Shown: one piece after another, positions 1 to 64,000 of the stretch
How positions within the stretch are numbered: position 1 is the first letter of the stretch
How the letters are laid out: the number at the start of each line of letters is the position of its first letter
NCBI RefSeq assembly: GCF_013911965.1
Contig: NZ_JACESE010000011.1
Location: forward strand, 86,370 to 150,369
DNA: 64,000 bases
Direction of reading: 5' to 3'
Origin: Phenylobacterium sp.
Lineage (GTDB): Bacteria; Pseudomonadota; Alphaproteobacteria; Caulobacterales; Caulobacteraceae
Notes under the pieces: model-generated
The model's input: the letters and a program-made list of their open reading frames with translations, nothing else
Told to the model about the DNA's origin: nothing
Databases searched by the model: none
Program-made: the position numbers and the translations under genes

Positions 1-1178
1 GCATCCACTTCCTGCGCTACGGGCCGCCGCTGCACCGGGTCTGGCTGGGGGACGGGCGATACGACTGGGAATTCACCGACCTGGCGTTCGCCGAGCTGAG
101 ACGGCGCGACATCGTCCCGATCGCCGACCTCTGCCACTTCGGCGTGCCGGATTGGATCGGCAACTTCCAGAACCCCGACTTCCCCGCCCTCTTCGCCCGT
201 TACGCCGGCGACTTCGCACGGCGCTTTCCCTGGGTGCAGCTCTACACCCCGATCAACGAGATGTTCATCTGCGCCACCTTCTCGGCCAGGTACGGCTGGT
301 GGAACGAGCAGATGACGACCGACCGCGGCTTCGTCACCGCCCTCAAGCACATCGCCCGGGCCAATGTGTTGGCCATGCAGGCGATCCTGGACGTGCGTCC
401 CGACGCGCTCTTCGTACAGAGCGAGTCCTCCGAATACTTCCATGCCGACAGTCCCGCGGCCATCGGCCCGGCGGAGTTCATGAACGCCGTGCGCTTCCTG
501 GCGCTCGACCTGAACTACGGGATCCGGGTCAATTCCGAGATGTACCGCTACCTGATGGACAACGGGATGACGGCGGCGGAGTACGACTTCTTCATGCACG
601 CGCGGCTGAAGTCGCACTGCATCCTCGGCAATGACTACTACGTCACCAACGAGCACCGGATCTGGCCGGACGGCCACACCCGCGCCGCCGGGGAGGTGTT
701 CGGCTACGACGAGATCACGCGGCAGTACTACGCCCGCTATCACCTGCCGGTGATGCACACCGAGACCAACTACCTTCAGGGCGAACGGGGCGACGAGGCG
801 GTCCTGTGGCTCTGGAAGGAGTGGGCCAACGTCCTGCGCATCCGCAACGACGGCGTGCCGATCGTCGGCTTCACCTGGTATTCGCTGACCGATCAGGTCG
901 ATTGGGACACGGCGCTTCGCGAAAAGAACGGGCGGGTGAACGCGCTTGGGCTCTATGACCTCGACCGGCGAATCCGGCCCGTAGGCCAGGCCTACAAGGA
1001 GCTGATCGCCGCCTGGCGCGACGTCCTTCCCACCCAGAGCATCTGCCTGCAGGTCCCGGTCATCCTGCCCAGCGAGTTCGAGGAGGGCTTCGTGCAGCGC
1101 CGGATGGCCGAAGCGCGCGAGCGCCGGCTCGCGCGGGGTTCGGCCGGGACGCTTCCTGGCGCGGGTCGAAGCGACTGA
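1..1178 (+). CDS. Glycoside hydrolase family 1-like protein, 5' end outside the window
   Basis: The reading frame is open from base 3, so the true start lies upstream and only the C-terminal part is seen. The sequence has the GH1 barrel pattern: a TPINEMF stretch near base 255 corresponds to the family's T-x-N-E-P acid/base motif with Met in place of Pro, and HTETNY near base 762 corresponds to the nucleophile motif T-E-N-G. The stretch GFTWYSLTDQVDW is also typical of the C-terminal GH1 core. GH1 enzymes hydrolyse beta-glucosides or beta-galactosides; the substrate here cannot be told. Homologues of this branch may be fused to a sugar-nucleotide reductase, which the missing 5' part could hold. 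It ends 36 bp before the convergent SDR gene. Confidence 0.75.
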   Translation, partial: IHFLRYGPPLHRVWLGDGRYDWEFTDLAFAELRRRDIVPIADLCHFGVPDWIGNFQNPDFPALFARYAGDFARRFPWVQLYTPINEMFICATFSARYGWWNEQMTTDRGFVTALKHIARANVLAMQAILDVRPDALFVQSESSEYFHADSPAAIGPAEFMNAVRFLALDLNYGIRVNSEMYRYLMDNGMTAAEYDFFMHARLKSHCILGNDYYVTNEHRIWPDGHTRAAGEVFGYDEITRQYYARYHLPVMHTETNYLQGERGDEAVLWLWKEWANVLRIRNDGVPIVGFTWYSLTDQVDWDTALREKNGRVNALGLYDLDRRIRPVGQAYKELIAAWRDVLPTQSICLQVPVILPSEFEEGFVQRRMAEARERRLARGSAGTLPGAGRSD

Positions 1179-1214
1179 AAGGAAGCTCCTGGTCACGGCG
1201 GCGGCCTGACGGCC

Positions 1215-2069
1215 TCAGAGCATCGGCCGGCCGCCGGTGACGGCCACCGTTGCGCCCGAGACGTAGCTCGCCTCGTCCGAGGCCAGGAGCACATAGACCG
1301 GTGCGACTTCCTTGGGCTGGCCCGGCCGCTTCATCGGGGTGTTGGCCCCGAACTGCCTCACCTTCTCGGGCGGCATGGTGGCCGGGATCAGCGGGGTCCA
1401 GATCGGACCCGGCGCGACGCAGTTCACCCGCACCCCCTTCTCGGCGAGCATCTGCGCCAGACCTGCGGTGAAGTTCTGGATGGCGCCCTTGGTGGTCGCA
1501 TAAGGCAGCAGGGAGGGATTGGGATCGTCCGCGTTGATGGAGGTGGTGTTGATGATCGCCGACCCCGGCTTCAGGTGCGGCAGGGCCGCCTTGGCCAGGT
1601 GGAACATGGCGTGGATGTTGACCTGGAAGGTCCGCGCCCAGGCCTCCTCGCTGATCTCGTCGAGGCTCTTGTAGGTCGCCTGCTCGGCGGCGTTGTCGAC
1701 CAGCACGTCGAGCCGACCGAATTCGCTGACGGTCTTCTCCACCAAGGCGCGGCAATGCGCCGGGTCGGCAAGGTCGCCGGGCAGCAAGAGGCAGCGACGT
1801 CCCGCCGTCTCCACCCAGCGCCGGGTCTCCTCGGCGTCGTCGTGCTCGTTGAGATAGCCGATCGCGACGTCTGCGCCCTCCCGCGCGAACGCGATGGCCA
1901 CGGCCCGCCCAATGCCGCTGTCCCCGCCGGTGATCAGGGCTGCCTTGCCTGCCAGGCGGCCCGATCCCTTGTAGGACTGCTCGCCGTGGTCGGGCTTGGG
2001 CTCCATCTGTGACGTCGTCCCCGGCGGGGTTTGGCTCTGGTCGGGGAACGGCGGCTGGGGCTCGGTCAT
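1215..2069 (-). CDS. SDR family oxidoreductase (YghA-like), 284 aa
   Basis: A classical short-chain dehydrogenase with a hydrophilic N-terminal extension of about 45 residues rich in Pro and Gln, as in the YghA/GsiB-associated stress SDRs. The NAD(P)-binding motif TGGDSGIGRA follows the extension, NNAAEQ-like DNAAEQ replaces NNAG, and the catalytic Ser and Tyr-x-x-x-Lys are in NTTSINADD and YATTKGA. I chose the ATG at 2069 because GGAGG lies 6 bases upstream; the frame stays open much further but has no such site. It is divergent from groES. A GAAAC-N17-CGTT element 30 to 55 bases upstream suggests control by the general stress sigma factor EcfG. Substrate unknown. Confidence 0.85.
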   Translation of the reverse strand: MTEPQPPFPDQSQTPPGTTSQMEPKPDHGEQSYKGSGRLAGKAALITGGDSGIGRAVAIAFAREGADVAIGYLNEHDDAEETRRWVETAGRRCLLLPGDLADPAHCRALVEKTVSEFGRLDVLVDNAAEQATYKSLDEISEEAWARTFQVNIHAMFHLAKAALPHLKPGSAIINTTSINADDPNPSLLPYATTKGAIQNFTAGLAQMLAEKGVRVNCVAPGPIWTPLIPATMPPEKVRQFGANTPMKRPGQPKEVAPVYVLLASDEASYVSGATVAVTGGRPML

Positions 2070-2100
2070 CTTGGCCTCCGAGTGGAACGGACCAGCGCAA

Positions 2101-2126
2101 AACGTAGGGCTGGGCGACGGGGTTTC
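2101..2126 (-). promoter_or_regulatory. Candidate EcfG-type promoter of the SDR gene
   Basis: Read on the minus strand this is GAAAC-N17-CGTT, one mismatch from the alphaproteobacterial EcfG consensus GGAAC-N16/17-CGTT. The same GAAAC-N17-CGTT form recurs at 10952 and 20729, each ahead of a stress-type gene, which makes chance less likely. Confidence 0.45.
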
Positions 2127-2158
2127 GCGGAACTCCACTTGGCCTGCACTGTCTAGAC

Positions 2159-2176
2159 GGTGCACTGTGGTGCACC
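2159..2176. promoter_or_regulatory. Dyad GGTGCA-N6-TGCACC between SDR and groES
   Basis: A perfect inverted repeat with 6-base arms around CTGTGG. The 5-base core GTGCA-N6-TGCAC recurs exactly at 23502 and imperfectly at 20759 and 44547, always in promoter regions. It is a candidate operator of an unidentified regulator; the small XRE protein encoded at 10081 is one possibility. It is not a CIRCE element. Confidence 0.45.
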
Positions 2177-2224
2177 ATCGGAGCCCGCCGCAAGCAACGT
2201 CACCGCACGAGTACTTCCTTTTGC

Positions 2225-2249
2225 GGAACTTTGCCGCTTCGCCGACGTT
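2225..2249 (+). promoter_or_regulatory. EcfG-type promoter of groESL
   Basis: GGAAC at 2225-2229 and CGTT at 2246-2249 with a 16-base spacer match the consensus of the general stress sigma factor EcfG (SigT in Caulobacter) exactly. It lies about 120 bases upstream of groES. No CIRCE element and no convincing RpoH promoter were seen between the SDR gene and groES. Confidence 0.7.
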
Positions 2250-2367
2250 TCGCGCGCGAGGGGCCGGCCGGGCTGACATGGCGCAGCTGGCGCGCCGCCC
2301 TTTCGGCTGAACTTTAAGAGGATGAAGGGGCTGGGCCCCTGGGCCCGGCGGAGGAACGGAGGCTGGA

Positions 2368-4297
<1,930 letters not shown>

Positions 4298-4314
4298 GCA
4301 AACCCACTAGCACG

Positions 4315-4350
4315 ACGCCGGCCGCCCCTCTCAGCGGCCGGCGTTCTTTC
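4315..4350 (+). terminator. Intrinsic terminator after groEL
   Basis: An 11-bp perfect stem (4315-4325 with 4334-4344), 8-base loop, followed by TCTTTCTCT. It lies between the convergent ends of groEL and the antiporter gene. A further small dyad, GACAC-N9-GTGTC at 4354-4372 with an AT-rich centre, lies beyond it and may serve the opposite strand. Confidence 0.75.
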
Positions 4351-4399
4351 TCTGACACTATATATACGTGTCGCTGCGAGCGCCTTCTGCGCGGGGCGC

Positions 4400-6133
4400 T
4401 CAGGGCGAACGCGCCACCGCCTCCAGGCCTTGTTCCGGCTGAGGCGGCAGCAGGATGCCGGCCTCGCTGAGATCGGCCAGCATGGTGCGGGCGATCTCGC
4501 TCTCCCCCATCACCACCCGGTCCGCGCCGCTCGCCAGGAGACGGTCGGTCTGCTCCTCCGAATGGGCCCTGGCCACGATGCGAAGCTGAGGATTGAGGGC
4601 GCGGGCGCGGGTGACGATCTCGCCGCTCTCGAATCCGTCGGGGATCGCCAGGACGAGGCAGACGGCGGTCTTGGCGCCGGCCGCCAGTAGCACCTCCTCA
4701 CGCGTCGCGTTCCCCAGGATCGCAATCTCAGCGTTGCGACGCAGGGCTTCGACCCGCTCGATGTCGGTCTCGATGACCGCCGCCTTCACGCCGTCCCGGT
4801 CGAGGGCCTCCTTGATCCGCCGGCCGACGCGGCCGTAGCCCACCACGATCACATGTCCGGCCAGTTCGCTCTGGTGAGGGGCGGCGATATCGATCTTGAG
4901 CGGCTGGTCGCCCAGGTCCCGAATCGGGGTGCGCCCGAGCCGCCTCGCCCGCATTTCCGTGGCCAGCGAGAAGACCGCGGGGTTGAGCAGGATCGAGCCG
5001 ATGGCGCCTGCCAGCACAAGGTCGCGCGCCTCCTCCGGCAGCAGGCCGAGGTTCTGGGACATGGAGGTGAGGATGAAGGAGAACTCGCCGATCTGGGCGA
5101 GGCTCGCGGCGATGAGCACCGCCGTGTCCTGCGGGTGGCGGAAGGCGCGCACGATCAGGAAGGCGGCGACCGACTTGCCCACGACGATGGTGAGCACCGT
5201 CGCCAGCACTGCAAGCGGCCGCTCGAGCAGGGTCCGGGGGTCGAACAGCATGCCGACCGAGACGAAGAACAGCACCGCAAAGGCGTCGCGGAGCGGAAGG
5301 ATGTTGTCGCCCGCCTTATGGCTGAGTTCCGACTCCTTGAGGATCATGCCGGCGGCGAAGGCCCCGAGGGCGAAGGAGACGTCGAACAGCTTGGCGGCGC
5401 CATAGGCGACGCCCACCGCCATGCTGAGGACGGTCAGGGTGAAGAGTTCACGCGACCCGAGGCTGGCGACCTTGGCCAGCGACCAGGGGATCACTCGGCG
5501 GCCGACGAGGATCATCAGGGCGACGAAGGCGGCCAGCTTGCCGAAGGTCGCGGCGAGCGACAGCCCCACGCCGCCATGCTCGGCGAACACGTCGGGGCGG
5601 CCGCCCGGCAAGGCCCCGGCGATCACGGGAAGGAACACCAGGGCGGCCACCATGACCAGGTCCTCGATGACCAGCCAGCCGACCGCGATGTGGCCGCTTC
5701 GGGTGTCCAGCAGCTGGCGCTCCTCGAGCGCGCGGACGAGGACGACCGTGCTCGCCACCGAAAGGGCGAGGCCGAATGTGAGGCCGCTGGCGAGCGGCCA
5801 GCCCATCCCCAGCGCCAGTCCTGCGCCGAGCAGGGTCGCGACGACAATCTGAGCGATCGCGCCCGGCAGCGCGATGCTCTGGACCTTGACGAGATCGCGA
5901 TAGGAGAAGTGCAGCCCCACCCCGAACATCAGCAGGATGACGCCGATCTCGGCTAGTTCGGAGGCCAGCTCCGGATTGGCCGTGAAGCCGGGGGTGGACG
6001 GGCCCAGCGCGACGCCGGCCAGCAGATATCCCAGGATCGGCGGCAGGCGCAGCCGGCCGGCGATGAGTCCCAACACCGACGCCCCGACGAAAGCCAGGGT
6101 AAGGGTGGCGATCAGGGGCGTCTCGTGCAGCAT
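4400..6133 (-). CDS. CPA2 cation:proton antiporter with RCK domain (KefB/YbaL type), 577 aa
   Basis: About twelve hydrophobic segments fill residues 5-390 in the CPA2 monovalent cation:proton antiporter pattern, including LVIEDLVMV near 155 with the acidic pair used in ion exchange. A TrkA-N/RCK domain follows from about residue 426, with the nucleotide-binding motif VVGYGRVGRR. Proteins of this type extrude K+ or Na+ in exchange for H+ and acidify the cytoplasm during electrophile or oxidative stress. KefB/YbaL homologues are standing members of transmissible heat-resistance loci. It lies downstream of the degP-like gene on the same strand, 70 bases apart. Confidence 0.9.
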   Translation of the reverse strand: MLHETPLIATLTLAFVGASVLGLIAGRLRLPPILGYLLAGVALGPSTPGFTANPELASELAEIGVILLMFGVGLHFSYRDLVKVQSIALPGAIAQIVVATLLGAGLALGMGWPLASGLTFGLALSVASTVVLVRALEERQLLDTRSGHIAVGWLVIEDLVMVAALVFLPVIAGALPGGRPDVFAEHGGVGLSLAATFGKLAAFVALMILVGRRVIPWSLAKVASLGSRELFTLTVLSMAVGVAYGAAKLFDVSFALGAFAAGMILKESELSHKAGDNILPLRDAFAVLFFVSVGMLFDPRTLLERPLAVLATVLTIVVGKSVAAFLIVRAFRHPQDTAVLIAASLAQIGEFSFILTSMSQNLGLLPEEARDLVLAGAIGSILLNPAVFSLATEMRARRLGRTPIRDLGDQPLKIDIAAPHQSELAGHVIVVGYGRVGRRIKEALDRDGVKAAVIETDIERVEALRRNAEIAILGNATREEVLLAAGAKTAVCLVLAIPDGFESGEIVTRARALNPQLRIVARAHSEEQTDRLLASGADRVVMGESEIARTMLADLSEAGILLPPQPEQGLEAVARSP

Positions 6134-6203
6134 GCGGACCCGTCCTCGGCTGGGCGCGCCGGCGGTCGGATCTGGTGTCCGCCGCCGGCGACGCCGTGTC
6201 GCC

Positions 6204-7652
6204 TCAGCTCGTCAGCCGCAGCGGCACGAACAGGCTCCGCCCCTCACGCCACACGCGCACCAGCACCGAAGGCCGGCCTTGGCGCCGCGCCGCATCGATC
6301 GCCTCGCGGACATCGGCCGGCGCTGCGACGCTGCGCTCGCCCACACGGTCGATCACGTCGCCGGCGCGGAGCCCCTTCTCAGCGGCGTCCGAGCCTGGCG
6401 AGACCGCGTCGATGACGACGCCGCGCGCCGTCGCCGGCAGCCGGTATTGCGTGCGGGCCGCCTGGTCGAGCGGGCGCAGGGTCAGGCCGAGGCTCGCCGC
6501 GTCCGCCGGATTGACCACGCCGGGCGCATCATCGGCGGGCCGGCGCCCGGCCCGCAGCTCCAGGGTCTGGCGACGGCCTTCGCGCCAGATCTCCAGCCGC
6601 AGCCGGTCGCCCTCGCGGGCGGCGCCGACGCGCCGGGTCAGGTCGGACGACGAGGTCAGCTCCTGGCCGTTCAGGCTGAGGATCGCATCGCCCGCGCGCA
6701 GGCCGGCCAGGTCGCCGGGCCCGCCCGGGGTCACCTCGGCCACCAGGGCGCCCTTGCGGCCTGGAATGCCGAGGCTCTCGGCGATCTCCGGCGTGAGGTT
6801 CTGCACCATGGCGCCGATGTAGCCGCGGACGATCGAACCGCCGGAGATGAGCTGCTTGGTGATGCGGTCGGCGATCTCGGCGGGAATGGCGAAGCCGATG
6901 CCGACCGAGCCGCCCGAGGGCGAGAAGATGGCCGTGTTGACGCCGATCACCCGGCCGTAGACGTCGAAGGTCGGACCGCCGGAGTTGCCTCGGTTGATGG
7001 GGGCGTCGATTTGCAGGTAGTCCACATAGGCCTCGCCGATGTCGCGGCCATAGGCCGAGACGATGCCCGAGGTGGCGGTGCCGCCGAGGCCGAAGGGATT
7101 GCCCATGGCGATCACCCAGTCGCCGACCCGCGGCCGCGCGTTGGTCTCGAACGTCACATAGGGGAAGTTCGAGCCCTCGACCTTCAGCACCGCCAGGTCC
7201 GTCAGCGGATCGCGGCCAATCACGCGCGCCTCGAGCTCGCGCCCCTCGTTGGTGCGCACGCTCACCTTGGTGGCGTTCTCCACCACATGGTTGTTGGTGA
7301 CGATGTAGCCGGTCGGCGTGATGAAGAAGCCCGAGCCCGACACCCGCGCATTCGGCAGCGACGGCGTCCCGTTGTTGCCGTCCGGCGCCCCGGGGAATCC
7401 GAAGAAGAACGGGAAGCCGGGGAACAGCTGCGGCAGGTTCGGGCGGGCCGGAGCGCTGCGGGTCACGTCGATGGAGACCACGGCGGGCGCGACGCGCTGG
7501 ACGATATCGGCAAAGCTCGACGGGACGCCGGCCGGCAGATTGCGCGCCGGTTGGGCCGCGGCCGCCGGGGCGGTCAGCGGACCCACGCCGCCTGCGGCCA
7601 GCGCGGCGGCGAGGGCGACAGAACAAAGCAGGCGCGATTGGCGCTTAAGCAT
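6204..7652 (-). CDS. Periplasmic serine protease, DegP/HtrA family, 482 aa
   Basis: A signal peptide covers about residues 1-33 (Lys-Arg start, Ala-rich core, cleavage near AAAAQ). The trypsin-like domain has the triad His122 (TNNHVVENA), Asp152 (DPLTDLAVLK) and Ser224 (NRGNSGGPT). Two PDZ domains follow, near 290-370 and 395-480. The enzyme degrades or refolds damaged envelope proteins. A Gly/Pro/Phe-rich linker (PGFPFFFGFPG) near residues 78-88 is the LA-loop-like segment. degP homologues are typical of heat-resistance loci. A minus-strand terminator lies just upstream, so it either has its own promoter or depends on readthrough. Confidence 0.92.
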   Translation of the reverse strand: MLKRQSRLLCSVALAAALAAGGVGPLTAPAAAAQPARNLPAGVPSSFADIVQRVAPAVVSIDVTRSAPARPNLPQLFPGFPFFFGFPGAPDGNNGTPSLPNARVSGSGFFITPTGYIVTNNHVVENATKVSVRTNEGRELEARVIGRDPLTDLAVLKVEGSNFPYVTFETNARPRVGDWVIAMGNPFGLGGTATSGIVSAYGRDIGEAYVDYLQIDAPINRGNSGGPTFDVYGRVIGVNTAIFSPSGGSVGIGFAIPAEIADRITKQLISGGSIVRGYIGAMVQNLTPEIAESLGIPGRKGALVAEVTPGGPGDLAGLRAGDAILSLNGQELTSSSDLTRRVGAAREGDRLRLEIWREGRRQTLELRAGRRPADDAPGVVNPADAASLGLTLRPLDQAARTQYRLPATARGVVIDAVSPGSDAAEKGLRAGDVIDRVGERSVAAPADVREAIDAARRQGRPSVLVRVWREGRSLFVPLRLTS

Positions 7653-7671
7653 GTCTCTCCTCTCCTCGGAC

Positions 7672-7711
7672 TAAGAAAAGGAGACCGGCGGGAGCGGCCC
7701 CGCCGGTCTCC
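7672..7711 (-). terminator. Intrinsic terminator between the NDUFS4-like gene and degP-like gene
   Basis: A perfect 13-bp stem (7680-7692 with 7699-7711) with a 6-base loop. On the minus strand it is followed by CTTTTCTT, a T-rich tail. It should end or attenuate the transcript coming from 8747 before the protease gene. Confidence 0.75.
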
Positions 7712-7714
7712 GGT

Positions 7715-8401
7715 TCAGGCCGCGCGGGGCGGCTCCCAGCGGTAGCAGTCGGCGTCCGCCGCCTCGTGGGCGTCGAGACGGGCGAGCGCCGAGCGCACCT
7801 CAGCCAGCCGCGAGACGTGCTCGCGGACCGGGGCTTCGCCCGCTTCCACCTCGAGCAGGTACTCGTCCCATTCCCAGGAGCGCAGGATGGCGCGCTTCTG
7901 CTCCGGCGAGAGCGAGGAATCGGCGAGCACGGCGTCGGGCGAGGCGTAGACCGCCTCCGGGCTGAGATAGAGCCGGTCGGCCTCGGCCGCGCCGAGGCGG
8001 TCGGAGGGCGGCTGCGGACGGTTCTCGTTGTCGGCGCTGAGGGGCCGCTCGGCGCCCCTGCCCTCGCCATACGGCGGCGCGCCGGCGCCGCCCTGGATCT
8101 CGAAGGCCAGGCCCTGGCGCTGGCAGTAGCCGATCGCCGCCTCCGCCGTCGGGAACGACAGGCGCACCTGCTGGAGGGTGTCGGTGGATTCGGTCCAGCC
8201 CATCAGCGGCTCGATCCGCGGCGCGCTACGCGGCTTGAACGTCAGGGTCCAGCCCCTGGCCGTGGCGAGGCCGCTGCTCATGGCCGACCGCTCGTTCGGC
8301 CGGATCACGGCCACGGCGTCGGCGGGCAGGGCCGAGGCGTGACGGCGGGCGGCGACCGACGGGGTCGTGGTCCCAAGGTTGAAATCTGTCGAATCGAACA
8401 T
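7715..8401 (-). CDS. NDUFS4-like domain protein with a C-terminal LSxEQK motif domain, 228 aa
   Basis: Residues about 30-105 match the ETC complex I subunit (NDUFS4/NuoE-accessory) fold: SAMSSGLATARGW, FKPRSAPRIEPLMGW and TLQQVRLSFPTAEAAIGYC are the family signatures. In complex I this 18-kDa subunit stabilises the NADH module. Here a low-complexity linker (110-140) leads to a helical segment at 145-185 (SPEAVYASPDAVLADSSLSP) followed by QKRAILRSWEWDE, which also occurs in the next gene upstream (8415). The two genes are 13 bases apart and form an operon. The fusion suggests a stress-time modifier of respiratory complex I, but that is inference. Confidence 0.65.
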   Translation of the reverse strand: MFDSTDFNLGTTTPSVAARRHASALPADAVAVIRPNERSAMSSGLATARGWTLTFKPRSAPRIEPLMGWTESTDTLQQVRLSFPTAEAAIGYCQRQGLAFEIQGGAGAPPYGEGRGAERPLSADNENRPQPPSDRLGAAEADRLYLSPEAVYASPDAVLADSSLSPEQKRAILRSWEWDEYLLEVEAGEAPVREHVSRLAEVRSALARLDAHEAADADCYRWEPPRAA

Positions 8402-8414
8402 GGCTCAACTCCGA

Positions 8415-8747
8415 TCAGTTCTGGGCGCGCCCTGCCTCCCGATCGGGCGACAGCGTTGCGAACGCCCCTTCGAACTCGTCGGCCGCCGCAGGATCGAACC
8501 GGGCCAGGGCGCCCAGCACGGCCTCGCAGGCCGCGGTCTGCGCGGTCCCGTCGCGGGCTTCGCGCAGAAGGTCCCGGGCCCAGCTCCAAAGGATCAGGCG
8601 CTTCTCCTCGCGGGACAGCCAGGCGTGGTTGGCCACCACGTCGGGCGAGGCGAAGGCCGTTCTCGGATCCAGCAGAGCGTCGACGAAGGGGCGACCGACG
8701 ATGGCGATCCCGGCGGGCGCGGACACGCCCTGGCTTTGGGTTGTCAT
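8415..8747 (-). CDS. Small protein with the ASPDxVxxxxxLSxEEKRxILxSW motif, 110 aa
   Basis: Not recognised as a named family. Residues 31-60 (AFASPDVVANHAWLSREEKR, then LILWSWARD) closely match residues 150-180 of the downstream NDUFS4-like protein. Similar motifs are common in small alphaproteobacterial proteins of unknown function near stress genes. The protein has no membrane segment or signal peptide and no cysteine-rich site. It forms a two-gene unit with the NDUFS4-like gene; the shared motif implies that both bind a common partner, which is inference. Confidence 0.6.
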   Translation of the reverse strand: MTTQSQGVSAPAGIAIVGRPFVDALLDPRTAFASPDVVANHAWLSREEKRLILWSWARDLLREARDGTAQTAACEAVLGALARFDPAAADEFEGAFATLSPDREAGRAQN

Positions 8748-8768
8748 GGCGTAGCTCCGGAAAGGATT

Positions 8769-8801
8769 CCGCGCCGCCCGCGCCTGGCGCGGACGGCGCG
8801 G
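8769..8801 (-). terminator. Long GC hairpin after the first sHsp gene
   Basis: Arms 8769-8784 and 8786-8801 match at 15 of 16 positions. On the minus strand the hairpin sits 8 bases after the sHsp stop codon and before the 110-aa gene, followed by AATCCTTT. It is probably a terminator or an mRNA-stabilising hairpin. Confidence 0.55.
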
Positions 8802-8808
8802 CGCTCAG

Positions 8809-9324
8809 TTAGCCCTTGCTGATCGGGATCCTCCGGACGCCCTCCTGCTGGGCCTTGGACTTCGGAAGGGTGACCGTCAGGACGCCCTTCTTGAAGTTGG
8901 CCTTGATCGCATCCTCGTCGATGGCGACAGGCACCGGCACCACCCGCTCGAAGCGGCCATAGTAGTGCTCGCTGTAGTGCCGATCCTTGTCCTCGACATC
9001 GGAGCGCTTCTCGCCCCGCAGGACCAGGACGCCGTCTTCGAACACCACGTCGACGTCGTTTTCATCCATGCCCGGCAGCTCGGCCGAAACGCGGATGGTC
9101 TTGGCGTCCTCGGCCACCTCGACGCTGGGCCAACTGGCGGAGCGGCCCAGGATGGAGCCCCCGAAGTCGCGGAAGACGTCGTCGAAGAGGCGGTTCACCT
9201 CTCGATGAAGGGTGAGGAACGGATGGGTTTCCTCGTCGCGACGAGAGGTCGTGGTGAGCGCGCCCTCGTGCGGACGATGGTCATGCTCATGCCGTCCCCA
9301 AGGGATCAGATCACGAAGTTGCAT
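8809..9324 (-). CDS. Small heat shock protein, Hsp20/alpha-crystallin family, 171 aa
   Basis: An N-terminal arm with the HPFLTLHREVNRLFDDVF segment is followed by an alpha-crystallin domain from about residue 63. It contains the family features ELPGMDENDVDV, LRGEKRSD and the GVLTVTLPKSK strand, and ends in the I-x-I-type tail RRIPISKG that locks oligomers. It holds unfolding proteins for refolding by ATP-dependent chaperones. It is class C-like, close to the sHsp encoded at 44691 (both share LHRE-NRLFDDVFR). It lies 73 bases downstream of a class-A sHsp gene and could be co-transcribed from its promoter. Confidence 0.93.
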   Translation of the reverse strand: MQLRDLIPWGRHEHDHRPHEGALTTTSRRDEETHPFLTLHREVNRLFDDVFRDFGGSILGRSASWPSVEVAEDAKTIRVSAELPGMDENDVDVVFEDGVLVLRGEKRSDVEDKDRHYSEHYYGRFERVVPVPVAIDEDAIKANFKKGVLTVTLPKSKAQQEGVRRIPISKG

Positions 9325-9397
9325 CGTCAGCTCTCCTCTACGAGGCGGCCTGACGCCGCGAACCTGCGCGGCGCCGGCCGCCGGCCATCACGGTCGC

Positions 9398-9874
9398 TCA
9401 GTGGGTCTTCTGCTCCGTCTCGCCGGAGCCGATGGCGGACTGGCCCGAACCGGTGATCTCGATCCTCTTCGGCTTCAGGGCCTCCGGGATCTCCCGCACC
9501 AGCTCGAGGGTCAGCAGGCCGTTCTCCAGGCGCGCGTTCTGCACGCGCACATGGTCGGCGAGCTCGAAGGTCCGACGGAACGGCTGCTGGGCGATGCCGC
9601 GATAGACGACCTCGCCGTCCTCCTGCACCTCCTGCGGCCGGCCGCTGACGGTCAGCCGGTTGGGTTCGGAGACGATCTCCAGATCGCCGTCGCGGAAGCC
9701 CGGCACCGCCAGAACGATGCGGTAGTGATCGCCGTCGGCCTGCACGACATTGTAGGGAGGCCAGTTCAGGCCAGGGACCGAGCCGCTCATCGCACGGTCC
9801 ATCAGGCTCAGCGCGCTGTCGACGCTCGGCATGGGCCGATAGCCGGACATCGGCGTCATAGTGTTCATCCTCAT
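9398..9874 (-). CDS. Small heat shock protein, IbpA-like class A, 158 aa
   Basis: The alpha-crystallin domain covers about residues 32-125, starting at WPPYNVVQADGDHYRI and containing LAVPGFRDGDLEI, SEPNRLTVSGR and ENGLLTLELVREIPEA, followed by KPKRIEI. This is the IbpA/HspA class found under ROSE control in rhizobia. I chose the ATG at 9874 (MRMNTM) because GGAGGA lies 8 bases upstream; the frame is open to 9949. An RpoH-type promoter and a leader able to fold over the ribosome-binding site precede it (see those entries). Its product should protect aggregating proteins, probably together with the other sHsps and Lon or FtsH. Confidence 0.93.
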   Translation of the reverse strand: MRMNTMTPMSGYRPMPSVDSALSLMDRAMSGSVPGLNWPPYNVVQADGDHYRIVLAVPGFRDGDLEIVSEPNRLTVSGRPQEVQEDGEVVYRGIAQQPFRRTFELADHVRVQNARLENGLLTLELVREIPEALKPKRIEITGSGQSAIGSGETEQKTH

Positions 9875-9962
9875 GGTCCAAGTCCTCCGTTGAGCAACAT
9901 GGGTTTGAGGAGCGCCGGACACCGCCGGCGCCCGCCGCCGGACCTTCATCAGCGTCCGGCAA
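9875..9962 (-). promoter_or_regulatory. Candidate ROSE-type RNA thermometer in sHsp leader
   Basis: The roughly 88-base GC-rich leader has a 7-bp hairpin (9954-9960 with 9937-9943) and a final hairpin in which TCCTC (9907-9911) can pair with GAGGA (9883-9887) of the Shine-Dalgarno sequence. The loop carries UUGCU (9893-9897) six bases before AGGA, the U(U/C)GCU arrangement that defines ROSE elements. Melting of this hairpin at high temperature would free the ribosome-binding site. The sHsp gene at 15343 has the same UUGCU-N6-AGGA layout. Confidence 0.6.
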
Positions 9963-9968
9963 GACTTG

Positions 9969-9996
9969 AGGTAGGGCGCTCGCCACGCCCTGCAAG
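9969..9996 (-). promoter_or_regulatory. Candidate RpoH (sigma-32) promoter of the class-A sHsp gene
   Basis: On the minus strand: CTTG, 17-base spacer, CCTACCT. The alphaproteobacterial heat-shock consensus is CTTG-N17/18-CYTATNTNNG; four of the five fixed or degenerate bases of CYTAT and the later T match. The site lies about 95 bases upstream of the start codon, leaving room for the thermometer-like leader. Confidence 0.55.
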
Positions 9997-10080
9997 ACCA
10001 ATTTTCTGCATGTTTTCAGAGGCGCGCGGCGGCGCGCGAGCGCACGCGGGGGTCCTACGGACGCCCGCGAAAAACGCGCC

Positions 10081-10302
10081 TCAGAACAGCGGCCCTTCGA
10101 ACTCCAGGAGCTTCGAGGGCCGGATCTTCAACGCCATGGCGGTGTGCCAGATGGTCAGGATGGTCGGGTTGCGGCGGCCCAACTCGAGTCCGCTGACATA
10201 GGCCCGGTCCACGCCCATCAGCTCGGCGAGCGCTTCCTGCGAAAGGCCTGCCTCGCCGCGGTATCGCCTGACGTTGGATCCTACGATTGTGCGAACGTCC
10301 AT
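10081..10302 (-). CDS. Small XRE-family helix-turn-helix regulator, 73 aa
   Basis: A single Cro/C1-type HTH domain fills residues 7-62; the pattern AGLSQEALAELMGVDRAYVS is the helix-turn-helix core, followed by the LELGRRNPTI helix. There is no sensor or dimerisation domain, so it probably acts as a dimer of bare HTH units. Such one-domain regulators often repress their own gene and neighbours. Its upstream region contains ACGCA-CTTAAT-TGCAC at 10338-10353, half of which matches the GTGCA-N6-TGCAC dyad seen at other promoters here. Neighbours are a class-A sHsp gene and an SRPBCC gene on the same strand. Confidence 0.85.
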   Translation of the reverse strand: MDVRTIVGSNVRRYRGEAGLSQEALAELMGVDRAYVSGLELGRRNPTILTIWHTAMALKIRPSKLLEFEGPLF

Positions 10303-10411
10303 GCCGACCTACCAACATGAACGAGGATTTTGATGCTACGCACTTAATTGCACGGTGAAGGCCTGGTTCCCACCTCGTTCAGGAACCCGGCGCGTCTTGT
10401 CCGGCGGCTCA

Positions 10412-10900
10412 TCAGGCGCTCAGCACCGCCCGAGCAGTCGGGCTCGCCGCCTCGGCGTATTCGCGCAGGATGTACGGCCAGCCGTCGGGCGAAGCCATGC
10501 CCCCGCGCAGCAAGTCTGCGCCCGCGCCGTGACGAGCGAAACCGCGATGCTCGACCTCCACGCGCGTCAGCTTGGAGCCCAGCGGGAGGAAGCGAACCTC
10601 GACCTCGCTCGCGCGCTCCGGCGGCTCCTGCCCCCGGTCGGCCGAAACCGCCCAGCTCAGCACCAGGCGCCGGTCAGGCTCGAACGCGCGCACTTCCCCC
10701 CAGTCAAGGCGACGGCCGCGCCGGTCGACCTCATACCAGCGACCGCCGGCGCGAGGCTCTATGGCGACGCCGGCGAGGTCGTCACGCGAGAAGGTGTAGG
10801 CCCTGGGCCACCAATCGCCGATCCGCTCGGCGAACACTCGAAAGGAATGCTGAACGGGCGCGCTGAGGGTGACGCCCGCCTTCACAGGTTCGTCCGTCAT
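10412..10900 (-). CDS. SRPBCC/AHSA1-like ligand-binding protein, 162 aa
   Basis: The sequence has the START/Bet v1-like helix-grip pattern of the SRPBCC family: the opening strand VTLSAPVQHSFRVFAERIGDWWP, a GGRWYEVDRRGRR strand pair, and the DWGEVRAFEPDRRLVLSW signature of AHSA1-type domains. A long C-terminal helix ends with WPYILREYAEAA. Such proteins bind hydrophobic ligands or act as Hsp90 co-chaperone-like folds; no ligand can be assigned. An EcfG-type site lies 50 bases upstream. It ends 110 bases ahead of the XRE gene. Confidence 0.75.
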   Translation of the reverse strand: MTDEPVKAGVTLSAPVQHSFRVFAERIGDWWPRAYTFSRDDLAGVAIEPRAGGRWYEVDRRGRRLDWGEVRAFEPDRRLVLSWAVSADRGQEPPERASEVEVRFLPLGSKLTRVEVEHRGFARHGAGADLLRGGMASPDGWPYILREYAEAASPTARAVLSA

Positions 10901-10951
10901 GGTGATGCTCCGAAGCGCCGCCGCGCCCCCTCCGGCGCTGCGGCCTGAGTG

Positions 10952-10977
10952 AACGCAGACGCCGGGCCTCCAGTTTC
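10952..10977 (-). promoter_or_regulatory. Candidate EcfG-type promoter of the SRPBCC gene
   Basis: Minus strand GAAAC-N17-CGTT, the same one-mismatch form and spacing as at 2101 and 20729. It lies in the 81-base gap between ftsH and the SRPBCC gene, which implies that the SRPBCC gene is transcribed separately from ftsH. Confidence 0.45.
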
Positions 10978-10981
10978 CGTC

Positions 10982-12814
10982 TCACGCGGCGGAAGACCTA
11001 CGAGCCTCGCCGTCCGGCGCGCCGGCGAGCTCCGCAAGCTCGGCTTCATCCAAGGTCTCCTTTTCGAGCAGCAGCCGGGCGCCGCGCTCGAGCGCGCCGC
11101 GGCGGCTTTCGAGAATCTCCACCGTGCGCGCGAACGCCGCCTCGACGAGGGCGCGCACCTCCTCGTCGATCGCGTCGGAGGTCGCCTCGCCGAAGTCCTT
11201 GTCCCGCAGGAAGGGCGCCGGCGCGTCGCCGGTGGCGAGGAACGAGCGCGGCTCCCGGTCGTAGGAGACCGGGCCCAGCCGATTCGACATGCCGTAGCGC
11301 GTGACCATGCTGCGGGCGATGTCGGTGACCTTGCGCAGGTCGTCGGCCGCTCCGGTCGAGAGATGGCCGTAGATGATCCACTCCGCGGCGCGGCCGCCGA
11401 GCAGGGCGCACATCTTGTTCTCGAGCTCCTCGCGGGTCATCAGGAACCGGTCCTCGGTCGGGCGCTGGATGGTGTATCCGAGCGCCCCCACCCCGCGCGG
11501 AATGATCGAGACCTTATGCACCTGCTCGACGCCAGGCAGCGCGAGGCCGACGAGGGCGTGACCCATCTCATGATGGGCCACCACCTCCCGTTCCTTCGGA
11601 TTGAGGATGCGGTTGCGCTTCTCCAGGCCGGCGATGATCCGCTCCACCGCCTCATTGAAGTCGGTCATGGTGATCGCGGCCGCGCGGCGGCGGGTGGCCA
11701 GCAGGGCCGCCTCATTGACCAGGTTGGCGAGGTCGGCCCCCGTGAAGCCTGGGGTGAGGGCCGCCACCTTTTCGAGGTCCACTTCCGGCGCGAGCTTCAC
11801 CTTGCGGGTATGCACCTTCAGGACCTCCACCCGGCCCTTCTTGTCGGGCCGGTCCACCAGGACCTGGCGATCGAACCGGCCGGCGCGCAGAAGCGCCGGA
11901 TCGAGGATCTCGGGCCGGTTGGTGGCGGCGAGCAGCACCAGGCCGGTGCTGGAGTCGAAGCCGTCCATCTCGACCAGCAGCTGATTGAGCGTCTGCTCCT
12001 TTTCGTCGTGGCCGCCGTAGGCGTAGAGGCCGCGCGCCCGGCCGAGCGCGTCCAGCTCGTCGATGAAGATGATGGCGGGCGCCTTCTGGCGCGCCTGCTC
12101 GAAGAGGTCGCGGACCCGCGCGGCGCCCACGCCCACGAACATCTCCACGAACTCCGAGCCGGAGATGGAGAAGAAGGGAACCTTGGCCTCGCCGGCGACG
12201 GCCTTGGCCAGCAGCGTCTTGCCGGTGCCGGGCGGCCCCACCAGCAGCACGCCCTTGGGCATGCGGCCGCCCAGGCGGCCATACTCCTGAGGATTCTTCA
12301 GGAAGTCGATGATCTCGCGCAGCTCGTCCTTGGCTTCGTCGACCCCAGCGACGTCGGCGAAGGTGACGCCGGTGTTGGCCTCGACATAAATCTTCGCCCG
12401 GCTGCGGCCCACCTGCATGAGGCCGCCCGCGCCGGCCGCCTTCTGCCCCAGGTACATCCACAGGCCGAAGAAGAGCAGCACCGGGATCACCCAGGAGAGC
12501 AGGTCCCGGAGGAAGGTGTTCTCAATCTGGCCGGTATAGGTGACGCCGTGCTGCTGGAGTTCGCGCGCGAGCTCCGGCTCGACCCGTGTGGTGACGAAGG
12601 CCTTCTTGCCTTCGAGGGGCTCTTTCAGGCGACCCTGCACGAAGCGGTCGGAGACCCCGACCTCGGCCACCTTGCCGTCCCGCAGCAGCTGCTGGAACTG
12701 GCTGTAGGGGATTTGCGCGACCTGGGTTGCGGCCGCGATGTAGTGCTGGATCGCGATCACGCCGAAGAAGGCGATGATCCAGTAGATGACGTGGAAGCGG
12801 GTCTGCTTGTTCAT
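10982..12814 (-). CDS. ftsH: ATP-dependent zinc metalloprotease FtsH, 610 aa
   Basis: Two membrane segments (about 9-25 and 106-122) flank a periplasmic domain. The AAA+ module has Walker A GPPGTGKT at 193-200, Walker [10 protein letters not shown] near 249, and the second region of homology [21 protein letters not shown]. The protease domain carries HEMGH at 415-419. FtsH extracts and degrades misfolded membrane proteins and regulators such as RpoH. The stretch [20 protein letters not shown] replaces the usual Gly-rich pore-proximal loop, as in the FtsH of heat-resistance loci, which is an accessory copy next to the housekeeping gene. The gene follows a DUF6491 gene by 40 bases. Confidence 0.95.
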
Positions 12815-12854
12815 GGACGCCTCGCGCGATCAGGAGCGGGCCCCAAGGCGCGCC

Positions 12855-13241
12855 TCAGGGCTTCGCGCCCTTTGGGAGCGCGGCCACCTCCGTGGGGCTC
12901 AGTTTGCGCACGTTGCGGACCATGCATTTCTGCGGACCGATGGCGGAGGGCGTCACGATCTCAGCGTCCAAGCCCGAGCAGATGGTGGAGCCGCCGCGGG
13001 ATATCAGGGCGATCTTCTGCGTCCAGTCCACGTCGGGACAAGGCCCGAAGAGCTCCAGCTGATAGTAGTCCTTGACGCCCACTCGCAGGTTCACCGTGCG
13101 GTCGCCCTGCGCGGCGAAGCTGTTCACCTGATGGTTCCAGAAGCATTGCCGCGGCTGACTCGGCTTGTCGGCTGAGACGGCCGGCGCGGCGCCGACCCCG
13201 ATCAACAGGGCCGTCGCGGCGGCCAAGACCCTTGTCCTCAT
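12855..13241 (-). CDS. DUF6491-type secreted protein, 128 aa
   Basis: A signal peptide spans residues 1-24 (MRTRV, Ala/Leu core, cleavage near VSADKP). The mature part has the pattern CFWNHQVNSF, VNLRVGVKDYYQLELFGPCP and a terminal cysteine-containing segment (CMVRNVRKLSP), characteristic of DUF6491 proteins of Caulobacterales and relatives. Function unknown; four cysteines could form disulfides in the periplasm. I chose ATG 13241 because GGAGGA lies 10 bases upstream; the frame itself runs to 14339 but without a site. It probably forms an operon with ftsH from an RpoH-like promoter at 13282. Confidence 0.75.
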   Translation of the reverse strand: MRTRVLAAATALLIGVGAAPAVSADKPSQPRQCFWNHQVNSFAAQGDRTVNLRVGVKDYYQLELFGPCPDVDWTQKIALISRGGSTICSGLDAEIVTPSAIGPQKCMVRNVRKLSPTEVAALPKGAKP

Positions 13242-13281
13242 TTCAAAGATCCTCCTTCCAAAGGATCCCCCGACGCGGGCG

Positions 13282-13309
13282 ATATAGAGCGGGGCGCCCG
13301 GCGCGGAAG
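13282..13309 (-). promoter_or_regulatory. Candidate RpoH promoter of the DUF6491-ftsH unit
   Basis: Minus strand CTTC, 17-base spacer, TCTATAT. The -10 part matches the alphaproteobacterial heat-shock form CYTATNT at all but the first base, the -35 part at 3 of 4. Distance to the start codon is about 40 bases. ftsH is a known RpoH target in Caulobacter and other Proteobacteria. Confidence 0.45.
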
Positions 13310-13330
13310 ACGGCGCGGCGGCCGGCCCGC

Positions 13331-13942
13331 TCAGGCGGAAACCAGAGCGCCGTGGCGGGCATATCGCCGGACCTCGTGCTCGGCGGTGATCGCGGGATGC
13401 TCGCGGGCGGCGCGCCAGAGGTCTGAGGATCCGATGCTGCCGTGGGGACCATGGCGGCCGATGGTCAACGCCGTCCGGTGCGCCTCCGCGCTCGTCCATT
13501 CGGCAAGATTGTAGACGGACGCGCCGTCGCGGCCGGCGAAGAAGTTGGCCGTCAGCAGACCTTCCGGCGGCGTCGCATCGCCGTCGAGGGCCCGCAGCAC
13601 CGTGGACACCCAGTCCCGCTGGGCGGCGGGATCCGGGGCCTTCAGCGGCTGGCGAACGACCACCAGGCAGCCGGGCGCTTCGCTCCGCTCCGCCCGCCAC
13701 GAGGCGATCCGTTGCGCATCGGCGGACCAGGCCAGCTCGGCGTTGTGGACATGCGGCGCTTCGGGACAAGGCTCCCAGGCGATCGCCAGCAAGGCGGGCG
13801 CATCGAGGTCGTCGAAGAGCTGCAGCCGAGAGTCTGTTCCGATGACATTCCGCGCCGCCGCCGAGCGGTTGGCGGCGTTCGGGAACACCCAGCGCCAGAT
13901 GCGAACGGTTTCGGCATCGCTGGCGCCGATGAGGCCGGTCAT
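13331..13942 (-). CDS. ABM-like dimeric alpha/beta-barrel protein, 203 aa
   Basis: The C-terminal half carries LVVVRQPLKAPDPAAQRDWV and LLTANFFAGRDGASVYNLAE, WTSAEAHRTAL, the pattern of antibiotic-biosynthesis-monooxygenase (ABM) ferredoxin-like folds. The N-terminal half has a weaker repeat of the same strand-helix layout (LLAIAWEPCPEAPHVHNAEL), so it may be a two-domain pseudo-dimer. The ATG at 13942 has AAGGAGG upstream; the open frame continues to 14017. ABM-like proteins range from monooxygenases to unclassified stress proteins; no cofactor residues can be assigned. It is divergent from the RcnB-like gene. Confidence 0.55.
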   Translation of the reverse strand: MTGLIGASDAETVRIWRWVFPNAANRSAAARNVIGTDSRLQLFDDLDAPALLAIAWEPCPEAPHVHNAELAWSADAQRIASWRAERSEAPGCLVVVRQPLKAPDPAAQRDWVSTVLRALDGDATPPEGLLTANFFAGRDGASVYNLAEWTSAEAHRTALTIGRHGPHGSIGSSDLWRAAREHPAITAEHEVRRYARHGALVSA

Positions 13943-14055
13943 CTCGATCCTCCTTGAGATAGCGCGAGCCGCGCAGGGGCCCGCGATACGGCGCCTTGCA
14001 GCGCCCTTGACAGCCATCAGCTAGGGCGCGGCAAACGCGGTGCAACACGGCCCGT

Positions 14056-14083
14056 CTTGAAGGCCGGCCGGCGCGCGATACCT
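14056..14083 (+). promoter_or_regulatory. Possible RpoH promoter of the RcnB-like gene
   Basis: CTTGAA followed after 17 bases from CTTG by GATACCT. The -35 hexamer is excellent, the -10 part matches the T-A and later T of CYTATNT only. It lies 55 bases upstream of the start codon. Confidence 0.3.
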
Positions 14084-14137
14084 CGTCCTTCAGCCGCGCT
14101 TTTGCGGCGGCCGAAAAACATCTCGAGAGGTGAGACG

Positions 14138-14485
14138 ATGAAGCGTCTGGCTGCGGCCCTGGCCGCGGTGCTGGCGTTCGGCGCCTCCGTGGCGTCGGCG
14201 CACCCGCACCGGGAGGGCTACTGGGTCTATCACGGCCGGCACTGGCCGGTTTACCGCGAAGTCTATGTCCCGCCGCCCGGCTGGATCGAGCGGCGCTGGA
14301 TCGTCGGCGAGCGACTGCCGCCGGCCTACTACGGCCCACCCTATGTGATCGTGGACTGGCGCGCGCGGCATCTGCGCAAGCCGCCGCGGGGCCACCACTG
14401 GGTTCGGGTCGGCGACGACGTCGTGCTGGCGGCGATCGCCAGCGGCCTGATCACCGAGGTGATCCGGGGCGTCTACGCCCGCTAG
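14138..14485 (+). CDS. RcnB-like periplasmic protein, 115 aa
   Basis: A signal peptide covers residues 1-22 (MKRLAAALAAVLAFGASVASA). The mature protein is rich in Tyr, Trp, His and Pro and ends with the RcnB family pattern RKPPRGHHWVRVGDDVVLAAI, seen in the Ni/Co homeostasis protein RcnB and in many alphaproteobacterial envelope proteins. The role in metal handling is known only for E. coli RcnB; here the protein may simply be an envelope stress factor. ATG 14138 follows GAGAGGTGAG. A large hairpin follows the stop codon. Confidence 0.75.
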   Translation: MKRLAAALAAVLAFGASVASAHPHREGYWVYHGRHWPVYREVYVPPPGWIERRWIVGERLPPAYYGPPYVIVDWRARHLRKPPRGHHWVRVGDDVVLAAIASGLITEVIRGVYAR

Positions 14486-14495
14486 CCGCCTCCGA

Positions 14496-14523
14496 GGCGC
14501 CGCAGGCGAGCGCCTGCGGCGCC
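14496..14523 (+). terminator. Strong hairpin after the RcnB-like gene
   Basis: Perfect inverted repeat with 13-base arms (14496-14508 and 14511-14523) and a two-base centre, 10 bases after the stop codon. The following TGTCGTGCTTTG has no real T-run, so termination may be partial and the host-attachment gene may share the transcript. Confidence 0.55.
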
Positions 14524-14552
14524 TGTCGTGCTTTGTTGGATGGAGTGATGCG

Positions 14553-15005
14553 ATGACCGACAGAATTGAGACCCTCGTCATCCTGGCCGACGGCGTTCAG
14601 GCCCGCGGCCTTGCCGAGCGCCGGCGCCACGGCCCCCTGGCCGAGCTTGCGAGCTGGTCGCTCAAGGCCGACGAGCACGACCGGCACTGGGCGCGCACGC
14701 ATGGGGGGACGGTGAACGACCGCATGGGCTACGGCCGCGACAATGTCCTGGAGGCGCCGCCGGCCGAGGCGGCCGAGAAGCGCTTCCTCGAAGGCGTGGC
14801 CGAACGGCTCAACCGCAGCGCCGCGGCCGGCCAGTTCGAGAAGCTCGTGCTGATGGCGCCGCCCCGCGCCCTGGGCGTGCTTCGCCATGCGCTCAAGCCC
14901 GCCGTCGCGCGGCGGATCGAGGTGACGGACGACCACGAGCGCATCAAAGCAAGCGCTGAGGACGTGCGGCTGATCCTGCGCGATCTTCGCATCCCGGAGC
15001 GCTGA
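14553..15005 (+). CDS. Host attachment family protein, 150 aa
   Basis: The sequence matches the 'protein required for attachment to host cells' family (host attachment protein, about 140-150 residues). It opens with the ILADGVQARGL strand and has NDRMGYGRDNVLEAPPAEAA followed by a FLEGVAERLNRSAAAGQFEK helix and LVLMAPPRALGVLRHAL. It resembles the eRF1/Dom34 core and baeRF folds, which bind ribosome-related targets. The name comes from an Agrobacterium phenotype; the molecular role is unsettled. It commonly occurs beside sHsp and other stress genes in Alphaproteobacteria. Confidence 0.85.
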   Translation: MTDRIETLVILADGVQARGLAERRRHGPLAELASWSLKADEHDRHWARTHGGTVNDRMGYGRDNVLEAPPAEAAEKRFLEGVAERLNRSAAAGQFEKLVLMAPPRALGVLRHALKPAVARRIEVTDDHERIKASAEDVRLILRDLRIPER

Positions 15006-15082
15006 CCGAGCGCCTCTGTATGGAGATGAGGCGGCGCTCAACGGCGGCCTCGCCGCCCCTGTTCCGACGCTCGCGCGGTCTT

Positions 15083-15108
15083 GGAACCGGCCTCGGAACA
15101 GAGTCGTT
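15083..15108 (+). promoter_or_regulatory. EcfG-type promoter upstream of class-A sHsp gene
   Basis: GGAAC-N17-CGTT, an exact match to the alphaproteobacterial general-stress consensus. It would give a leader of about 230 bases before the start codon at 15343. Confidence 0.65.
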
Positions 15109-15321
15109 CAACGCGCGCCTCCCAAGGCAGAGGATCCTTCTTGAGCAAGCCGGCGCAGGCTGCGTAGCAAAGCGCCTGCGCCGGAACATGCCGCCTCCCC
15201 TCCCCCGCCTGTCCTCTCCAGAATTGGGATTGTGCGGGCCCCGCCTCGACCTAAATCCAGCTCAAGGCCGCGGCGCCTCTGCTGGGTCGCGGCCCGTCGC
15301 CAAGTCGGCGTCAGATCCACG

Positions 15322-15336
15322 TTGCTTCGAGGAGGA
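15322..15336 (+). promoter_or_regulatory. ROSE-like UUGCU/Shine-Dalgarno element
   Basis: TTGCT, six bases, AGGA, immediately ahead of the start codon at 15343. The same arrangement stands before the class-A sHsp gene at 9874. In ROSE thermometers the U(U/C)GCU motif pairs imperfectly with the Shine-Dalgarno sequence at low temperature. Confidence 0.55.
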
Positions 15337-15342
15337 CTGGAG

Positions 15343-15876
15343 ATGAGAGCCCTGAACCTTTCGCCGCTCTACGGTTCCATGGTCGGAGCCGAGCGCCTGG
15401 TCGGCGCTTTGGAGAACGCCCTGCGCATGCCGGACGAGACGAGCTATCCGCCCTACGACATCGAGAAGCTTGCCGACGACCAGTACCGCATCTCTTTCGC
15501 CGTGGCCGGCTTCGGCCCCGACGAGCTCGAGATCGTCGCCGAGCCCAACCAGCTGACCGTCAGCGGCCGCAAGGCGAGCTCGGACGAGCCGCGACAGTAT
15601 CTGCACCGCGGCATCGCCACTCGGGCGTTCGACCGGCGGTTTGAATTGGCTGACTACGTCGTGGTCAGCCGGGCGACCTACGACAACGGCATGCTGAACA
15701 TCGAGCTGAAGCGCGAACTGCCCGAGGCGGTGAAGCCCCGCCGGATCGGCATCCGCACGCCGGAGGTGGTCTCGAACGCGAGGCCGCAGCCCGCCGGCGA
15801 GGCCGCCGCATCCGGCGCGCCGGCCAACGACGCGTCCCAGGAGAAACCGAAGCGCGCCCGGCGCAAGGCCGCCTGA
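15343..15876 (+). CDS. Small heat shock protein, IbpA-like class A with basic tail, 177 aa
   Basis: The alpha-crystallin domain starts at YPPYDIEKLADDQYRI (about residue 35) and contains FAVAGFGPDELEI, AEPNQLTVSGRK and NGMLNIELKRELPEA, then KPRRIGI. It is close to the sHsp encoded at 9398. A 40-residue C-terminal extension rich in Ala, Pro and Lys/Arg (ending KPKRARRKAA) is unusual for sHsps and could bind nucleic acid or alter oligomer size; that is inference. The start at 15343 is fixed by AGGAGGA 7 bases upstream. Expression is likely set by EcfG and by a ROSE-like leader. Confidence 0.92.
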   Translation: MRALNLSPLYGSMVGAERLVGALENALRMPDETSYPPYDIEKLADDQYRISFAVAGFGPDELEIVAEPNQLTVSGRKASSDEPRQYLHRGIATRAFDRRFELADYVVVSRATYDNGMLNIELKRELPEAVKPRRIGIRTPEVVSNARPQPAGEAAASGAPANDASQEKPKRARRKAA

Positions 15877-15934
15877 CCTTCCCGGCGGGCAGCGGGCCGG
15901 CGCCGCCGAGCCCGCTCCTGCGCCGGGGCCTGAC

Positions 15935-16225
15935 ATGTGTCGAACCATGCGATCCGTCACACCCGACGACATCCGCCGCGAACACGACGCGGCGATCGCC
16001 TCCCTCACAAGCGACCAGCGGCACAGCCTCTGGCGGCAACGTCACGCGCGCCAGATGATGAATTTCAACGGCCTCAGCGAACGCCAGAACCTCGAGGTGC
16101 TTTTCGAACGGGAGGCCGCGCAACGCAACGCCGACGCCGAACTCCTGGACGCCGAAACGCGCGAGCGCCAAGCCAACGACAATGCGGTCCTCGGGCGCCA
16201 GAGCGCAGGAGGGGCCGGGTCGTGA
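15935..16225 (+). CDS. Small charged protein at the head of the pta-ackA operon, 96 aa
   Basis: Not recognised. The protein is hydrophilic and helical: RREHDAAIASLTSDQRHSLW and RQNLEVLFEREAAQRNADAE suggest a helical hairpin or coiled coil. There is no membrane segment. An alternative start is ATG 15947. Its stop overlaps the GTG start of the pta gene by four bases (GTGA), so translation is probably coupled and the protein may act with Pta and AckA. Confidence 0.6.
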   Translation: MCRTMRSVTPDDIRREHDAAIASLTSDQRHSLWRQRHARQMMNFNGLSERQNLEVLFEREAAQRNADAELLDAETRERQANDNAVLGRQSAGGAGS

Positions 16226-17499
16226 GACGCGTGGAGATCGCCGCCCACGACCAGCCCGACGGCGGCGCGGCGTGGCTGATGATCCGCCGCTACCGACGTC
16301 AGAGCGGCTATGACTACTACGTCACCGCGTCACCAGGGCTGGAGGCGCGCCTGCCGCGGCCTTTGCCGATCGGCGGCCTCGGCTTTGCGACCTATGAGGC
16401 CGCCCACCTCTTCAGCCAGGGCCTCGCGGCCGCTCAGGCTGTGGACACGCTCTATGTGACCTTCTCGCCGCCGGAACACGCCGGCCACTGGCCCGCGCTG
16501 GCTCTCAGCCCGATCCATCCCTGCGAGGCCGACAACCTCTTCGAGGCGGACGCCGAGGCGGAGACCGAGGCCGTACAGCCGCCGCCCGGCGAATGGCTCG
16601 ATGCGCTGCTGGAGCGCTGCGCCGGGAAGCCGCCTGTCCCCACAGCGGTCGCGCACCCCTGCGATGCGGCCGCGCTGGGCGCCGCCATGGAGGCGGCCCA
16701 GCGAGGCTTCATCACCCCGCTGCTGGTGGGACCCGAGGCCAAGATCCGCCGCGCCGCCGAGGCGGCCGGCGTGGATTTGCGCGGGGTGCAGATCATCCCG
16801 GAGCCGCATAGCCATGCGGCGGCGGCCCAGGCCGTCGCCCTGGTCCGGGCCGGCCAGGCCCAGCTGCTGATGAAGGGGTCGCTGCATACGGACGAGCTGA
16901 TGCACGCGGTCCTCGACACCGCGCGCGGCCTGCGCACGGAACGGCGCGTGAGCCATGTCTATATCGTCGAGGCGCCCGCCTATCCGCGGCCGTTGCTCAT
17001 CACCGACGCGGCGATCAACATCAGCCCCTCGCTCGAGGACAAGCGCGACATCCTGCAGAACGCCATCGACCTGGCGCATGTGATGGGCATCCGCACGCCC
17101 CGGGTGGCGGTGCTCTCCGCAGTGGAGACCGTCAACGCCAAGATCCAGTCCACCCTCGACGCCGCCGCGCTCTGCAAGATGGCGGACCGCGGTCAAATCT
17201 CCGGCGCGCTGATCGACGGGCCGCTCGCCTTCGACAACGCCATCAGCCCGCAAGCGGCGCAGGACAAGGGCATCCGTTCGGCGGTCGCCGGGCGCGCCGA
17301 CATCCTCGTCACACCCGACCTGGTCTCCGGCAACGTGCTGGCCAAGCAGCTCACCTTCCTGGCCGCCGCCGAGGCGGCCGGCGTGGCGCTCGGCGCGCGA
17401 GTCCCCATCATCCTCACCAGCCGCGCCGATGCGGAGCGCACACGGGTCGCCTCCTGCGCGGTGGCGGCGCTGATGGCGAGTGAAGGAGCCCAGCCGTGA
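16222..17499 (+). CDS. pta: Phosphate acetyltransferase with a novel N-terminal domain, 425 aa
   Basis: Residues about 125-425 are a PTA/PTB domain, with AMEAAQRGFITPLLVGPEAK, a GSLHTDELMHAVL segment and LLITDAAINISPSLEDKRDI plus GPLAFDNAIS, as in phosphotransacetylases that convert acetyl-CoA and phosphate into acetyl phosphate. The first 105 residues are not the MaoC domain often fused to this branch. They instead match the separate 99-aa protein encoded at 25232 (YYVTASPGLEAR versus YFIDVSPALEPK; the GG-G-x-A-x-x-E-A-A and TLYV/TIYV segments). Start GTG 16222 has AGGAGG upstream and overlaps the previous stop. ackA overlaps its end by four bases. Confidence 0.88.
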   Translation: MRRVEIAAHDQPDGGAAWLMIRRYRRQSGYDYYVTASPGLEARLPRPLPIGGLGFATYEAAHLFSQGLAAAQAVDTLYVTFSPPEHAGHWPALALSPIHPCEADNLFEADAEAETEAVQPPPGEWLDALLERCAGKPPVPTAVAHPCDAAALGAAMEAAQRGFITPLLVGPEAKIRRAAEAAGVDLRGVQIIPEPHSHAAAAQAVALVRAGQAQLLMKGSLHTDELMHAVLDTARGLRTERRVSHVYIVEAPAYPRPLLITDAAINISPSLEDKRDILQNAIDLAHVMGIRTPRVAVLSAVETVNAKIQSTLDAAALCKMADRGQISGALIDGPLAFDNAISPQAAQDKGIRSAVAGRADILVTPDLVSGNVLAKQLTFLAAAEAAGVALGARVPIILTSRADAERTRVASCAVAALMASEGAQP

Positions 17500-18845
17500 G
17501 CGAGCTGATCCTGTCCCTCAACGCCGGGTCCTCAAGCCTGAAGTTCGGCCTCTATCGGCGCGACGTCGGCGAACTGGTGGAAACGATGCGTGGCCTCGCC
17601 GAGGGCCTTGGCGGCCAGGCGCGGCTGTCGGTGCAGAACGCCGGCGGGGAGACCCTGCTCAAAGAGTGCTGGTCGGCCGCGGGCGACGCGCTGGAGCACG
17701 CCTCAGCCCTGGCGCGCGTCCTTGCCTGGCTGGACGGCCAAACCGAGGGCGAGCCAATCGCGATCGTCGCGCACCGCATCGTGCATGGCGGCGATCACGC
17801 CTCGGCGGAGGTCTTCTCAGCGGACCTCGATGCCGAGCTGCAGGCCCTGGCGCCGCTTGCGCCCCTGCATCAACCGATCGGACTGGCGCTCTACCGCCAG
17901 GCGCGGGCGCGCCTGCCCGCCGCGACCCACGTCGCCTGCTTCGACACCGCCTTCCACAGCCGCATGCCCGAGACCGCGCGGCGCTTCGCCCTGCCGCGCG
18001 ACCTCACCGCGCAGGGTGTTCGCCGCTACGGGTTCCACGGCCTGTCCTACGCCCACACGCTGCGCCGGCTGCGCAGCGTCGATCCGGACCTCGCCGCCTG
18101 CCGCCTCGTGGCCGCCCACCTGGGCGCGGGCGCGAGCCTTTGCGCGCTGGAGCACGAGACGAGCCAGGACACGACGATGGGCTTCAGCGCGCTCGACGGC
18201 CTGATGATGGCCACCCGGTGCGGCAGCCTGGATCCCGGCGTCGTCCTCCATCTGCTCGAGCGCAACAAGATGAGCCCTGGCGAGGTCGAGGACCTGCTCT
18301 ACCGGCGGTCCGGCCTGCTCGGCGTCTCGGGCCTGAGCGGCGATCTGCGCGAACTGGTGGCCGCCGACAGCGAGGACGCCAAGGCCGCCGTCGACCTCTT
18401 CGTCTATCGAACGGTCCAGGGGATCGGCGCCATGGCGGCCACACTCGGCGGTATGGACGGCCTGGTCTTCACCGGCGGCGTGGGCGAGCATAACGCCGAG
18501 GTGCGGGGGCGAATCTGCCGGCGTCTTGCCTGGCTGGGGGTGGACATCGACCCCAGAGCCAACGCCGGCGCCGGCGAGGGCCGCATCGACGCCCCGACCA
18601 GCTGCGTCTCGGTGTGGGTGATCCCCGCCAACGAAGAAGCCGAGATGGCGCACGAGGCGGCCGACCTTGTCTGGCCCCGGGCGCGGCCCAACGATCCGCC
18701 GAGCTCTGGCCCCTCCGGCGATCACGTCGACGCCTTGCTGGATGAGGCGCTGGAGGAGACCTTCCCGGCCAGCGACCCGCCGTCCCTCGTGCGGCCGCAC
18801 GATCCGGACGACCTGGAGCCGGCGGCCGCGGCGGACCGCGAGTAG
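17496..18845 (+). CDS. ackA: Acetate kinase with C-terminal EETFPASDP extension, 449 aa
   Basis: The acetokinase core (residues 1-390) has LSLNAGSSSLKFGLY, HRIVHGG, FDTAFH, GFHGLSYAH, HLGAGASLCALE and FTGGVGEHNAEVR. It makes ATP and acetate from acetyl phosphate, so with Pta it gives substrate-level ATP when respiration fails. HLGAGAS replaces the usual HLGNGAS. A tail of about 55 residues contains DALLDEALEETFPASDPPS, a motif otherwise known from small free-standing proteins of stress islands. Start GTG 17496 overlaps pta by four bases. Confidence 0.92.
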   Translation: MSELILSLNAGSSSLKFGLYRRDVGELVETMRGLAEGLGGQARLSVQNAGGETLLKECWSAAGDALEHASALARVLAWLDGQTEGEPIAIVAHRIVHGGDHASAEVFSADLDAELQALAPLAPLHQPIGLALYRQARARLPAATHVACFDTAFHSRMPETARRFALPRDLTAQGVRRYGFHGLSYAHTLRRLRSVDPDLAACRLVAAHLGAGASLCALEHETSQDTTMGFSALDGLMMATRCGSLDPGVVLHLLERNKMSPGEVEDLLYRRSGLLGVSGLSGDLRELVAADSEDAKAAVDLFVYRTVQGIGAMAATLGGMDGLVFTGGVGEHNAEVRGRICRRLAWLGVDIDPRANAGAGEGRIDAPTSCVSVWVIPANEEAEMAHEAADLVWPRARPNDPPSSGPSGDHVDALLDEALEETFPASDPPSLVRPHDPDDLEPAAAADRE

Positions 18846-18892
18846 CGGCGACACTCAGTAAGGTCGTCCCCGCGCTGTCGACGCAATTGAGT

Positions 18893-19642
18893 TCAGAGCC
18901 GGGCGAGGCGGCCGCCGTCCACGGCCAGGGCTGCGCCCGTGACGAAGGCGGCGTCATTCGAGCACAGGAAGGCGACGGCGCCGGCCACATCCTCGGGGCA
19001 GCCCACCTCGGCGGGGTCCAATCGCTCCGCCCCGCTCTTCAGATTGGGATTGTCGCGCAGCATGGCCGTGTCGACGGCGCCCGGCACGACGGCGTTGGCG
19101 CGCAAGCCCTTCGGCTTGCCTTCGATCGCCGCCGATCGGGTCAGCGACAGCAGCGCCGCCTTGGCGGCGGCGTAGGGCGCCACCAGCGGCGTGGTCTCGA
19201 AGGCGTGCACGCTGGCGACGTTGACGATCGCGCCGCCCGGCCGCATCGCGCGGAAGGCCTCGCGGGTGAGCCGCACCGCGCCGAGCAGGTCGACGTCCAG
19301 GACGGCGCGCCACTCCTCGTCGCTGATCTCCTCGAAGGGCTTGAAGGTCATCACCCCGGCGTTGTTCACGACCAGGTCGAGACCGCCCCAGGCCTCCTTC
19401 GCCTGGCGTACGGCCGCGGCGACCGAGGCCGGGTCGCGGACGTCGCAGATCGTGGCGGCCGCGCGGCTCCCCGGCTCGCGAAGGAGCTCGGCCGCCACGG
19501 CCTCGGCGCGCTCGAGGTGCGGGCCGGTGACGAGGACGGCGGCCCCTTCCTTCGCCAGTCTCAGGCAGATCGCCCGACCGATGCCGCCCGCCGCACCGGT
19601 GACGAGGGCCACCTTGTCGGCCAGCCTGCCAGGCTTGGCCAT
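18893..19642 (-). CDS. SDR family oxidoreductase, 249 aa
   Basis: A classical SDR: NAD(P) motif TGAAGGIGRA, NNAG at about residue 90, catalytic Ser in NVASVHAFE and Tyr-x-x-x-Lys in YAAAKAA. The C-terminal GAALAVDGG is the usual family ending. The fold suggests a sugar, glucose-1-dehydrogenase-like or 3-ketoacyl substrate, not determinable here. It lies five bases after the stop of the sigma-factor gene and forms the last gene of the DUF5335-sigma-SDR operon. Confidence 0.85.
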   Translation of the reverse strand: MAKPGRLADKVALVTGAAGGIGRAICLRLAKEGAAVLVTGPHLERAEAVAAELLREPGSRAAATICDVRDPASVAAAVRQAKEAWGGLDLVVNNAGVMTFKPFEEISDEEWRAVLDVDLLGAVRLTREAFRAMRPGGAIVNVASVHAFETTPLVAPYAAAKAALLSLTRSAAIEGKPKGLRANAVVPGAVDTAMLRDNPNLKSGAERLDPAEVGCPEDVAGAVAFLCSNDAAFVTGAALAVDGGRLARL

Positions 19643-19647
19643 GAGCG

Positions 19648-20295
19648 TCAGGCGTTCCCGAGCTGGCGCTGCGCGGCGTCGATGAGGCGGACCGCCCGGT
19701 CAGGCGACAGGTTCATGACCGACGAGATCTCGACGACGCTCAGCCGGTGCTCGACGCTGAGGACGAGGGCCTGCCGCTCCTCGTTGGTGAGCTGGTAGGT
19801 CCGGTCATCGCTGAGGTCGTCAGCCTGGACGTCCTCGGCCGGGATGATGTCCTCCCAGCGCGTGATGTCGTCGGGCTGATACCATTCCCAGAATTCCTCG
19901 TCTGTCGCCTCGGCCGCCGCCGCTTCATCCTCCACCGGCGCCTCGAGGGAGACGCCGGCGAGCCGGCGGGCGCGCCGCTCGCTGCGGACGATCGATTCCA
20001 GCACCTTGAACATCAGGCCGAGCAGCCAGGGCCGGACATCCAGGTTCTGGGGCTTGCGGGCCCGATCCCGCCAGCCCCGCGCCAAGGTCTCGCCCACCAG
20101 CTCGTCGGCGGAGAGGTCCTGCGGGCGCAGGTCGCCGACCGCGCGCCGGTAGCGCAGCTCGCGGGCGGCGGCGGCCATCAGCTCCGGCAGGTAAGGCTCG
20201 ATCAGATGCCGAAAGCCGTCCTTGTCGCCGGCGAGGACCTTGCGCCAGGCTTCGTCGCGCGCCGGCGCCATCTCCTGGGCGGGCAGCGCGCTCAT
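19648..20295 (-). CDS. Sigma-70 family (ECF-like) RNA polymerase sigma factor, 215 aa
   Basis: A region-2-like helical block (residues 20-110: FRHLIEPYLPELMAAAARE, DELVGETLARGW, RPWLLGLMFKVLES) is followed by an acidic linker (about 115-155) and a region-4-like HTH (LTNEERQALVLSVEHRLSVV, then EISSVMNLSPDRAVRLI). It should direct RNA polymerase to a dedicated promoter set. No anti-sigma gene is adjacent, and no NepR-PhyR pair is present, so it is not clearly EcfG itself. It overlaps the DUF5335 gene by four bases. The acidic insert between regions 2 and 4 is longer than usual and might be an inhibitory element. Confidence 0.7.
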   Translation of the reverse strand: MSALPAQEMAPARDEAWRKVLAGDKDGFRHLIEPYLPELMAAAARELRYRRAVGDLRPQDLSADELVGETLARGWRDRARKPQNLDVRPWLLGLMFKVLESIVRSERRARRLAGVSLEAPVEDEAAAAEATDEEFWEWYQPDDITRWEDIIPAEDVQADDLSDDRTYQLTNEERQALVLSVEHRLSVVEISSVMNLSPDRAVRLIDAAQRQLGNA

Positions 20296-20642
20296 GGTCG
20301 CACCGTCTCCGGCGCCGGAAGGCTGAGGGGCTGGCGGAAGCGAACGATGTGGCGCTCGCCGGACGCGCTTTCCACCGCCAGGCTTTCGACCACGGCGCCT
20401 TCGCGCTGCACGATCAGGGCGGCGGGTTCGCGGACGATGTGGTCCAAGCCCTCCACGGCGATTTCGACGATGTCGTCCTTCGGATCATAGGTGACGCCCA
20501 GAAGGGGCACCCACTCCGCCTGGATCTGGTCGCCGATGTTCAGGCTCGCGACCTCTATCTCCGCCTGGGCGCCTTCCAGCTGCCGGGAGAGCCGATCGCA
20601 GAAGAACTCCCACTGGCCCTTGTCGATGACCTCGTCAGACAT
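20292..20642 (-). CDS. DUF5335-like protein, 116 aa
   Basis: The sequence fits the DUF5335 family: W-E-F-F-C-D-R-L-S-R near residue 11, then a beta-rich middle (VASLNIGDQIQAEWVPLLGV, YDPKDDIVEI) and HIVREPAALIVQ. Members are small stress-island proteins of unknown function. It is the first gene of a three-gene unit with a sigma factor and an SDR, and its stop overlaps the sigma start, so it may regulate the sigma factor; that is inference from position. Confidence 0.65.
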   Translation of the reverse strand: MSDEVIDKGQWEFFCDRLSRQLEGAQAEIEVASLNIGDQIQAEWVPLLGVTYDPKDDIVEIAVEGLDHIVREPAALIVQREGAVVESLAVESASGERHIVRFRQPLSLPAPETVRP

Positions 20643-20728
20643 GCTCCATCCTCACGAACTTCAAACTGCACAAGGAGAATTTCGGATCGGGAGCCGCCTG
20701 GGGCGACGGCGCGCCCGGTCGCTGGAAA

Positions 20729-20754
20729 AACGTCCGGCCCCGCCCTACAGTTTC
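20729..20754 (-). promoter_or_regulatory. Candidate EcfG-type promoter of the DUF5335-sigma-SDR operon
   Basis: Minus strand GAAAC-N17-CGTT, matching the form at 2101 and 10952. It lies 87 bases upstream of the DUF5335 start. If real, one stress sigma factor would control the gene of another. Confidence 0.45.
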
Positions 20755-20758
20755 GGGC

Positions 20759-20774
20759 GTGCACTCAAATTCAC
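20759..20774. promoter_or_regulatory. Imperfect GTGCA-N6-TGCAC dyad
   Basis: GTGCA-CTCAAA-TTCAC, one mismatch from the dyads at 2160 and 23502, sitting beside the divergent start region of the fumarase-like gene and the DUF5335 operon. It is also inside a wider inverted repeat GGGCGTG/CACGCCC. Confidence 0.3.
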
Positions 20775-20779
20775 GCCCG

Positions 20780-22153
20780 ATGACCGCCGATAAGTACCCG
20801 ACGCGTTCTGCCCCTGGTCAATACAGTTCAGCGACGGTGATCGGACCTTGCCTTTACTGCGGCGCGCCGGCCGGGAGGCTGGCCCTGCGGATCGGCGCCG
20901 AGCCGCCCCCGCCGGCCCTTATCCGGGCCCTGGGCGAGGTCCGGGCTGCGGCCGCGCAGGCCAACCGCGACTGCGGCGCGCTCGATCAGGCGCGCAGCGA
21001 AGCGCTCGCCAGGGCCGCGCTTCAGGTCTCTGTTCAGCCGCCGGACGCCTGGGGCCGATCGCTCTGGCAGGATGGCGGCGGGGCGGGCCTGGCCTATCCG
21101 CTCGACCTGGCGATCCTCGAGGCCGCGGAGGGCCACGCAGACGTTGGGCCCGACGACGTGCGCCGCCACCAATGCGTCGATGCGGTGCAGACCGCCCTCC
21201 ACGTGGCCGCCCTGCGGCTGTGGGAAACGGGGCTCTCCCCGGCGCTGGCGCACCTGACGGGGCTCCTCGAGCAGAAGGCGACCGCCTGGTCCGGCCTCAT
21301 CAAGATCGGCCGCACCCATCTGCAAGACGCCGCTCCCCTGACGCTGGGCCAGGAGGTCTCGGGCTGGCTGCAGCAGGTGCGCAACGGCCGGACCCGGCTG
21401 AGCGCCGCCGCCGAAGACCTCCTGGCCGTTCCGTTCGGCCGGGGTTGCATCGGCACGGGGGCCGGCGTCCCGGCGGGCTTCGCGGCGAGCGCCGTTCGAC
21501 GGCTGGCCGAGCTCACGGGCCTTGCCCTACGCGCATCGCCCGACGCCCTCGCGGACCTGGCCGGACCCGGGCGCATCGCCTTCTTCCACGCGGCGCTCGC
21601 GACGCTGGCGGCGGCGCTCTTCAAGATCGCAAGCGACGTTCGCCTCCTCGCCAGCGGACCGGCGGCCGGGTTCAACGAGCTGCGGCTGCCGGAAACCGGT
21701 CTTCCGTGCAGCAGCCTTCCCGGCAAGACCAACCCCGACGCGGCTGAGGCCTTGGCTCAGGTGTGCGTCCAGGTGATGGGCGCAGACGGCGCCGTGTCGC
21801 TCGCCGCCTCCCAGGGGCAGTTCGAGTTCAACGGCTTCCTGCCGCTTCTGGCCTTCAACGTCCTGCGCTCGGCGACCTTGCTTTCGGACGCGATCCGGGT
21901 GTTCGCCGACCAGGGTGTGGCCGGTCTGGAGCCCCGCGAGGACGTGCTGGCCCTCAACGTCGCGCAGTCGGTGATGCTGGTGACGGCGCTCGCACCGCAG
22001 ATCGGCTACGACGCCGCGGCGAAGATCGCGCGCGACGCCCATCAGCGGAAGGTCAGCCTGCGGGAGGCGGCGCTAGCCTCGGGCGAGGTAGACGCCGAGA
22101 CCTACGAGCGGCTCGTCCGGCCCGAGCGCATGCTCGGGCCGGACGGCGGCTAG
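20780..22153 (+). CDS. Diverged fumarase/aspartase superfamily protein, about 457 aa
   Basis: The middle and C-terminal parts match class II fumarases: LIKIGRTHLQDAAPLTLGQE is the substrate-site strand-helix, and the LASGPAAGFNELRLPE segment precedes the signature loop. That loop, normally G-S-S-x-M-P-x-K-x-N-P, reads CSSLPGKTNP, so it has lost the first Gly and the Met while keeping the SS serine pair and Lys. The N-terminus lacks the usual fumarase opening and has CLYCGAP. It may be a fumarase of altered specificity or an inactive paralogue. The start is uncertain: ATG 20780, GTG 20759 and GTG 20837 are all without good ribosome-binding sites. Confidence 0.7.
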   Translation: MTADKYPTRSAPGQYSSATVIGPCLYCGAPAGRLALRIGAEPPPPALIRALGEVRAAAAQANRDCGALDQARSEALARAALQVSVQPPDAWGRSLWQDGGGAGLAYPLDLAILEAAEGHADVGPDDVRRHQCVDAVQTALHVAALRLWETGLSPALAHLTGLLEQKATAWSGLIKIGRTHLQDAAPLTLGQEVSGWLQQVRNGRTRLSAAAEDLLAVPFGRGCIGTGAGVPAGFAASAVRRLAELTGLALRASPDALADLAGPGRIAFFHAALATLAAALFKIASDVRLLASGPAAGFNELRLPETGLPCSSLPGKTNPDAAEALAQVCVQVMGADGAVSLAASQGQFEFNGFLPLLAFNVLRSATLLSDAIRVFADQGVAGLEPREDVLALNVAQSVMLVTALAPQIGYDAAAKIARDAHQRKVSLREAALASGEVDAETYERLVRPERMLGPDGG

Positions 22154-22155
22154 GA

Positions 22156-22743
22156 TCAGGTCCAGGCCTCGCGGCGGCGGCTCGCGGCGAAGGCCAGCAG
22201 CGCCAGGCCGGAGAACATCAGATCGATCCCGACGAGGTAGCCGACGAACAGCGGCGCTGCGACCGGGGCGATGAACACGGCCAGCACGCCCAGCGCGAGG
22301 TCGACGGCGGCCGGGGCCAGGAGCCAGTACCAGCCGGGCGCCTGGAGGCGCTTCAGCTTCACCGAGACCATGGCCACCGCGACGCCGGTCACGAAGAAGT
22401 AAGCGGCGGCCAGCAGCGCCAGGGTCCACGCCCCGACCCACGGATAGACCAGGGCCAGGACGCCGGCGACGATGGCGGCGATCGCCGACACCAGGCGCCA
22501 GGCGACGTTCGCGTGGCGGCGGGTGCGGACCAGCGCGATGAGGCTGACTCCGCCGCCGAGGATCAGCAACCAGCCGAACACCAGGGCCGCGGCGAGGCCC
22601 GCGGCGAGCGGCAGCGCGAAGGCGAGGACGCCCAGCAACGTCAGGGCCACGCCCTCGAGGATGAACCAGGTCCTGGGGCTCGCCCGCCATTTGGGCAGGG
22701 CGAAGCCGTGGGATCGTTCGATAGGGATGTGACGGGCGACCAT
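22156..22743 (-). CDS. hdeD: HdeD-family membrane protein, 195 aa
   Basis: Six hydrophobic segments in three pairs, with the HdeD repeat (LLGVLAFALPLAAGLAAALV, FGWLLILGGG, and WTLALLAAAYFFVTG). HdeD proteins protect against acid and are conserved members of transmissible stress-tolerance loci. The N-terminus is cytoplasmic with a WRASPRTWFI entry into the first helix. It is downstream of the BON-domain gene by 15 bases and should be co-transcribed. Confidence 0.88.
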   Translation of the reverse strand: MVARHIPIERSHGFALPKWRASPRTWFILEGVALTLLGVLAFALPLAAGLAAALVFGWLLILGGGVSLIALVRTRRHANVAWRLVSAIAAIVAGVLALVYPWVGAWTLALLAAAYFFVTGVAVAMVSVKLKRLQAPGWYWLLAPAAVDLALGVLAVFIAPVAAPLFVGYLVGIDLMFSGLALLAFAASRRREAWT

Positions 22744-22758
22744 CGGAATGCTCCTTCC

Positions 22759-23436
22759 TCAGGCCGCCTGGCTGGCGAAGGGCCAGGGATCGATGGTCAG
22801 TTCGTTGCGCACCTCCGTCACGCCGGGCGCCGACCAGGCCTGGCGCTCGGCCTCCTGGCGTTCCGCCCAGGACCGGACATGGCCCTTCAGGGTCACCTGG
22901 CTGCCGTCCGCCTCGACGATCACATGGTGCGCGTCCACCTGGGCGCTGCGGACGAAGGCGTCCTCGATCTTCTTCTTGAGTTCGATCGGTTCGACCTTCG
23001 GCTTGATCCGGATGATGTTGGAGACCGCGACCACGCCCTTGATGTTGCGGACGGCGCGTTCAGCCCAGTCCTTCTGGTACTTCCATTCCACCTCGCCCTG
23101 GAGGCTGAGGTAGCCGTCCTTCACCACCACCTTGACGCGTTCCGAGGCGGCCGGCAGGTCACGCTTCAGCGCCTCGACCGCATCCCGCGCGATGTCGGGG
23201 TCGGGTCGGCGGTCCACCTGCGGCAGACGCACCTCGATGTCGTTGGCGACCGCCTTGACGCCCTTCACCTTCTTGGCGGCGTTTTCCGCGGCGTAGAAGT
23301 CGGCGTAGCTCTTCACGAAGCCTGCGAGGGTGACGACGCCGTCCCTCACGGCGACGGCGATGTCGTCATCCTTCAGGCCCGGCTCCCAGCTCAGCTGGGC
23401 TTCGACGTTCTTCTTGATGTCAGCATCGTTCTGCAT
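22759..23436 (-). CDS. Protein with three BON domains, 225 aa
   Basis: Three BON (OsmY-type) domains follow each other: about 1-70 ([20 protein letters not shown], then [16 protein letters not shown]), 78-145 ([34 protein letters not shown]) and 150-220 ([32 protein letters not shown]). BON domains bind phospholipid or shield membranes under osmotic and acid stress. No signal peptide is seen with the start at 23436, which is set by GGAGGG; a cytoplasmic form like those in stress loci is likely. The promoter region carries a perfect GTGCA-N6-TGCAC dyad at 23502. Confidence 0.88.
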
Positions 23437-23501
23437 GGTTGGCCCTCCTGCCCCGCCGCTCCGGCGGCCGGGGTTTCTCGGGCCAGCCGGGGCGGCGAAG
23501 C

Positions 23502-23517
23502 GTGCAATAAAGTGCAC
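23502..23517. promoter_or_regulatory. Perfect GTGCA-N6-TGCAC dyad upstream of BON-hdeD
   Basis: GTGCA-ATAAAG-TGCAC, 66 bases upstream of the BON start. On the minus strand it reads GTGCACTTTATTGCAC, 14 of 16 identical to the element at 44547 upstream of another sHsp gene, including the TTTAT centre. Confidence 0.45.
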
Positions 23518-23552
23518 ATTCACCTAATCCTGTTCTCGGGCGAGGGTTCCGC

Positions 23553-23846
23553 TCAGCGGTAGCCCGCCCGCATCAGCGCCCAATCGAGCTCGCGCAACGA
23601 CGGCTGGACGAGGATCTGGCCGCCGACCGTGACGGTCGGGCTCGCCAGCCGGCCGCCGGCCAGCCACTCGAGCTGGGTCCTCGCCTGCGGGGCTGCGTCC
23701 CAATCGACGAAGCGGTAGGGCACGCCCGCCCGGTCCAGATGCCGACGCACCATCATGGTGACGCCGCACCAGCGGCTTCCATAGACGACGACCTCGCCGG
23801 CGACCGCGCCGCGGGAGGCGAAGGGACTGTAACCCGCACCTAACAT
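23553..23846 (-). CDS. Monothiol glutaredoxin-like protein, 97 aa
   Basis: A glutaredoxin fold: VVVYGSRWCGVTMMVRRHLD gives a single active-site Cys (C-G-V-T in place of C-P-Y-C), followed by the SPTVTVGGQILVQPS cis-Pro segment that binds glutathione. A monothiol site suits deglutathionylation or iron-sulfur roles over disulfide reduction. The gene lies 12 bases downstream of the peroxiredoxin gene and is probably its reductant or partner. Confidence 0.8.
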   Translation of the reverse strand: MLGAGYSPFASRGAVAGEVVVYGSRWCGVTMMVRRHLDRAGVPYRFVDWDAAPQARTQLEWLAGGRLASPTVTVGGQILVQPSLRELDWALMRAGYR

Positions 23847-23858
23847 GGCCGCCTCCCC

Positions 23859-24587
23859 TTAAGCCGCCTTGCGGGCCGCAAGCCCGTCCAGGACCTCGAA
23901 GAGTTCGTAGATGTCCGGAACGTGCTGCAGCTTCGGCGAGACATGGGCGTAGCGGATCACGCCGTCCGCATCGACCAGGTAGAGCGCGCGCTCGGAGAAC
24001 CCATCTCCATCGCGCCAGACCTGATAGCGCCGCGCCACCTCGCCCTTGGGGTTGAAGTCCGCCAGCAGCGGGAAGGTGACGCCCCGCACCGCCGCCCACG
24101 CGCCGTGGCTGTAAAGGCTGTCGACCGAGACGCCGACCACTTCGACGTTGCGGCTGCGGAACTCGTCGAGCTCCTGCTGATAGAGGTCGAGCTGCCGGCT
24201 GCAGCCCGGGCTCCAGTCGAGCGGGTAGAAGACCAGCAGCACGTTTCGGCCGCGGAAATCGGAGAGCCGGACCACCTGGCCGTTCGCGTCCGGCAAGGCG
24301 AAGTCCGGAGCAGGCTCGCCGACCTTCAGCGGCGTGCTGACCGCACCGCCCTCCATGGCCGGGGCGTGCTGGTGCAGATCGGCCACGTCCTGCAAGGTGC
24401 GGCCGCCGGCGATCTGCGGCGCGGCGGCCGCGCCGCCACGCCAGACCTCCTGGATCATGCCGTGCAGCAGCGATAGCGCCTGCGTCTGCGCACCCTCGGG
24501 CAGCTGCGGCGCCAGGGCGGCGAAATCCTGTTCGAGTTGATCAAGTCGGGTCGGCTGAGCCTGAAGAGGACCCGCATGCGTGTCCAT
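23859..24587 (-). CDS. Peroxiredoxin (AhpC/TSA redoxin) with N-terminal helical arm, 242 aa
   Basis: The redoxin domain begins at KVGEPAPDFALPDANGQVVR (about residue 90) and has the peroxidatic cysteine in FYPLDWSPGCSRQL, where Ser replaces the usual Thr two positions before Pro-Gly-Cys. GVSVDSLYSHGAW and RALYLVDADGVIRYAHVSP are typical 2-Cys/1-Cys AhpC features. A 90-residue helical arm precedes it (LDQLEQDFAALAPQLPEGAQ). It reduces peroxides, probably with the adjacent glutaredoxin-like protein. The ATG at 24587 has GGGAGC upstream. It is divergent from trxC; a candidate RpoH promoter lies at 24666. Confidence 0.85.
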   Translation of the reverse strand: MDTHAGPLQAQPTRLDQLEQDFAALAPQLPEGAQTQALSLLHGMIQEVWRGGAAAAPQIAGGRTLQDVADLHQHAPAMEGGAVSTPLKVGEPAPDFALPDANGQVVRLSDFRGRNVLLVFYPLDWSPGCSRQLDLYQQELDEFRSRNVEVVGVSVDSLYSHGAWAAVRGVTFPLLADFNPKGEVARRYQVWRDGDGFSERALYLVDADGVIRYAHVSPKLQHVPDIYELFEVLDGLAARKAA

Positions 24588-24665
24588 GGCTGTGCTCCCT
24601 TGATTGAAGCTGTCCTTTTCCAATGGGTGGATCGTCCGCGGCCGTGGGACCGCGGCTCAGGCGTG

Positions 24666-24693
24666 AGTTAGGGCGGCCCCTCAACCGCACAAG
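24666..24693 (-). promoter_or_regulatory. Candidate RpoH promoter of the peroxiredoxin-glutaredoxin pair
   Basis: Minus strand CTTG, 17-base spacer, CCTAACT. It has the same spacing and nearly the same -10 part as the site before the sHsp gene (CTTG-N17-CCTACCT at 9969). Confidence 0.45.
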
Positions 24694-24775
24694 CCGCTCC
24701 GTTCGCCTCTGGCGCCGCGCGCCGCGAGGCCCAAATTGGCCTTCGTCAGAGCAGCAGATCCAAGGAGTCGCCTCG

Positions 24776-25213
24776 ATGGCTGAGAAGCGCCGCGTGGTCT
24801 GTCCCGATTGCGACAGCACGAACAACGTGCCCGCCGACCGTCCGGCCGACGCCGCCAAGTGCGGGCGCTGTCACGCCAAGCTCTTCCCCCACGCGCCGAT
24901 CGCGCTGAGCGGCGAGCGCGCGCGCAAGCACCTGCAGAACTCGGACGTGCCGGTGATCGTCGATTTCTGGGCGCCGTGGTGCGGGCCCTGCCGGGCCATG
25001 GCGCCGATCTTCGAGCGGGCCGCCCAGGCGCTGGAGCCGCGGGCGCGGTTCGTGAAGATCAATGTCGATGAGAACCCGGAGCTGGCGGCGCAGTACGGCG
25101 TGCAGGGCATCCCCGCCCTCTTCGCCTTTCAGAAGGGCCAGGTCGCGGCGCGGCAGTCCGGCGTCGCCGACGTGAACACCCTGAAGAGCTGGGTGGACCG
25201 GCTGGCGGCCTGA
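24776..25213 (+). CDS. trxC: Thioredoxin TrxC (thioredoxin 2), 145 aa
   Basis: An N-terminal zinc-binding segment with two C-x-x-C pairs (CPDC near residue 9 and CGRC near 29) precedes a thioredoxin domain with the active site WAPWCGPCRAM and the cis-Pro loop GVQGIPALFAF. TrxC-type proteins are zinc-containing, stress-induced thioredoxins that reduce disulfides and supply peroxiredoxins. Start ATG 24776 follows AAGGAG. A trx gene is a core member of heat-resistance loci. Confidence 0.93.
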   Translation: MAEKRRVVCPDCDSTNNVPADRPADAAKCGRCHAKLFPHAPIALSGERARKHLQNSDVPVIVDFWAPWCGPCRAMAPIFERAAQALEPRARFVKINVDENPELAAQYGVQGIPALFAFQKGQVAARQSGVADVNTLKSWVDRLAA

Positions 25214-25231
25214 CCGGCGCGGTCGAGAGAC

Positions 25232-25531
25232 TCAGATCAGCCGCGGCGCCGCGCCGGGGAAGAAGGGCCGCACGAGGATGGATTCGTGCTGCACATAGAT
25301 GGTGGGCACCTGGTGCTGCGCGGCCAGCTCCTGGGCGGCGTTCAGCGCCGTCTCCAGGCTGGCATAGCCAGGGCCTCCCGGCGGAATCCGTCGGCCGACC
25401 TTCGGCTCCAGCGCCGGACTGACGTCGATGAAGTATTCGAAGACGCGGGGACGGCTCAGGCGCGTCACGACCAGGAACTCCCCCTCATCGGGCAGGGTGT
25501 CGCCGGCCACCAGCTTCACGACTTCGGCCAC
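25232..25531 (-). CDS. Free-standing homologue of the Pta N-terminal domain, 99 aa
   Basis: Not a named family. A short beta-alpha-beta protein with FLVVTRLSRPRVFEYFIDVS, GGPGYASLETALNAAQELAA and TIYVQ. These segments align with the first 105 residues of the Pta encoded at 16222 (Y-x-V-x-S-P-x-L-E, G-G-x-G-x-A-x-x-E-A, T-x-Y-V), so the domain exists here both fused and alone. It is the last gene of the sHsp-lon operon, ten bases after lon. It may be a regulatory or targeting module. Confidence 0.6.
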   Translation of the reverse strand: MAEVVKLVAGDTLPDEGEFLVVTRLSRPRVFEYFIDVSPALEPKVGRRIPPGGPGYASLETALNAAQELAAQHQVPTIYVQHESILVRPFFPGAAPRLI

Positions 25532-25541
25532 CTTCGTCCTC

Positions 25542-27920
25542 CTAATCGACGGCCCGCACCGAGGGCTTCTTCGCCTGCGGCGGCCGGTCCAACGCCGCCT
25601 CGATGGCGTCTTCGATCCGCTCCAGCCAGACCAGCTCCAGCTGCTCGCGGGTCTCCTGCGGAATGTCCCGCTCGTCAGGGCGGTTGCGCGCCGGCAGCAG
25701 CACGCGGCGCACGCCTGCGGTGGCGGCCGCGACCACCTTCTCCTTGATGCCGCCGACGGGCAGCACCAGGCCGCGGAGGCTGATCTCGCCGGTCATGGCG
25801 GTGTCGCTGCGCACGGTGCGATCAGTGAGGAGGGAGATCAGGGCCATGGTCATGGCGACGCCGGCGCTCGGCCCATCCTTGGGCGTCGCCCCCGCCGGGA
25901 CATGGACGTGGATGTCGCTGTCCTTGAACAGCGAAGGATCCAAGCCAAGCGCTTCGGCGCGGCTCTTGACGAGGCTGAGGGCCGTCTGGGCGCTTTCGCG
26001 CATCACCTCGCCGAGCTGGCCGGTGAGGATCAGACGCCCCTCCCCCGGCGTGCGGGTCGCTTCGATGAACAGGATCTCGCCGCCGACCGGCGTCCAGGCG
26101 AGCCCCGTGGCGACCCCCGGCACGCTGGTGCGCATGGCCACCTCGTTCTCCACCCGCGGGGCGCCGAGGATCGGCTCGAGGTCGTCAGGGGTGATCCGGA
26201 CCGGATCGGCCTGGCCTTCGGCGAAGCGGACGGCGACGTGGCGCAGCACGCGCCCGATCTCGTGCTCCAGGGACCGCACCCCCGCCTCGCGGGTGTAGCG
26301 GGCGATCAGCCGCTCCAGGGCGGCGCGGTCGATCTCCACCTGGTCGGCCTTTAGGCCGTTCGCCTCCAGCTGGCGGCGGACGAGGAAGCGCTCGGCGATC
26401 TGAAGCTTTTCGCCCGCCGTGTAGCCGGAGAGCTGGATGATCTCCATGCGGTCCCGCAGCGGCCCCGGGATGGTGTCGAGCATGTTGGCCGTGGTGAGGA
26501 AGACGACCCGGCTGAGGTCGAACGGCACGGCGAGATAGTTGTCGCGGAAGCTCGCGTTCTGCTCCGGATCGAGAACCTCCAGAAGGGCGGCGGACGGATC
26601 GCCGTGCAGCCCCGCGCTCATCTTGTCGATCTCGTCCAGCATCATCACGCAGTCGCGGCGGCCGGCCTTGCGGATCGCCTGGATGATGTTGCCCGGCAGG
26701 GCGCCGACATAGGTGCGACGGTGGCCCCGGATCTCGGACTCGTCGTGCACCCCGCCCAGGCTCACCCGCACGAACGGCCGGTGCATGGCGCGCGCGATCG
26801 ACTGGCCGAGCGAGGTCTTGCCCACGCCCGGCGGGCCGACGAAGCAGAGGATCGGCGCCTTGCCTTCCGGCGCGAGCCGCCGGACCGCCAGATGCTCGAC
26901 GATCCGCTGCTTGATCTTCTCCAGCCCGAAGTGGTCCTCGTCGAGGATGCGGCGCGCCTCGGCCAAGTCGAGCGGGACGGGTTCGGGCGCTTTCCAGGGC
27001 AGCTCGACGAGCCACTCCAGATAGGTGCGCACCATGCCGTACTCGGCCGCGGCCTCGGGGGTGCGGGCGAGACGGCGCAGCTCCTTGCGGGCCTGCTGCA
27101 CCACTTCGTCCGGCATGCCGGCCGCCTCGATCGCGCTCTCCAGCTCCACCAGCTCTTCGCGATCATCGGTCTCGCCAAGCTCCCGCTGGATGGCGGCCAT
27201 CTGCTCGCGCAGCAGGGTCTGACGCTGACGCTCGCCGAGCGACTCGCGGGTCCGTTGGGCGATCTCACTGGTGAGGCGCAGGACCTCCAGCCGCTTCGCC
27301 AGGAAGGTCGAGACCCTGTCCAGCCGCGCCTGCAGGTCCACGGTCTCCAGGATCTCCTGCTTCTCCGGCGGCTGCAGGTCGAGATAGGCGGCCACGAGGT
27401 CGGCGAGCGCAGCCGCGGAGCTGGCGCCCTCGACCGCGCTCACCAGTTCGGCGGGCGGCGATTGCGGCAGGAGCTGCAGCGCTTCCAAGGCCTGGCTGCG
27501 CAGATGCAGGAACCTGGCCTCGATCTCGGGCCCGGCCGCCTCCGGCTCGGTGACCCGTCGGCCCCGGGCGGCGATGAAGGGATAGCCCTCCAGCCATTCG
27601 GTGATCTCGAACCGCTCGACGCCCTGGCAGGCGACGTGGGGCGCCCCGTCCGGCCCGGTCACATAGCGAAGGACGTTGGCGAGCGTCCCCATCCGGTGCA
27701 GCGACCGCGGTCCTGGGTCGGGCGCCTGAAGGTCCTGCTGCAGGACCAGCACCAGCGGGTGCTGTTCGCGCAGGGCGTGCTGGGCGGCCGCCACGGCGCT
27801 CGGGCGATCGAGCACGATCGGGAAGACGATCCCGGGAAAGATGACGTTGGACACGGGCACGACGACGACCGCGTCCTCCGGGAAGTCGCGCACGCCGCTG
27901 CTGGAGGGATCGCCGCTCAT
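25542..27920 (-). CDS. lon: ATP-dependent protease Lon, 792 aa
   Basis: A LonA protein: N-terminal substrate-binding LAN domain (FPEDAVVVVPVSNVIFPGIV opening), coiled-coil region, AAA+ module with Walker A GPPGVGKTS, and the S16 protease domain with catalytic Ser685 (PKDGPSAGVAM) and Lys728 (GGIKEK). The usual housekeeping Lon of the group is about 800 residues, so this is a full copy, probably accessory. It overlaps the upstream sHsp gene by four bases, coupling a holdase to a protease that clears its clients. Confidence 0.95.
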   Translation of the reverse strand: MSGDPSSSGVRDFPEDAVVVVPVSNVIFPGIVFPIVLDRPSAVAAAQHALREQHPLVLVLQQDLQAPDPGPRSLHRMGTLANVLRYVTGPDGAPHVACQGVERFEITEWLEGYPFIAARGRRVTEPEAAGPEIEARFLHLRSQALEALQLLPQSPPAELVSAVEGASSAAALADLVAAYLDLQPPEKQEILETVDLQARLDRVSTFLAKRLEVLRLTSEIAQRTRESLGERQRQTLLREQMAAIQRELGETDDREELVELESAIEAAGMPDEVVQQARKELRRLARTPEAAAEYGMVRTYLEWLVELPWKAPEPVPLDLAEARRILDEDHFGLEKIKQRIVEHLAVRRLAPEGKAPILCFVGPPGVGKTSLGQSIARAMHRPFVRVSLGGVHDESEIRGHRRTYVGALPGNIIQAIRKAGRRDCVMMLDEIDKMSAGLHGDPSAALLEVLDPEQNASFRDNYLAVPFDLSRVVFLTTANMLDTIPGPLRDRMEIIQLSGYTAGEKLQIAERFLVRRQLEANGLKADQVEIDRAALERLIARYTREAGVRSLEHEIGRVLRHVAVRFAEGQADPVRITPDDLEPILGAPRVENEVAMRTSVPGVATGLAWTPVGGEILFIEATRTPGEGRLILTGQLGEVMRESAQTALSLVKSRAEALGLDPSLFKDSDIHVHVPAGATPKDGPSAGVAMTMALISLLTDRTVRSDTAMTGEISLRGLVLPVGGIKEKVVAAATAGVRRVLLPARNRPDERDIPQETREQLELVWLERIEDAIEAALDRPPQAKKPSVRAVD

Positions 27921-28333
27921 CGGGCCTGGCCTGTCTTGTGCAGCGTCACCGTGAGACAGCCGTGCTCGGCCTGCCAGTCGATGCGGCCGTAGCGGCCGGC
28001 CGGCAGCGGGACCCGACGGGCGAACTGGCCCTGCGGCAATTCCAGGCGGTGGATCATCGCCCGCCGCATCGCAGGCGAAGGGTCCCGCCGGCCCGTGATC
28101 ACCAGGGCGCCGCCCTCATCGATGAAGACCTGCACGCCCTCCGGGTCGACGCCCGGGAGGGCGGCGATGATCTGCACCTCGCCGGCCGTCTCCAGGAGGT
28201 CGACCGGCGGCTCCCAGCACGGCGCCCGCGTCGCCGCGGCCGGGCGGAAAACCTGCCGGTGCAGCTGGTCGGCGCGCGCCAGCATCTGCAAAGCGTCGGA
28301 CCACATCCAGTCGCGCGAGTTTCGGTTGGCCAT
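27917..28333 (-). CDS. Small heat shock protein (diverged Hsp20), 138 aa
   Basis: An Hsp20-type domain from about residue 40: PPVDLLETAGEVQIIAALPG, VDPEGVQVFIDEGGALVITG and RLELPQGQFARRVPLPAGRY, then HGCLTVTLHK. It lacks the C-terminal I-x-I tail. The ATG at 28333 is preceded by AGGGGAA. The stop overlaps the start of lon by four bases. Expression may start from a GGAAC-N18-CGTT element at 28357. Confidence 0.85.
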   Translation of the reverse strand: MANRNSRDWMWSDALQMLARADQLHRQVFRPAAATRAPCWEPPVDLLETAGEVQIIAALPGVDPEGVQVFIDEGGALVITGRRDPSPAMRRAMIHRLELPQGQFARRVPLPAGRYGRIDWQAEHGCLTVTLHKTGQAR

Positions 28334-28356
28334 TTCCCCTGCACTCCCGGCGCATG

Positions 28357-28383
28357 AACGCCGTCCGCCGTGGCGCCGGTTCC
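28357..28383 (-). promoter_or_regulatory. Possible EcfG-type promoter of the sHsp-lon operon
   Basis: Minus strand GGAAC-N18-CGTT: both elements exact, but the spacer is one base longer than the usual 16-17. It lies 24 bases upstream of the sHsp start codon. Confidence 0.35.
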
Positions 28384-28385
28384 GT

Positions 28386-28411
28386 GGAAACGGCGCAAGG
28401 CGACGCGCGTT
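28386..28411 (+). promoter_or_regulatory. Possible EcfG-type promoter of the 92-aa gene
   Basis: GGAAA-N17-CGTT, equivalently GAAAC-N16-CGTT, 31 bases upstream of the start at 28442. It overlaps no other gene and forms a divergent pair with the site at 28357. Confidence 0.35.
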
Positions 28412-28441
28412 CTGCCCGCGCCCTATGGTCGTGATCCGCCG

Positions 28442-28720
28442 ATGAACCGCGTTTCGCCGTCGCATCGCCAACCGGAACCTTGTGCGAGCCCTGCGCCGGG
28501 TCGCTTCTACGCCTATGCGACGGACGAGGGCCCCTGCTCCGGCCACAAGGTCCCGGAGGCGGAGAGCTTCACCGATGCGGCGATCGGCTTCCTCGAGTGC
28601 TGGGGACCAGACGACGACACAGGCCAGGAGGAGGTCTCCGTAACCGTCATCGACTGCGAGACCGGCGCCCAGGAGTGTTTCAGGATCGCGGTGGCGACCG
28701 GCGCGATGAGACCCTGCTGA
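28442..28720 (+). CDS. Small conserved protein, possibly DUF5961, 92 aa
   Basis: A short soluble protein: GRFYAYATDEGPCSGHKVPE, then ESFTDAAIGFLECWG and VSVTVIDCETGAQECFRIAV. The layout resembles small DUF5961-type proteins of Caulobacterales, which I recall only roughly. Four cysteines are present. Function unknown. Start ATG 28442 is an estimate; an open frame continues to 28370 without a site. It converges with the diacylglycerol-kinase-like gene. Confidence 0.5.
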   Translation: MNRVSPSHRQPEPCASPAPGRFYAYATDEGPCSGHKVPEAESFTDAAIGFLECWGPDDDTGQEEVSVTVIDCETGAQECFRIAVATGAMRPC

Positions 28721-28741
28721 GGGCGAGCGTTCTTGGGCCTG

Positions 28742-28758
28742 CGTCCAGTGGCTGGACG
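28742..28758. terminator. Small hairpin between convergent genes
   Basis: CGTCCAG-TGG-CTGGACG, a perfect 7-bp stem between the stops of the 92-aa gene and the lipid-kinase-like gene. No T-run follows on either strand. Confidence 0.3.
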
Positions 28759-28772
28759 TCGGGCGCCCGCCG

Positions 28773-29672
28773 TCATCCGGGCCGGTCGCCCGGCGTGAGC
28801 GCCAGGAAAGCCTCCGGCACGAGCTCGACCCGCAGCGGTCCTTCGAAGATGAACCGCTCGCCGTCCAGCAAGGCGGGCACGGGGCCGGCGCCCAGCACCT
28901 CGACCGTCTGGGCCATGGCGCAGCGGACGTCCGGATCGGCGCGCCAGTCCCGGAACGCTGCGGCGAGCACCAGGCGCAAGGCGTCGAGCGGCCCTTCGGG
29001 GTGGACCACGGCGGCTTCCAGGCGAGCCTCGGAGGGGGCGAGCCGGGGCGAGGCCAGCGGGCAAAGGACGGCGACCGCCTCCCCCCGCGCCTCGTCGGCG
29101 TCGTCCCACAGGCAGATGAGCTCGCGATCGAAGGCGCTGCGCAGAGCCGCCAGGCCCTTGCGGGCCGCCAGGGCGAACTCTCCGTAGCGGACCGCCTCCC
29201 GCGCCTCCTGCAGCAGGGACGGCCCGCCGAAGAGCGCCGCGGCGAAGAATCGCTGGCCGGCGACCCGAGCCCCGTTGACCGGGCAGAGCTGAGGCGCGGC
29301 CAGCACGTCGTTGATCGCCTGACGCCAGGTCCGGGCGCCGTAGAGCGCGCGCGGCAGCACGTTCATGGTGCCGCCCGGGAGCGGCATCAGCACGGGTCCC
29401 GAGGGCTCGCAGCGTTCGGCCGCCGTGCGCACGGTGCCGTCGCCGCCCAGGACGATGAGCACGTCGGGCTTGCCGGCCAGGACCCGGTCCAGCGCCCGGC
29501 AAAGATCCGCGCCCAGTCCGCACCAGACCTCCGCCGGCGCAAGGCCGTGCGCCTGCAGGTGCGCGCGCAGCGCCTCGCCGGTCACCCGGCTGCAGCGGCC
29601 GCTCGCGGCGTTGACCACGGCCGCGATCTTGGCGGCCTTCAGGTCGAGGACAGGGTTCGGACTCAAGCGCAT
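28773..29672 (-). CDS. Diacylglycerol kinase family lipid kinase (YegS/DagK type), 299 aa
   Basis: The catalytic domain has VVNAASGRCSR, LIVLGGDGTVR with the diagnostic GGDGT, and MPLPGGTMNVL, as in the YegS/LCB5/DagK superfamily that phosphorylates diacylglycerol or other lipids with ATP. A beta-rich C-terminal domain follows. It may adjust membrane lipid composition. No ribosome-binding site stands ahead of ATG 29672, so the start may be leaderless or lie slightly downstream. It is divergent from the small membrane protein gene at 29764. Confidence 0.85.
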   Translation of the reverse strand: MRLSPNPVLDLKAAKIAAVVNAASGRCSRVTGEALRAHLQAHGLAPAEVWCGLGADLCRALDRVLAGKPDVLIVLGGDGTVRTAAERCEPSGPVLMPLPGGTMNVLPRALYGARTWRQAINDVLAAPQLCPVNGARVAGQRFFAAALFGGPSLLQEAREAVRYGEFALAARKGLAALRSAFDRELICLWDDADEARGEAVAVLCPLASPRLAPSEARLEAAVVHPEGPLDALRLVLAAAFRDWRADPDVRCAMAQTVEVLGAGPVPALLDGERFIFEGPLRVELVPEAFLALTPGDRPG

Positions 29673-29713
29673 CGCTGCGGGAAACGGGCGTCCCCGGCCT
29701 CTGTTGCAGCGCC

Positions 29714-29738
29714 GGATCGGCTGGGCCGCTGAAGCGTT
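29714..29738 (+). promoter_or_regulatory. Possible EcfG-type promoter of the 130-aa gene
   Basis: GGATC-N16-CGTT, one mismatch in the -35 part, 26 bases upstream of ATG 29764. On the opposite strand GCAAC-N16-CGTT (29683-29707) faces the lipid-kinase gene but sits only 11 bases from its start codon, so it is weaker. Confidence 0.35.
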
Positions 29739-29763
29739 ACCGCGCGGCGAAAGGAGCTACGCC

Positions 29764-30156
29764 ATGGCCATGGCCGAAGATCGAAAACCAACCCGTTCCA
29801 AGGTCAAGGAGACCGGCCGAACCAGCCGGCTGGCGGACGAGGGGCGCGCGATCGCCGAACGCGCCGGCGTCGCGGCGCGAACGCGGGCGGCGGAAGCGGG
29901 CCAGGCGACGATGCAAGGCGCCCAGGCCGCAGCCGCCTATGCGCGTCGCCATCCGGTGAAGACGACGCTCGTGACTGCGGGCCTCCTCGCCGGCGCGGGC
30001 GTGCTCGCCAACCCGGCCGCGCGGCTGGCCGCGCTTCGCGGAGCCGCAGCGCTCTGGCGATTCGCCCGGCCGAGCGTCACCCGCTCAGCGGCGGCGAAGA
30101 TCGCCACCATGGGAGCCGCCAGGCTGCGCGACGCCCGGGGATCAGCCGCCCGCTAG
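29764..30156 (+). CDS. Small membrane-anchored protein with Ala-rich helix, 130 aa
   Basis: Not recognised with certainty. A basic, Ala/Arg-rich N-terminal helix (residues 20-60) is followed by RRHPVKTTLVTAGLLAGAGV, a single membrane segment preceded by positive charges, then a further amphipathic Ala/Arg helix. The layout recalls DUF883/YqjD-type inner-membrane proteins that tether ribosomes in stationary phase, but similarity is only general. AAAGGAG lies 9 bases before ATG 29764. Its 3' end overlaps the convergent ZIP transporter gene by 15 bases. Confidence 0.6.
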   Translation: MAMAEDRKPTRSKVKETGRTSRLADEGRAIAERAGVAARTRAAEAGQATMQGAQAAAAYARRHPVKTTLVTAGLLAGAGVLANPAARLAALRGAAALWRFARPSVTRSAAAKIATMGAARLRDARGSAAR

Positions 30157-30927
30157 CCAGGCGTCGATCACCACCATCAGGATCAGTCCCGCCATCAGCG
30201 ATCCCGTGGCCACGGCCTGGTGTCCCTTGGCGTGGGTCTCCGGGATGATCTCGGCGCTGACCACCCACACCATGGCGCCGGCCGCGAAGGCCAAGGCCGC
30301 CGGCAGCAATCCGTCGATCCACGACACCAGGGCGATGCCGATGAAGCCGCTGACCGGCTCCAGCAGCCCGGTCAGAAGCGCCACCGCAAAGGCGACCTTG
30401 CGCGGATAGTTGATGCTGGCCAGGGCGGCGGCGACGGCGAGGCCCTCGGGCAGGTTCTGCACGCCGATGCCCAGGGCCGCGCTCGTGCCGTTGGCGACGT
30501 CGGGGCCGCCGAAGCTCACGCCAAGGGCCAGTCCTTCGGGGATGTTGTGCAGGGCTATGGCGATGACGATCAGCCAGATTCGCTGCAGGGACTCGGCGGG
30601 TACGCCTTCGATCCTGATCACGAAGTGCTCGTGCGGCGCGAAGCGGTTCACGAGCTGCACGGCCATCGCGCCCAGCGCCAGCCCCAGCACCACCTCGGCG
30701 TGGCCGATCGTGGCGCCGAGCGGGTGCTGCGGCGCGAGCTCCAGCGCCGGGGAGATCAGCGAGCGGAAGGCCGCGGTCAGCATGACGCCCGCGGCGAACC
30801 CCAAGAACGCCGACTGCACGCGGTCCGAAAGCGTGCGGATAAAGAAGACCGGCAGGGCCCCGACGCCGGTCGCCACGCCCGCCGCCGTGCTTCCCGCCAG
30901 GCCGGTCAGCACGAGCGGCCAATCCAT
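30142..30927 (-). CDS. ZIP family metal transporter, 261 aa
   Basis: About eight membrane segments with the ZIP signatures ALHNIPEGLALG in helix 4 and QNLPEGLAVA in helix 5, which hold the metal-binding His, Asn, Pro and Glu. ZIP proteins import Zn2+ or other divalent metals into the cytoplasm. The protein is of the ZupT/GufA branch (about 260 residues). A GGCAC-N16-CGTT element 33 bases upstream suggests general-stress control. Confidence 0.9.
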   Translation of the reverse strand: MDWPLVLTGLAGSTAAGVATGVGALPVFFIRTLSDRVQSAFLGFAAGVMLTAAFRSLISPALELAPQHPLGATIGHAEVVLGLALGAMAVQLVNRFAPHEHFVIRIEGVPAESLQRIWLIVIAIALHNIPEGLALGVSFGGPDVANGTSAALGIGVQNLPEGLAVAAALASINYPRKVAFAVALLTGLLEPVSGFIGIALVSWIDGLLPAALAFAAGAMVWVVSAEIIPETHAKGHQAVATGSLMAGLILMVVIDAWLAGG

Positions 30928-30959
30928 GACGCCTCACGATCCGAGAAAGTCGTCGCCAT

Positions 30960-30984
30960 AACGAGAGAAGCGCCGAACGGTGCC
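30960..30984 (-). promoter_or_regulatory. Possible EcfG-type promoter of the ZIP gene
   Basis: Minus strand GGCAC-N16-CGTT, one mismatch, placed 33 bases before the ZIP start and back to back with a plus-strand element at 30987. Confidence 0.35.
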
Positions 30985-30986
30985 TT

Positions 30987-31011
30987 GGAACCGCATGTGC
31001 GCCAACGTGTT
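30987..31011 (+). promoter_or_regulatory. Possible EcfG-type promoter of the phosphoglycerate mutase gene
   Basis: GGAAC-N16-TGTT, exact -35 part and one mismatch in the -10 part, 34 bases upstream of ATG 31045. Confidence 0.35.
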
Positions 31012-31044
31012 GGGCGGGCGGTTTCCCGAAGCCCGAGCTTCGCC

Positions 31045-31749
31045 ATGCGCCGCCTCGTCCTCCTCCGCCACGGCCAGAGCCAGTGGAACGCCGCCAACCG
31101 GTTCACCGGCTGGGCCGACGTCGACCTGACGTCTGAGGGCGAAGCCCAGGCCGAGGCCGCCGGCCGGCTGCTCCGCGCGCAAGGCTTGGAGCTCGAGACG
31201 GCGTTCTCCTCGGTGCTCACCCGGGCGATCCGGACCCTGTGGATCGTGCTGCAGGCGGGCGGCCAGGCCTTCGTCCCCGAGCACAAGACGTGGCGGCTCA
31301 ACGAGCGCCACTACGGCGCCTTGACGGGCCTGAAGAAGGACGAGGCCGCGGAACGGTTCGGCGCCGAACAGATCGCCCGCTGGCGCCGCGGCTATTCGGA
31401 CCGGCCGCCGCCCATGGGGGAATCTGACCATCAGGCGCTGGCGCGGGACCGCCGCTACCGCGGCGTCCCCGCGCCGCGCACGGAGAGCCTGCAAGATGTC
31501 CAGGCGCGGTTGAAGCCCTGGCGCGCCCAGCTCGACAGCGCCCTCTCGGCCGGACCGGTCCTGGTGGTGGCCCACGGCAACAGCCTTCGCGCCCTGCTGA
31601 GCGACCTCCTGCGCCTTGCGCCCGAGGAGGTCCGGCGGCTCGAAATCCCCCTCGCCAATCCCCTCGTGGCGGAGCTCGACCATGCAAGAGGGACGAGCGC
31701 CCTGGCCTACCTGGATGCGAGCCGGGCCGCTGCGCTGCCACCCGCCTGA
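31045..31749 (+). CDS. gpmA: 2,3-bisphosphoglycerate-dependent phosphoglycerate mutase, 234 aa
   Basis: A histidine-phosphatase fold with LLRHGQSQWN (catalytic His9), NRFTGWADVDLT, a LTRAIRTLWI segment, ERHYGALTGL, and the second His in VVAHGNSLRAL. It interconverts 3- and 2-phosphoglycerate in glycolysis. ATG 31045 gives the usual family length and N-terminus. An accessory glycolytic enzyme beside Pta-AckA and the glycogen-type genes suggests that the island also supports fermentative energy supply. Confidence 0.92.
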   Translation: MRRLVLLRHGQSQWNAANRFTGWADVDLTSEGEAQAEAAGRLLRAQGLELETAFSSVLTRAIRTLWIVLQAGGQAFVPEHKTWRLNERHYGALTGLKKDEAAERFGAEQIARWRRGYSDRPPPMGESDHQALARDRRYRGVPAPRTESLQDVQARLKPWRAQLDSALSAGPVLVVAHGNSLRALLSDLLRLAPEEVRRLEIPLANPLVAELDHARGTSALAYLDASRAAALPPA

Positions 31750-31798
31750 GGGCCGCTTGCGCGACCGGCGCCTCGAACCATCTTTACCCTGGAAGGAC

Positions 31799-33133
31799 AT
31801 GGACGCCACGCACGCACAGCTGAAGTCAGGACGGGTGATCGTCACCTACGGGCGCAGCCTCATGGCCCTGACGATCGCCCATTCCCTCGGACGTCGCGGC
31901 GTCGAGGTGATCGGCTGCGACGACGTCGGCCTGACCGCGGTGTCCTTCTCCCGTTTCGCCAAGAAGCACTTCACCCACGCGCCGGCGGCCAAGGATCCCG
32001 ATCGGTTCATCGACGAGCTGGAGGCGGCGATCATCCGGCACAAGCCGAAGGACGGCCGACCTTATGTGCTGATCCCCTGTTTCCAGGAGACGCGGATCAT
32101 CGCCCGCCACGCCGAGCGGCTGTCGCGGCACATCCAGGTGGCCGCTCCGGCGATCGAGGCGATCGCGGCCGTCGACCCGAAGGACGCGCTGATGCGCACG
32201 GCCCATGAGCTGGGCCTGAATGCGCCGCGGACCTGGACCGACGAGACGCTCCGGACCGGCGCGCCCCGTCCGGCGCAGTATCCCCTCGTGGCCAAGCCGG
32301 TGCGCGGCGTGGGCGGGCGCGGCGTCCGGCGCCTGACGGACGCCGAGGCGCTGGATGAGCTGCTGTCGAGCCCGACGGAGCCGCTGCTCATCCAGGATTA
32401 CATTCCGGGCCAGGACTTCTGCCTGACCGCGCTCTACGACCAGGGACGCCGGCTGGCGAGCGCGGCCTATCGCAACCTCTCGCAGTTCCCGCGCGGCGCG
32501 GGGGCCGGCGTGTTGCGCGAGACCGTCGACGACAGCCCCTTCCTGGCGACGGCCGACAGCCTCTTCGGCCGGCTTGGCTGGACCGGCGTGGTGGAGGTGG
32601 ATTTCCGCTGGGACGGGGTCGCCGAACCCTTCCTCATCGAGGTGAACCCGCGCTTCTGGGCGGGGCTGTTCCATACGGTCGAGTCCGGCGTCGACTTCCC
32701 CTGGATGCTCTACGAGCTGGCGGTCACCGGCCGGGTCATCACGCCTGCCGCGCCCAAGCTCGGCCAGCGGACCAAGGTGGGCGGCCTTCACCTCCTCTCC
32801 GCGATCCAGGAGGTCGCCGACTCCGACGAGGGCTTTGCGGGCCTGCGCGACGCCTGGGGCCAGTCGGTCCACCTCTTCCAGAGCGGACGGCTGCTCGACG
32901 CCTCCCGCGAGCTCGCGCGCGGGTTCGGGTCCGGTCTGGATCTCGGCCGCGCCGCCCAGCGGCTTAGGGAGTCGCTCCGCACCGCCCAGAACGCGCCGAA
33001 CGAGCTCTTCCGCTCGGACGATCCGCTGGTCAGCCTGGGCGCCCTCTTCGTCGTCGCCTCCCTGATCCGGCACGGCAAGCTGCCGCCTGAGCTGAAGTAC
33101 GACGCCGACGCGCGCGGCCTCGTGGTGGAGTGA
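31799..33133 (+). CDS. ATP-grasp domain protein, 444 aa
   Basis: An ATP-grasp ligase: N-terminal Rossmann-like domain with VIVTYGRSLMALTIAHSLGR, central YPLVAKPVRGVGGRGVRRL (ATP-binding lysines and Gly loop), PLLIQDYIPGQDFCLTALYD, and PFLIEVNPRFWAGL with the metal-binding Glu and Asn. It resembles carbamoyl-phosphate-synthase-like carboxylate-amine ligases that adenylate or phosphorylate a carboxylate and join an amine. The 85-residue C-terminal helix-rich part is unassigned. GGAAGGAC precedes ATG 31799. It is followed by a GATase gene after four bases, so the two likely act in one pathway; the product is unknown. Confidence 0.8.
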   Translation: MDATHAQLKSGRVIVTYGRSLMALTIAHSLGRRGVEVIGCDDVGLTAVSFSRFAKKHFTHAPAAKDPDRFIDELEAAIIRHKPKDGRPYVLIPCFQETRIIARHAERLSRHIQVAAPAIEAIAAVDPKDALMRTAHELGLNAPRTWTDETLRTGAPRPAQYPLVAKPVRGVGGRGVRRLTDAEALDELLSSPTEPLLIQDYIPGQDFCLTALYDQGRRLASAAYRNLSQFPRGAGAGVLRETVDDSPFLATADSLFGRLGWTGVVEVDFRWDGVAEPFLIEVNPRFWAGLFHTVESGVDFPWMLYELAVTGRVITPAAPKLGQRTKVGGLHLLSAIQEVADSDEGFAGLRDAWGQSVHLFQSGRLLDASRELARGFGSGLDLGRAAQRLRESLRTAQNAPNELFRSDDPLVSLGALFVVASLIRHGKLPPELKYDADARGLVVE

Positions 33134-33137
33134 GCCG

Positions 33138-33902
33138 GTGGACCCCCGCCCGACCATCGGCGTCACCCGGCCTTCCGTCGGCGACCTCCTGTCCTTCCTC
33201 GCGATCGCCCTCGCTATCCGGCTCGCCGGCGGCCGCGCCGTGCGGCTGGAATCGAGCGGATGGGAGCAAGTGCGGCTCGACGGCCTCGTGCTCAGCGGCG
33301 GCTCGGACGTCTTTCCAGGCCGCTTCCAGACCCGGCCGAAGGCCGATTACAGCTACGACCATCCGCGCGAGCAGATGGAGCTCGCCCTCCTCGAGCGGGC
33401 GCTGGCCGAAGACCTGCCGACCCTGGGCATCTGCCGCGGGGCCCAGCTGATGAATGTCGCCGCCGGCGGCTCCCTGCACATGGACGTGGCCGAGCGGTTC
33501 CATCCCACGCCCTATCCGCAGCACTGGCTGCGGCAGATCCATTTCCGCAAGCAGGTGTCCGTCACCCCCGGCACGCAGCTGCACGCCGTCCTGGGCTGCG
33601 AGCGGCTCTGGGTGAACTCGATCCACAGCCAGGCCGTCGACCGCCTCGGCAAGGGCCTGACGGTCAGCGCCCGGGAAGAGAACGGCCTGCCGCAGGCGAT
33701 CGAGCGCAGCGACCGCGACTTCTGCATCGGGGTGCAGTTCCACCCCGAGCTGCTGCTGCATCGGCGGGTCTTCCGGCGCCTCTTCAAGGCCCTGGTCCTG
33801 TCGGCCAGGGCTTACCGCGCCCAGCGGCACGGCGCCGGCGCGGCCGTGAGCGTGCCGGCGGGCTGGCGCGGCGGTCGGCGAGACCTACATCGCTCGGCGT
33901 GA
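33138..33902 (+). CDS. Gamma-glutamyl-gamma-aminobutyrate hydrolase family (peptidase C26/GATase1), 254 aa
   Basis: A class I glutamine-amidotransferase-like hydrolase: nucleophile Cys99 in LGICRGAQLMNV, and His202-Pro-Glu204 in GVQFHPELL. The LVLSGGSDVFP strand-loop is typical of PuuD-type enzymes that split gamma-glutamyl amides. It starts with GTG 33138. It is coupled to the ATP-grasp gene upstream, which suggests a make-and-break pair for a gamma-glutamyl or related amide; inference only. Confidence 0.82.
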   Translation: MDPRPTIGVTRPSVGDLLSFLAIALAIRLAGGRAVRLESSGWEQVRLDGLVLSGGSDVFPGRFQTRPKADYSYDHPREQMELALLERALAEDLPTLGICRGAQLMNVAAGGSLHMDVAERFHPTPYPQHWLRQIHFRKQVSVTPGTQLHAVLGCERLWVNSIHSQAVDRLGKGLTVSAREENGLPQAIERSDRDFCIGVQFHPELLLHRRVFRRLFKALVLSARAYRAQRHGAGAAVSVPAGWRGGRRDLHRSA

Positions 33903-33950
33903 CGCAAGGCCGGCCCGGCCGGCCCTGAACCAAGCGAAAGAGGTGATGCC

Positions 33951-34550
33951 TTGGACAAGCCAAAGATCGGCCTCATCGTCGGGTCCGTCCGCGAGAACCG
34001 CTTCGCCGACAAGGCCGCGGCCTGGATTTCGGAGCTCGCCGCGCGGCGCGACGACCTGGCCTTCGAGACCGTCGACCTGAAAGACTACGCCCTTCCCTTC
34101 TTCTCCGACGCCCTGTCGCCGGCCTATGGGCCTTCGCCGCATCGAGAGTCGCGCCGCTGGCGGGCCAAGATGGCGGAGCTGGACGGCTACCTGATCACGG
34201 CGGCCGAATACAATCGCGGCCCGACCGGCGTCCTGAAGAACGCCCTGGACCACGCCTACCGGGAGTACAACCGCAAACCCGTCGCCTTCGTCGGCTACGG
34301 CAGCGTCGGCGGCGCCCGGGCGGTGGAGCAACTGCGGCTGATCGCGATCGAGCTGCAGATGGCGCCCATCCGGCACGCCGTGCACATCGGCGGCGGCGAC
34401 TTCTATGCCGCGATCAAGGGCGAGAAGACGCTGAAGGACATGCCGCACCTGGAGAAGATGGCCGACGCCATGTTCGACGACCTGGCCTGGTGGGCGCGGG
34501 CCCTGAAACGGAGCCGCGAGGAATCGGGCGCGGCCTCGCAAGCGGCCTGA
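33951..34550 (+). CDS. NADPH-dependent FMN reductase family protein, 199 aa
   Basis: A flavodoxin-like fold with IGLIVGSVRENRFADKAAAW (FMN-phosphate loop), YLITAAEYNRGPTGVLKNAL and FVGYGSVGGARAVEQL, as in NAD(P)H-dependent FMN and quinone reductases. It transfers two electrons to quinones or flavins, which limits radical formation. It starts with TTG 33951, preceded by AGAGGTG. It follows the GATase gene by 48 bases. A 10-bp hairpin after the gene probably ends the unit. Confidence 0.88.
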   Translation: MDKPKIGLIVGSVRENRFADKAAAWISELAARRDDLAFETVDLKDYALPFFSDALSPAYGPSPHRESRRWRAKMAELDGYLITAAEYNRGPTGVLKNALDHAYREYNRKPVAFVGYGSVGGARAVEQLRLIAIELQMAPIRHAVHIGGGDFYAAIKGEKTLKDMPHLEKMADAMFDDLAWWARALKRSREESGAASQAA

Positions 34551-34561
34551 CCCCCGTCCAA

Positions 34562-34591
34562 TGCTCGGCCCGGGGGGGCCGGGGCCGAGCA
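34562..34591. terminator. GC-rich hairpin after the FMN reductase gene
   Basis: TGCTCGGCCC and GGGCCGAGCA pair perfectly over 10 bp with a 10-base loop. There is no T-run; it lies between convergent genes and may serve both. Confidence 0.45.
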
Positions 34592-34701
34592 CCGGACTGG
34601 AGTGTCCGCCAGCGGTCGCCGTCGGGTAAGGCGCCGCCGAAGACCAGATTAGTCACGGGCGGCCGATGGACACAATCGACCTCAGGGGAGGCTCGCTGAG
34701 G

Positions 34702-35088
34702 TCAGCGTCCGGCGCGCCCCGGTCCGCCGAGCTCCGTCTGCAACACTTCCAGCAACAGGGTGGGGGCGAAAGGCTTGGCCAGCATCTGGCTGTTGGGAAC
34801 GCCCCGGTCGGGCCAGGCGTAGGCGCTCCCCCCGCTCATGTAGATCACCGGCAGGGCAGGGTCGCGTTCGCGGGCGTGGGCCGCCACCTCCCAGCCGGAG
34901 CACCCGGCGCCGAGGTCGATATCGGTCACCAGGGCCGCGACCTTCTGGACGTCGAGCGCGTCGATCGCCTCGCGGCCCGTCGCAGCCAGGCGCAGCGCAA
35001 AGCCGCTGTCCTCCAGGACGGCTTCGATCAGGTCTCTCACCAGGCTTTCGTCCTCGGCGACAAGGACAATGGGGGACTCGTCAAACAC
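34702..35088 (-). CDS. Single-domain response regulator, 128 aa
   Basis: A CheY-like receiver: acidic pair in VLVAEDESLVRDLI, the phospho-acceptor Asp in ALVTDIDLG (near residue 57), the Ser in VIYMSGGS and the Lys in MLAKPFAP. No output domain, so it acts by protein contact, as in the general-stress or chemotaxis type circuits of Alphaproteobacteria. The PAS kinase at 38287 is a possible partner. It faces the FMN reductase gene. Confidence 0.88.
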   Translation of the reverse strand: MFDESPIVLVAEDESLVRDLIEAVLEDSGFALRLAATGREAIDALDVQKVAALVTDIDLGAGCSGWEVAAHARERDPALPVIYMSGGSAYAWPDRGVPNSQMLAKPFAPTLLLEVLQTELGGPGRAGR

Positions 35089-35572
35089 GCGCGCTGCTCC
35101 GCCTGGCGGGAGCGCTTGCGTCTCTCAGCCCGTCGCGGCCGGATGAGCGACGGATGTCGCCAAGCGTACGCGCCCGGGGCTTGAACGTCGAAAACCTGTC
35201 ACACCAACCCGTGTTCAAATCTTTCGAGACCGCGCGATGGCCAAAGCTGCGCCGACACTTAAGGCCTAGCTCCGGGGCAGACGGCCGCGTGTATTGCCGA
35301 TCCCTGGCGCGATCAGCCGTGGCCGCTTCATTCAGGTGAGCAAGTTGTGGCGTGGCGACTCTACTTCATCGATCCAAAGCTGCGGCGGATGTGCTTTGCA
35401 GCCTCTGGTACATGGGCAGAACCTGCGATATGGCTTGCGTGTTCCGTGGCGGATAAGTGCGCCGCACGGGCGAACTGCGCTCTGCGCAGAGCAGCGCGGG
35501 ACCGCCCCCCGCCCGTGCTGCAGCGATTGACACTTCGTCCGGCGAAAAGCCGGCTAGTATGAGGGGATGACT
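35089..35572. other. 484-bp non-coding region of lower GC ahead of the XRE gene
   Basis: No gene could be supported. Short open frames here have no ribosome-binding sites or recognisable sequence. The region contains a perfect 14-bp palindrome GCTCTGCGCAGAGC at 35479-35492, a candidate operator about 80 bases before the XRE start, a CCGGC-GAAAA-GCCGG hairpin at about 35540-35554, and a TTGACA at 35527 whose only -10-like partner (TAGTAT at 35555) is 22 bases away. A degraded gene cannot be excluded. Confidence 0.5.
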
Positions 35573-36028
35573 ATGGCGCGCGGAGAGGGGCCGGACCCCA
35601 TAGACGTGCATGTGGGCCTGCGGGTGCGGCTGCGGCGCAAGGCCCTGGGCTACAGCCAGGAGCGGTTGGCCGAAGCGCTCGACCTCACCTTCCAGCAGGT
35701 CCAGAAGTATGAGCGCGGCGCCAACCGCATCAGCGCCTCGACGCTCTACCGCATCGCCCAGGTGCTGGAGGTTCCGGTCGGCTATTTTTTCGACGGCCTC
35801 CATGATCCGGCGACGCCGTCCGGCGAAGCCTACGCGGCCGCCTACGACAACGTGCTGCAAGGCCTGCTGCTGGAGCCGAACGGACCGGCGCTCGCCGAGG
35901 CCTTCCTGAGCATCCGCCGGCGCAGCACCCGCAAGAGCATCACCGACCTGGTGCAGGCGATCGCGGCCAACGACGATGGCGAGGGCTCGGCCGGCGGCGC
36001 CTTCACAGAAGGCTCGGCCGCGGAATGA
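35573..36028 (+). CDS. XRE-family transcriptional regulator, 151 aa
   Basis: An N-terminal Cro/C1-type HTH (VRLRRKALGYSQERLAEALD, FQQVQKYERGANRISASTL) is followed by YRIAQVLEVPVGYFFDGL, the standard opening of a large alphaproteobacterial XRE family of 120-150 residues, and then a helical C-terminal part. I chose ATG 35573 because GAGGGG lies 6 bases before it; ATG 35567 is possible. Targets are unknown; the palindrome GCTCTGCGCAGAGC upstream could be its own operator. Its stop overlaps the start of the small membrane protein gene. Confidence 0.85.
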   Translation: MARGEGPDPIDVHVGLRVRLRRKALGYSQERLAEALDLTFQQVQKYERGANRISASTLYRIAQVLEVPVGYFFDGLHDPATPSGEAYAAAYDNVLQGLLLEPNGPALAEAFLSIRRRSTRKSITDLVQAIAANDDGEGSAGGAFTEGSAAE

Positions 36029-36273
36029 GGCGGCGCGACGGTCTCCTCATCGCGCCGATCCTCCTGGTGGGCGTGTTGCTGGCGAGCCTGATCGTCAGTC
36101 CCAGGCCGCTTTCCGAGCCGATGCTCTGGGCGGTGACGGCCCTCTCCGGCGCCGCGATCCTCGCCTATGCAGGCCTTGCCTGGCGTTCGCGCGGCCAGGT
36201 GGCGGACGAGGCGCGCGGCGGTCGGCCTTTCGAGCGCCGATCGCGGGGTTCCCCGAATGACGGCGACGCCTAG
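36025..36273 (+). CDS. Small membrane protein with two helices, 82 aa
   Basis: Two hydrophobic stretches (GLLIAPILLVGVLLASLIV at about 6-24 and LWAVTALSGAAILAYAGLAW at 34-53) are followed by a charged tail. No family recognised. It overlaps the XRE stop codon (ATGA), so it is translated with the regulator, and it converges with the response-regulator gene with a four-base overlap. Confidence 0.65.
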   Translation: MRRRDGLLIAPILLVGVLLASLIVSPRPLSEPMLWAVTALSGAAILAYAGLAWRSRGQVADEARGGRPFERRSRGSPNDGDA

Positions 36274-36638
36274 CCTGCGTCCTTGCCGAGCGCCTTCCCC
36301 ACGACCTCCACCAGGTCATCGATCCGGAACGGCTTCTGCAGGAAGACCTCGTAGCGGTCGAACCGGGCGCGCAGCGCGGTCTCGGGGACGGCGCTCATCA
36401 TGATGATCGGCACGTGGGCGAGATCATCCATCGCCTTCACCTGAGCTGCGAAGGTCGGGCCGTCCATGATGGGCATCATGAAGTCGCTGATGATCAGGTC
36501 CGGCTTCTCCTGGCCGAGACGCTCCAGCGCCTGGGCCCCGTGCGCGGCCTTGAGGACCCGGTAGCCCTCGTCCTCGAGCGCGGTCAGGATCAGGTCCGCC
36601 ACGCCGAATTCATCCTCGACCACGAGAACCGTCTTCAC
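36270..36638 (-). CDS. Single-domain response regulator, 122 aa
   Basis: A CheY-like receiver with VLVVEDEFGVADLI, the phospho-acceptor in IISDFMMPIMDG (Asp near residue 52), IIMMSAV and LQKPFRIDDL. It lies nine bases after the KaiC-like ATPase gene on the same strand and should be co-transcribed. In KaiC-family modules of proteobacteria a receiver and a PAS kinase often accompany the ATPase, as here. Confidence 0.9.
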   Translation of the reverse strand: MKTVLVVEDEFGVADLILTALEDEGYRVLKAAHGAQALERLGQEKPDLIISDFMMPIMDGPTFAAQVKAMDDLAHVPIIMMSAVPETALRARFDRYEVFLQKPFRIDDLVEVVGKALGKDAG

Positions 36639-36647
36639 GAGGCCGCC

Positions 36648-38150
36648 TCACGCTCTTGGCGGCAACGGCGCCGGACGCGGTTCACTCGCCGATTCATGGG
36701 CGAAGCCGGTCATCAGGGCCTCGGCGCCGACGAACGGCTGGCCGATGTGGATGCCGCTGTCGTCGATCGTATACTCCCGAAGGGCGGGATCGAAGTCGCT
36801 GTCGCGCATCTTCACGATGGCGAGGATCCGCGCCATGCGGGACTGCCGCTCGACGAACCGCATGTAGAGCAGGTTCTCAACCAGGCTAGAGATGTTGTCG
36901 ATCGGCACTTCCACCTGGGCGCCGAACAGGTCGCGCGTCTCCATGGTGTAGAGGGTCGTCACGCCCAGGACCCGCAGCTCGTTGGCGAGGGCGGCGAAGA
37001 AGCGCGAGATCCGCGACGGCTCCGAGGCGGCCGCGATGAAACCTCCGAGCCCATCCACCAGCAGCCGCTTCACCTTGCGCCGGCGCACGGCGTCGACCAG
37101 CCGATGGCCCAGCGCGTCGAACACCGGCTCGGTCGGCGCCTGCCACAGGATCTCGACGGCGCCGCTCGCGGTGAGGGCGTCGAGGTCGACGCCGATCCGT
37201 TTGGCCTTCACCTTCAGGCGCGGCGGCGTCTCGTAGAAGCCGAACAGAAGGCCCGGTTCTTCGGGCGTGCTCGCGCCGATGAACTGAATGCCGATCGTCG
37301 TCTTGCCCGCGCCGGAGGGGCCGATCACCGCCGAGGTGGAGGTGGTGCGAAGACCGCCGCCGATCACCGCATCCAGCGACGGCGCACCCGTGGTGTAGCG
37401 GTCCTCGCCGACGTCGTCGTGCCGGCTGGGCGTGGCGTAGAGCGCCTCGAAACGCGGATGGACGTGATAGCCGTCGCTGTCGATCGAGTAGGCGTGGCGA
37501 CCCTCCAGGAAGGCGCTGGAGCGCAGCTTCACGACTTCGAGGTAGCGTTCGGTGCGATCGCCCGAAGGCCTGCGCACCATCTGCACGATCCCGTCCACCA
37601 TGGTCCGCTCCGGGCGGCTGGCGCGGCCGTCGTCATTGGTCAGCAGGAAGGTCGTGCAGCCGGCGGCGGCGACCTGGCCCTGCAGGTCGTGGATGAACTT
37701 CTTGAAGTCGCGCTCGCTCGAGGCGGAGGCCTGGGTGGCGAGGAAGCCGTCCAGCACCAGCATGGTCGCCTTGCGGCCCTTGATCTCCCGGCGCAGCAGG
37801 TTGAGCAGGCCCGGCAGGCCGTCCTCCTCCAGCGTCGTAAAGCCGCTCACATAGACGATCTGGTCGGATACGGCGGCCTGGTCGAAGAAGCTCAAAGTGC
37901 CGAGCTGCTGCAGCAGGCGCGAGTGGCTTTCGGCCAGGAGGGTCACGTACAGGACCCGGCCACCGCCCTCGATATGCTTGTAGCAGATCTGATTGGCGAG
38001 GATCGTCTTGCCCGAACCGGGATCGCCCTGGACGATATACACGCCGCCTTCGACGAAGCCGCCGTTCAAGACAGTATCCAGCCCCGGCACTCCGCTGGCC
38101 GTACGTGGCACTGTTTCTGGCGCCTGCGCCTCTCCCATCCCTTGCCCCAT
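36648..38150 (-). CDS. KaiC-like dual RecA-domain ATPase, 500 aa
   Basis: Two KaiC/RecA-type domains: the first with VPGLDTVLNGGFVEGGVYIV and Walker A GDPGSGKT (residues 42-49), the second with GAPSLDAVIGGGL and Walker A GPSGAGKT (around 275-280), each followed by a Walker B. KaiC forms hexamers and autophosphorylates in cyanobacterial clocks; relatives in other bacteria act in stress and signalling. No KaiB gene is seen. Length is close to KaiC (about 520). The frame is open to ATG 38195, but a promoter-like GGAAC-N16-AGTT at 38164 and a short leader favour ATG 38150; ATG 38138 is also possible. A response regulator follows and a PAS kinase is divergent. Confidence 0.85.
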   Translation of the reverse strand: MGQGMGEAQAPETVPRTASGVPGLDTVLNGGFVEGGVYIVQGDPGSGKTILANQICYKHIEGGGRVLYVTLLAESHSRLLQQLGTLSFFDQAAVSDQIVYVSGFTTLEEDGLPGLLNLLRREIKGRKATMLVLDGFLATQASASSERDFKKFIHDLQGQVAAAGCTTFLLTNDDGRASRPERTMVDGIVQMVRRPSGDRTERYLEVVKLRSSAFLEGRHAYSIDSDGYHVHPRFEALYATPSRHDDVGEDRYTTGAPSLDAVIGGGLRTTSTSAVIGPSGAGKTTIGIQFIGASTPEEPGLLFGFYETPPRLKVKAKRIGVDLDALTASGAVEILWQAPTEPVFDALGHRLVDAVRRRKVKRLLVDGLGGFIAAASEPSRISRFFAALANELRVLGVTTLYTMETRDLFGAQVEVPIDNISSLVENLLYMRFVERQSRMARILAIVKMRDSDFDPALREYTIDDSGIHIGQPFVGAEALMTGFAHESASEPRPAPLPPRA

Positions 38151-38163
38151 AGAACTGCACCCC

Positions 38164-38188
38164 AACTGAGCGGCGGACATTGCGTTCC
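38164..38188 (-). promoter_or_regulatory. Possible EcfG-type promoter of the KaiC-like operon
   Basis: Minus strand GGAAC-N16-AGTT: exact -35 part, one mismatch in the -10 part. If used, transcription starts close to ATG 38150, giving a short leader. Confidence 0.35.
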
Positions 38189-38286
38189 GCCGCATCCGCC
38201 TGCAAGGTTTTCTGGCCGACCTCGAGGGAAGCCGGCCGGGCGGAGGACGGGCCTCAGCGTGTGAGCTTATCCGGACGAGGCAAGCG

Positions 38287-39450
38287 GTGGGAGAGCTTCG
38301 GGCTCAGCCATGCGGTCCGGCCGCTGTGGTGGTGGAGAACGCCACCCTGGCGGCGGGGCTCTCCTGCGCGCCGATTCCGGTCACCCTGCTGGACGCCACC
38401 GCGCCGGGACGGCCGATCGTCTACTGCAATGAGGCCTTCTGCCAGCTGACCGGCTACCCGATCGAGGACGTCATCGGGCGGGGCCTCAATCTTCTCAGCC
38501 TGCCGGCCGACGAGGGCCGCGACCTCGACGCCGTGGTGTCGCTCGCCATGCCGAAGCGAGAGCTACAGATGCGGCGGCGCGACGGGCGGCCGTTCTGGAA
38601 TGCGTTGTCGGCTGGCCCCGTCCGCGACGAAGCCGGGCGCGTCACCCATGTCGTGGTCACCCACACCGACATCACCGAACATCGCCAGCGCGACGAGGCG
38701 CTCCAGAGCGCCCTCACCCACGCCGAGCGGGCGAACTGGGCCAAGAGCCGCCTGATCGCCGTCGCCGGCCACGACCTGCGCCAGCCGTTGCAGACCATCG
38801 TCGCCGCCCTCGACCTCCTGCGACGTGAAACGGACCTGAGCGCCCGTGGCCGCCGGCTGTTGGGCCATGCGGAGATCGCCGCCGTCGACCTCGACGAGGA
38901 GCTCAAGGCGCTGGCCCAGGTCTCCGAGGTCAAACAGGACCTGGCGCCGGTGATCGAGGATTTTGCGCTGGACGAGATCCTGGACGGCGTCATCGCGGCC
39001 TGGCGGCCGCGCGCGGAGCATAAGGGGCTGAGCCTGCGCACCGCCTGCACCCACGTGGCGGTCCGCAGCGACCGAGCCATGCTGCGGACCATCCTGCGCA
39101 ACCTGGTCGGCAACGCGGTCAAGTACACCTTCGAGGGCGGCGTGCTGATCGGCGTTCGCCGCCGCGGCGGGGGTCTCGCCATCGAGGTCTGGGACACCGG
39201 CGCCGGCGTTCCGCCGCATATGCTCGAACGCATTTTCGAAGCCTTCGAGCGCGCCGATTCGACCGGCAACGAGGGTCTCGGGCTCGGGCTCTGGATCGTC
39301 CAGAAGACCGCCCAGTTGCTCGGCCACACCATAGAGGTGCGCTCGGTCGCCGGCCGGGGATCGTGCTTCAGCATCCGCCTGGAGCGCGGCGATCCGGCCG
39401 CAGCGCGAGAGAACGCCGGCGCCGCCCAGGTGGGCGGCCTCGAACCCTAG
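38287..39450 (+). CDS. PAS-domain sensor histidine kinase, 387 aa
   Basis: A PAS domain at about 28-130 (IVYCNEAFCQLTGYPIEDVI, GRGLNLL, NALSAGPVRDEAGRVTHVVV) of the LOV-like type, but the flavin-binding Cys of the G-R-N-C-R motif is absent, so it is not a LOV photoreceptor. The dimerisation domain has the phospho-acceptor His162 in AVAGHDLRQPLQT, and the ATPase domain has NLVGNAVKYTFEGG and DTGAGVPPHMLERIFEAFER. Cytosolic; no membrane segment. It starts with GTG 38287. It is divergent from the KaiC-like gene and is the likely kinase for the adjacent receivers. Confidence 0.88.
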   Translation: MGELRAQPCGPAAVVVENATLAAGLSCAPIPVTLLDATAPGRPIVYCNEAFCQLTGYPIEDVIGRGLNLLSLPADEGRDLDAVVSLAMPKRELQMRRRDGRPFWNALSAGPVRDEAGRVTHVVVTHTDITEHRQRDEALQSALTHAERANWAKSRLIAVAGHDLRQPLQTIVAALDLLRRETDLSARGRRLLGHAEIAAVDLDEELKALAQVSEVKQDLAPVIEDFALDEILDGVIAAWRPRAEHKGLSLRTACTHVAVRSDRAMLRTILRNLVGNAVKYTFEGGVLIGVRRRGGGLAIEVWDTGAGVPPHMLERIFEAFERADSTGNEGLGLGLWIVQKTAQLLGHTIEVRSVAGRGSCFSIRLERGDPAAARENAGAAQVGGLEP

Positions 39451-39613
39451 GTTCCAAGGCCGCCCGGAACGCCGGGGCGTTGGGGGCTGGGGGGCGTCCC
39501 GGCTTACCCTAAGACCGTCGCGGGGCCGGAGCCAAGTCTCCGCGCGTGGGCGCCGTCGGAGGCTCACACCGTCTCGGCCGCGCCCGCCGCAACCGGCCGG
39601 CATCAGAGGTTCA

Positions 39614-39633
39614 GGGCGGCCCGAAGGCCGCCC
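39614..39633 (-). terminator. Hairpin with UUCG loop after the 50-aa gene
   Basis: On the minus strand GGGCGGCC-TTCG-GGCCGCCC, a perfect 8-bp stem with the very stable UUCG tetraloop, 8 bases after the stop of the small gene at 39642. No T-run follows. Confidence 0.45.
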
Positions 39634-39641
39634 CTCCCCTG

Positions 39642-39794
39642 TCAGACGGGGTCCACGTCGGCCCGCAGACCGCCGTGCTGGTCCAAGAGGATGGTCGCCT
39701 GCTCGGCGGCCTCCTGCTGGTTACCGTTGAAGTGCTCCTCATGGAGCTTGTCGGCGCCGTCGTGGCGGTCGCCCAGGATCGTGATCTTCCACAT
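39642..39794 (-). CDS. Small hydrophilic protein, 50 aa
   Basis: A short frame with a clear GGAGG seven bases before ATG 39794. The product opens MWKITILGDRHDGADKLHEE and continues with an acidic, Gln/Ala-rich helix (NQQEAAEQATILLDQHGG) ending DVDPV. Codon use is like the neighbours (GC-rich third positions) and a stable hairpin follows the stop. No family recognised; too short for most gene finders. It may be a small stress protein. Confidence 0.55.
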   Translation of the reverse strand: MWKITILGDRHDGADKLHEEHFNGNQQEAAEQATILLDQHGGLRADVDPV

Positions 39795-40041
39795 GGGATG
39801 ACCTCCTTGTCGTTGCGGCCAGGGTGAGGCGGCCCTGGGCGCAGGGTTGATGGTGAAGCCTCCGTCTATTTAGCCAGCGGCGCAGGCTGATCGGGGGCGG
39901 CGACCTGCTATTGCGCCGGCTGTGTCGCTGAGGCCACACCTCGGCGCCCTGACCCCCAATCGCGCTCTTGTGCGCGTCCGGCGCCGCCATAGATCACCGG
40001 GTGGCCGGCCCCGCCGGCCGAACTCAGTCGAGGTTGCGGAG

Positions 40042-40461
40042 ATGATCACGACGGTGGCGCCCTCGGCCCGCCGGCGACGGAACCGGCGTGCGGCCCAGAT
40101 CGGTCTGACCCTGGCGGGGGTGCTCCTCGCCGTAGGCGCCGTGCCGGCCGGCCAGTCGGTCCTGCAGGACCCGCTCGTCTGCTTCGTCGATGATCAAGGA
40201 CGCAAGATCCGGATCGGCGAGACGGTGCGCGATCGGAACGGGCGCGAGATCGGGTGGATCTCGGCCAGCCAGTGCGCGTCGGACGCGCCGCCCGGTAAGC
40301 TGCGCGTCGTTCCCAGCGTCTATGGCGCTGTGGATCCGGTCGAGGTGGACGCCTCGGTCCTGATGAGCGCCGACAAGGGCGTCGTCCTGGCGCTTTCGGC
40401 CGACGAGCTCCACCGCACCTTCCAATACGCGCGCACCGACGGCCGCGAGGCCCCCAGCTGA
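40042..40461 (+). CDS. Membrane-anchored or secreted protein of unknown function, 139 aa
   Basis: An Arg-rich N-terminus is followed by a hydrophobic helix (AAQIGLTLAGVLLAVGAVPA, about 16-35) that is either a signal anchor or an uncleaved signal. The outer part contains VCFVDDQGRKIRIGETVRDR and NGREIGWISASQCA, two cysteines, and a beta-rich remainder, similar in feel to PRC-barrel or SH3-like envelope proteins. No family recognised. The start is an estimate; the frame is open upstream to 39922. Confidence 0.5.
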   Translation: MITTVAPSARRRRNRRAAQIGLTLAGVLLAVGAVPAGQSVLQDPLVCFVDDQGRKIRIGETVRDRNGREIGWISASQCASDAPPGKLRVVPSVYGAVDPVEVDASVLMSADKGVVLALSADELHRTFQYARTDGREAPS

Positions 40462-40463
40462 CG

Positions 40464-40489
40464 GGAACAGCTTGGCCGTGAAGCGCGTT
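40464..40489 (+). promoter_or_regulatory. EcfG-type promoter of the glycosyltransferase-debranching operon
   Basis: GGAAC-N17-CGTT, exact match, 60 bases upstream of ATG 40549. The -10 part overlaps a 16-bp palindrome GTTGCGCGCGCGCAAC, a possible operator. Confidence 0.65.
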
Positions 40490-40548
40490 GCGCGCGCGCA
40501 ACTCCGGGGGCGGGCTGCGCCCCCTTCTCAGAAGAAGGGATTAACCGC

Positions 40549-41631
40549 ATGAAGATTGCTCAGGTCGCTCCCCTCTACGAGGCGGTCCCGCCGCGGCTGT
40601 ACGGCGGGACGGAGCGTGTGGTGGCTCACCTGACCGACGCGCTGGTGGCGCTCGGCCACGAGGTGACCCTGTTCGCCAGCGCCGAGGCGCAGACCCGCGC
40701 CCGGCTCGTGCCGGTGCGCGATCAGGCGATCCGCCTCGACCCGGCCCCGCTGAAGTCCGACGTCGCCGCGCACCTGGCGCAGCTCGCCGAGGTGAAGCGG
40801 CGCGCCGACGACTTCGACGTCATCCACTTCCACACCGACCTGCTGCACTTCCCGATCTTCGCCGACCTGGCGGAGAAGACGGTCACGACCCTGCACGGGC
40901 GCCTCGACCTAAAGGACCTGCCGGAGGCCTACCGCCGCTGGCCGGCCTTCCCGCTGGTCTCGATCAGCGACGACCAGCGCAAGCCGTTGCCCTTCGCCAA
41001 CTGGATCGGGACCGTGCACCACGGCTTCCCGCCGGAGCACTACACCTTCCACCTGCGCAGCGAGGGCTATCTGGCCTTCCTGGGCCGCATCTCGCCGGAG
41101 AAGCGCCCGGACCGGGCGATCGAGATCGCGCGCCGCGCCGGCAAGCGGCTGAAGATCGCCGCCAAGGTGGACGCCGCCGACCGCGCCTACTTCAACGAGG
41201 TCATCGAGCCGCTGATCCGCGACGAGCCCCTGGTGGAGTTCATCGGCGAGATCGGCGATGCGGAGAAATCCGCCTTCCTGGGCGGGGCCGACGCCCTGCT
41301 CTTCCCCATCGACTGGCCGGAGCCCTTCGGCCTGGTGATGATCGAGGCCATGGCCTGCGGCACGCCGGTCATCGCCTGGAACTGCGGCTCGGTTCCGGAG
41401 GTGGTGGAGCCCGGCGTCACCGGCTTCATCGTCGAGGACTTGGACGGGGCGGTGGCCGCCGTCGGCCGGATCGGCGAACTGCGGCGCACCGGGGTGCGCG
41501 CACGTTTCGAGACCCGCTTCTCCGCCCTCACCATGGCGCGCCACTACGCCGCGCTTTACGCCGGCCTGCGCCAGCCCGAGCCTGGACCGGTCTCGCGCGC
41601 GGCGGCTCAAGTGAAAGCCGTCGCCGCGTGA
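40549..41631 (+). CDS. Glycosyltransferase family 4 protein, 360 aa
   Basis: A GT-B fold enzyme: N-terminal YGGTERVVAHLTDALVALGH (donor-loop region), DVIHFHTDLL, then the C-terminal GYLAFLGRISPEKRPDRAIE and the E-x7-E motif region PFGLVMIEAMACGTPVIAWN typical of GT4. It transfers a sugar from a nucleotide donor to an acceptor that cannot be told. It is followed after 19 bases by an amylo-1,6-glucosidase gene, a pairing often seen in proteobacterial stress and trehalose or glycogen clusters. Confidence 0.9.
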   Translation: MKIAQVAPLYEAVPPRLYGGTERVVAHLTDALVALGHEVTLFASAEAQTRARLVPVRDQAIRLDPAPLKSDVAAHLAQLAEVKRRADDFDVIHFHTDLLHFPIFADLAEKTVTTLHGRLDLKDLPEAYRRWPAFPLVSISDDQRKPLPFANWIGTVHHGFPPEHYTFHLRSEGYLAFLGRISPEKRPDRAIEIARRAGKRLKIAAKVDAADRAYFNEVIEPLIRDEPLVEFIGEIGDAEKSAFLGGADALLFPIDWPEPFGLVMIEAMACGTPVIAWNCGSVPEVVEPGVTGFIVEDLDGAVAAVGRIGELRRTGVRARFETRFSALTMARHYAALYAGLRQPEPGPVSRAAAQVKAVAA

Positions 41632-41650
41632 GGAAGCTGGGGGACGAAGC

Positions 41651-43810
41651 ATGGACGACCTGGCGCTTGCGCCGGAGGCGCATTTCGAGGCGGCGAGCGA
41701 GCGCGAGCGGCGCGCGCCCGACCGCCTCTTCACCCTCAAGGAAGGCGACGTCTTCCTGGTCTGCGACGCGTTCGGCGACATCCACGGGGTCGCCGACGGG
41801 CTCTTCCAAAACGACACGCGGCAGCTCTCCCGCCTGACCCTGCGGCTCGACGGGAGCGCCCCTGCCCTGCTGAGCAGCGCCGTGGGTCGGGACAACGTCA
41901 TCTTCACCGCCAACGCCACCAATCGGCCGCTCACGCCCATTGGCGCGGTCACGACGCCGGAAGGCGTGGTGCACCTGGAGCGCAAGCGGCTGATCTGGGA
42001 CGGGCGGCTCTTCGAGCGGATCCGGTGCGTCAACTACGGGGACGCTCCGGCCACGCTGCCGCTCGACTTCAGCTTCGACGCCGACTTCAAGGACATGTTC
42101 GAGGTTCGCGGCCAGACGCGCGCGCACCGCGGCCATCGTGCCTCGCCCACGGTCCTGCCGATGGGCGTCAAGTTTCAGTACGAAGGACTCGACGGGAACC
42201 GCCGCGACTGCGTCATCGCGTTCTCGGAGCGGCCGACGCACCTCGACGCCCACCACGCCAGCATCCGCCTGGAGCTCGATCCGCGGACGCCGAAGGACGT
42301 CTACCTCGAGGTGGGGCCGGAGGGGGGACCGCCGCCCGCCGCGCGACGCTTCCGGCGCGCGAGCCTGCTGGCCAAGGCCGCGATGCGGCGGCGCCTGCGC
42401 CGCGGCGGCCGGGTCCATACCTCGGGGCGGCTGTTCAACGCCTGGCTCGACAAGTCGCGGGCCGACCTGGCGCTGCTCACCACGGATCTCGCCACCGGTC
42501 CCTACCCCTACGCCGGCATCCCTTGGTTCTCCACGACCTTCGGCCGCGATGCGATCATCACAGCCTGGCAGCTGCTCTGGCTCGATCCGAGCCTTGCCAA
42601 GGGCGTGCTGGCCTACCTCGCGGCGACCCAGGCCGACGAGCACTCGAGCTTCCGCGACGCGGCGCCGGGCAAGATCCTGCACGAGGCCCGACGCGGCGAG
42701 ATGGCCGCACAAGGCGAGGTGCCGTTCGGCCGCTACTATGGCGGCGTCGACACCACCTGCCTGTTCGTCGCTCTGGCGGCGGCTTACGCGGAGCGGACCG
42801 GCGACCGCGCCTTCCTGGACCAGATCTGGCCTGCGCTCCTGGCCGCCACCGGCTGGATGGACAGCTTCGCCAAGTCGGACCCGCTGGGCCTCATCCGTTA
42901 CGCGCGCGGGGCCGACACGGGCCTCTTGAACCAGGGCTGGAAGGACAGCCACGACTCCATCTTCCATGCGGACGGCCGAACCCCCGATGGGCCGATCGCC
43001 CTGGTCGAGGTGCAAGGCTACGCCTACGCCGCCTACTGCGGGATGGCGCGGCTCGCGGCCACGCGGTTCGACCGCGACCACGCCGAGGGATGGCGTCGCC
43101 GGGCCGAGCAGATCCGCGAGGCGGTGGAATCGCGGTTCTGGATGCCAGAGGCCGGCTTCTACGGCATCGCCCTCGACGGCGAGAACCAGCTCTGCCGGGT
43201 GAAGGCCTCCAACGCCGGACACCTACTGTTCGTCGGCCTGCCCTCGCCCGAGCGCGCCCAGGCGGTGATGCGAACCCTTCTGGGCCCAGGCTTCACCAAC
43301 GGGTGGGGGCTTCGCACCCTGGCCAGCGACCAGCCCCGCTACAACCCCATGTCCTACCACAACGGCTCGGTCTGGCCGCACGACACCGCGCTCTGCGCCA
43401 TAGGCTTCCGGCGCTATGGCGGCGCCGACGCCGTGCCGCGCCTGCTCTCGGCGCTGTTCGAGGCGGCGGTGCACTTCGACATGCGGCTGCCCGAGCTCTT
43501 CTGCGGCTTCCCGCGCCATGCCGGCGAGCCGCCGGTCGCCTATCCCGTCGCCTGCCTGCCGCAGGCCTGGGCCGCGGCGTCCGTGTTCGGCGTCCTGCAG
43601 GCCTGCCTGGGCCTGCACGTGGACGGCTGGCGTGACGAGCTCCACGTGCGCTCGCCACGACTGCCCTTGGGCATCGGCGAGCTCCGGCTCGAGAACCTGC
43701 CGGTCGGCGACCGTCGCCTCGACCTGGTGTTCCGCGAGGCCGGCGGGCGGGTGATGGTCCTCCCCGGCCGCAACGAAGAACAAGGCGTTCCGTTGATCAC
43801 CCACACCTGA
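41651..43810 (+). CDS. Amylo-alpha-1,6-glucosidase (glycogen debranching family), 719 aa
   Basis: An N-terminal beta-sandwich (RLFTLKEGDVFLVCDAFGDI, DGLFQNDTRQLSRLTL) and a C-terminal (alpha/alpha)6 barrel (GIPWFSTTFGRDAIITAWQL, LNQGWKDSHDSIFHADG, NPMSYHNGSVWPHDTALCA) identify the GDE family. The acidic residues in GRDAII and WKDSHDS are the likely catalytic pair. It removes alpha-1,6-linked glucose or acts on related glucans. The product would feed glycolysis together with the accessory phosphoglycerate mutase. The upstream EcfG-type promoter suggests use of glucan stores under stress. Confidence 0.9.
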   Translation: MDDLALAPEAHFEAASERERRAPDRLFTLKEGDVFLVCDAFGDIHGVADGLFQNDTRQLSRLTLRLDGSAPALLSSAVGRDNVIFTANATNRPLTPIGAVTTPEGVVHLERKRLIWDGRLFERIRCVNYGDAPATLPLDFSFDADFKDMFEVRGQTRAHRGHRASPTVLPMGVKFQYEGLDGNRRDCVIAFSERPTHLDAHHASIRLELDPRTPKDVYLEVGPEGGPPPAARRFRRASLLAKAAMRRRLRRGGRVHTSGRLFNAWLDKSRADLALLTTDLATGPYPYAGIPWFSTTFGRDAIITAWQLLWLDPSLAKGVLAYLAATQADEHSSFRDAAPGKILHEARRGEMAAQGEVPFGRYYGGVDTTCLFVALAAAYAERTGDRAFLDQIWPALLAATGWMDSFAKSDPLGLIRYARGADTGLLNQGWKDSHDSIFHADGRTPDGPIALVEVQGYAYAAYCGMARLAATRFDRDHAEGWRRRAEQIREAVESRFWMPEAGFYGIALDGENQLCRVKASNAGHLLFVGLPSPERAQAVMRTLLGPGFTNGWGLRTLASDQPRYNPMSYHNGSVWPHDTALCAIGFRRYGGADAVPRLLSALFEAAVHFDMRLPELFCGFPRHAGEPPVAYPVACLPQAWAAASVFGVLQACLGLHVDGWRDELHVRSPRLPLGIGELRLENLPVGDRRLDLVFREAGGRVMVLPGRNEEQGVPLITHT

Positions 43811-43848
43811 CGGACAGGCGAGAGGGACCCACCAGAGCGAGCGGAGAC

Positions 43849-44163
43849 ATGCGCGTCAGAGTTTGGATCGAGGGCCCGGACGGGCCCGCCCGGGACTTCG
43901 AGCTCGTGAGCCCGCCACGCGTCGGCGAACGCATCTGCATCGCCACGTCGCACGGGCTCGAGGAGGGCGTGGTGGAGACGATCACCTGGCAGCTGCAGGC
44001 CGTCGAACCCACGACCACGGAACTGCTCCTCGAAGGCGAACCGCCTGGCTCCGTCAGCCTCGTCCAGGTCGTCTGCCGCCGACCGACGGAGGCCCTGCAC
44101 CGGGTGTTGGCCGCCTCCGCCGACGCCGAGCAGGCGTCTCTTCCCTCTCCGTCGTCCAATTAG
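43849..44163 (+). CDS. Small beta-rich protein of unknown function, 104 aa
   Basis: Not recognised. The sequence (VRVWIEGPDGPARDFELVSP, VGERICIATSHGLEEGVVET, TITWQLQAVEPTTTELLLEG) looks like a small beta-barrel, with alternating hydrophobic strands; no membrane segment. The start is ATG 43849, with AGCGGAGA upstream. It lies 38 bases after the debranching enzyme and may be its operon partner. It overlaps the convergent CxxC gene by four bases. Confidence 0.6.
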   Translation: MRVRVWIEGPDGPARDFELVSPPRVGERICIATSHGLEEGVVETITWQLQAVEPTTTELLLEGEPPGSVSLVQVVCRRPTEALHRVLAASADAEQASLPSPSSN

Positions 44164-44459
44164 GAGCGGTCCTCCGGCCACGGCGCGCTCAGCACTTCGT
44201 GCCAGCTCATGTCGGGCGCCTTGCCCTGGAAGTTGACGAAGCCGACGCAGCCCAGGCGTTTGCAGCGCTCCTTGCGGTTCCAGAGGCTGAAGTCCGCGCC
44301 CTTCACACGCGCGATCAGCCTCAGGTTCACGCGGAAGAGCAGGCCGCACGCTTCACACTTGGAGTGTACGTCCCAGCCTAACCGGATCATGTCCCCCACG
44401 CTCTCGCAACGCCGCCGACGCATCGCGATCGGTATGCGATCCGGATTCCGACTCCCCAT
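44160..44459 (-). CDS. Small zinc-ribbon-like protein, 99 aa
   Basis: Two cysteine clusters, CEACGLLFRVN near residue 35 and CKRLGCVGFVNF near residue 65, resemble a four-Cys zinc ribbon. The pattern W-D-V-H-S-K-C-E-A-C and W-N-R-K-E-R-C is common in Caulobacterales plasmid proteins of unknown function. Start ATG 44459 is preceded by AGGAGTGGAG; an internal ATG gives a shorter form beginning MIRLGWDV. It may be a DNA-binding accessory protein. Confidence 0.6.
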   Translation of the reverse strand: MGSRNPDRIPIAMRRRRCESVGDMIRLGWDVHSKCEACGLLFRVNLRLIARVKGADFSLWNRKERCKRLGCVGFVNFQGKAPDMSWHEVLSAPWPEDRS

Positions 44460-44546
44460 GCTCCACTCCTGACCCGTGGGAACAGAAGCAGAACGAGCAA
44501 GGATTGGAAAGGTGACCGGCGGGTCCGGCTCGGCCTTGACCCGGCC

Positions 44547-44562
44547 GTGCATTTTATTGCTC
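44547..44562. promoter_or_regulatory. GTGCA-N6-TGC-type dyad upstream of the fifth sHsp gene
   Basis: GTGCA-TTTTAT-TGCTC, closely matching the minus-strand reading of the dyad at 23502 (GTGCA-CTTTAT-TGCAC). It lies about 130 bases upstream of the sHsp start, just after a CTTGAC. Confidence 0.35.
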
Positions 44563-44690
44563 GTCCGCTGCAACTCGCCGGGCAGACCAGCGCTTCTCCA
44601 GACGAGCTGTGGCGAGCAGCTCGCTCATGGAACCGCGTGTCGCTGGCGCCTGATCCAGCGACCTTCGCTCTGGCCAATGGAGACGCCCAG

Positions 44691-45266
44691 ATGTCGCAAT
44701 CCCTCACCCCGTTCGGAGGCGCCGATCCTCTGCTTTCGCTTCATCGCGAGATGAACCGCCTGTTCGACGATGTCTTCCGCGGCTCGCGCAGCTTCGCGCC
44801 GCCCACGAGCCAGGGCGGCGGCGTGGCGGCCACCTTCAACGCCAGCATGGACGTCTCCGAAACCGACAAGGAAGTGCGCGTCTGTGTGGAGCTGCCGGGC
44901 GTCGACGAGAAGGATATCGACGTCTCGCTGGAGAACGACCAGCTCACCATCCGTGGCGAGAAGAAGTTCCAGCAGGAGAAGGGTGACGAGAAGACCAACT
45001 ACCATTTCGTGGAGCGTGGCTATGGCCGCTTCCAACGCGCCCTCCGTCTGCCCTTCCAGGCCAATCCTGATGAGGTGAAGGCGACCTTCCACAACGGCGT
45101 GCTGACCGTCACCGTGCCGAAGAGCGCCGAGCAGAGCCGTTCACGGCGGATCCAGATTCAAGGCTCGAGCGGTCAGTCGTCGTCTTCGGCCCAAGGCCAG
45201 GACCAACAAACCGCGGCTGGCCCGGCGAGCGGGCAGGAAGGCTCCGGCCAAGGCGCCACGCACTAA
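44691..45266 (+). CDS. Small heat shock protein, class C-like with Gln/Ser-rich tail, 191 aa
   Basis: The alpha-crystallin domain covers about residues 50-145: FNASMDVSETDKEVRVCVEL, PGVDEKDIDVSLENDQLTIR, GEKKFQQEK and HNGVLTVTVPKS, followed by the RRIQIQG I-x-I motif. A 35-residue Ser/Gln/Gly-rich tail follows, unusual and likely disordered. The N-terminal LHREMNRLFDDVFRGSR arm matches the sHsp encoded at 8809. ATG 44691 is set by TGGAG 10 bases upstream. A hairpin follows at 45323. Confidence 0.93.
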   Translation: MSQSLTPFGGADPLLSLHREMNRLFDDVFRGSRSFAPPTSQGGGVAATFNASMDVSETDKEVRVCVELPGVDEKDIDVSLENDQLTIRGEKKFQQEKGDEKTNYHFVERGYGRFQRALRLPFQANPDEVKATFHNGVLTVTVPKSAEQSRSRRIQIQGSSGQSSSSAQGQDQQTAAGPASGQEGSGQGATH

Positions 45267-45322
45267 GCAGTCACCGGCCATGGGGCGGGGCTCGCGTCCC
45301 TCTGCTAAGCGCAACTTGGTGG

Positions 45323-45353
45323 GGCGGAGATAAAGGTCATCGGCTTCTCCGCC
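45323..45353 (+). terminator. Possible terminator after the fifth sHsp gene
   Basis: GGCGGAGA (45323-45330) pairs with TCTCCGCC (45346-45353), an 8-bp perfect stem with a 15-base loop. No T-run; the hairpin lies about 56 bases after the stop. Confidence 0.35.
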
Positions 45354-45450
45354 CTGCTATTGCACGGATCTTCTTCGATCAGTCGCAGGACTGGCGCCGA
45401 ACCACCTCAGGGGCATAGGATTGGAGTCGCCGTCGGCGACGGAGGTTCGG

Positions 45451-45690
45451 ATGGTCGGTCAGATCGCTCGATGGATTGTGTGGCTGCTCATCGCGAGCTT
45501 CGCGGTTAGCTATGCGCCTGTCCTGCTCCGTCTCGATCGCGAAGCACTCGCTACGGTCGGCGTCTTCGCCCTATGCGTCATTAGTGTCGTGTTGGTCGGG
45601 AGGATTGTCTACTCTCGAGGGAGAGGCGACGGTGAGGAGCAAGATGAGTTCCTGCTCTGGCGCCAGAACGCCGATCGTTTCCGAGACTGA
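45451..45690 (+). CDS. Small membrane protein with two helices, 79 aa
   Basis: Two hydrophobic segments (WIVWLLIASFAVSYAPVLL and LATVGVFALCVISVVLVGRI) with a charged C-terminal tail. Not recognised. ATG 45451 has GGAGG 6 bases upstream. GC content looks lower than in the stress island, near the edge of the conjugation region, so it may mark the boundary between modules. Confidence 0.6.
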   Translation: MVGQIARWIVWLLIASFAVSYAPVLLRLDREALATVGVFALCVISVVLVGRIVYSRGRGDGEEQDEFLLWRQNADRFRD

Positions 45691-45711
45691 TCGCCAAAGG
45701 CGCCAGCACAC

Positions 45712-46818
45712 CTATCTTCGCCGGACCCTCTCTGGTCCTTCGGCGCTGCGATCTCCCTCCGACGCGACCTGCTGCCGTTCGCGTTGAGCCTTCAACTTTG
45801 GCTCCTGGAAGCGTGCGCCGTCCTCCATTCGCTCGGCCGCCTTGAATCGGGCTCGATCGACGACCCGCGCGGCAGCATCAGGATCCAGGCGCTGGCGGGC
45901 CACGCTGGCCACCACGCCCAGGGTAGCTTGCGCCGCCTTTAGGGCAGGATCGCGCGCAGCCTCCGCTGGATTACTCTCGCGGAGGCGCGCCGCTTCTACA
46001 GTCCAGCGGTTTCGCTGATGCGCCTCGCCGCTGCGGTCCGACACGCGGTCGACGCCCTCCCGACGAAGGGTGATCTCGTCCCCGACCTTCGCGCCTGAGC
46101 GCGAAATCGCCATCGGCAGGGTCACGCCCCAGATCTGCACCGGCTTGCCCTCCGCCGGTTGGATGCGCACGAACGGAGCGGGCGCGGCCCCCTGGCGGCC
46201 GCGGAATGGCGCACGTCCGATCTCCAGGAGTCGACCACGAACGCCGGCGTCGTAGTCGACGCGATCCTGAGGCCGAGCGGGCGATGGGCGTGAGCGCTCG
46301 TCCGTCCGCTCGCGACGAGGCGCGGGCCCTAAGGAGCCCTTCTCTCGCGCTTCGGACCGCCGCTCGAGCTCCTGAAAATCACGCTGGTTGGGCCGGAAGC
46401 CGCGCACCTCCAGGCCCCGGCTCTGGGCCTCCAGCCACACCTCACGCTTGAAGTCCTCGGCGCCGCGCACCTGGATCGCTTGCCAGCCGCGATGCTCGGC
46501 AATGTCTACCATGTCTCGGATGGTGTTCGGGTTGGTCTCGGACGTGGAGAGCCGCGCGCCGGCGTCACGGAAGGCCGGCTTCGGCGCATTATACTCGGCA
46601 TAGAAGGCTAGGGCGCGGGCCGTCGATTGCGTGAAGTAGCGCTTGCTGAGCGCCTCGGGCACGTCCCCCTTTTCGGTCGAGATCGGCCGATCCGGCGTCC
46701 CCTTCAGCGTCTCACGCGTGGGCGCCACATCGCCCTCGGTCGCGCGGCGTTCCCGCGACCGGCGCGGCGCCTCGGGCTCCCGCAGGTCCTTTCCGGCGTC
46801 GTCTGCCGCCTCCGACAT
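45712..46818 (-). CDS. LPD7-domain conjugation accessory protein, 368 aa
   Basis: Residues about 55-155 match the LPD7 domain (RYFTQSTARALAFYAEYNAP, ARLSTSETNPNTIRDMVDIA, EHRGWQAIQVRGAEDFKREV), which is usually found at the C-terminus of TraI-type relaxases or other large polyvalent proteins. Here the relaxase and helicase parts are absent and the domain stands alone, followed by a basic linker and a beta-rich region. It is the last gene of the virB operon, nine bases after virD4/traG. It may work with a relaxase encoded elsewhere on the replicon. Confidence 0.75.
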   Translation of the reverse strand: MSEAADDAGKDLREPEAPRRSRERRATEGDVAPTRETLKGTPDRPISTEKGDVPEALSKRYFTQSTARALAFYAEYNAPKPAFRDAGARLSTSETNPNTIRDMVDIAEHRGWQAIQVRGAEDFKREVWLEAQSRGLEVRGFRPNQRDFQELERRSEAREKGSLGPAPRRERTDERSRPSPARPQDRVDYDAGVRGRLLEIGRAPFRGRQGAAPAPFVRIQPAEGKPVQIWGVTLPMAISRSGAKVGDEITLRREGVDRVSDRSGEAHQRNRWTVEAARLRESNPAEAARDPALKAAQATLGVVASVARQRLDPDAAARVVDRARFKAAERMEDGARFQEPKLKAQRERQQVASEGDRSAEGPERVRRR

Positions 46819-46827
46819 AATCGCCTC

Positions 46828-48786
46828 CTATCGCGCCACGAGCTCGTCACGGCCGTCGTGCGCATGCTCGCGGTGAACGTCGATCTTGAACTCATCCTCG
46901 AGCGCCCGGTCGAGCGCGGCGCGATCGATGTAGGCCTCAGCCCAGCGCGCCACCTCCTCTTCGCTGGCGCGCTCAGGGGGCGCGTCCATGTCCACGGCCT
47001 CCAGCGCCAGGCTGATCATTTCGGGCGTCAGCAGTTCCTCGCCGGCGGCTTCGGCTTCCGTGAGCGGACGCGAGGCGGGTTCGATTGCGCCCTCAGGGGG
47101 CGTCGGTGCTGGGGCCGGATGAACGGTGACTGGACGCGCCGGCGGCGTGGGGGCCGGCGACACGCGGTGGGTGAAGTCGCCTTCGGCGAAGTAGCGAAGC
47201 TTCTTGCCGCGGACGGGGGGCATGCCCGCGCGAAGGACGATAAGGCGATCCGGCGGCAACTGCATGAGCTCCTGGGGCAGCATCAGCGCCCGCCGTTGCT
47301 CAGAATCCGTCGTGGTCCGCCGGCCGCCGGCGAGGAGCATTGTGGGCCGGCTTCGCGACTGTGATCCGGTCGTGTAGTAGCCCAATCGGTCGCTGAGCTC
47401 CTGGGCCACCTTCAGCTCCTTCGGGGCGAAGACCACCTCCACGCCGCAGTTCGAGATGATCTCCTCGGCGATGTCGTGCCCGTACTCGGCGCGCAGCTGC
47501 GACGGGCTCTGCAGGACGGCGAGGAACCTCAGGCCGTAGCCGGCCACGAAGGAGAAGCCGCGGGCGATCACCGGCGCCGCGCCCAGTCTCGCGAACTCGT
47601 CGAGCAGGACGAGGATTTGGCGGGGCTCTCGATCCTGCCGCGGCAGATGACGGGTGTTGAGGTCGACCAGCTGCTGGAAGAGCAGGTTATACAGCGGCTG
47701 AACGCGGGCCAGGTTGTCCGGCGAAGCCCCGAGGTAGAGGGTGGTCGGCACGTCCCTGAGTCGCCGCAGATCAAAGTCGCTCTCGCTCGTCGCGGCGTCC
47801 ACCAGGGGGTTGAGCCAGAGGTTGAGCCGCGAGGTGAGCGTTTGGCGCACCGAGGCGAAGGTATTCTCGGAGGCCGCGCAGAAGTCCGTCAGCGCGTTTA
47901 CGCAGCCTGCTGACAGCGGTCGGTTCTGCGCCGCCCGGTCGGCGATGATGTTGGGAAAGCGGGTGCGGGGATTGCCGACGGTGAGCTGGCGGTAGATCTC
48001 GCCGATCGTGAACGGCAGCTCCGGCGTCTCAGCGATGTATGCCCCGACGCCGACGAAGCCTGTGCGCGAGGCTTCAGCCCAGAAGGGATCGGTCCGTTCG
48101 GGGGCGGTGAACAGCATGCCCGCGATCTTCTGCAGCTCGTCGAGGACTTCGATCGGCGAGCTGCGGTCGATGTAGGCCAGCGGATTGAAGCGGGCCGTGC
48201 GGCCGTCCGCGGCGAGGGGATCGAACAGATGCACGGCCTGGCCGTGGGCGGCGCGGAAGCCGGCCGAGGAGTCGTAGTTCTCTCGCTTGATGTCGAGCAC
48301 CACGGCCGAGCCAGGCCAATCGAGCAGGTTGGGAATGACCACGCCCACGCCCTTGCCTGTCCGCGTCGGCGCGTAGAGCAGGACGTGCTCGGCGCCGCCA
48401 AAGCGAAGGTAGGAGCCGCCAGCCCGGCCGAGCAGCAGACCGCGGCGCGCCCGCAGTCCCGCCTGGCGCAAATCCCCCTCCCCCGCCCATCGGGCGGCGC
48501 CGTGCAGCGGTCGCCGGACCTGGAGCGCGGCCGCGAGCGCCAGCATCGCCACGAAGAGGAAGGAGCCGACCGCGCCGATCTTCAGCCAGCGCACCACCTC
48601 CGGATCGCCCCGGTAATACCAGAGCCAGCGCGGCAGAACGGCGAGATCGACGTTCGAGGAGAGCTGACCGAGCCCGCCGAGGGTGATCAGCATCCACAAG
48701 GTTATCCACAGGCCGGCGAGCAGCGCCGCGCCCAGGCTGAGAAGCCAGGCCTTAGCGGCGGGGGTCGCGCTTGCGAAGGGGGTCAT
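46828..48786 (-). CDS. virD4: Type IV coupling protein VirD4/TraG, 652 aa
   Basis: Two N-terminal membrane helices (about 12-38 and 70-90) anchor a large cytoplasmic ATPase. Walker A is APTRTGKG at 139-146 in HVLLYAPTRTGKGVGVVIPN, and Walker B is ILVLLDEFARLG. The GFSFVAGYGLRFLAVLQSPS segment is the TraG signature. The protein brings the relaxosome to the VirB channel. The C-terminal 90 residues are Pro/Glu-rich. Its start overlaps the end of virB11 by 35 bases. Confidence 0.93.
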   Translation of the reverse strand: MTPFASATPAAKAWLLSLGAALLAGLWITLWMLITLGGLGQLSSNVDLAVLPRWLWYYRGDPEVVRWLKIGAVGSFLFVAMLALAAALQVRRPLHGAARWAGEGDLRQAGLRARRGLLLGRAGGSYLRFGGAEHVLLYAPTRTGKGVGVVIPNLLDWPGSAVVLDIKRENYDSSAGFRAAHGQAVHLFDPLAADGRTARFNPLAYIDRSSPIEVLDELQKIAGMLFTAPERTDPFWAEASRTGFVGVGAYIAETPELPFTIGEIYRQLTVGNPRTRFPNIIADRAAQNRPLSAGCVNALTDFCAASENTFASVRQTLTSRLNLWLNPLVDAATSESDFDLRRLRDVPTTLYLGASPDNLARVQPLYNLLFQQLVDLNTRHLPRQDREPRQILVLLDEFARLGAAPVIARGFSFVAGYGLRFLAVLQSPSQLRAEYGHDIAEEIISNCGVEVVFAPKELKVAQELSDRLGYYTTGSQSRSRPTMLLAGGRRTTTDSEQRRALMLPQELMQLPPDRLIVLRAGMPPVRGKKLRYFAEGDFTHRVSPAPTPPARPVTVHPAPAPTPPEGAIEPASRPLTEAEAAGEELLTPEMISLALEAVDMDAPPERASEEEVARWAEAYIDRAALDRALEDEFKIDVHREHAHDGRDELVAR

Positions 48787-49750
48787 AATAGACCTCCGTC
48801 ATGCGGAAGCGGCCGGCCTGCCGCTTCATCTGGACCACGATGTCCACCAGCAGGAGGAGAAGCGTTCGAATGTCCGCCCGTGAAAGGTCGCGGCCGCCTT
48901 CCGACTCCTTCACCAGAAGCGTGAGCTGCTCAAACGCGAGCTGGGCGGAATCGGCGTGCACCGTGGTGATCGACCCCGGATGGCCTGAGTTGACGTTGCG
49001 CAGGTAGAAGAAGGCCGTGCCGTCCCGCAGCTCCTGAAGCAGGATGCGATCCGGCCGCATGCGCAGGGCGCTTTCGAGCAGCTGCTTGGCGCCGACGCGC
49101 GCAAGCCCCTGGCCGTCCTTGGCGTAGATCAGGTGAACGACGTTGCGGTGCGGCACCGAAAGCTCGCGCGCGTCCTCGATCGTCAGCAGCCGCTCGCCCT
49201 CGGGGATCAGCTTGATGAGGGTCTTCGAGAAGGTGGTCTTGCCGGAGCCGGTCGCGCCGCTGATCAGGATGTTCTTGCGCGCGCGGACCGCCAGCTCGAA
49301 GAACTCCGGCCACTTCCCTGCGTCGCGCAGCGCCATCAGCTCCGTCTCTTCGGGCGCGAGGTCCTCCGTCGCCGATTTCGCGCCTTCGAACAGACCAGAG
49401 GCGACCAGGTCCTGCATCCCGAACTCGGCCGCGGAAGGCTTGCGGATGGTGAAGGAGATGCTCTCGGCCGCCGGCGGCAGGACGATCTGGCAGCGCTCGC
49501 CGCCGGGCAGCACGGTCGAGCAGACCGGTTCCGAAGCGGTGACGTCCTGGTTGGTGAAGGCCGCCGCGGTCGTGGCCAAGGTCGACAGCCACGCTGGCGT
49601 CAGCTCCGGCGCCTCATGCCAGCGCCAGCCGCCTGGCCCCTCGATCCCGACCTCCCCGGGCCGGTTGATGACCAGCTCGGTGACGTCGGGAGCGTCCAGC
49701 AGCCGCGCCAACGGCGTCAGGTGATGGCGAAGGACCGCCGTGTCGCTCAT
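48752..49750 (-). CDS. virB11: Type IV secretion ATPase VirB11, 332 aa
   Basis: The N-terminal domain contains VTELVINRPGEVGIE and SFTIRKPSAAEFGM, and the RecA-type ATPase has Walker A GATGSGKT at 165-172, an Asp box RLLTIEDARELSVPH and a His box TVHADSAQLAFEQL. It forms a hexamer at the cytoplasmic base of the channel and switches between pilus assembly and transfer. The frame is open well upstream, but ATG 49750 gives the family start and overlaps the virB10 stop by four bases. Confidence 0.94.
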   Translation of the reverse strand: MSDTAVLRHHLTPLARLLDAPDVTELVINRPGEVGIEGPGGWRWHEAPELTPAWLSTLATTAAAFTNQDVTASEPVCSTVLPGGERCQIVLPPAAESISFTIRKPSAAEFGMQDLVASGLFEGAKSATEDLAPEETELMALRDAGKWPEFFELAVRARKNILISGATGSGKTTFSKTLIKLIPEGERLLTIEDARELSVPHRNVVHLIYAKDGQGLARVGAKQLLESALRMRPDRILLQELRDGTAFFYLRNVNSGHPGSITTVHADSAQLAFEQLTLLVKESEGGRDLSRADIRTLLLLLVDIVVQMKRQAGRFRMTEVYYDPLRKRDPRR

Positions 49751-50973
49751 CGCAGGGCGAGCCCGTAGACGTCGGCGAAGTTCAGATCCTGGGCGACAAA
49801 GATCGACACCTCCTCGCCCTGGTTTTTCCGCAGCCGCGGCGGAATGCCGATCGAGTTCTGCAGGGCGATGCTGGCGGTCTCGCTGGGCACGTCCATGGTG
49901 GTGTTGAACCGGCCGCGGCCGGCGCTCTGGGCCGCGATATTGGCCGCATCGTCGATGATCGAGAGCAGCAGCGCCCCGCCGAAACGCTCCCAGAAGAAGG
50001 TGTCGACCTTGCCGTCGAACCCAGCCCGGCCGAGACCGTCGGCCGCCGGCGAAGCCAGACTGACGGCCACCCCGTTCGGGGTCACCGCGCGGGTCCAGAG
50101 CACGAACAGCCGCTTCTGACCCTGGCGGATGCCGCCTCGGTACTCGCCGAGCACCTTGGTGCCCTTCTCCATCAGCACGACGCGTCCGTTGTCCGAGTAG
50201 ACGTCGCGGGGAACGAGGCAGGTGGCGTAGCCCGGCACCGAGCTGTCCAGGGCGGTCTGCAGAACGCACGGAATGCTCGATCCGGCAGTGATAAGGAAGT
50301 TGCGGTCGGGGAGCATCTCGGCGCGCGCCTGCGCGACACCGGCCGTACGCCTCAGCTTGTCGAGCTCACTAGCTTCGCGGGCGCCCTCCCCGGCCGCGGC
50401 GGCGGGCCCGCTGAAGCCGGCCAGGCCCCGATTGGCCGAGTAGGCGATGATGGGGGCGCGCCGGGCCGCTTCCGCCAGCTGGCGCCTCTGGTCGGCCGCG
50501 CTTGGGCCGGCCGCCGCCTGGGTCGGCTGCATCGGCGGCACACCCCCGCCGTCGCCGCCTGCGGTAAGCGTTCCATCGGGATTGAGCACTGGCGCATTGG
50601 GATCGTGCGCCGCCTTCGCCAGCAGCGGCGAGTCCGCATCCGGCCCTTCGTAGTTCACGACCTGGCGCGCTGGCGTCTTCTCCAGGGGCGAGTCGTCAGG
50701 CTTGGCGTCGCCGCGATCCCAGGTGGCGACGATGAGCAGGCCGGCAGCCGCCACCATCCCGACCATTCCGAGGACCTTGCCCTGGGTGCCGGCAGCGAAG
50801 CGGCGGCCGACCGGGGATATGCCGCGCTCGGAGGCGGGCTCGTCGTTCGCAGCACGGTGCAGAATATCTTCGGGCGGCGGCTCCGGCGCGCCCTCGCCGT
50901 AGCGGGCCGCGAGGTCGTCGGGCAGGCGCGGCCGGCGCGGCGGCTCTCCCGACGTCGCGAGGGTGTCGGTCAT
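49747..50973 (-). CDS. virB10: Type IV secretion protein VirB10 (TrbI), 408 aa
   Basis: One N-terminal membrane helix (about 66-84, VLGMVGMVAAAGLLIVATW) follows a cytoplasmic arm; a Pro-rich periplasmic linker leads to the TrbI domain with LPDRNFLITAGSSIPCVLQT, VPGYATCLVPRDVYSDNG and VLMEKGTKVLGEYRGGIRQG. It spans both membranes and links inner-membrane ATPases to the outer-membrane ring. It overlaps virB9 and virB11 by four bases each. Confidence 0.94.
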   Translation of the reverse strand: MTDTLATSGEPPRRPRLPDDLAARYGEGAPEPPPEDILHRAANDEPASERGISPVGRRFAAGTQGKVLGMVGMVAAAGLLIVATWDRGDAKPDDSPLEKTPARQVVNYEGPDADSPLLAKAAHDPNAPVLNPDGTLTAGGDGGGVPPMQPTQAAAGPSAADQRRQLAEAARRAPIIAYSANRGLAGFSGPAAAAGEGAREASELDKLRRTAGVAQARAEMLPDRNFLITAGSSIPCVLQTALDSSVPGYATCLVPRDVYSDNGRVVLMEKGTKVLGEYRGGIRQGQKRLFVLWTRAVTPNGVAVSLASPAADGLGRAGFDGKVDTFFWERFGGALLLSIIDDAANIAAQSAGRGRFNTTMDVPSETASIALQNSIGIPPRLRKNQGEEVSIFVAQDLNFADVYGLALR

Positions 50974-51800
50974 CGGGTGCCTCCCTGGGACTGAGTGCGC
51001 TTGACGATGGGGGAGCCGGTGGCCGTGCCGTAGTTCACCCCGTAGGGCTGAACCGCCTCGTTGTAGATGCAGAGGACTTCGCGGCCGCGGCGGAGCCGGA
51101 GCTGGGGTGAGACTCCGTGGATGACGACGAACTCCCCGCGGACATCGAAGGGCACCAGCGCCTCAGAGCCGTCCGGAGAGACTGTGTAGATGGTCGGCAT
51201 CTCCCGCTGACCCGGGAAGCGCAGCACCGTGAACTGACCGTTGTCGCTGACCTCGGAGGGCTGGATCTTCGAGGAGCCCTGGACTGTGTAGTTGAGGTTG
51301 CGAACGCCGGTCGTGACGCCGATGTCGAGCGCGGTCTGGACCGCGCCGCGCTGCGCCGCCAGCGCCTGGCGGACCCGCTCTTCCTCGGGATACCGAAAAC
51401 GGACCTGGAAATAGGTATCGGGCGTGCTGGCGGAAATCGGACCCGAGCGGGTGCGGAGCTCGAAGGTGTAGTTGCGGGTCTCGCCGGCGCGCTTGGTCGT
51501 GACGATCAGATTGGTGGCGCCCGTCTTCTCACGGGGCTTCACGAACAGGATGTTTGTCTCGGCCGCGACCTCCCAGCCCACGGTGTCGCCGAGGGCCACG
51601 TGCAGGATCTCCTCCTGCGGGCTGAAGATGATCTGGGTCGCGGTCCTGAAGGCGCCGACGACCTGGTAGACTTGCCACGGATCGTAATCGACGACCTTGA
51701 TCCGCGGATCGGCGGTGCCGGGCCGGGGCGTCTGCGCCGCCAGGGCGGGCGCTCCGACCAGCGCGATGGCCAGCACCCCTGAGAGCAGAAGCGCCTTCAT
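50970..51800 (-). CDS. virB9: Type IV secretion protein VirB9, 276 aa
   Basis: A signal peptide (MKALLLSGVLAIALVGAPAL, cleavage near ALAAQ) is followed by the N-terminal domain (VVDYDPWQVYQVVGAFRTAT, IIFSPQEEILHVALGD) and the C-terminal beta-sandwich (NYTVQGSSKIQPSEVSDNGQ, FTVLRFPGQREMPTIYTVSP), which forms part of the outer-membrane ring. ATG 51800 overlaps the virB8 stop by four bases. Confidence 0.94.
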   Translation of the reverse strand: MKALLLSGVLAIALVGAPALAAQTPRPGTADPRIKVVDYDPWQVYQVVGAFRTATQIIFSPQEEILHVALGDTVGWEVAAETNILFVKPREKTGATNLIVTTKRAGETRNYTFELRTRSGPISASTPDTYFQVRFRYPEEERVRQALAAQRGAVQTALDIGVTTGVRNLNYTVQGSSKIQPSEVSDNGQFTVLRFPGQREMPTIYTVSPDGSEALVPFDVRGEFVVIHGVSPQLRLRRGREVLCIYNEAVQPYGVNYGTATGSPIVKRTQSQGGTR

Positions 51801-52477
51801 CGCGGGATCTCCGGATCGGCGCGATAGCTCTCGACCTGGAAGCCAAGCGGATTGCGGAGCCGGTCCGACTCCAGCATCGGCGCCTTGGTGTAGCTGAAGG
51901 TTACGGTCGCGATCCAATCGCTCTCCGTGGTGGCGGTGGCCTGGCGCACGGTGCGGTGGAAGCGGACGTTCGCCACCCGATCGTTGATGAAACTGATGTT
52001 GCGGATCTGGACGTCGGCGAGGCCTGTCGGGCCGTACACGGCCTGAGGGCTCTGAGGGTTCGTCGGCCGCGCGGCAGCCGCCCAGCGTTCCTGTTCGTCA
52101 GGCGTTGAGAGGATCGAGACGAACCGGAAGTTCTCTTCCGCGGCCGGCGCGATCCAGCCCTCTCGGGCGCGGACGTACTGGGCGAGGAAGTACTTGTCGA
52201 CGGCCTCGTTGTACTGGGTCGGCTTCGTCCCGTTGAGCGCGGTCATGACGTCCACCGCGCCCGTCGTCTGGTTCACGCGGACCACGAAGGGGGAGACCGA
52301 CTTCAGCGGCGCAAGCGCTGTCACGGCAGCGATTGCGGCGACAGCGGTGGCGGTGGCGATGCCGGCCATGATCCATGCGAAACGGCGCGATCGCTCGGCG
52401 GCCAACGCCCGGTCCTGATCCCAGGAGCGCGCTTCTCGGAAATAGGCCTGCAGGTCGTTTGCGGGGACGCCAGTCAT
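51797..52477 (-). CDS. virB8: Type IV secretion protein VirB8, 226 aa
   Basis: A cytoplasmic N-terminal arm (AYFREARSWDQDRALAAERS) leads to one membrane helix (about 31-52) and the NTF2-like periplasmic domain with PLKSVSPFVVRVNQTTGAVD, YNEAVDKYFLAQYVRAREGW and the conserved tail ESDWIATVTFSY. It is an assembly hub of the inner-membrane complex. Six bases separate it from the virB7-position gene. Confidence 0.94.
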   Translation of the reverse strand: MTGVPANDLQAYFREARSWDQDRALAAERSRRFAWIMAGIATATAVAAIAAVTALAPLKSVSPFVVRVNQTTGAVDVMTALNGTKPTQYNEAVDKYFLAQYVRAREGWIAPAAEENFRFVSILSTPDEQERWAAAARPTNPQSPQAVYGPTGLADVQIRNISFINDRVANVRFHRTVRQATATTESDWIATVTFSYTKAPMLESDRLRNPLGFQVESYRADPEIPR

Positions 52478-52483
52478 GATAAT

Positions 52484-52792
52484 TCAGCAGCTCGGGTAGG
52501 AGGGAAGCGAGGACAGCCGTTGGGGCTTGGCGGGCTTGTTGTTCGACGCAGCCGGCTTCGGCGGCGCGCCGTTTGGCACGGTGTTCATCACCGGCGGCTT
52601 GCCCGGACTGGTGTCGGGCTGGGCGGTGACGGTCGCCGGCATAGGTGAGCCGGGCAGCACCGAGCCGTGAGGATTCGCGGGGCGCCGGTCCTTCCCATTG
52701 CACACCCGCGGCTTATCGCGGGCTACTGCGCTTGTTGTGCTGGAAGCTGCGAGGAGCAGTGCGGCACACACAACGAGGTACTTGGAAGTCAT
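52484..52792 (-). CDS. virB7-position secreted protein without lipobox, 102 aa
   Basis: It sits where virB7 normally lies, between virB6 and virB8. A signal peptide covers residues 1-24 (MTSKYLVVCAALLLAASSTT) but there is no lipobox cysteine after it, unlike true VirB7 lipoproteins. The mature part is short, Pro/Lys/Asn-rich and probably disordered (NGKDRRPANPHGSVLPGSPM), with one Cys near the new N-terminus and a C-terminal Cys. It may replace VirB7 by disulfide bonding to VirB9, or be a different core component; inference from position. Confidence 0.6.
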   Translation of the reverse strand: MTSKYLVVCAALLLAASSTTSAVARDKPRVCNGKDRRPANPHGSVLPGSPMPATVTAQPDTSPGKPPVMNTVPNGAPPKPAASNNKPAKPQRLSSLPSYPSC

Positions 52793-52801
52793 GGGATGTT
52801 C

Positions 52802-53740
52802 CTAAGCTGCGCGTCGGGAGTTGTTTGACGAGCTTCGGCTGACGGACCCGCCACTTCCGCCGCCCCACCTCGGCAGCGAGGGCGCGCTAATCTTGGAGGC
52901 CGCTCGCGTTGCCCACACTCCAGATCGACCGAAGTCTCGGATTCCAGCGGCCGCGCCACCTGCAATACCGGTAGCGATGTTAGGGACCTGGAAGAAGAAG
53001 ATCGCCGCTAGAACACTATAGACGGAGAACACAAGACCCGCGACTTTGGGATCTGCTTGAGCGGTAATCATACCCCATTGGTTTTGCACCAACGCGAGAA
53101 CGAGCTGGAAGACAGCGATTATGAGCGCAAAGACGAGCAGATAGTTCACGCCTTGCGACACCCAACCCCAGAAGTACTTCCGCGTCGCTTCGAACGGTAT
53201 GCACGCGATGAAAATCGGCCCGACCGCGACGAGTAGCGCCAGAGCCACCTTTGCAAGCATCGTGATGCCGAACCCAAGTCCGGCCGCGAGGGCGGTCACG
53301 CCGTAGATGAGCAGCGCCACTATCCAGGGGACAGGGTCCATCATGTTGGCGCTCTTGCTGCAGCTTTCTGCTAGCTCGAACCCGCGCCCAAGGAAGTCGT
53401 CGAAGGCTTGGCCGATCGTCTGGACGTTTCCTCCACTGATTGCTCGAGCCAAGGAGTTCGGCAGATCGTGGAAGAGTGGCTCAGTTACCCAGTCCGAATA
53501 CGCAACCGTCGTAGCGACTGTGTAGACGAAGGCGAGCTTTATCATCCGACCAACGCCCTCCATTATGGGCTCGTTGATCATTCCGCGAAGCACAGCCAGG
53601 CCGTAGATAACCACGTAAAGCAGAAGTGCGGCGCGTAGTGGTCCATCCACCTCAGCTATGACGTCACTCAGACGTTGATTTAGAAACTGGTCTAATTGAC
53701 CATCGACGTAGTCGTAGGCTGGATCGAACACCCCGGCCAT
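52802..53740 (-). CDS. virB6: Type IV secretion inner-membrane protein VirB6, 312 aa
   Basis: Five to six hydrophobic segments (LRAALLLYVVIYGLAVLRGM, WIVALLIYGVTALAAGLGFG, ITMLAKVALALLVAVGPIFI, LLVFALIIAVFQLVLALVQN) and the VirB6/TrbL pattern with a conserved Trp in WGWVSQGVNY. It forms the inner-membrane channel path. The DNA is visibly lower in GC and less GC-biased at third positions than the flanking virB genes, which suggests separate acquisition together with eexN. Confidence 0.88.
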   Translation of the reverse strand: MAGVFDPAYDYVDGQLDQFLNQRLSDVIAEVDGPLRAALLLYVVIYGLAVLRGMINEPIMEGVGRMIKLAFVYTVATTVAYSDWVTEPLFHDLPNSLARAISGGNVQTIGQAFDDFLGRGFELAESCSKSANMMDPVPWIVALLIYGVTALAAGLGFGITMLAKVALALLVAVGPIFIACIPFEATRKYFWGWVSQGVNYLLVFALIIAVFQLVLALVQNQWGMITAQADPKVAGLVFSVYSVLAAIFFFQVPNIATGIAGGAAAGIRDFGRSGVWATRAASKISAPSLPRWGGGSGGSVSRSSSNNSRRAA

Positions 53741-53743
53741 GGA

Positions 53744-53995
53744 TCACCTATCTTGCCGCGGGTCTGACCCTTGATTGGTCGGTTGCTGCATGCTCCGCCA
53801 TACGGATTGAGCAGCTTCGTGACGTGCATTGGCTTCAGCCGCTTGAGCGTTCTGGCACTCCGGACCGCGATGCGCTCCTCGCTTGCAGTCTTCTAAGACT
53901 TCTTTCGCAACGGCGGGGTTCTCCGCAAAGTAGGTTGCTGACCGTTCACACCCGCAGAGCATCGTCGTGAGAACTAGGAGCGCCAACGGCCTCAT
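53744..53995 (-). CDS. eexN: EexN-family entry-exclusion lipoprotein, 83 aa
   Basis: A lipoprotein signal ends in LCGC, with the modified Cys at about residue 16. The mature part has YFAENPAVAKEVLEDCKRGA and CQNAQAAEANARHEA, the YF-x-N/H-P...L-x-x-C...C-x-N-A pattern of EexN/TrbK-type entry-exclusion proteins. Such proteins stop donor cells from mating with cells that already carry the plasmid. It stands between virB5 and virB6, the usual place in IncN/pKM101-like systems, and shares the lower GC of virB6. Confidence 0.8.
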   Translation of the reverse strand: MRPLALLVLTTMLCGCERSATYFAENPAVAKEVLEDCKRGAHRGPECQNAQAAEANARHEAAQSVWRSMQQPTNQGSDPRQDR

Positions 53996-54747
53996 TTTGA
54001 GTACAGGCTCCGCCAGAAGGCTTGGGCTTCATCGTGCCGCTTGGCCGAGGCCTCCCTTAGCCTTTGCGCCTCCAGCCGTTCATCTGCCGCCTGCATGATG
54101 GCAACTCCCTGAAGTCGCATTTGATCGTTTTGGATCATGGCCGTCTCAGCATCGATACGCGCCTGGAGATCGAGTACGGCGCGGGCATTGGGTGCGGTGC
54201 TGAGGGCTTCACGAAGCTGTTCGAGGCCTTGCAGACGTTGATCCGCGGTTTGGGTGACGCGCTCGCCCACCGCCATGTCACGCGCTGCCCGGACACCTGC
54301 CTTCTCCAACGTGTCGCGATAGAATTGTTCGGCCGGACTGATCCCCGCGCTGTCAGTCGGCGAATAGATGCGGTTGGAGTCCCGGATGGTGGTCGCGCGT
54401 GAGGCAAGCGACCCGAGGTCCTGCAGATCGCCGCTCATCAGCCGTCTGGCGTCAGAAAGCTCAGCGGGCAGCAGGGTGCGCACGGCAGGCGTGTTCAGGA
54501 GCCCGCCGATGCTGTTGACGTTCGAGATCTGGTTGAGGCTGTCGTAAAGCCGCTGGCCTTGCCCGATGATCTCAGTGCCCTGGCGGACCTGCTCCTGGAG
54601 TTGGGAGAGCTGCGCCTGCGCCTCCCGGATCTGGTCGAGCATTTTGGCGTAGGCGCCTGGATCCGTGACCACCATCTCGGCCCGGACGGGCGCGGCCGCT
54701 GTGACGACGAGCAGCGCGGTCGCAGTCAGTAGGATTGGACGCCTCAT
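53992..54747 (-). CDS. virB5: Type IV secretion minor pilin VirB5, 251 aa
   Basis: A signal peptide (residues 1-23, cleaved near VRAEM) precedes a long helical protein with coiled-coil segments (AQLSQLQEQVRQGTEIIGQG, LQGLEQLREALSTAPNARAV), typical of VirB5 at the pilus tip. Its stop overlaps eexN by four bases, its start overlaps virB4 by four. The 3' part shares the lower-GC composition of eexN and virB6, the 5' part less so. Confidence 0.88.
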   Translation of the reverse strand: MRRPILLTATALLVVTAAAPVRAEMVVTDPGAYAKMLDQIREAQAQLSQLQEQVRQGTEIIGQGQRLYDSLNQISNVNSIGGLLNTPAVRTLLPAELSDARRLMSGDLQDLGSLASRATTIRDSNRIYSPTDSAGISPAEQFYRDTLEKAGVRAARDMAVGERVTQTADQRLQGLEQLREALSTAPNARAVLDLQARIDAETAMIQNDQMRLQGVAIMQAADERLEAQRLREASAKRHDEAQAFWRSLYSK

Positions 54748-57149
54748 CGCAGGCTCCTTCGTTCGATGTGGAAGATCGGCTCCCAGACAGCGGGGTCGTC
54801 GCCGTGGCGGGCCCGGATGCGGTCGAGGAGTTCGACGGTTTCGGTGCGTCCGCTGAGAATGGCGAGCTCGTCATCGAGGCCGTTTAGGTTCAGCTCCACG
54901 ACCACGGAGTTGTGACCCTGCTTGACCAGGAACTGGCGCGACTCCGGCGCCAATTCCTCCCGGATCAGCCGGAACTCCTCGTTTGTGAGACCGAAGCCCT
55001 CGACGTAGTCCTTGGCCGAGCCATAGGGGTTCGGCAGGTAGATCTTCGTCGCGCACATCTCCACGATGGTGGGCGCGATGGGCGACTTCAGCACGTCCGA
55101 AGGGCTCTGCGTCCCGAACACCATCATCGCGTTGCGCTTGCGGTAGGTCTTCAGGCCGTCCTGAGCCAGGCCGCGGAAGGCCTCGTCCCCAAGCGCCTTC
55201 CAGAACTCGTCGACATCCACCACCAGGCGGCGGCCGTCCGCGAGCGCGTCAATGCGGTGGAAGAGGTACATCATGATCGGCGTGCGGACCTCCGGGTTGT
55301 CGAGGAAGTCCGTCATGTCGAAGCCGAGGAACCGACCCTCGAGGCTCATCTCGTCGGCCTCGTTGTCGAGCACCCAGCCCAGCGGCCCCGTGCGGGTCCA
55401 GCGCTCCAGCCGTGCACCGATCCCCTCGGGGTCGCGCTGGCCCAGGAGCTGCCTCAGCGCCTGCAAGGAGCGTTCGGCCTGCGGCAGGGGCGCCAGGGCC
55501 TGGATGCCGTCGTCGATGCGCCGCTCCTCCTGCACGGAGAGCGGCCGGTCGGCCGGCGTCACGAGCTTGCGGACAAGCTGGCCCAGGAAGAGGAGGTTCG
55601 CGGGCGTATACTCGAGCGCCTTGAACGGCGCGAAGCCTGTGGGCGCGGCGTTCCGAAGGGGCAGGTAGGCCCCGCCGCAGGCCCGCACGAAGATCTCCGC
55701 GCCGCGGTCCTTGTCGATGAAGATCTGCTGGGCCCCGAGCTTCTCCATCTGGGCCAGCATGAAGTTCTGGACGACGGTCTTGCCGCTCCCCGTCGGCCCG
55801 CAGATGAAGGTGTGACCGATGTCGCCGGTGTGGAAGTTGAAGTAGAACGGCGACATGGCCGAGGTGCGGAGCAGCGCCACCGGCGCGCCCCAGTGGTTCC
55901 CGCTCCGGCGACCCGCCGGATAGGTGTGGAACGGCGCCAGGGCGGCGAAATTCCGCGAGGTGATGGCGGCCGGACGCGTGCGGTAGCTGAACGCTCCGGG
56001 GAACTGCGACCAGAACGCGCCCTCGAGCGCCAGGTCCTCGCGGGCCACGAGCACGCCGGAGTCGGCGAGCGTGGCCCGGGCGAGCGACATGTGGTCCTGA
56101 AGACGCTTCGGCGTCTCGCCATAGACCAGCAGCGAGAACTGGTGATCCCCCATGACGAAGCGGTTGCTGACCAGCTCGTCGATGGCCTCACTGAGCCCTT
56201 CGATCTGCGAGGCCGCCCGGTCGCCGGCCCGGACCATCTGGTTCTGACGCCGCTCCATCACCGCCTTGGCCGCGGGCTTGGAGAGGAAGCTGAAGGACTG
56301 GGTGGCCACGAACGGGTACTTGGCCTTCAGGAGCTCGTCCCAGAGGCCCGGTCGGGTCGTGGCGGGGTATTCCTTGACCCCGAACATGCCCGCGAACCGC
56401 TGCTCTCCGGGCTCGCGGATCTCCAGGCTCTCGCGGCCGATGATCACCCGGCTGGAATAGATCGCGCGCCCGAGGTGTCCGCTCACCAGCGGCATCGGCT
56501 GATGGCGGCCGGTGAGCAGCAGGTGGATGAGCTCCATGGGCTCGGAGAAGGCGAGGCCCCGGCGCTCGTAGAGGCCGAGCGGCTGGGCGCCGTAGCGGGC
56601 CAGGTACTGCTCGAGGTCCCTCCCCTTCTCCTGCAGCCGCTCGATCGCTTCCGGCTGCACCTCGGCCCCGGCCTTCCGCGCCCGCTTCAAGCGCGCGACG
56701 ATCCCCGTCAGCCGTTCGCTGGGGCCGAAGCCAGGGTGCAGCACAAGGGTGACGTAGAGCTCGTTGACGAAGAGGCGGGTGCGCGAGATCCGCTCGCGGT
56801 AGGCGTGGTCGAGCCGGCGGGCGAAGGGCGAGCGGAAGTCGCCCTCTGGGTAGCCGCTGTCGAGGCGACGGACGAGGTGCGTCCACACGGCTAGGCGGTC
56901 GTCGGCCAGGTTGCGCCAGGCCCCGTTGAGCTTGGCGTGCCAATCGTTGAGGTCGCGGGTGTCGGCGGTCTCGAACGACACGCCATCGAGCCGGAAGGAC
57001 ATCATCAGCGCGCGGGTGTCCAAGGCGATGATGGTGTGGGTCACGTGCCGGGCGTAAGGCAGCTGCCGGCCGAGCGCCTGCTCCCGGCCGATCACGCGCT
57101 GCGGCGCCCGAACGACTTCGGTGACGAGACCTTGGCTGCCGTCAGCCAT
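54744..57149 (-). CDS. virB4: Type IV secretion ATPase VirB4, 801 aa
   Basis: The N-terminal CagE/VirB4 domain (LFVNELYVTLVLHPGFGPSE, LRLDGVSFETADTRDLNDWH-like opening) leads to the ATPase with Walker A GPTGSGKT around residue 450 and Walker B RLVVDVDEFWKAL, then QSPSDVLKSPIAPTIVEMCA and the PNPYGSAKDY motif. It powers pilus assembly and substrate transfer. It overlaps virB3 by eight bases. Confidence 0.94.
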   Translation of the reverse strand: MADGSQGLVTEVVRAPQRVIGREQALGRQLPYARHVTHTIIALDTRALMMSFRLDGVSFETADTRDLNDWHAKLNGAWRNLADDRLAVWTHLVRRLDSGYPEGDFRSPFARRLDHAYRERISRTRLFVNELYVTLVLHPGFGPSERLTGIVARLKRARKAGAEVQPEAIERLQEKGRDLEQYLARYGAQPLGLYERRGLAFSEPMELIHLLLTGRHQPMPLVSGHLGRAIYSSRVIIGRESLEIREPGEQRFAGMFGVKEYPATTRPGLWDELLKAKYPFVATQSFSFLSKPAAKAVMERRQNQMVRAGDRAASQIEGLSEAIDELVSNRFVMGDHQFSLLVYGETPKRLQDHMSLARATLADSGVLVAREDLALEGAFWSQFPGAFSYRTRPAAITSRNFAALAPFHTYPAGRRSGNHWGAPVALLRTSAMSPFYFNFHTGDIGHTFICGPTGSGKTVVQNFMLAQMEKLGAQQIFIDKDRGAEIFVRACGGAYLPLRNAAPTGFAPFKALEYTPANLLFLGQLVRKLVTPADRPLSVQEERRIDDGIQALAPLPQAERSLQALRQLLGQRDPEGIGARLERWTRTGPLGWVLDNEADEMSLEGRFLGFDMTDFLDNPEVRTPIMMYLFHRIDALADGRRLVVDVDEFWKALGDEAFRGLAQDGLKTYRKRNAMMVFGTQSPSDVLKSPIAPTIVEMCATKIYLPNPYGSAKDYVEGFGLTNEEFRLIREELAPESRQFLVKQGHNSVVVELNLNGLDDELAILSGRTETVELLDRIRARHGDDPAVWEPIFHIERRSLR

Positions 57150-57477
57150 GGGCGACCTCCTCCGGACGGTAGCGGCGGCGCACGGGGAGCGGCGCGATCG
57201 AGCTGCCGCCCCACCAGCCGGCGTTGCGGGCGCGGGCCTTCGTGTCGAACCAGATGAACAGCACTCGGAAGGCGTTGTGGTCGTTCTTGACGATCGCCCG
57301 GAACAGGAAGTGCAGCACGACGCCGCTGAGCAGGTAGAGGGGCGTGCCGCCGGCCAGGAAGATCAGCCCGGTGAGGATCATGTTGACGCTCATGGCCTCC
57401 AGCGGCACGCCAAGCAGCATCGCCGGGCGGGTGCAGGCCAGGAACAGCATGTCTTCGGTGAGCGGCTCGTCCGGCAT
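57142..57477 (-). CDS. virB3: Type IV secretion protein VirB3, 111 aa
   Basis: The VirB3 pattern is visible: LACTRPAMLLGVPLEAMSVN at the N-terminus, a membrane hairpin (MILTGLIFLAGGTPLYLLSG, VVLHFLFRAIV) and a charged C-terminal tail. It docks VirB4 to the membrane. Start ATG 57477 is 12 bases after the virB2 stop. Confidence 0.9.
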   Translation of the reverse strand: MPDEPLTEDMLFLACTRPAMLLGVPLEAMSVNMILTGLIFLAGGTPLYLLSGVVLHFLFRAIVKNDHNAFRVLFIWFDTKARARNAGWWGGSSIAPLPVRRRYRPEEVAHG

Positions 57478-57489
57478 CGTGCGCGTTCC

Positions 57490-57822
57490 CTAGGCGACCG
57501 CCCCGCCGGTGATCTGCCCCACGACCCAGGCGGCGCTGAACACGACGACGATCCCGAGGATGACCACGCCGGCGCGGCGGATATCGAGCAGGCCGAACAT
57601 GACGCTGAAGCCCAGCAGCACCACGGCGATGATCGCGATGAGCCGCGCGATGTTGCCCGTCAGCAGGTCCACGATGTTCTGCAGGAACCCCTCGACGTTG
57701 TTGCCCGCGGTCTGGGCCAGCGCCGGCTCGACCAGGGCGAGGCTCAGGAGGCCCGCCAGCAGGCTGAGGACGGCGTAACGCCTGAGGGCTCCGCCGCCGG
57801 TGGAAGCGGACAAGGATTGCAT
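57490..57822 (-). CDS. virB2: Type IV secretion major pilin VirB2, 110 aa
   Basis: A long signal peptide (about 1-36, cleaved near PALAQ) is followed by a mature pilin of about 74 residues with two hydrophobic helices (IARLIAIIAVVLLGFSVMFG and GVVILGIVVVFSAAWVVGQI), as in VirB2/TrbC pilins. GGGAGA precedes ATG 57822; the frame is open upstream without a site. It follows virB1 by 25 bases. Confidence 0.88.
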   Translation of the reverse strand: MQSLSASTGGGALRRYAVLSLLAGLLSLALVEPALAQTAGNNVEGFLQNIVDLLTGNIARLIAIIAVVLLGFSVMFGLLDIRRAGVVILGIVVVFSAAWVVGQITGGAVA

Positions 57823-57847
57823 GGGTGATCTCCCTTTCTCGATCACG

Positions 57848-58519
57848 TCAGCGTCCCCCCTGAGACGCTGTGAAAACCAGCCGATCGCCGCCGCCTTGGC
57901 GGCCAAAGATGTCCCAGCTCGGCGGGGGCGGCGGCTCGGCCTGCAGACGAACCGGGGCGTCCTCGATGGCCATGGCTTCGGCAACGGAGGCCTCGGCAGC
58001 GGGCGGTTCGCGGGGCGGAGGGGCTGCCCCCGTGACGGCGATCGCCGGCACGACGGTCTTGGCCGAGGCCTCCACCTTGGCCACATAGCCGTTCCGGAAG
58101 CCTCGACCGACATCGCCGGTGTTGTAGAGGGACAGGGCGACGCGCAGCGCGCCTTGAGGATCGCTCGAGCGGCGCGAGGCCAGGGCGTAGTTCTCCGTCA
58201 GGACACGGCCGGCCGCGGCCAGGTTGGCGCAAGGCTCGAACGCGTCCTCGATCGATAGCTTCAGCCAACCGAGGTTCTTGCTGTTGATCTGGCCGAGCCC
58301 GAGATCGAAGTTGGCGCCGCTCTCCAGGAGGGTTCGCGCCATCCGCACCGCCTCGGCCTTGGTGCGGGGCTGGCGGGCCAGCTTGACGCCGCTGTTGACG
58401 TTGATGGCCAGGGGATTGAACCGGCTCTCGGTCCGGACCACGGACAACAGGGTCTCGGGCGCGACGCCAGGGGCGCATTGCTGCGCCAGAGCCAGGGCCG
58501 CGGATAGCTCGATGAGCAT
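57848..58519 (-). CDS. virB1: Lytic transglycosylase VirB1, 223 aa
   Basis: An SLT-type domain: catalytic Glu31 in SVVRTESRFNPLAINVN, GLGQINSKNLGWL and ALSLYNTGDVGRGF. It opens the peptidoglycan for assembly of the secretion channel. A Pro/Ala-rich tail follows. No signal peptide is obvious with this start, although the first hydrophobic helix (MLIELSAALALAQQCAPGVA) may serve. It is the first virB gene after luxI (18-base gap). Confidence 0.9.
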   Translation of the reverse strand: MLIELSAALALAQQCAPGVAPETLLSVVRTESRFNPLAINVNSGVKLARQPRTKAEAVRMARTLLESGANFDLGLGQINSKNLGWLKLSIEDAFEPCANLAAAGRVLTENYALASRRSSDPQGALRVALSLYNTGDVGRGFRNGYVAKVEASAKTVVPAIAVTGAAPPPREPPAAEASVAEAMAIEDAPVRLQAEPPPPPSWDIFGRQGGGDRLVFTASQGGR

Positions 58520-58537
58520 CGGACCCCTCCCCTCGCC

Positions 58538-59248
58538 TCAGGCGGCCAGCCGCGTGGCGGTGGGGGCTGGGGGCCCCTCCGCCGGCTGGGCCTCGAGCAG
58601 CTGCTCCAGCATCCAGACCGGCACCGAGATGCGGCCCCGGGCGGGCGCCTCGAGGGACACCGGGTCCCGCACGCTGAAGAGCGCCCGCGTGCGCTCCAGG
58701 AGATCCTCCTCGACCGGCCAGACGACGCCGACCGCCTGGCCCTGCCCATAGGGCTGGGGAAGGCCCAGCGGTTCAGGCGCCCAGCCGAGCTCCACGAGCT
58801 GGCCCAGGAACTTGGTGTCGCAGTAGGTGAGATAGGTCTCGACGAAGCGGCTGCGCGCGAACTCCAGGGCGGCCAAAATCAGCGCCCGGCGGGCGCGGAC
58901 GAGAGCTTTCGGACGCGCTATGGTGCCGGGGCACCAGCGGGTCCACTCCCACACGCCCGGACCGCGGGGCGCCGCGCCGCGGGTGATCGACTGCGGCCAG
59001 CATTCGGTCAGCATGCAGCGCCGCCAGGTTGGCAGCAGGCGCAGGCTGCCCTGGACGTCGCCGCCTTCCATCGCCAGCAGGTAGACGGCCGAGGCGTCAT
59101 CGAACTGGTCGCGCTCCAGGCCGTCCTTGCGCGCGAGCTCGGTCCATCCCAGCCCGCCGACGAACACCTCGTGCCGCTGCCGGTGCATCTGATCGAGCTC
59201 GCGGCTATAGCGATCGCGGTTGGCGGCGGTGACGATGTGGACCTTCAT
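58538..59248 (-). CDS. LuxI-type acyl-homoserine-lactone synthase, 236 aa
   Basis: The LuxI family residues are all visible: Arg25 in QRHEVF, Phe29, Trp35, Glu45 and Asp47 in LERDQFDD, Arg70 in GSLRLLPT, and EWTRWCPG further on. It makes an acyl-homoserine lactone from SAM and an acyl carrier. The gene is the first of the virB operon on the minus strand, as traI is of the trb operon in Ti plasmids, so transfer should be under quorum control. luxR ends 67 bases upstream. The C-terminal 20 residues are Pro/Ala-rich. Confidence 0.92.
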   Translation of the reverse strand: MKVHIVTAANRDRYSRELDQMHRQRHEVFVGGLGWTELARKDGLERDQFDDASAVYLLAMEGGDVQGSLRLLPTWRRCMLTECWPQSITRGAAPRGPGVWEWTRWCPGTIARPKALVRARRALILAALEFARSRFVETYLTYCDTKFLGQLVELGWAPEPLGLPQPYGQGQAVGVVWPVEEDLLERTRALFSVRDPVSLEAPARGRISVPVWMLEQLLEAQPAEGPPAPTATRLAA

Positions 59249-59299
59249 CGGCGGACCTCTGCTTGGGTTCAGCCGATGGTTGTTCGAGGGCCGTCACGG

Positions 59300-59329
59300 G
59301 GACGACCCCGCAAGTCTACGGGGTTGTCC
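59300..59329. promoter_or_regulatory. Dyad overlapping the luxR stop, candidate lux box or terminator
   Basis: GGACGACCCCG (59300-59310) and CGGGGTTGTCC (59319-59329) pair at 10 of 11 bases around an 8-base centre. The inner 20 bases, ACCCCG-N8-CGGGGT, resemble the length and ACC...GGT ends of lux-type boxes and lie about 57-76 bases upstream of luxI. The element also forms a hairpin at the end of luxR, so it may terminate luxR or bind LuxR to activate luxI. Confidence 0.4.
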
Positions 59330-60074
59330 GTTCCAGCAACCCGAGCAATAGGGCCTGCGCCACAGCCTGCATCCGGGTGTGCACGCCAAGCTTCTTGCAC
59401 GCCGTGGCCAGATGTTCGTCGACCGTACGGGCGGAAAGGCTCAGGATTTGGCCGATCACATAGGAGCTCTTGCCCTCGCGCGCCCAGCGCAAGCACTCGA
59501 TCTGGCGAGCGCTAAGCTTAGCCTTATTGGGTTCGGCGTCCTTCTTCGACTGACTGAGCTTGCGCGCCAGGGAGCCGTAGTAGATCGACAGGAGGTGCAG
59601 CGCCGCGCGGGTGTCCGGAGCGTCCGAGGCCATGCGCTCGCCCATCATCAGCACCGCCGAGACCGAGCCGTCGACATGGTGCAGCGGGGTCATCAGCCCT
59701 TCGTTGAGACCGAACGAGCGCGCCTCCTCCATGACCCGCGCCTCCTCGGGCTTCAGAGCGCCGCGGCGCGCCGGCAGGTCGCTCCAGAACAGCGGCTCGG
59801 TCGAGCGCAGCATTTCGCGCACGATGGGATCGCGCGCGGCATGGCCCTCAGCCTGGTAGTGCGCGTACCAGCTGGGATGGGTGCGTCCGAAGGTGACCTC
59901 GACCTGACGGTCCCTGAGGGGGTCGGCGATCTGGACGCCGACGAATACGTCGACGCCCAGGGGGCCCAAGGTCCGTTCGAACACGGCCTCCAGCTCGGGT
60001 ATGCTGTCGATCTGCTGTGCGTCGTTGATTGTGTCGAAGGCTTTGCGAGCGATATCTTGCTCAAACGGCAGCAC
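59316..60074 (-). CDS. LuxR-family quorum-sensing regulator, 252 aa
   Basis: The autoinducer-binding domain (residues 30-165) has HPSWYAHYQAEGHAARDPIV with the Trp, Tyr and Asp-Pro residues that contact the lactone. The C-terminal GerE/LuxR HTH is at about 185-245 (LSARQIECLRWAREGKSSYV, then IGQILSLSARTVDEHLATAC). Start GTG 60074 follows AAGGAG; the frame runs further to 60677 in non-coding sequence. It precedes luxI on the same strand and should activate luxI-virB with its signal. Confidence 0.9.
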   Translation of the reverse strand: MLPFEQDIARKAFDTINDAQQIDSIPELEAVFERTLGPLGVDVFVGVQIADPLRDRQVEVTFGRTHPSWYAHYQAEGHAARDPIVREMLRSTEPLFWSDLPARRGALKPEEARVMEEARSFGLNEGLMTPLHHVDGSVSAVLMMGERMASDAPDTRAALHLLSIYYGSLARKLSQSKKDAEPNKAKLSARQIECLRWAREGKSSYVIGQILSLSARTVDEHLATACKKLGVHTRMQAVAQALLLGLLERTTP

Positions 60075-60191
60075 GGACGAGCTCCTTCGCCGACGCACGC
60101 GGCGCGAAGAAAGCCTCCAACCCCATCGGCTGTGCCGATGAACAAGATGTACCTTGGGTTGCGACGGGGCCGCAATACGCCAGGATGGTAA

Positions 60192-60713
60192 ATGTTGAGA
60201 ATGATTCCCAAGTTGGGCGGTCGGCGCCGTTCCGGTCCAGCGGGCGGGCTGCTGTTCCTGGTCAGCTTCGCGCTTCTCGCCGTCTGGATCGGGCCGCAGC
60301 TCACCCGTGACATCTCCGCGGCGGCCCCCTCCCCTCCCCCGCTGGCCGGCGCAGGGCGGCCGATCGACGGCGACACCTTCGCCCTCGGCGCCGCGCGGAT
60401 CAGACTTTGGGGGATCGACGCCCCGGAAGCCGACACCCGGCTTGGCCGCGACGCTACACGGCTGATGGCAACGGTGCTCGCGCAGGGTCCAGTGAGCTGC
60501 GAAGACACCGGCGGGCGTTCGCATGACCGGATCGTCGCCCGTTGTGACGACGCCTCCGGCCGCGACTTGGCCGAACGCATGGTCGCCGCGGGCCTGGCGG
60601 TGGACTGGCCCAAGTTCTCGCGCGGCCGATATGCGGCTGCCGAAGCCCAGGCCCGGCGGGCCGGCCTCGGCGTTCATGCGCCTTCGCCGGACGAGGCGTT
60701 CCCTGCCGGCTAG
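60192..60713 (+). CDS. Thermonuclease (SNase) family protein with N-terminal anchor, 173 aa
   Basis: A membrane or signal anchor (GGLLFLVSFALLAVWIGPQL, about 18-37) precedes a staphylococcal-nuclease-like domain with RPIDGDTFALGAARIRLWGI and DAPEADTR, then DRIVARC and GRDLAERMVAAGLAV. SNase proteins cleave nucleic acids outside the cytoplasm. They are commonly found beside plasmid partition genes. ATG 60201 is an alternative start. It converges with parB with a four-base overlap. Confidence 0.85.
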   Translation: MLRMIPKLGGRRRSGPAGGLLFLVSFALLAVWIGPQLTRDISAAAPSPPPLAGAGRPIDGDTFALGAARIRLWGIDAPEADTRLGRDATRLMATVLAQGPVSCEDTGGRSHDRIVARCDDASGRDLAERMVAAGLAVDWPKFSRGRYAAAEAQARRAGLGVHAPSPDEAFPAG

Positions 60714-61729
60714 GGCGAAGCGGCCGGCCAGTGCTGCTCGAGCACCTGGCGAAGCGCCGCTTCCGCCTCCTCGCGGGTCGCTCCGGCCGTGGGGAGCAGC
60801 GTCAGGCTGACCTCCTTGCGCTTGCGGGCGTCGATCCGCAGCACAGGCGCGCCGGACGGCGTGCGCACCAGGTTGTCGGCGGCCGATCCTGACTTCTTGG
60901 GGGATCCTGACTTCTTGGGGGCGTCGGCGGCCTGGGCGAGCCGGCGGATCACGTCCTGCGGCGAGAGCCCCTCCGCTGCCCCCGACGCCAAGCCGCGCGA
61001 CGCCTCCAGAACGCGGTCGCGGCGGTCGTCCGGCTTCAGCAGCGGCTTCAGCAAGGTGATGTGCTTGATCTTCAGGGCGTGCGGGTCGGGAAAGGCCGAG
61101 ATGAGCTCAGCGGGCAAGCGCGCCAGATCGAGGTATCGACTGAGCCAGGCCTCGGACACATTGAGGCGCTGGGCCATCGCCTTCTGGCGGCCGTCGTAGT
61201 GGCGATCGAGCGCCCGCAGGTAGTCACGCGCCCGCTCGATGTCACTGAGGTCGTCCCGGGCCCGGTTCTCGAGGTCGGAGACCCGGAAGGCCTCCTCGTC
61301 GGTCATCTCGCGGATCTCCACGAGGAACCGGAAGTCCGGGTAGTTGTGGGCCCGCAGCCAGCTCACCGACCAGTGCCTGCGAGCCCCGCAGATCACCTCG
61401 TAGTCGTAGGCCGGATCGTCCTTCACGCGCCGGACGATCGCGGGGATCTCCTGGCGGTTTTGCGCCTTGAGGCTCTCGATCAGGTCCGCGCAGCGGGTCT
61501 CGTCGAGCTTCGCATAGTCGCGGTTATGCTCGGCCCAGATCCGGCAGCGGGCGGGATCGACCTGTTCCAGGGTGCGGGCCACGACCGCGCCGGAGGCGAG
61601 CTCGGCCAACCGATTGGCGCGGCCGGTGAGCACGCCGATGCCGACCCGGCCCTGCGGCTCAGGCGCCGGCGCGTCGATATCGTCCAAGGCCCCGGCGAGG
61701 CCGGCGGCGAACCCTCGGTTCTTGCTCAT
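60710..61729 (-). CDS. parB: Plasmid partition protein ParB, 339 aa
   Basis: A ParB/RepB-type protein: QEIPAIVRRVKDDPAYDYEV and ICGARRHWSV (the G-x-R-R box that binds CTP in ParB), then the HTH (RLNVSEAWLSRYLDLARLPA). It binds centromere sites and works with ParA. ATG 61729 has GGGAGGGGAC upstream. In the C-terminal part a PKKSGS hexapeptide is duplicated, encoded by an 18-bp exact tandem repeat (60885-60920), a recent slippage event. A perfect palindrome lies between parA and parB. Confidence 0.9.
   Translation of the reverse strand: MSKNRGFAAGLAGALDDIDAPAPEPQGRVGIGVLTGRANRLAELASGAVVARTLEQVDPARCRIWAEHNRDYAKLDETRCADLIESLKAQNRQEIPAIVRRVKDDPAYDYEVICGARRHWSVSWLRAHNYPDFRFLVEIREMTDEEAFRVSDLENRARDDLSDIERARDYLRALDRHYDGRQKAMAQRLNVSEAWLSRYLDLARLPAELISAFPDPHALKIKHITLLKPLLKPDDRRDRVLEASRGLASGAAEGLSPQDVIRRLAQAADAPKKSGSPKKSGSAADNLVRTPSGAPVLRIDARKRKEVSLTLLPTAGATREEAEAALRQVLEQHWPAASP
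60885..60920 (+). repeat. Two exact tandem copies of an 18-bp unit inside parB
   Basis: GATCCTGACTTCTTGGGG occurs at 60885-60902 and again at 60903-60920, in frame within parB, and gives PKKSGS twice. The exact identity points to a recent duplication that may vary among related plasmids. Confidence 0.8.
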
Positions 61730-61749
61730 GGCAGTCCCCTCCCCGGCGC

Positions 61750-61767
61750 AATTGCACCGGTGCAATT
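61750..61767. repeat. Perfect 18-bp palindrome AATTGCACCGGTGCAATT between parA and parB
   Basis: It lies 21 bases upstream of the parB start. Its 14-bp core TTGCACCGGTGCAA also occurs at 63434 and 63559, and with one changed base (TTGCACCCGTGCAA) at 63719. The distribution around parAB suggests a centromere (parS) or ParA/ParB operator. Confidence 0.7.
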
Positions 61768-61814
61768 TCCTATTTGCCGCGCCGGCCTGGCCATGTGGCC
61801 TTCCCGCTCAGCCC

Positions 61815-63020
61815 TCATGCCAGCCCCTCCTTGCGGAGGCGCGCGGCGTGGCTCGGCCAGGTCGAGCGGATATCCACCAGGATCTCTTCATTGACCCCGT
61901 TGAGGTAGGTGAGGCACCGATCGCGGACGGCCTTGCTGGTCATGGGGTTGTTGAGCTCGTAGACCGTCATCAGGCGGGCTGTGACGTTATCGATCTCCGC
62001 AGAGTCCTTCAGTGGCGTGCGGATCATCACGTGACCGAACACCTGCCGCATCAGGGCGATCAGCTCCTTCTGCATCGACTTGGTCTCGTCGGCCTTGGAG
62101 GCTACCACGCGAATGAAGCTCAGCGACGGCGCGAGATCGCGGGTCGCCAGCTCCTGCATGGTCTCATCCAGCATCGCCAGGAAGGCGGCGGTCGAGGAGA
62201 AGTCCATGACCGTGGGCGGCACCGGTACGACCAAGGCGTTCGCGGCGCGTAGGACCGAGAGCGAGATGGCGCCGAGCGCCGGCGGCGGATCCAGTATGAC
62301 CACGTCAAACCGGTCGGCCACCGAGGCAATACCCTGGGCCAGGCGGTCGAGCAGCCGCCCGCCGCCCCGCGCCATGCGCGCCGCGAGCTCGTACTCCGAC
62401 TGGAAGAGCCGCAGGTTCGCTGGGATGATCTCGAGGCCGTCGAAGTGGGTCTTCTTCAGGGCGTAGTCGAGCGACTGCATCTCCTCGTAGCGAAGGAACG
62501 GATAGAGGGTCTCCTCCTCGCTGAGGTCGAGGTCCGGGACATAGCCGAACAGGGTGGTGGCTGAGGCCTGGCTGTCGCAGTCGATCAGGGCGACCCTATA
62601 GCCTTGGATGGCCAGGTACTGCGCCAGGTGGACCGAAATCGTCGACTTGCCGACGCCGCCCTTGAAGTTCTGGACGGCGACGATCGCGCAGGGATCTTCG
62701 GGCTTTCGCCAGGGGCGGGTGTTGAACGCGCCCCGCATATCGTTGACCTGCGCCAGGGTGTAGCCGACACGCCGATTGGTCTCCGTCCGGGGCGGCTCCG
62801 GCAGGCGGCCGTCCTTCTCGGCTTCGCGGATGGCCGCCGGGGTTCGGCCCACGAGCGCGGCCGCCTCCCCGATCGTGAAAGTCGGCTCTCGCCGGGCGCC
62901 GGCGCGGGCGGCGCGGGCGGCGTCCCGGAGGTTCGAGACGACGGCCGAGGCGCGGCGCGCCATCTGGCCGACCGGTCCGGCCATCGGGGTCACAGCGGCT
63001 TCCGCCAGATTGGTCGACAT
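61815..63020 (-). CDS. parA: Plasmid partition ATPase ParA with N-terminal HTH, 401 aa
   Basis: A type Ia ParA: an N-terminal MerR-like HTH (residues about 47-95, FTIGEAAALVGRTPAAIREA) precedes the Walker-type ATPase with KGGVGKST at 120-127 in VQNFKGGVGKSTISVHLAQY, ALIDCDSQASATTLFG and VVILDPPPALGAISLS. The N-terminal HTH lets such proteins repress their own operon. GC-biased repeats of an AGCGAAA motif lie upstream and are candidate operators. parB follows after 85 bases, with the palindrome in the gap. Confidence 0.92.
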   Translation of the reverse strand: MSTNLAEAAVTPMAGPVGQMARRASAVVSNLRDAARAARAGARREPTFTIGEAAALVGRTPAAIREAEKDGRLPEPPRTETNRRVGYTLAQVNDMRGAFNTRPWRKPEDPCAIVAVQNFKGGVGKSTISVHLAQYLAIQGYRVALIDCDSQASATTLFGYVPDLDLSEEETLYPFLRYEEMQSLDYALKKTHFDGLEIIPANLRLFQSEYELAARMARGGGRLLDRLAQGIASVADRFDVVILDPPPALGAISLSVLRAANALVVPVPPTVMDFSSTAAFLAMLDETMQELATRDLAPSLSFIRVVASKADETKSMQKELIALMRQVFGHVMIRTPLKDSAEIDNVTARLMTVYELNNPMTSKAVRDRCLTYLNGVNEEILVDIRSTWPSHAARLRKEGLA

Positions 63021-63038
63021 GGGATGGCCTCCTCGCCA

Positions 63039-63214
63039 CTTTCGATTTTCTGCGCATCGGACGCTAGAAAGCGAAAGCTGCCGGCAAGATGGTGTATTTT
63101 CGCTTGGTAAACCGGTCGTTAACGCTGACCGGGAAGAAAAACCCGATTCTCGACCTCTGACGAGGCGCCAACCTGACCTGATGGGGGCCGAGAGGACGCT
63201 GCGCTAGCGAAAAA
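63039..63214. repeat. Four AGCGAAA-type repeats upstream of parA
   Basis: CTTTCG (63039), AAGCGAAAG (63069), TTTTCGCTT (63097) and TAGCGAAAAA (63205) share AGCGAAA in either direction. The first two form an imperfect inverted repeat over the parA promoter region. They may be the ParA operator or replication-protein binding sites. Confidence 0.4.
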
Positions 63215-63433
63215 TCCGTGTCGATCCTCCCCCGTCGCCCTGGGTAGCGCGATTCCTCCGCGAGACGCCTCTTCCCATCCTGACCGCGCGGGGGCGCAGG
63301 TTGCGGGCTGCCCTGGACGCCCTCCCGCGGTGAGCACTGGCCTTCCGGGGCTCGAGCGCTTGCACACGCCGTGACGAGCCGGACCGGGACATGCGAGCCT
63401 GCCGGCGGGTGCACGGCCTCTGACGAGTCGAAA

Positions 63434-63732
63434 TTGCACCGGTGCAAGACGCCGTCGTCCGCCAAGCGCCTGCGCGCTCATCTGCTTCCGTACGGGGTCG
63501 CGGCACATCGCATCCATCCTGACCGACTGGGGGGTCAGATCGCGAATCCCGGGGGCGATTGCACCGGTGCAATTGCGCCCGGGAGCCCCTCGTGTCTGCG
63601 CTTTGGCGTTGGCCGAGTCGTGCTGTGAAGCTTCGGCTTCATGCAGGACACTCGCCGGCCGCTGATCCGCCGACCCTGCACCCCATCAGCGGCGCCTACA
63701 GCGCCTCATCCAACGAAATTGCACCCGTGCAA
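63434..63732. repeat. Three copies of the TTGCACCGGTGCAA palindrome
   Basis: Cores at 63434-63447 and 63559-63572 are exact; the third, 63719-63732, reads TTGCACCCGTGCAA but keeps flanking AATT and ATT, so its outer palindrome is complete. Spacings are 125 and 160 bases. They lie between parA and the replication-type gene. Confidence 0.7.
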
Positions 63733-63740
63733 TTCTGTCC

Positions 63741-64000
63741 CTAGGGCCGGCCGCGGCGCGCTGCGAAGGCCTGGCAGAAACCGGTCCAGGACTTCATCAA
63801 CTTGGCGCCGGAAAGCTTGGCGAGCCGCTCGCCCATCTGCTCTCGGTAGGAGCCGGCGATCAGGTCGATATCCCAGCCGCCGCCATGAGCCTGCGCGATC
63901 TGGGCGAACTCCTTGGACCAGCGGATGGAACCTTCCGGGAAGACGCTCGACGGGGAGGCTGCGGTGGCCGCGGGGGCGGCGAGCTTGCGCGGCGGGGAGG
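63741..64000 (-). CDS. C-terminus of a probable plasmid replication protein, cut by the window edge
   Basis: Reading in from the right edge, the minus frame is open to the TAG at 63741. It gives about 85 residues: an Ala/Pro-rich linker, then RWSKEFAQIAQAHGGGWDID and LIAGSYREQMGERLAKLSGA, ending KSWTGFCQAFAARRGRP. The W-D-x-D-x-I-A-x-x-Y-R and W-x-G-F-C-x...R-R-G-R-P pattern resembles C-termini of alphaproteobacterial plasmid RepA-type initiators, but the main domain is outside the window. Position next to parAB and the repeats supports a replication role. Confidence 0.45.
   Translation of the reverse strand, partial: SPPRKLAAPAATAASPSSVFPEGSIRWSKEFAQIAQAHGGGWDIDLIAGSYREQMGERLAKLSGAKLMKSWTGFCQAFAARRGRP

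Follow-up and report, generated by a model that had tools for sequence, protein, structure and literature searches.

A circular Phenylobacterium plasmid with conjugation genes and a stress cargo read as a second proteostasis regulon, separate from the transmissible locus of stress tolerance

The DNA analysed here (64,000 nucleotides, hereafter the window; coordinates refer to it unless stated otherwise, with + or − for the strand) is the right end of a 150,369-bp contig (C3). This contig closes into a circular plasmid of ~150,343 bp, since an identical 26-bp overlap is present at both termini, the frame of the 383-aa replication initiator runs unbroken across the circular join (3' part at 63741..64000, −; 5' part at the contig start) and a contig (C40) from the draft genome of another species, G006, reads through the same join. 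The initiator is 90% identical to that of the plasmid of P. zucineum HLK1, and the partition proteins ParB (SopB HTH) and ParA (AAA_31/MerR), encoded at 60710..63020 (−), are 85% and 91% identical to theirs. Judged from these sequences, the two plasmids belong to the same replicon family and the window is the cargo half of the closed ~150-kb Phenylobacterium plasmid.

The gene classes named in an earlier note on this DNA were all recovered at roughly the positions it gave; it had omitted GroES/GroEL (2368-4297), a glutaredoxin (23553) and a peroxiredoxin (23859). An SDR oxidoreductase (1215..2069, −; Pfam adh_short, 98% identical to an HLK1 plasmid protein) lies left of GroES (2368..2661, +; Cpn10, 117 bits) and GroEL (2678..4297, +; Cpn60_TCP1). 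They are followed by a CPA2 K+/H+ antiporter of the YbaL/KefB type (4400..6133, −; Na_H_Exchanger and TrkA_N), scoring slightly below the cut-off of 700 for YbaL (NF007950, 675 bits), a DegP/Do-family periplasmic protease (6204..7652, −; TIGR02037, 432 against a cut-off of 416), an NDUS4-like protein (7715..8401, −; PF04800), two Hsp20 proteins (8809..9324, −, and 9398..9949, −; PF00011, 78 and 61 bits), an AHSA1/SRPBCC protein (10412..10900, −; PF08327), an FtsH of an accessory alphaproteobacterial type (10982..12814, −; TIGR01241, 780 against 600) and a DUF6491 protein (12855..13226, −). An RcnB-like protein (14138..14485, +), a Host_attach/baeRF family 12 protein (14553..15005, +) and a further Hsp20 (15343..15876, +; PF00011, 61 bits) precede a phosphate acetyl/butyryl transferase (15937..17499, +, coding start probably 16231; PF01515; NF006045, 496 against 282) and an acetate/propionate kinase (17496..18845, +; PF00871, 322 bits). 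A second SDR oxidoreductase (18893..19642, −), a hypothetical protein (19648..20295, −) and a DUF5335 protein (20292..20642, −) come next. A divergent lyase of the fumarase/aspartase superfamily (20759..22153, +; Lyase_1 and FumaraseC_C) scores under the NCBIfam fumarase cut-offs and retains the stretches GRTHLQDA and SSLPGKTNP, which we take to be motifs of its superfamily; a search of genome contigs returned only three distant matches (29-31%).

The remaining cargo comprises a DUF308/HdeD-like membrane protein (22156..22743, −; PF03729; HdeD NF007577, 69 against a cut-off of 189), a protein with three BON domains (22759..23523, −), glutaredoxin (23553..23846, −), an AhpC/TSA peroxiredoxin (23859..24623, −), the thioredoxin TrxC (24776..25213, +; NF008229, 140 against 125) and a Lon protease (25542..27920, −; TIGR00763, 868 against 608) adjoined by a weak Hsp20 (27917..28546, −; PF00011, 25.9 against the Pfam cut-off of 20.8). 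Farther right lie a diacylglycerol-kinase-like protein (28773..29672, −), a ZIP metal transporter (30142..30927, −), a histidine phosphatase/phosphoglycerate mutase (31045..31749, +; also annotated so in HLK1), an ATP-grasp protein (31616..33133, +, coding start about 31835), a peptidase C26/glutamine amidotransferase (33138..33902, +) and an NADPH-dependent FMN reductase (33951..34550, +). Two response regulator receivers (34702..35088, −; 36270..36638, −), a double-domain KaiC-like ATPase (36648..38195, −; PF06745, 205 bits, under the KaiC equivalog cut-offs) and a PAS histidine kinase (38287..39450, +) form a module, followed by a pair of glycosyltransferase 4 and amylo-alpha-1,6-glucosidase (40549..43810, +) and a last Hsp20 (44547..45266, +, coding start about 44751; PF00011, 89 bits).

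The stress cargo extends ~50 kb further left on the plasmid, where RpoH, ClpB, CbpA/CbpM, YfdX and a sixth Hsp20 are encoded. The product of this rpoH has the sigma factor domains and is 54% identical to an RpoH of the HLK1 plasmid. Five of the eight Hsp20 genes of the genome (E<=0.001; the weak copy at 27917 is outside the eight) are on the plasmid, four in the window and one left of it, although the plasmid accounts for just 3.9% of genome length, an excess with a binomial P of 4.5e-6.

After an LPD7-domain protein (45712..46818; PF18821) comes a conjugation region, all of it, like the LPD7 gene, on the − strand: the VirD4 coupling protein (46828..48786; PF02534, 339 bits), VirB11 (48752..49750; PF00437, 95% to HLK1 virB11), VirB10 (49747..50973; PF03743), VirB9 (50970..51800; 99% to HLK1 virB9), VirB8 (51797..52477; PF04335), VirB6 (52802..53740; PF04610), VirB5 (53992..54747; PF07996), VirB4 (54744..57149; PF03135, 99% to HLK1) and VirB3, VirB2 and VirB1 (57142..58519; 82-98% to HLK1 genes annotated as VirB3, TrbC/VirB2 and lytic transglycosylase). 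Outside the window the plasmid carries a relaxase (PF03432; C3:31478-32503) and a NikA/MobC-like accessory protein. The replicon with conjugation genes proposed earlier is thus borne out, and the "complete virB/virD4 set" (46828-58519) holds for VirB1-6, VirB8-11 and VirD4, since no VirB7 was identified on the plasmid; nor was an oriT. Relaxase, coupling protein and VirB channel genes are those of a MOBP/MPF_T conjugative plasmid, the type (MOBP, MPF_T, conjugative) that MOB-suite assigns to the HLK1 plasmid. From this gene content the plasmid probably transfers itself by conjugation, and actual transfer is suggested by closely related copies in three species. LuxI acyl-homoserine-lactone synthase and a LuxR regulator (58538..60074, −; Autoind_synth, HLK1 LuxR annotation) adjoin virB and may place transfer under density control.

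The comparison with another Caulobacterales plasmid that had been recommended shows most of the cargo to be collinear with the HLK1 plasmid (NC_011143.1, 382,976 bp) in two blocks, except for the KaiC module. HLK1 covers 100% of window positions 1-25000 at 94.7% identity and 86% of 39001-64000 at 87.2%, while 25001-45300 aligns over 61% of its length, at 83.0%, to one of two HLK1 places. The longest alignment spans 46.9 kb in one piece at 91.3%, and positions 860-11241 of the contig match HLK1 371-383 kb at 81.5%; contig positions 20-58 kb were compared with HLK1 1-210 kb only. Both plasmids have the related initiator, ParAB, LuxRI and virB/virD4 as well as the bulk of the stress cargo, but they differ in size (150 against 383 kb), in the Lon-Hsp20-ZIP-PGAM block, which is single here and duplicated with preserved gene order within HLK1, and in chaperones, as ours carries ClpB and HLK1 has DnaK/GrpE without a match among our plasmid's proteins. 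All that HLK1 1-150 kb offers to the KaiC/receiver/kinase module (34.7-39.5 kb) are distant matches, whereas a KaiC-like gene is present in G006. A plasmid bearing the larger part of this cargo has been known in Phenylobacterium since 2008, when that of HLK1 was published; its authors already note its chaperone enrichment (nine Hsp20, GroESL, two DnaK-GrpE and two rpoH) and the presence of FixLJ (PMC2529317).

In G006, seven contigs, sought with FtsH and with three plasmid segments of 20 kb, cover 74,725 of 150,369 bases at a mean identity of 98.6% (pieces >90% only; range 94.1-100%, the lowest being a 3,994-bp piece). As a chromosomal control, a 20-kb segment of the strain's chromosome, compared with G006 and HLK1, yielded 46 pieces at 65-89%, a count that includes paralogues and three matches to plasmid ftsH; those lying in syntenic order (G006:C39 and HLK1 3.72-3.73 Mb) were 71-89% identical. 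Near-identical plasmid pieces beside a far more divergent chromosome indicate recent movement of the plasmid between species, in agreement with the earlier expectation. That the G006 contigs are contamination, and G006 hence no proof of such movement, is very improbable: G006 is indeed a draft of ~50 contigs and the matching ones are short (6.1-20.4 kb), but contamination by our strain would not produce the observed spread of identities, the listed contamination is 0 (rounded), and the finished HLK1 genome shows the plasmid relation independently. The G006 draft gave no high-identity match for two searched parts, ~15.4-26.6 kb (~11 kb) and ~49.7-58.5 kb (virB, ~9 kb), which either the plasmid there or its draft assembly lacks; the former holds an Hsp20, Pta/AckA, DUF5335, the lyase, the HdeD-like and BON proteins, redox genes and part of Lon. 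An FtsH of this type (>=97%) occurs in 3 of 101 genomes of the genus and DUF5335 in 5 of 299 of the family. Two objections foreseen for the island, a fixed chromosomal block and an assembly join, find no support: P. zucineum carries the block on a plasmid and the G006 pieces sit on short contigs, one of which includes the replication join and parAB, while here vir and cargo share one closed contig, vir adjoins the Hsp20/glucosidase/ATP-grasp/Lon order in HLK1 too, and one G006 contig runs from vir to the C26 gene.

The transmissible locus of stress tolerance (tLST) is associated with heat, chlorine and pressure tolerance. Its core is dna-hsp20-clpG with the disaggregase ClpG/ClpK, its islands are conserved at >80% DNA identity over the island, and true ClpG-bearing tLSTs occur in alphaproteobacteria (PMC8290217); we found such loci on the Methylorubrum extorquens AM1 megaplasmid, on Limimaricola and Shinella plasmids and in two further genomes (G561 and G420). 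The earlier note had related the present cargo to the tLST, a relation for which we find no support, because ClpG/ClpK is absent, FtsH belongs to another clade and most shared classes are distant homologues. The plasmid Hsp100 is a ClpB (TIGR03346, 1402 against 1232; ClpG 805 and ClpK 768 against a cut-off of 1900), and a ClpK query against the strain's own genome returned only Hsp100 copies on contigs C32, C3 and C12 at <=53% in every piece, as opposed to 71-74% identity to the reference tLST for alphaproteobacterial ClpG. In an FtsH tree of 42 rows the window protein falls in a 9-row clade (100/100) without tLST members, and all seven tLST FtsHs in a separate 11-row clade (98/91); its closer relatives are mostly stand-alone genes. 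At the DNA level neither the two enterobacterial tLST loci (E. coli pECO-6357, K. pneumoniae J1) nor any of the five alphaproteobacterial ones reached >80% conservation with the window, the best match being ftsH (72-78% over 1.1-1.5 kb) and all others <=363 bases. HdeD (31%), Trx (45%), KefB (33%) and YfdX (34%) of the plasmid are farther from the reference than those of the true alphaproteobacterial tLSTs (HdeD 56-64%; where matched, Trx 57%, KefB 39-44% and YfdX 88-89%). The alphaproteobacterial tLSTs are themselves strongly diverged from the reference in most proteins.

A relationship of the cargo to the tLST is therefore improbable, even though both share Hsp20, FtsH, HdeD-like, Trx, antiporter, DegP and YfdX classes. 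FtsH, the only protein plainly like its tLST counterpart, is 65% identical to tLST FtsH against 46-48% to the strain's chromosomal FtsH; the Hsp20 at 44547-45266, an exception among the distant classes, is 48% identical to the tLST hsp20, whereas the best Hsp20 in each of three alphaproteobacterial tLSTs reaches 34-37%; DegP (41%) is not below that of the Limimaricola tLST (40%); and NDUS4-like proteins (in five of five alphaproteobacterial loci examined) and orf11-like proteins (19648..20295, 33% over 119 aa) are common to the plasmid and alphaproteobacterial tLSTs. What the plasmid has in common with the enterobacterial loci is a second complement of proteostasis, envelope and redox genes on mobile DNA, but it is without the dna-hsp20-clpG core, far larger and equipped with its own RpoH. 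Of the proposed "separate alphaproteobacterial version that can move", the mobile replicon stands, and "alphaproteobacterial version" is misleading because true ClpG-bearing alphaproteobacterial tLSTs exist and the sequence of the P. zucineum plasmid dates from 2008. We infer that the plasmid acts like a tLST, as a mobile second proteostasis gene set, and yet is a separate assembly.

The RpoH-type promoter CTTG-N17-CCTA stands upstream of 6 of 109 plasmid genes having upstream DNA (mean of shuffles preserving base composition only, 0.10), against 0 of 94 chromosomal genes; on 150 kb of HLK1, a relative and not an independent sample, it precedes 5 of 101. This enrichment on the plasmid is a new observation. 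Seven of nine strict matches on the plasmid lie before genes (two, c26 and c49, of unclear role) and two do not. One stands before the plasmid's own rpoH; within the window two genes only are preceded by it, the Hsp20 at 9398..9949 (promoter at 9972-9996) and the peroxiredoxin at 23859..24623 (24669-24693). Both HLK1 BI-1 paralogues also follow such a promoter, with diverged spacers. The type fits the RpoH1/RpoH2 promoters CTTGAA/CTTGCC-N15-16-CCTAT as given in PMC4843759. Fnr/FixK-type boxes (TTGA-N6-TCAA) precede 3 of 109 plasmid genes, 0 of 94 chromosomal genes and 11 of 101 HLK1 genes, including rpoH and both dnaK; the three on our plasmid lie in two intergenic regions, before USP and YfdX, and no strict box is inside the window. 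EcfG-type sites are not commoner on the plasmid than on the chromosome (4/109 against 4/94), and neither an RpoH nor an Fnr site is detectable before most cargo genes.

We read the plasmid as a transmissible second proteostasis regulon, a function suggested by its genes. The plasmid RpoH, and probably that of the host, would switch on the RpoH-type promoters of Hsp20, BI-1 and peroxiredoxin genes, while a plasmid Crp/Fnr-type regulator may act at the boxes before USP and YfdX and so make protein protection respond to low oxygen or to redox stress. Hsp20 holdases, GroESL, ClpB with CbpA, FtsH, Lon and DegP, and likewise TrxC, glutaredoxin, peroxiredoxin, the K+/H+ antiporter and the acyl-phosphate enzymes, would then make the host better able to survive heat, oxidative, pH and energy stress. 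The explanation as a whole, a self-transferring HLK1-family plasmid with an RpoH/Fnr-wired proteostasis set that is tLST-like in working but not a tLST, we hold at a probability of about 0.75; closure, rep-parAB, conjugation genes, HLK1-collinear cargo and the G006 pieces are read directly, and the rest is interpretation. A more specific version is tentative, in which a self-transmissible heat-shock regulon with its own sigma-32, promoters to match and a Crp/Fnr branch that responds to oxygen is an alphaproteobacterial tLST counterpart of independent origin, using host-type copies instead of ClpG; if true, a new host would acquire in one step a proteostasis programme with wiring of its own, inducible by heat and by hypoxia. 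The data indicate that a plasmid bearing conjugation genes and lacking the ClpG of the known island takes stress-survival cargo from one alphaproteobacterial species to another, so that similar protein classes can assemble independently on mobile DNA. With a plasmid rpoH and matching promoters, the question whether a mobile element can bring in an entire stress regulon together with its control becomes directly testable.

Two other readings bear on this function. The plasmid might be a metabolic or hypoxia plasmid, the chaperones being part of a low-oxygen regulon and heat tolerance incidental, as the Fnr/FixK boxes (among them those of HLK1 rpoH and dnaK) and nifJ (pyruvate:ferredoxin oxidoreductase) and FixLJ (PMC2529317) on the HLK1 plasmid would suggest; we consider this rather unlikely, given that our plasmid has just three boxes, confined to two intergenic regions and with no strict one within the window, and no protein of our plasmid matching the compared part of nifJ (L009). 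On this reading the acyl-phosphate and fumarase-like enzymes and, in HLK1, pyruvate:ferredoxin oxidoreductase together with FixLJ would belong to the regulon. Less likely still is ordinary accumulation of unrelated stress genes gained singly and arranged without joint function: cargo genes on both strands in many small units, the mostly stand-alone FtsH relatives, the lyase with its few distant matches, and the KaiC module and 11-kb part not common to all three plasmids would fit it, but 46.9 kb aligns to HLK1 in one piece, the block duplicated inside HLK1 keeps its order, and the shared promoter type recurs.

The codon-based gene call placed 71 genes in the window, and together with Pfam scans of 60 of its reading frames it bore out the stress-gene, vir and par content described in the earlier note, at about the positions proposed. 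By Pfam the window encodes five Hsp20 proteins, an FtsH, a DegP, a YbaL/KefB-type antiporter, an HdeD-like protein, TrxC and Lon, further Pta/AckA-type enzymes, BON domains, a fumarase-superfamily lyase and a KaiC-like ATPase accompanied by receiver and kinase genes, as well as VirB/VirD4 and ParAB; GroES/GroEL, a glutaredoxin and a peroxiredoxin can be added to that list. Five of the eight Hsp20 genes of the whole genome (E ≤ 0.001) lie on the contig, C3 (NZ_JACESE010000011.1, 150,369 bp), which makes up 3.9% of the genome (P = 4.5e-6); the window forms the right-hand end of C3 (C3:86370-150369). The stress cargo runs on leftward outside the window with an RpoH-type sigma factor (C3:34862-35818), YfdX (C3:59354-60286), ClpB (C3:60449-63055), CbpM/CbpA (C3:66121-67367) and a Crp/Fnr-type regulator (C3:67745-68317, its start probably lying farther upstream), and comparison with the annotation of Phenylobacterium zucineum HLK1 adds BI-1, another Hsp20, a KaiC-type ATPase, BON, a DegP-like protease, TerC, Dps and PEP carboxylase.

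C3 closes into a plasmid circle of some 150,343 bases, since its first 26 bases equal its last 26, a 383-aa reading frame across the join (overlap counted once) shares 90% identity with the initiator of replication encoded by the HLK1 plasmid (NC_011143.1, 382,976 bp), and one contig (C40) of G006, a draft genome of a third Phenylobacterium species, spans the join from C3:144947 to the end and on through C3:1-714. Outside the window, C3:30954-32503 encodes a relaxase of the MobA/VirD2 type together with an accessory protein resembling NikA/MobC. With these besides VirD4, VirB and ParAB, the proposed replicon with conjugation genes is supported; no VirB7 or oriT was identified on C3. An assembly join between the stress and par/vir parts, against which the earlier note had wished its claim checked, is rejected, because the circle closes and the same order is found in HLK1 and in one G006 contig. 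Between virB1 and parB lies a LuxI/LuxR pair (window 58538-60074; HLK1 counterpart 89%); from window 58578 onward G006:C40 has the identical sequence (100%), and the pair probably places plasmid transfer under quorum control. Besides the window, VirB4 at 99% was found in HLK1 only (next best 76%). A second VirB4 in the genome that carries C3 (G000:C4:97911-100193), 56% identical, probably belongs to another type IV system.

The HLK1 plasmid covers window 1-25000 fully at 94.7% identity and 86% of window 39001-64000 at 87.2%, and one alignment with C3 extends over 46.9 kb at 91.3% (alignment pieces above 800 bases). The two matching blocks are separate on HLK1, one near 70-117 kb and the other near 2-28 kb; the latter is adjoined by an additional Lon-Hsp20-DAGK-ZIP-PGAM-ATPgrasp copy that prolongs the C3 order at about 80-81%. 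C3 860-11241 matches HLK1 371-383 kb at 81.5%. For the window's KaiC module, HLK1 plasmid 1-150 kb offers distant matches only. The HLK1 genome paper (PMC2529317) already describes its plasmid as rich in chaperones and as carrying virB genes and two rpoH; among the papers listed in literature searches, judged by title and abstract opening, no other dealt with such a plasmid. After the HLK1 plasmid, published in 2008, C3 is the second closed representative of this plasmid family, and a third member is present in pieces; new here are the signs of movement between species, the distinction from the transmissible locus of stress tolerance (tLST) and the probable regulatory wiring. Another accessory-type FtsH, 59-60% identical to that of the window, is encoded on the HLK1 plasmid (G166:C1:181128-182930) and on a 3.5-Mb contig of genome G074 (G074:C1:1253449-1255224), and these group as their own clade.

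Queries with FtsH as protein and with three C3 segments of 20 kb each led to seven G006 contigs that match C3 at 94.1-100% and cover 74,725 of its 150,369 bases (pieces of 90% or more), and contig C22 of G006 keeps the C3 order of virB11, virD4, Hsp20, glucosidase, KaiC module and C26 gene. As a control, 20 kb of the own chromosome gave at least 46 pieces at 65-89% identity against G006 and HLK1, including paralogues and three plasmid ftsH matches, those in syntenic order being 71-89% identical; in the DNA searches for both C3 and control 40 of 530 to 1255 candidates per genome were scored. The plasmid pieces are thus far more similar than their hosts, which supports movement between species. 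Window stretches of about 15.4-26.6 kb and 49.7-58.5 kb had no high-identity match in G006 among the 40 candidates scored per genome. FtsH of the window type (E ≤ 1e-190) occurs in four of 101 genomes of the genus, at 97% or more in three. A fixed chromosomal block, the other check proposed, is rejected for HLK1, where the block sits on the plasmid, and nothing in G006 supports it. DUF5335 was rejected as an island marker, its other carriers G093, G050 and G070 sharing few, scattered proteins, and the fumarase-like lyase, tried as a marker too, gave only three distant matches (29-31%) among genome contigs, near genomes perhaps being absent from the set.

The tLST, whose core is given as dna-hsp20-clpG in PMC8290217, was compared with the plasmid in several ways: by searching with ClpK, by NCBIfam cut-offs, by aligning proteins and DNA to tLST loci, and by a tree of FtsH. 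Relative to the E. coli pECO-6357 tLST, C3 proteins are 65% (FtsH), 48% (one Hsp20), 45% (Trx), 41% (DegP), 34% (YfdX), 33% (KefB) and 31% (HdeD) identical. The sole counterpart of the ClpK query on the plasmid is ClpB at 47%, assigned to ClpB by NCBIfam and placed far below its ClpG and ClpK cut-offs; in contrast, alphaproteobacterial tLSTs have ClpG at 71-74% and HdeD at 56-64% to the reference. FtsH of the window type was found in 38 of 385 genomes of the class (E ≤ 1e-205), and two of 16 fetched neighbourhoods are true tLSTs. In the tree (matches of at least 400 aa) the window FtsH falls in a 9-row clade (100/100) with zero tLST rows; the seven tLST rows lie within a different clade of 11 rows (98/91), and the chromosomal FtsH proteins are separate (100/100). 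Among the five neighbourhoods in the clade of the window (20 kb each), four lack any further cargo gene and the fifth has an Hsp20 and a thioredoxin. At the DNA level, ftsH aligns with seven tLST loci over 1.1-1.5 kb at 72-78%, and every other matching stretch is no longer than 363 bases. Most enterobacterial plasmid matches to window 1-25000 are due to groEL: among 30 of 851 records listed, plasmids of Klebsiella, Citrobacter, Acinetobacter, Escherichia and others bear a groEL about 75-77% identical to the one at window 2678-4297; window 12815-25000 had no match in these or other listed genera.

Taken together, the protein identities, the ClpB call, the FtsH tree and the DNA comparison indicate that the plasmid is predicted to work like a tLST, yet is not one, and the kinship suggested in the earlier note found no support. 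We regard such kinship as improbable, although the tLST hsp20 is approached more closely by the Hsp20 at 44547 than by those of three alphaproteobacterial tLSTs (best value of each 34-37%), the plasmid DegP is as near to the reference as its Limimaricola counterpart (40%), and both sides share an NDUS4-like and an orf11-like protein; the 48% Hsp20 raised our estimate very slightly, but ClpB as the only answer to ClpK and an FtsH clade devoid of tLST rows speak against kinship. The NDUS4-like protein (complex I accessory family) is encoded at window 7715-8401 and in all five alphaproteobacterial tLST loci examined (L013 10528-11130; L014 5460-6020; L093 about 25.7 kb; L131 about 16 kb; L132 about 3 kb).

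Counting dyads with no preset model showed CTTG-N17-CCTA to be over-represented on the plasmid, which fits the RpoH1/RpoH2 promoter type (CTTGAA/CTTGCC-N15-16-CCTAT, PMC4843759). It lies upstream of six of 109 plasmid genes (shuffle mean 0.10), none of 94 chromosomal genes (160 kb from two contigs) and five of 101 on HLK1 (150 of 383 kb), upstream stretches of 45 bases or more being counted. On C3 it precedes the rpoH gene, an Hsp20, BI-1, a peroxiredoxin and two genes whose role is unclear, and one more Hsp20 in a scan farther upstream; a motif listing took in intergenic sites no more than 250 bases from a gene, and two of nine strict matches on C3 precede no gene. In the HLK1 BI-1 paralogues both boxes are kept in both copies and the spacers differ. 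TTGA-N6-TCAA boxes (Fnr/FixK-type) stand before three of 109 genes on C3 (USP, YfdX, c62), none of 94 chromosomal genes and 11 of 101 on HLK1, among them rpoH, both dnaK, USP and YfdX, which suggests that chaperone expression in P. zucineum may be driven by hypoxia. From these motifs, part of the cargo is likely to be wired through RpoH-type and Fnr/FixK-type sites. EcfG-type promoters were rejected as cargo control, being no commoner on plasmid than chromosome.

The plasmid also carries a predicted anti-phage region outside the window, with a short Argonaute and a restriction-nuclease-type partner (C3:48149-50976, positions 8149-10976 of extracted locus L004; PADLOC pAgo_I 618 bits, Aga_REase 615 bits), and an IetS/IetA subtilase-ATPase defence pair with a PDC-S39 candidate (C3:54320-57659 and 51955-53718).
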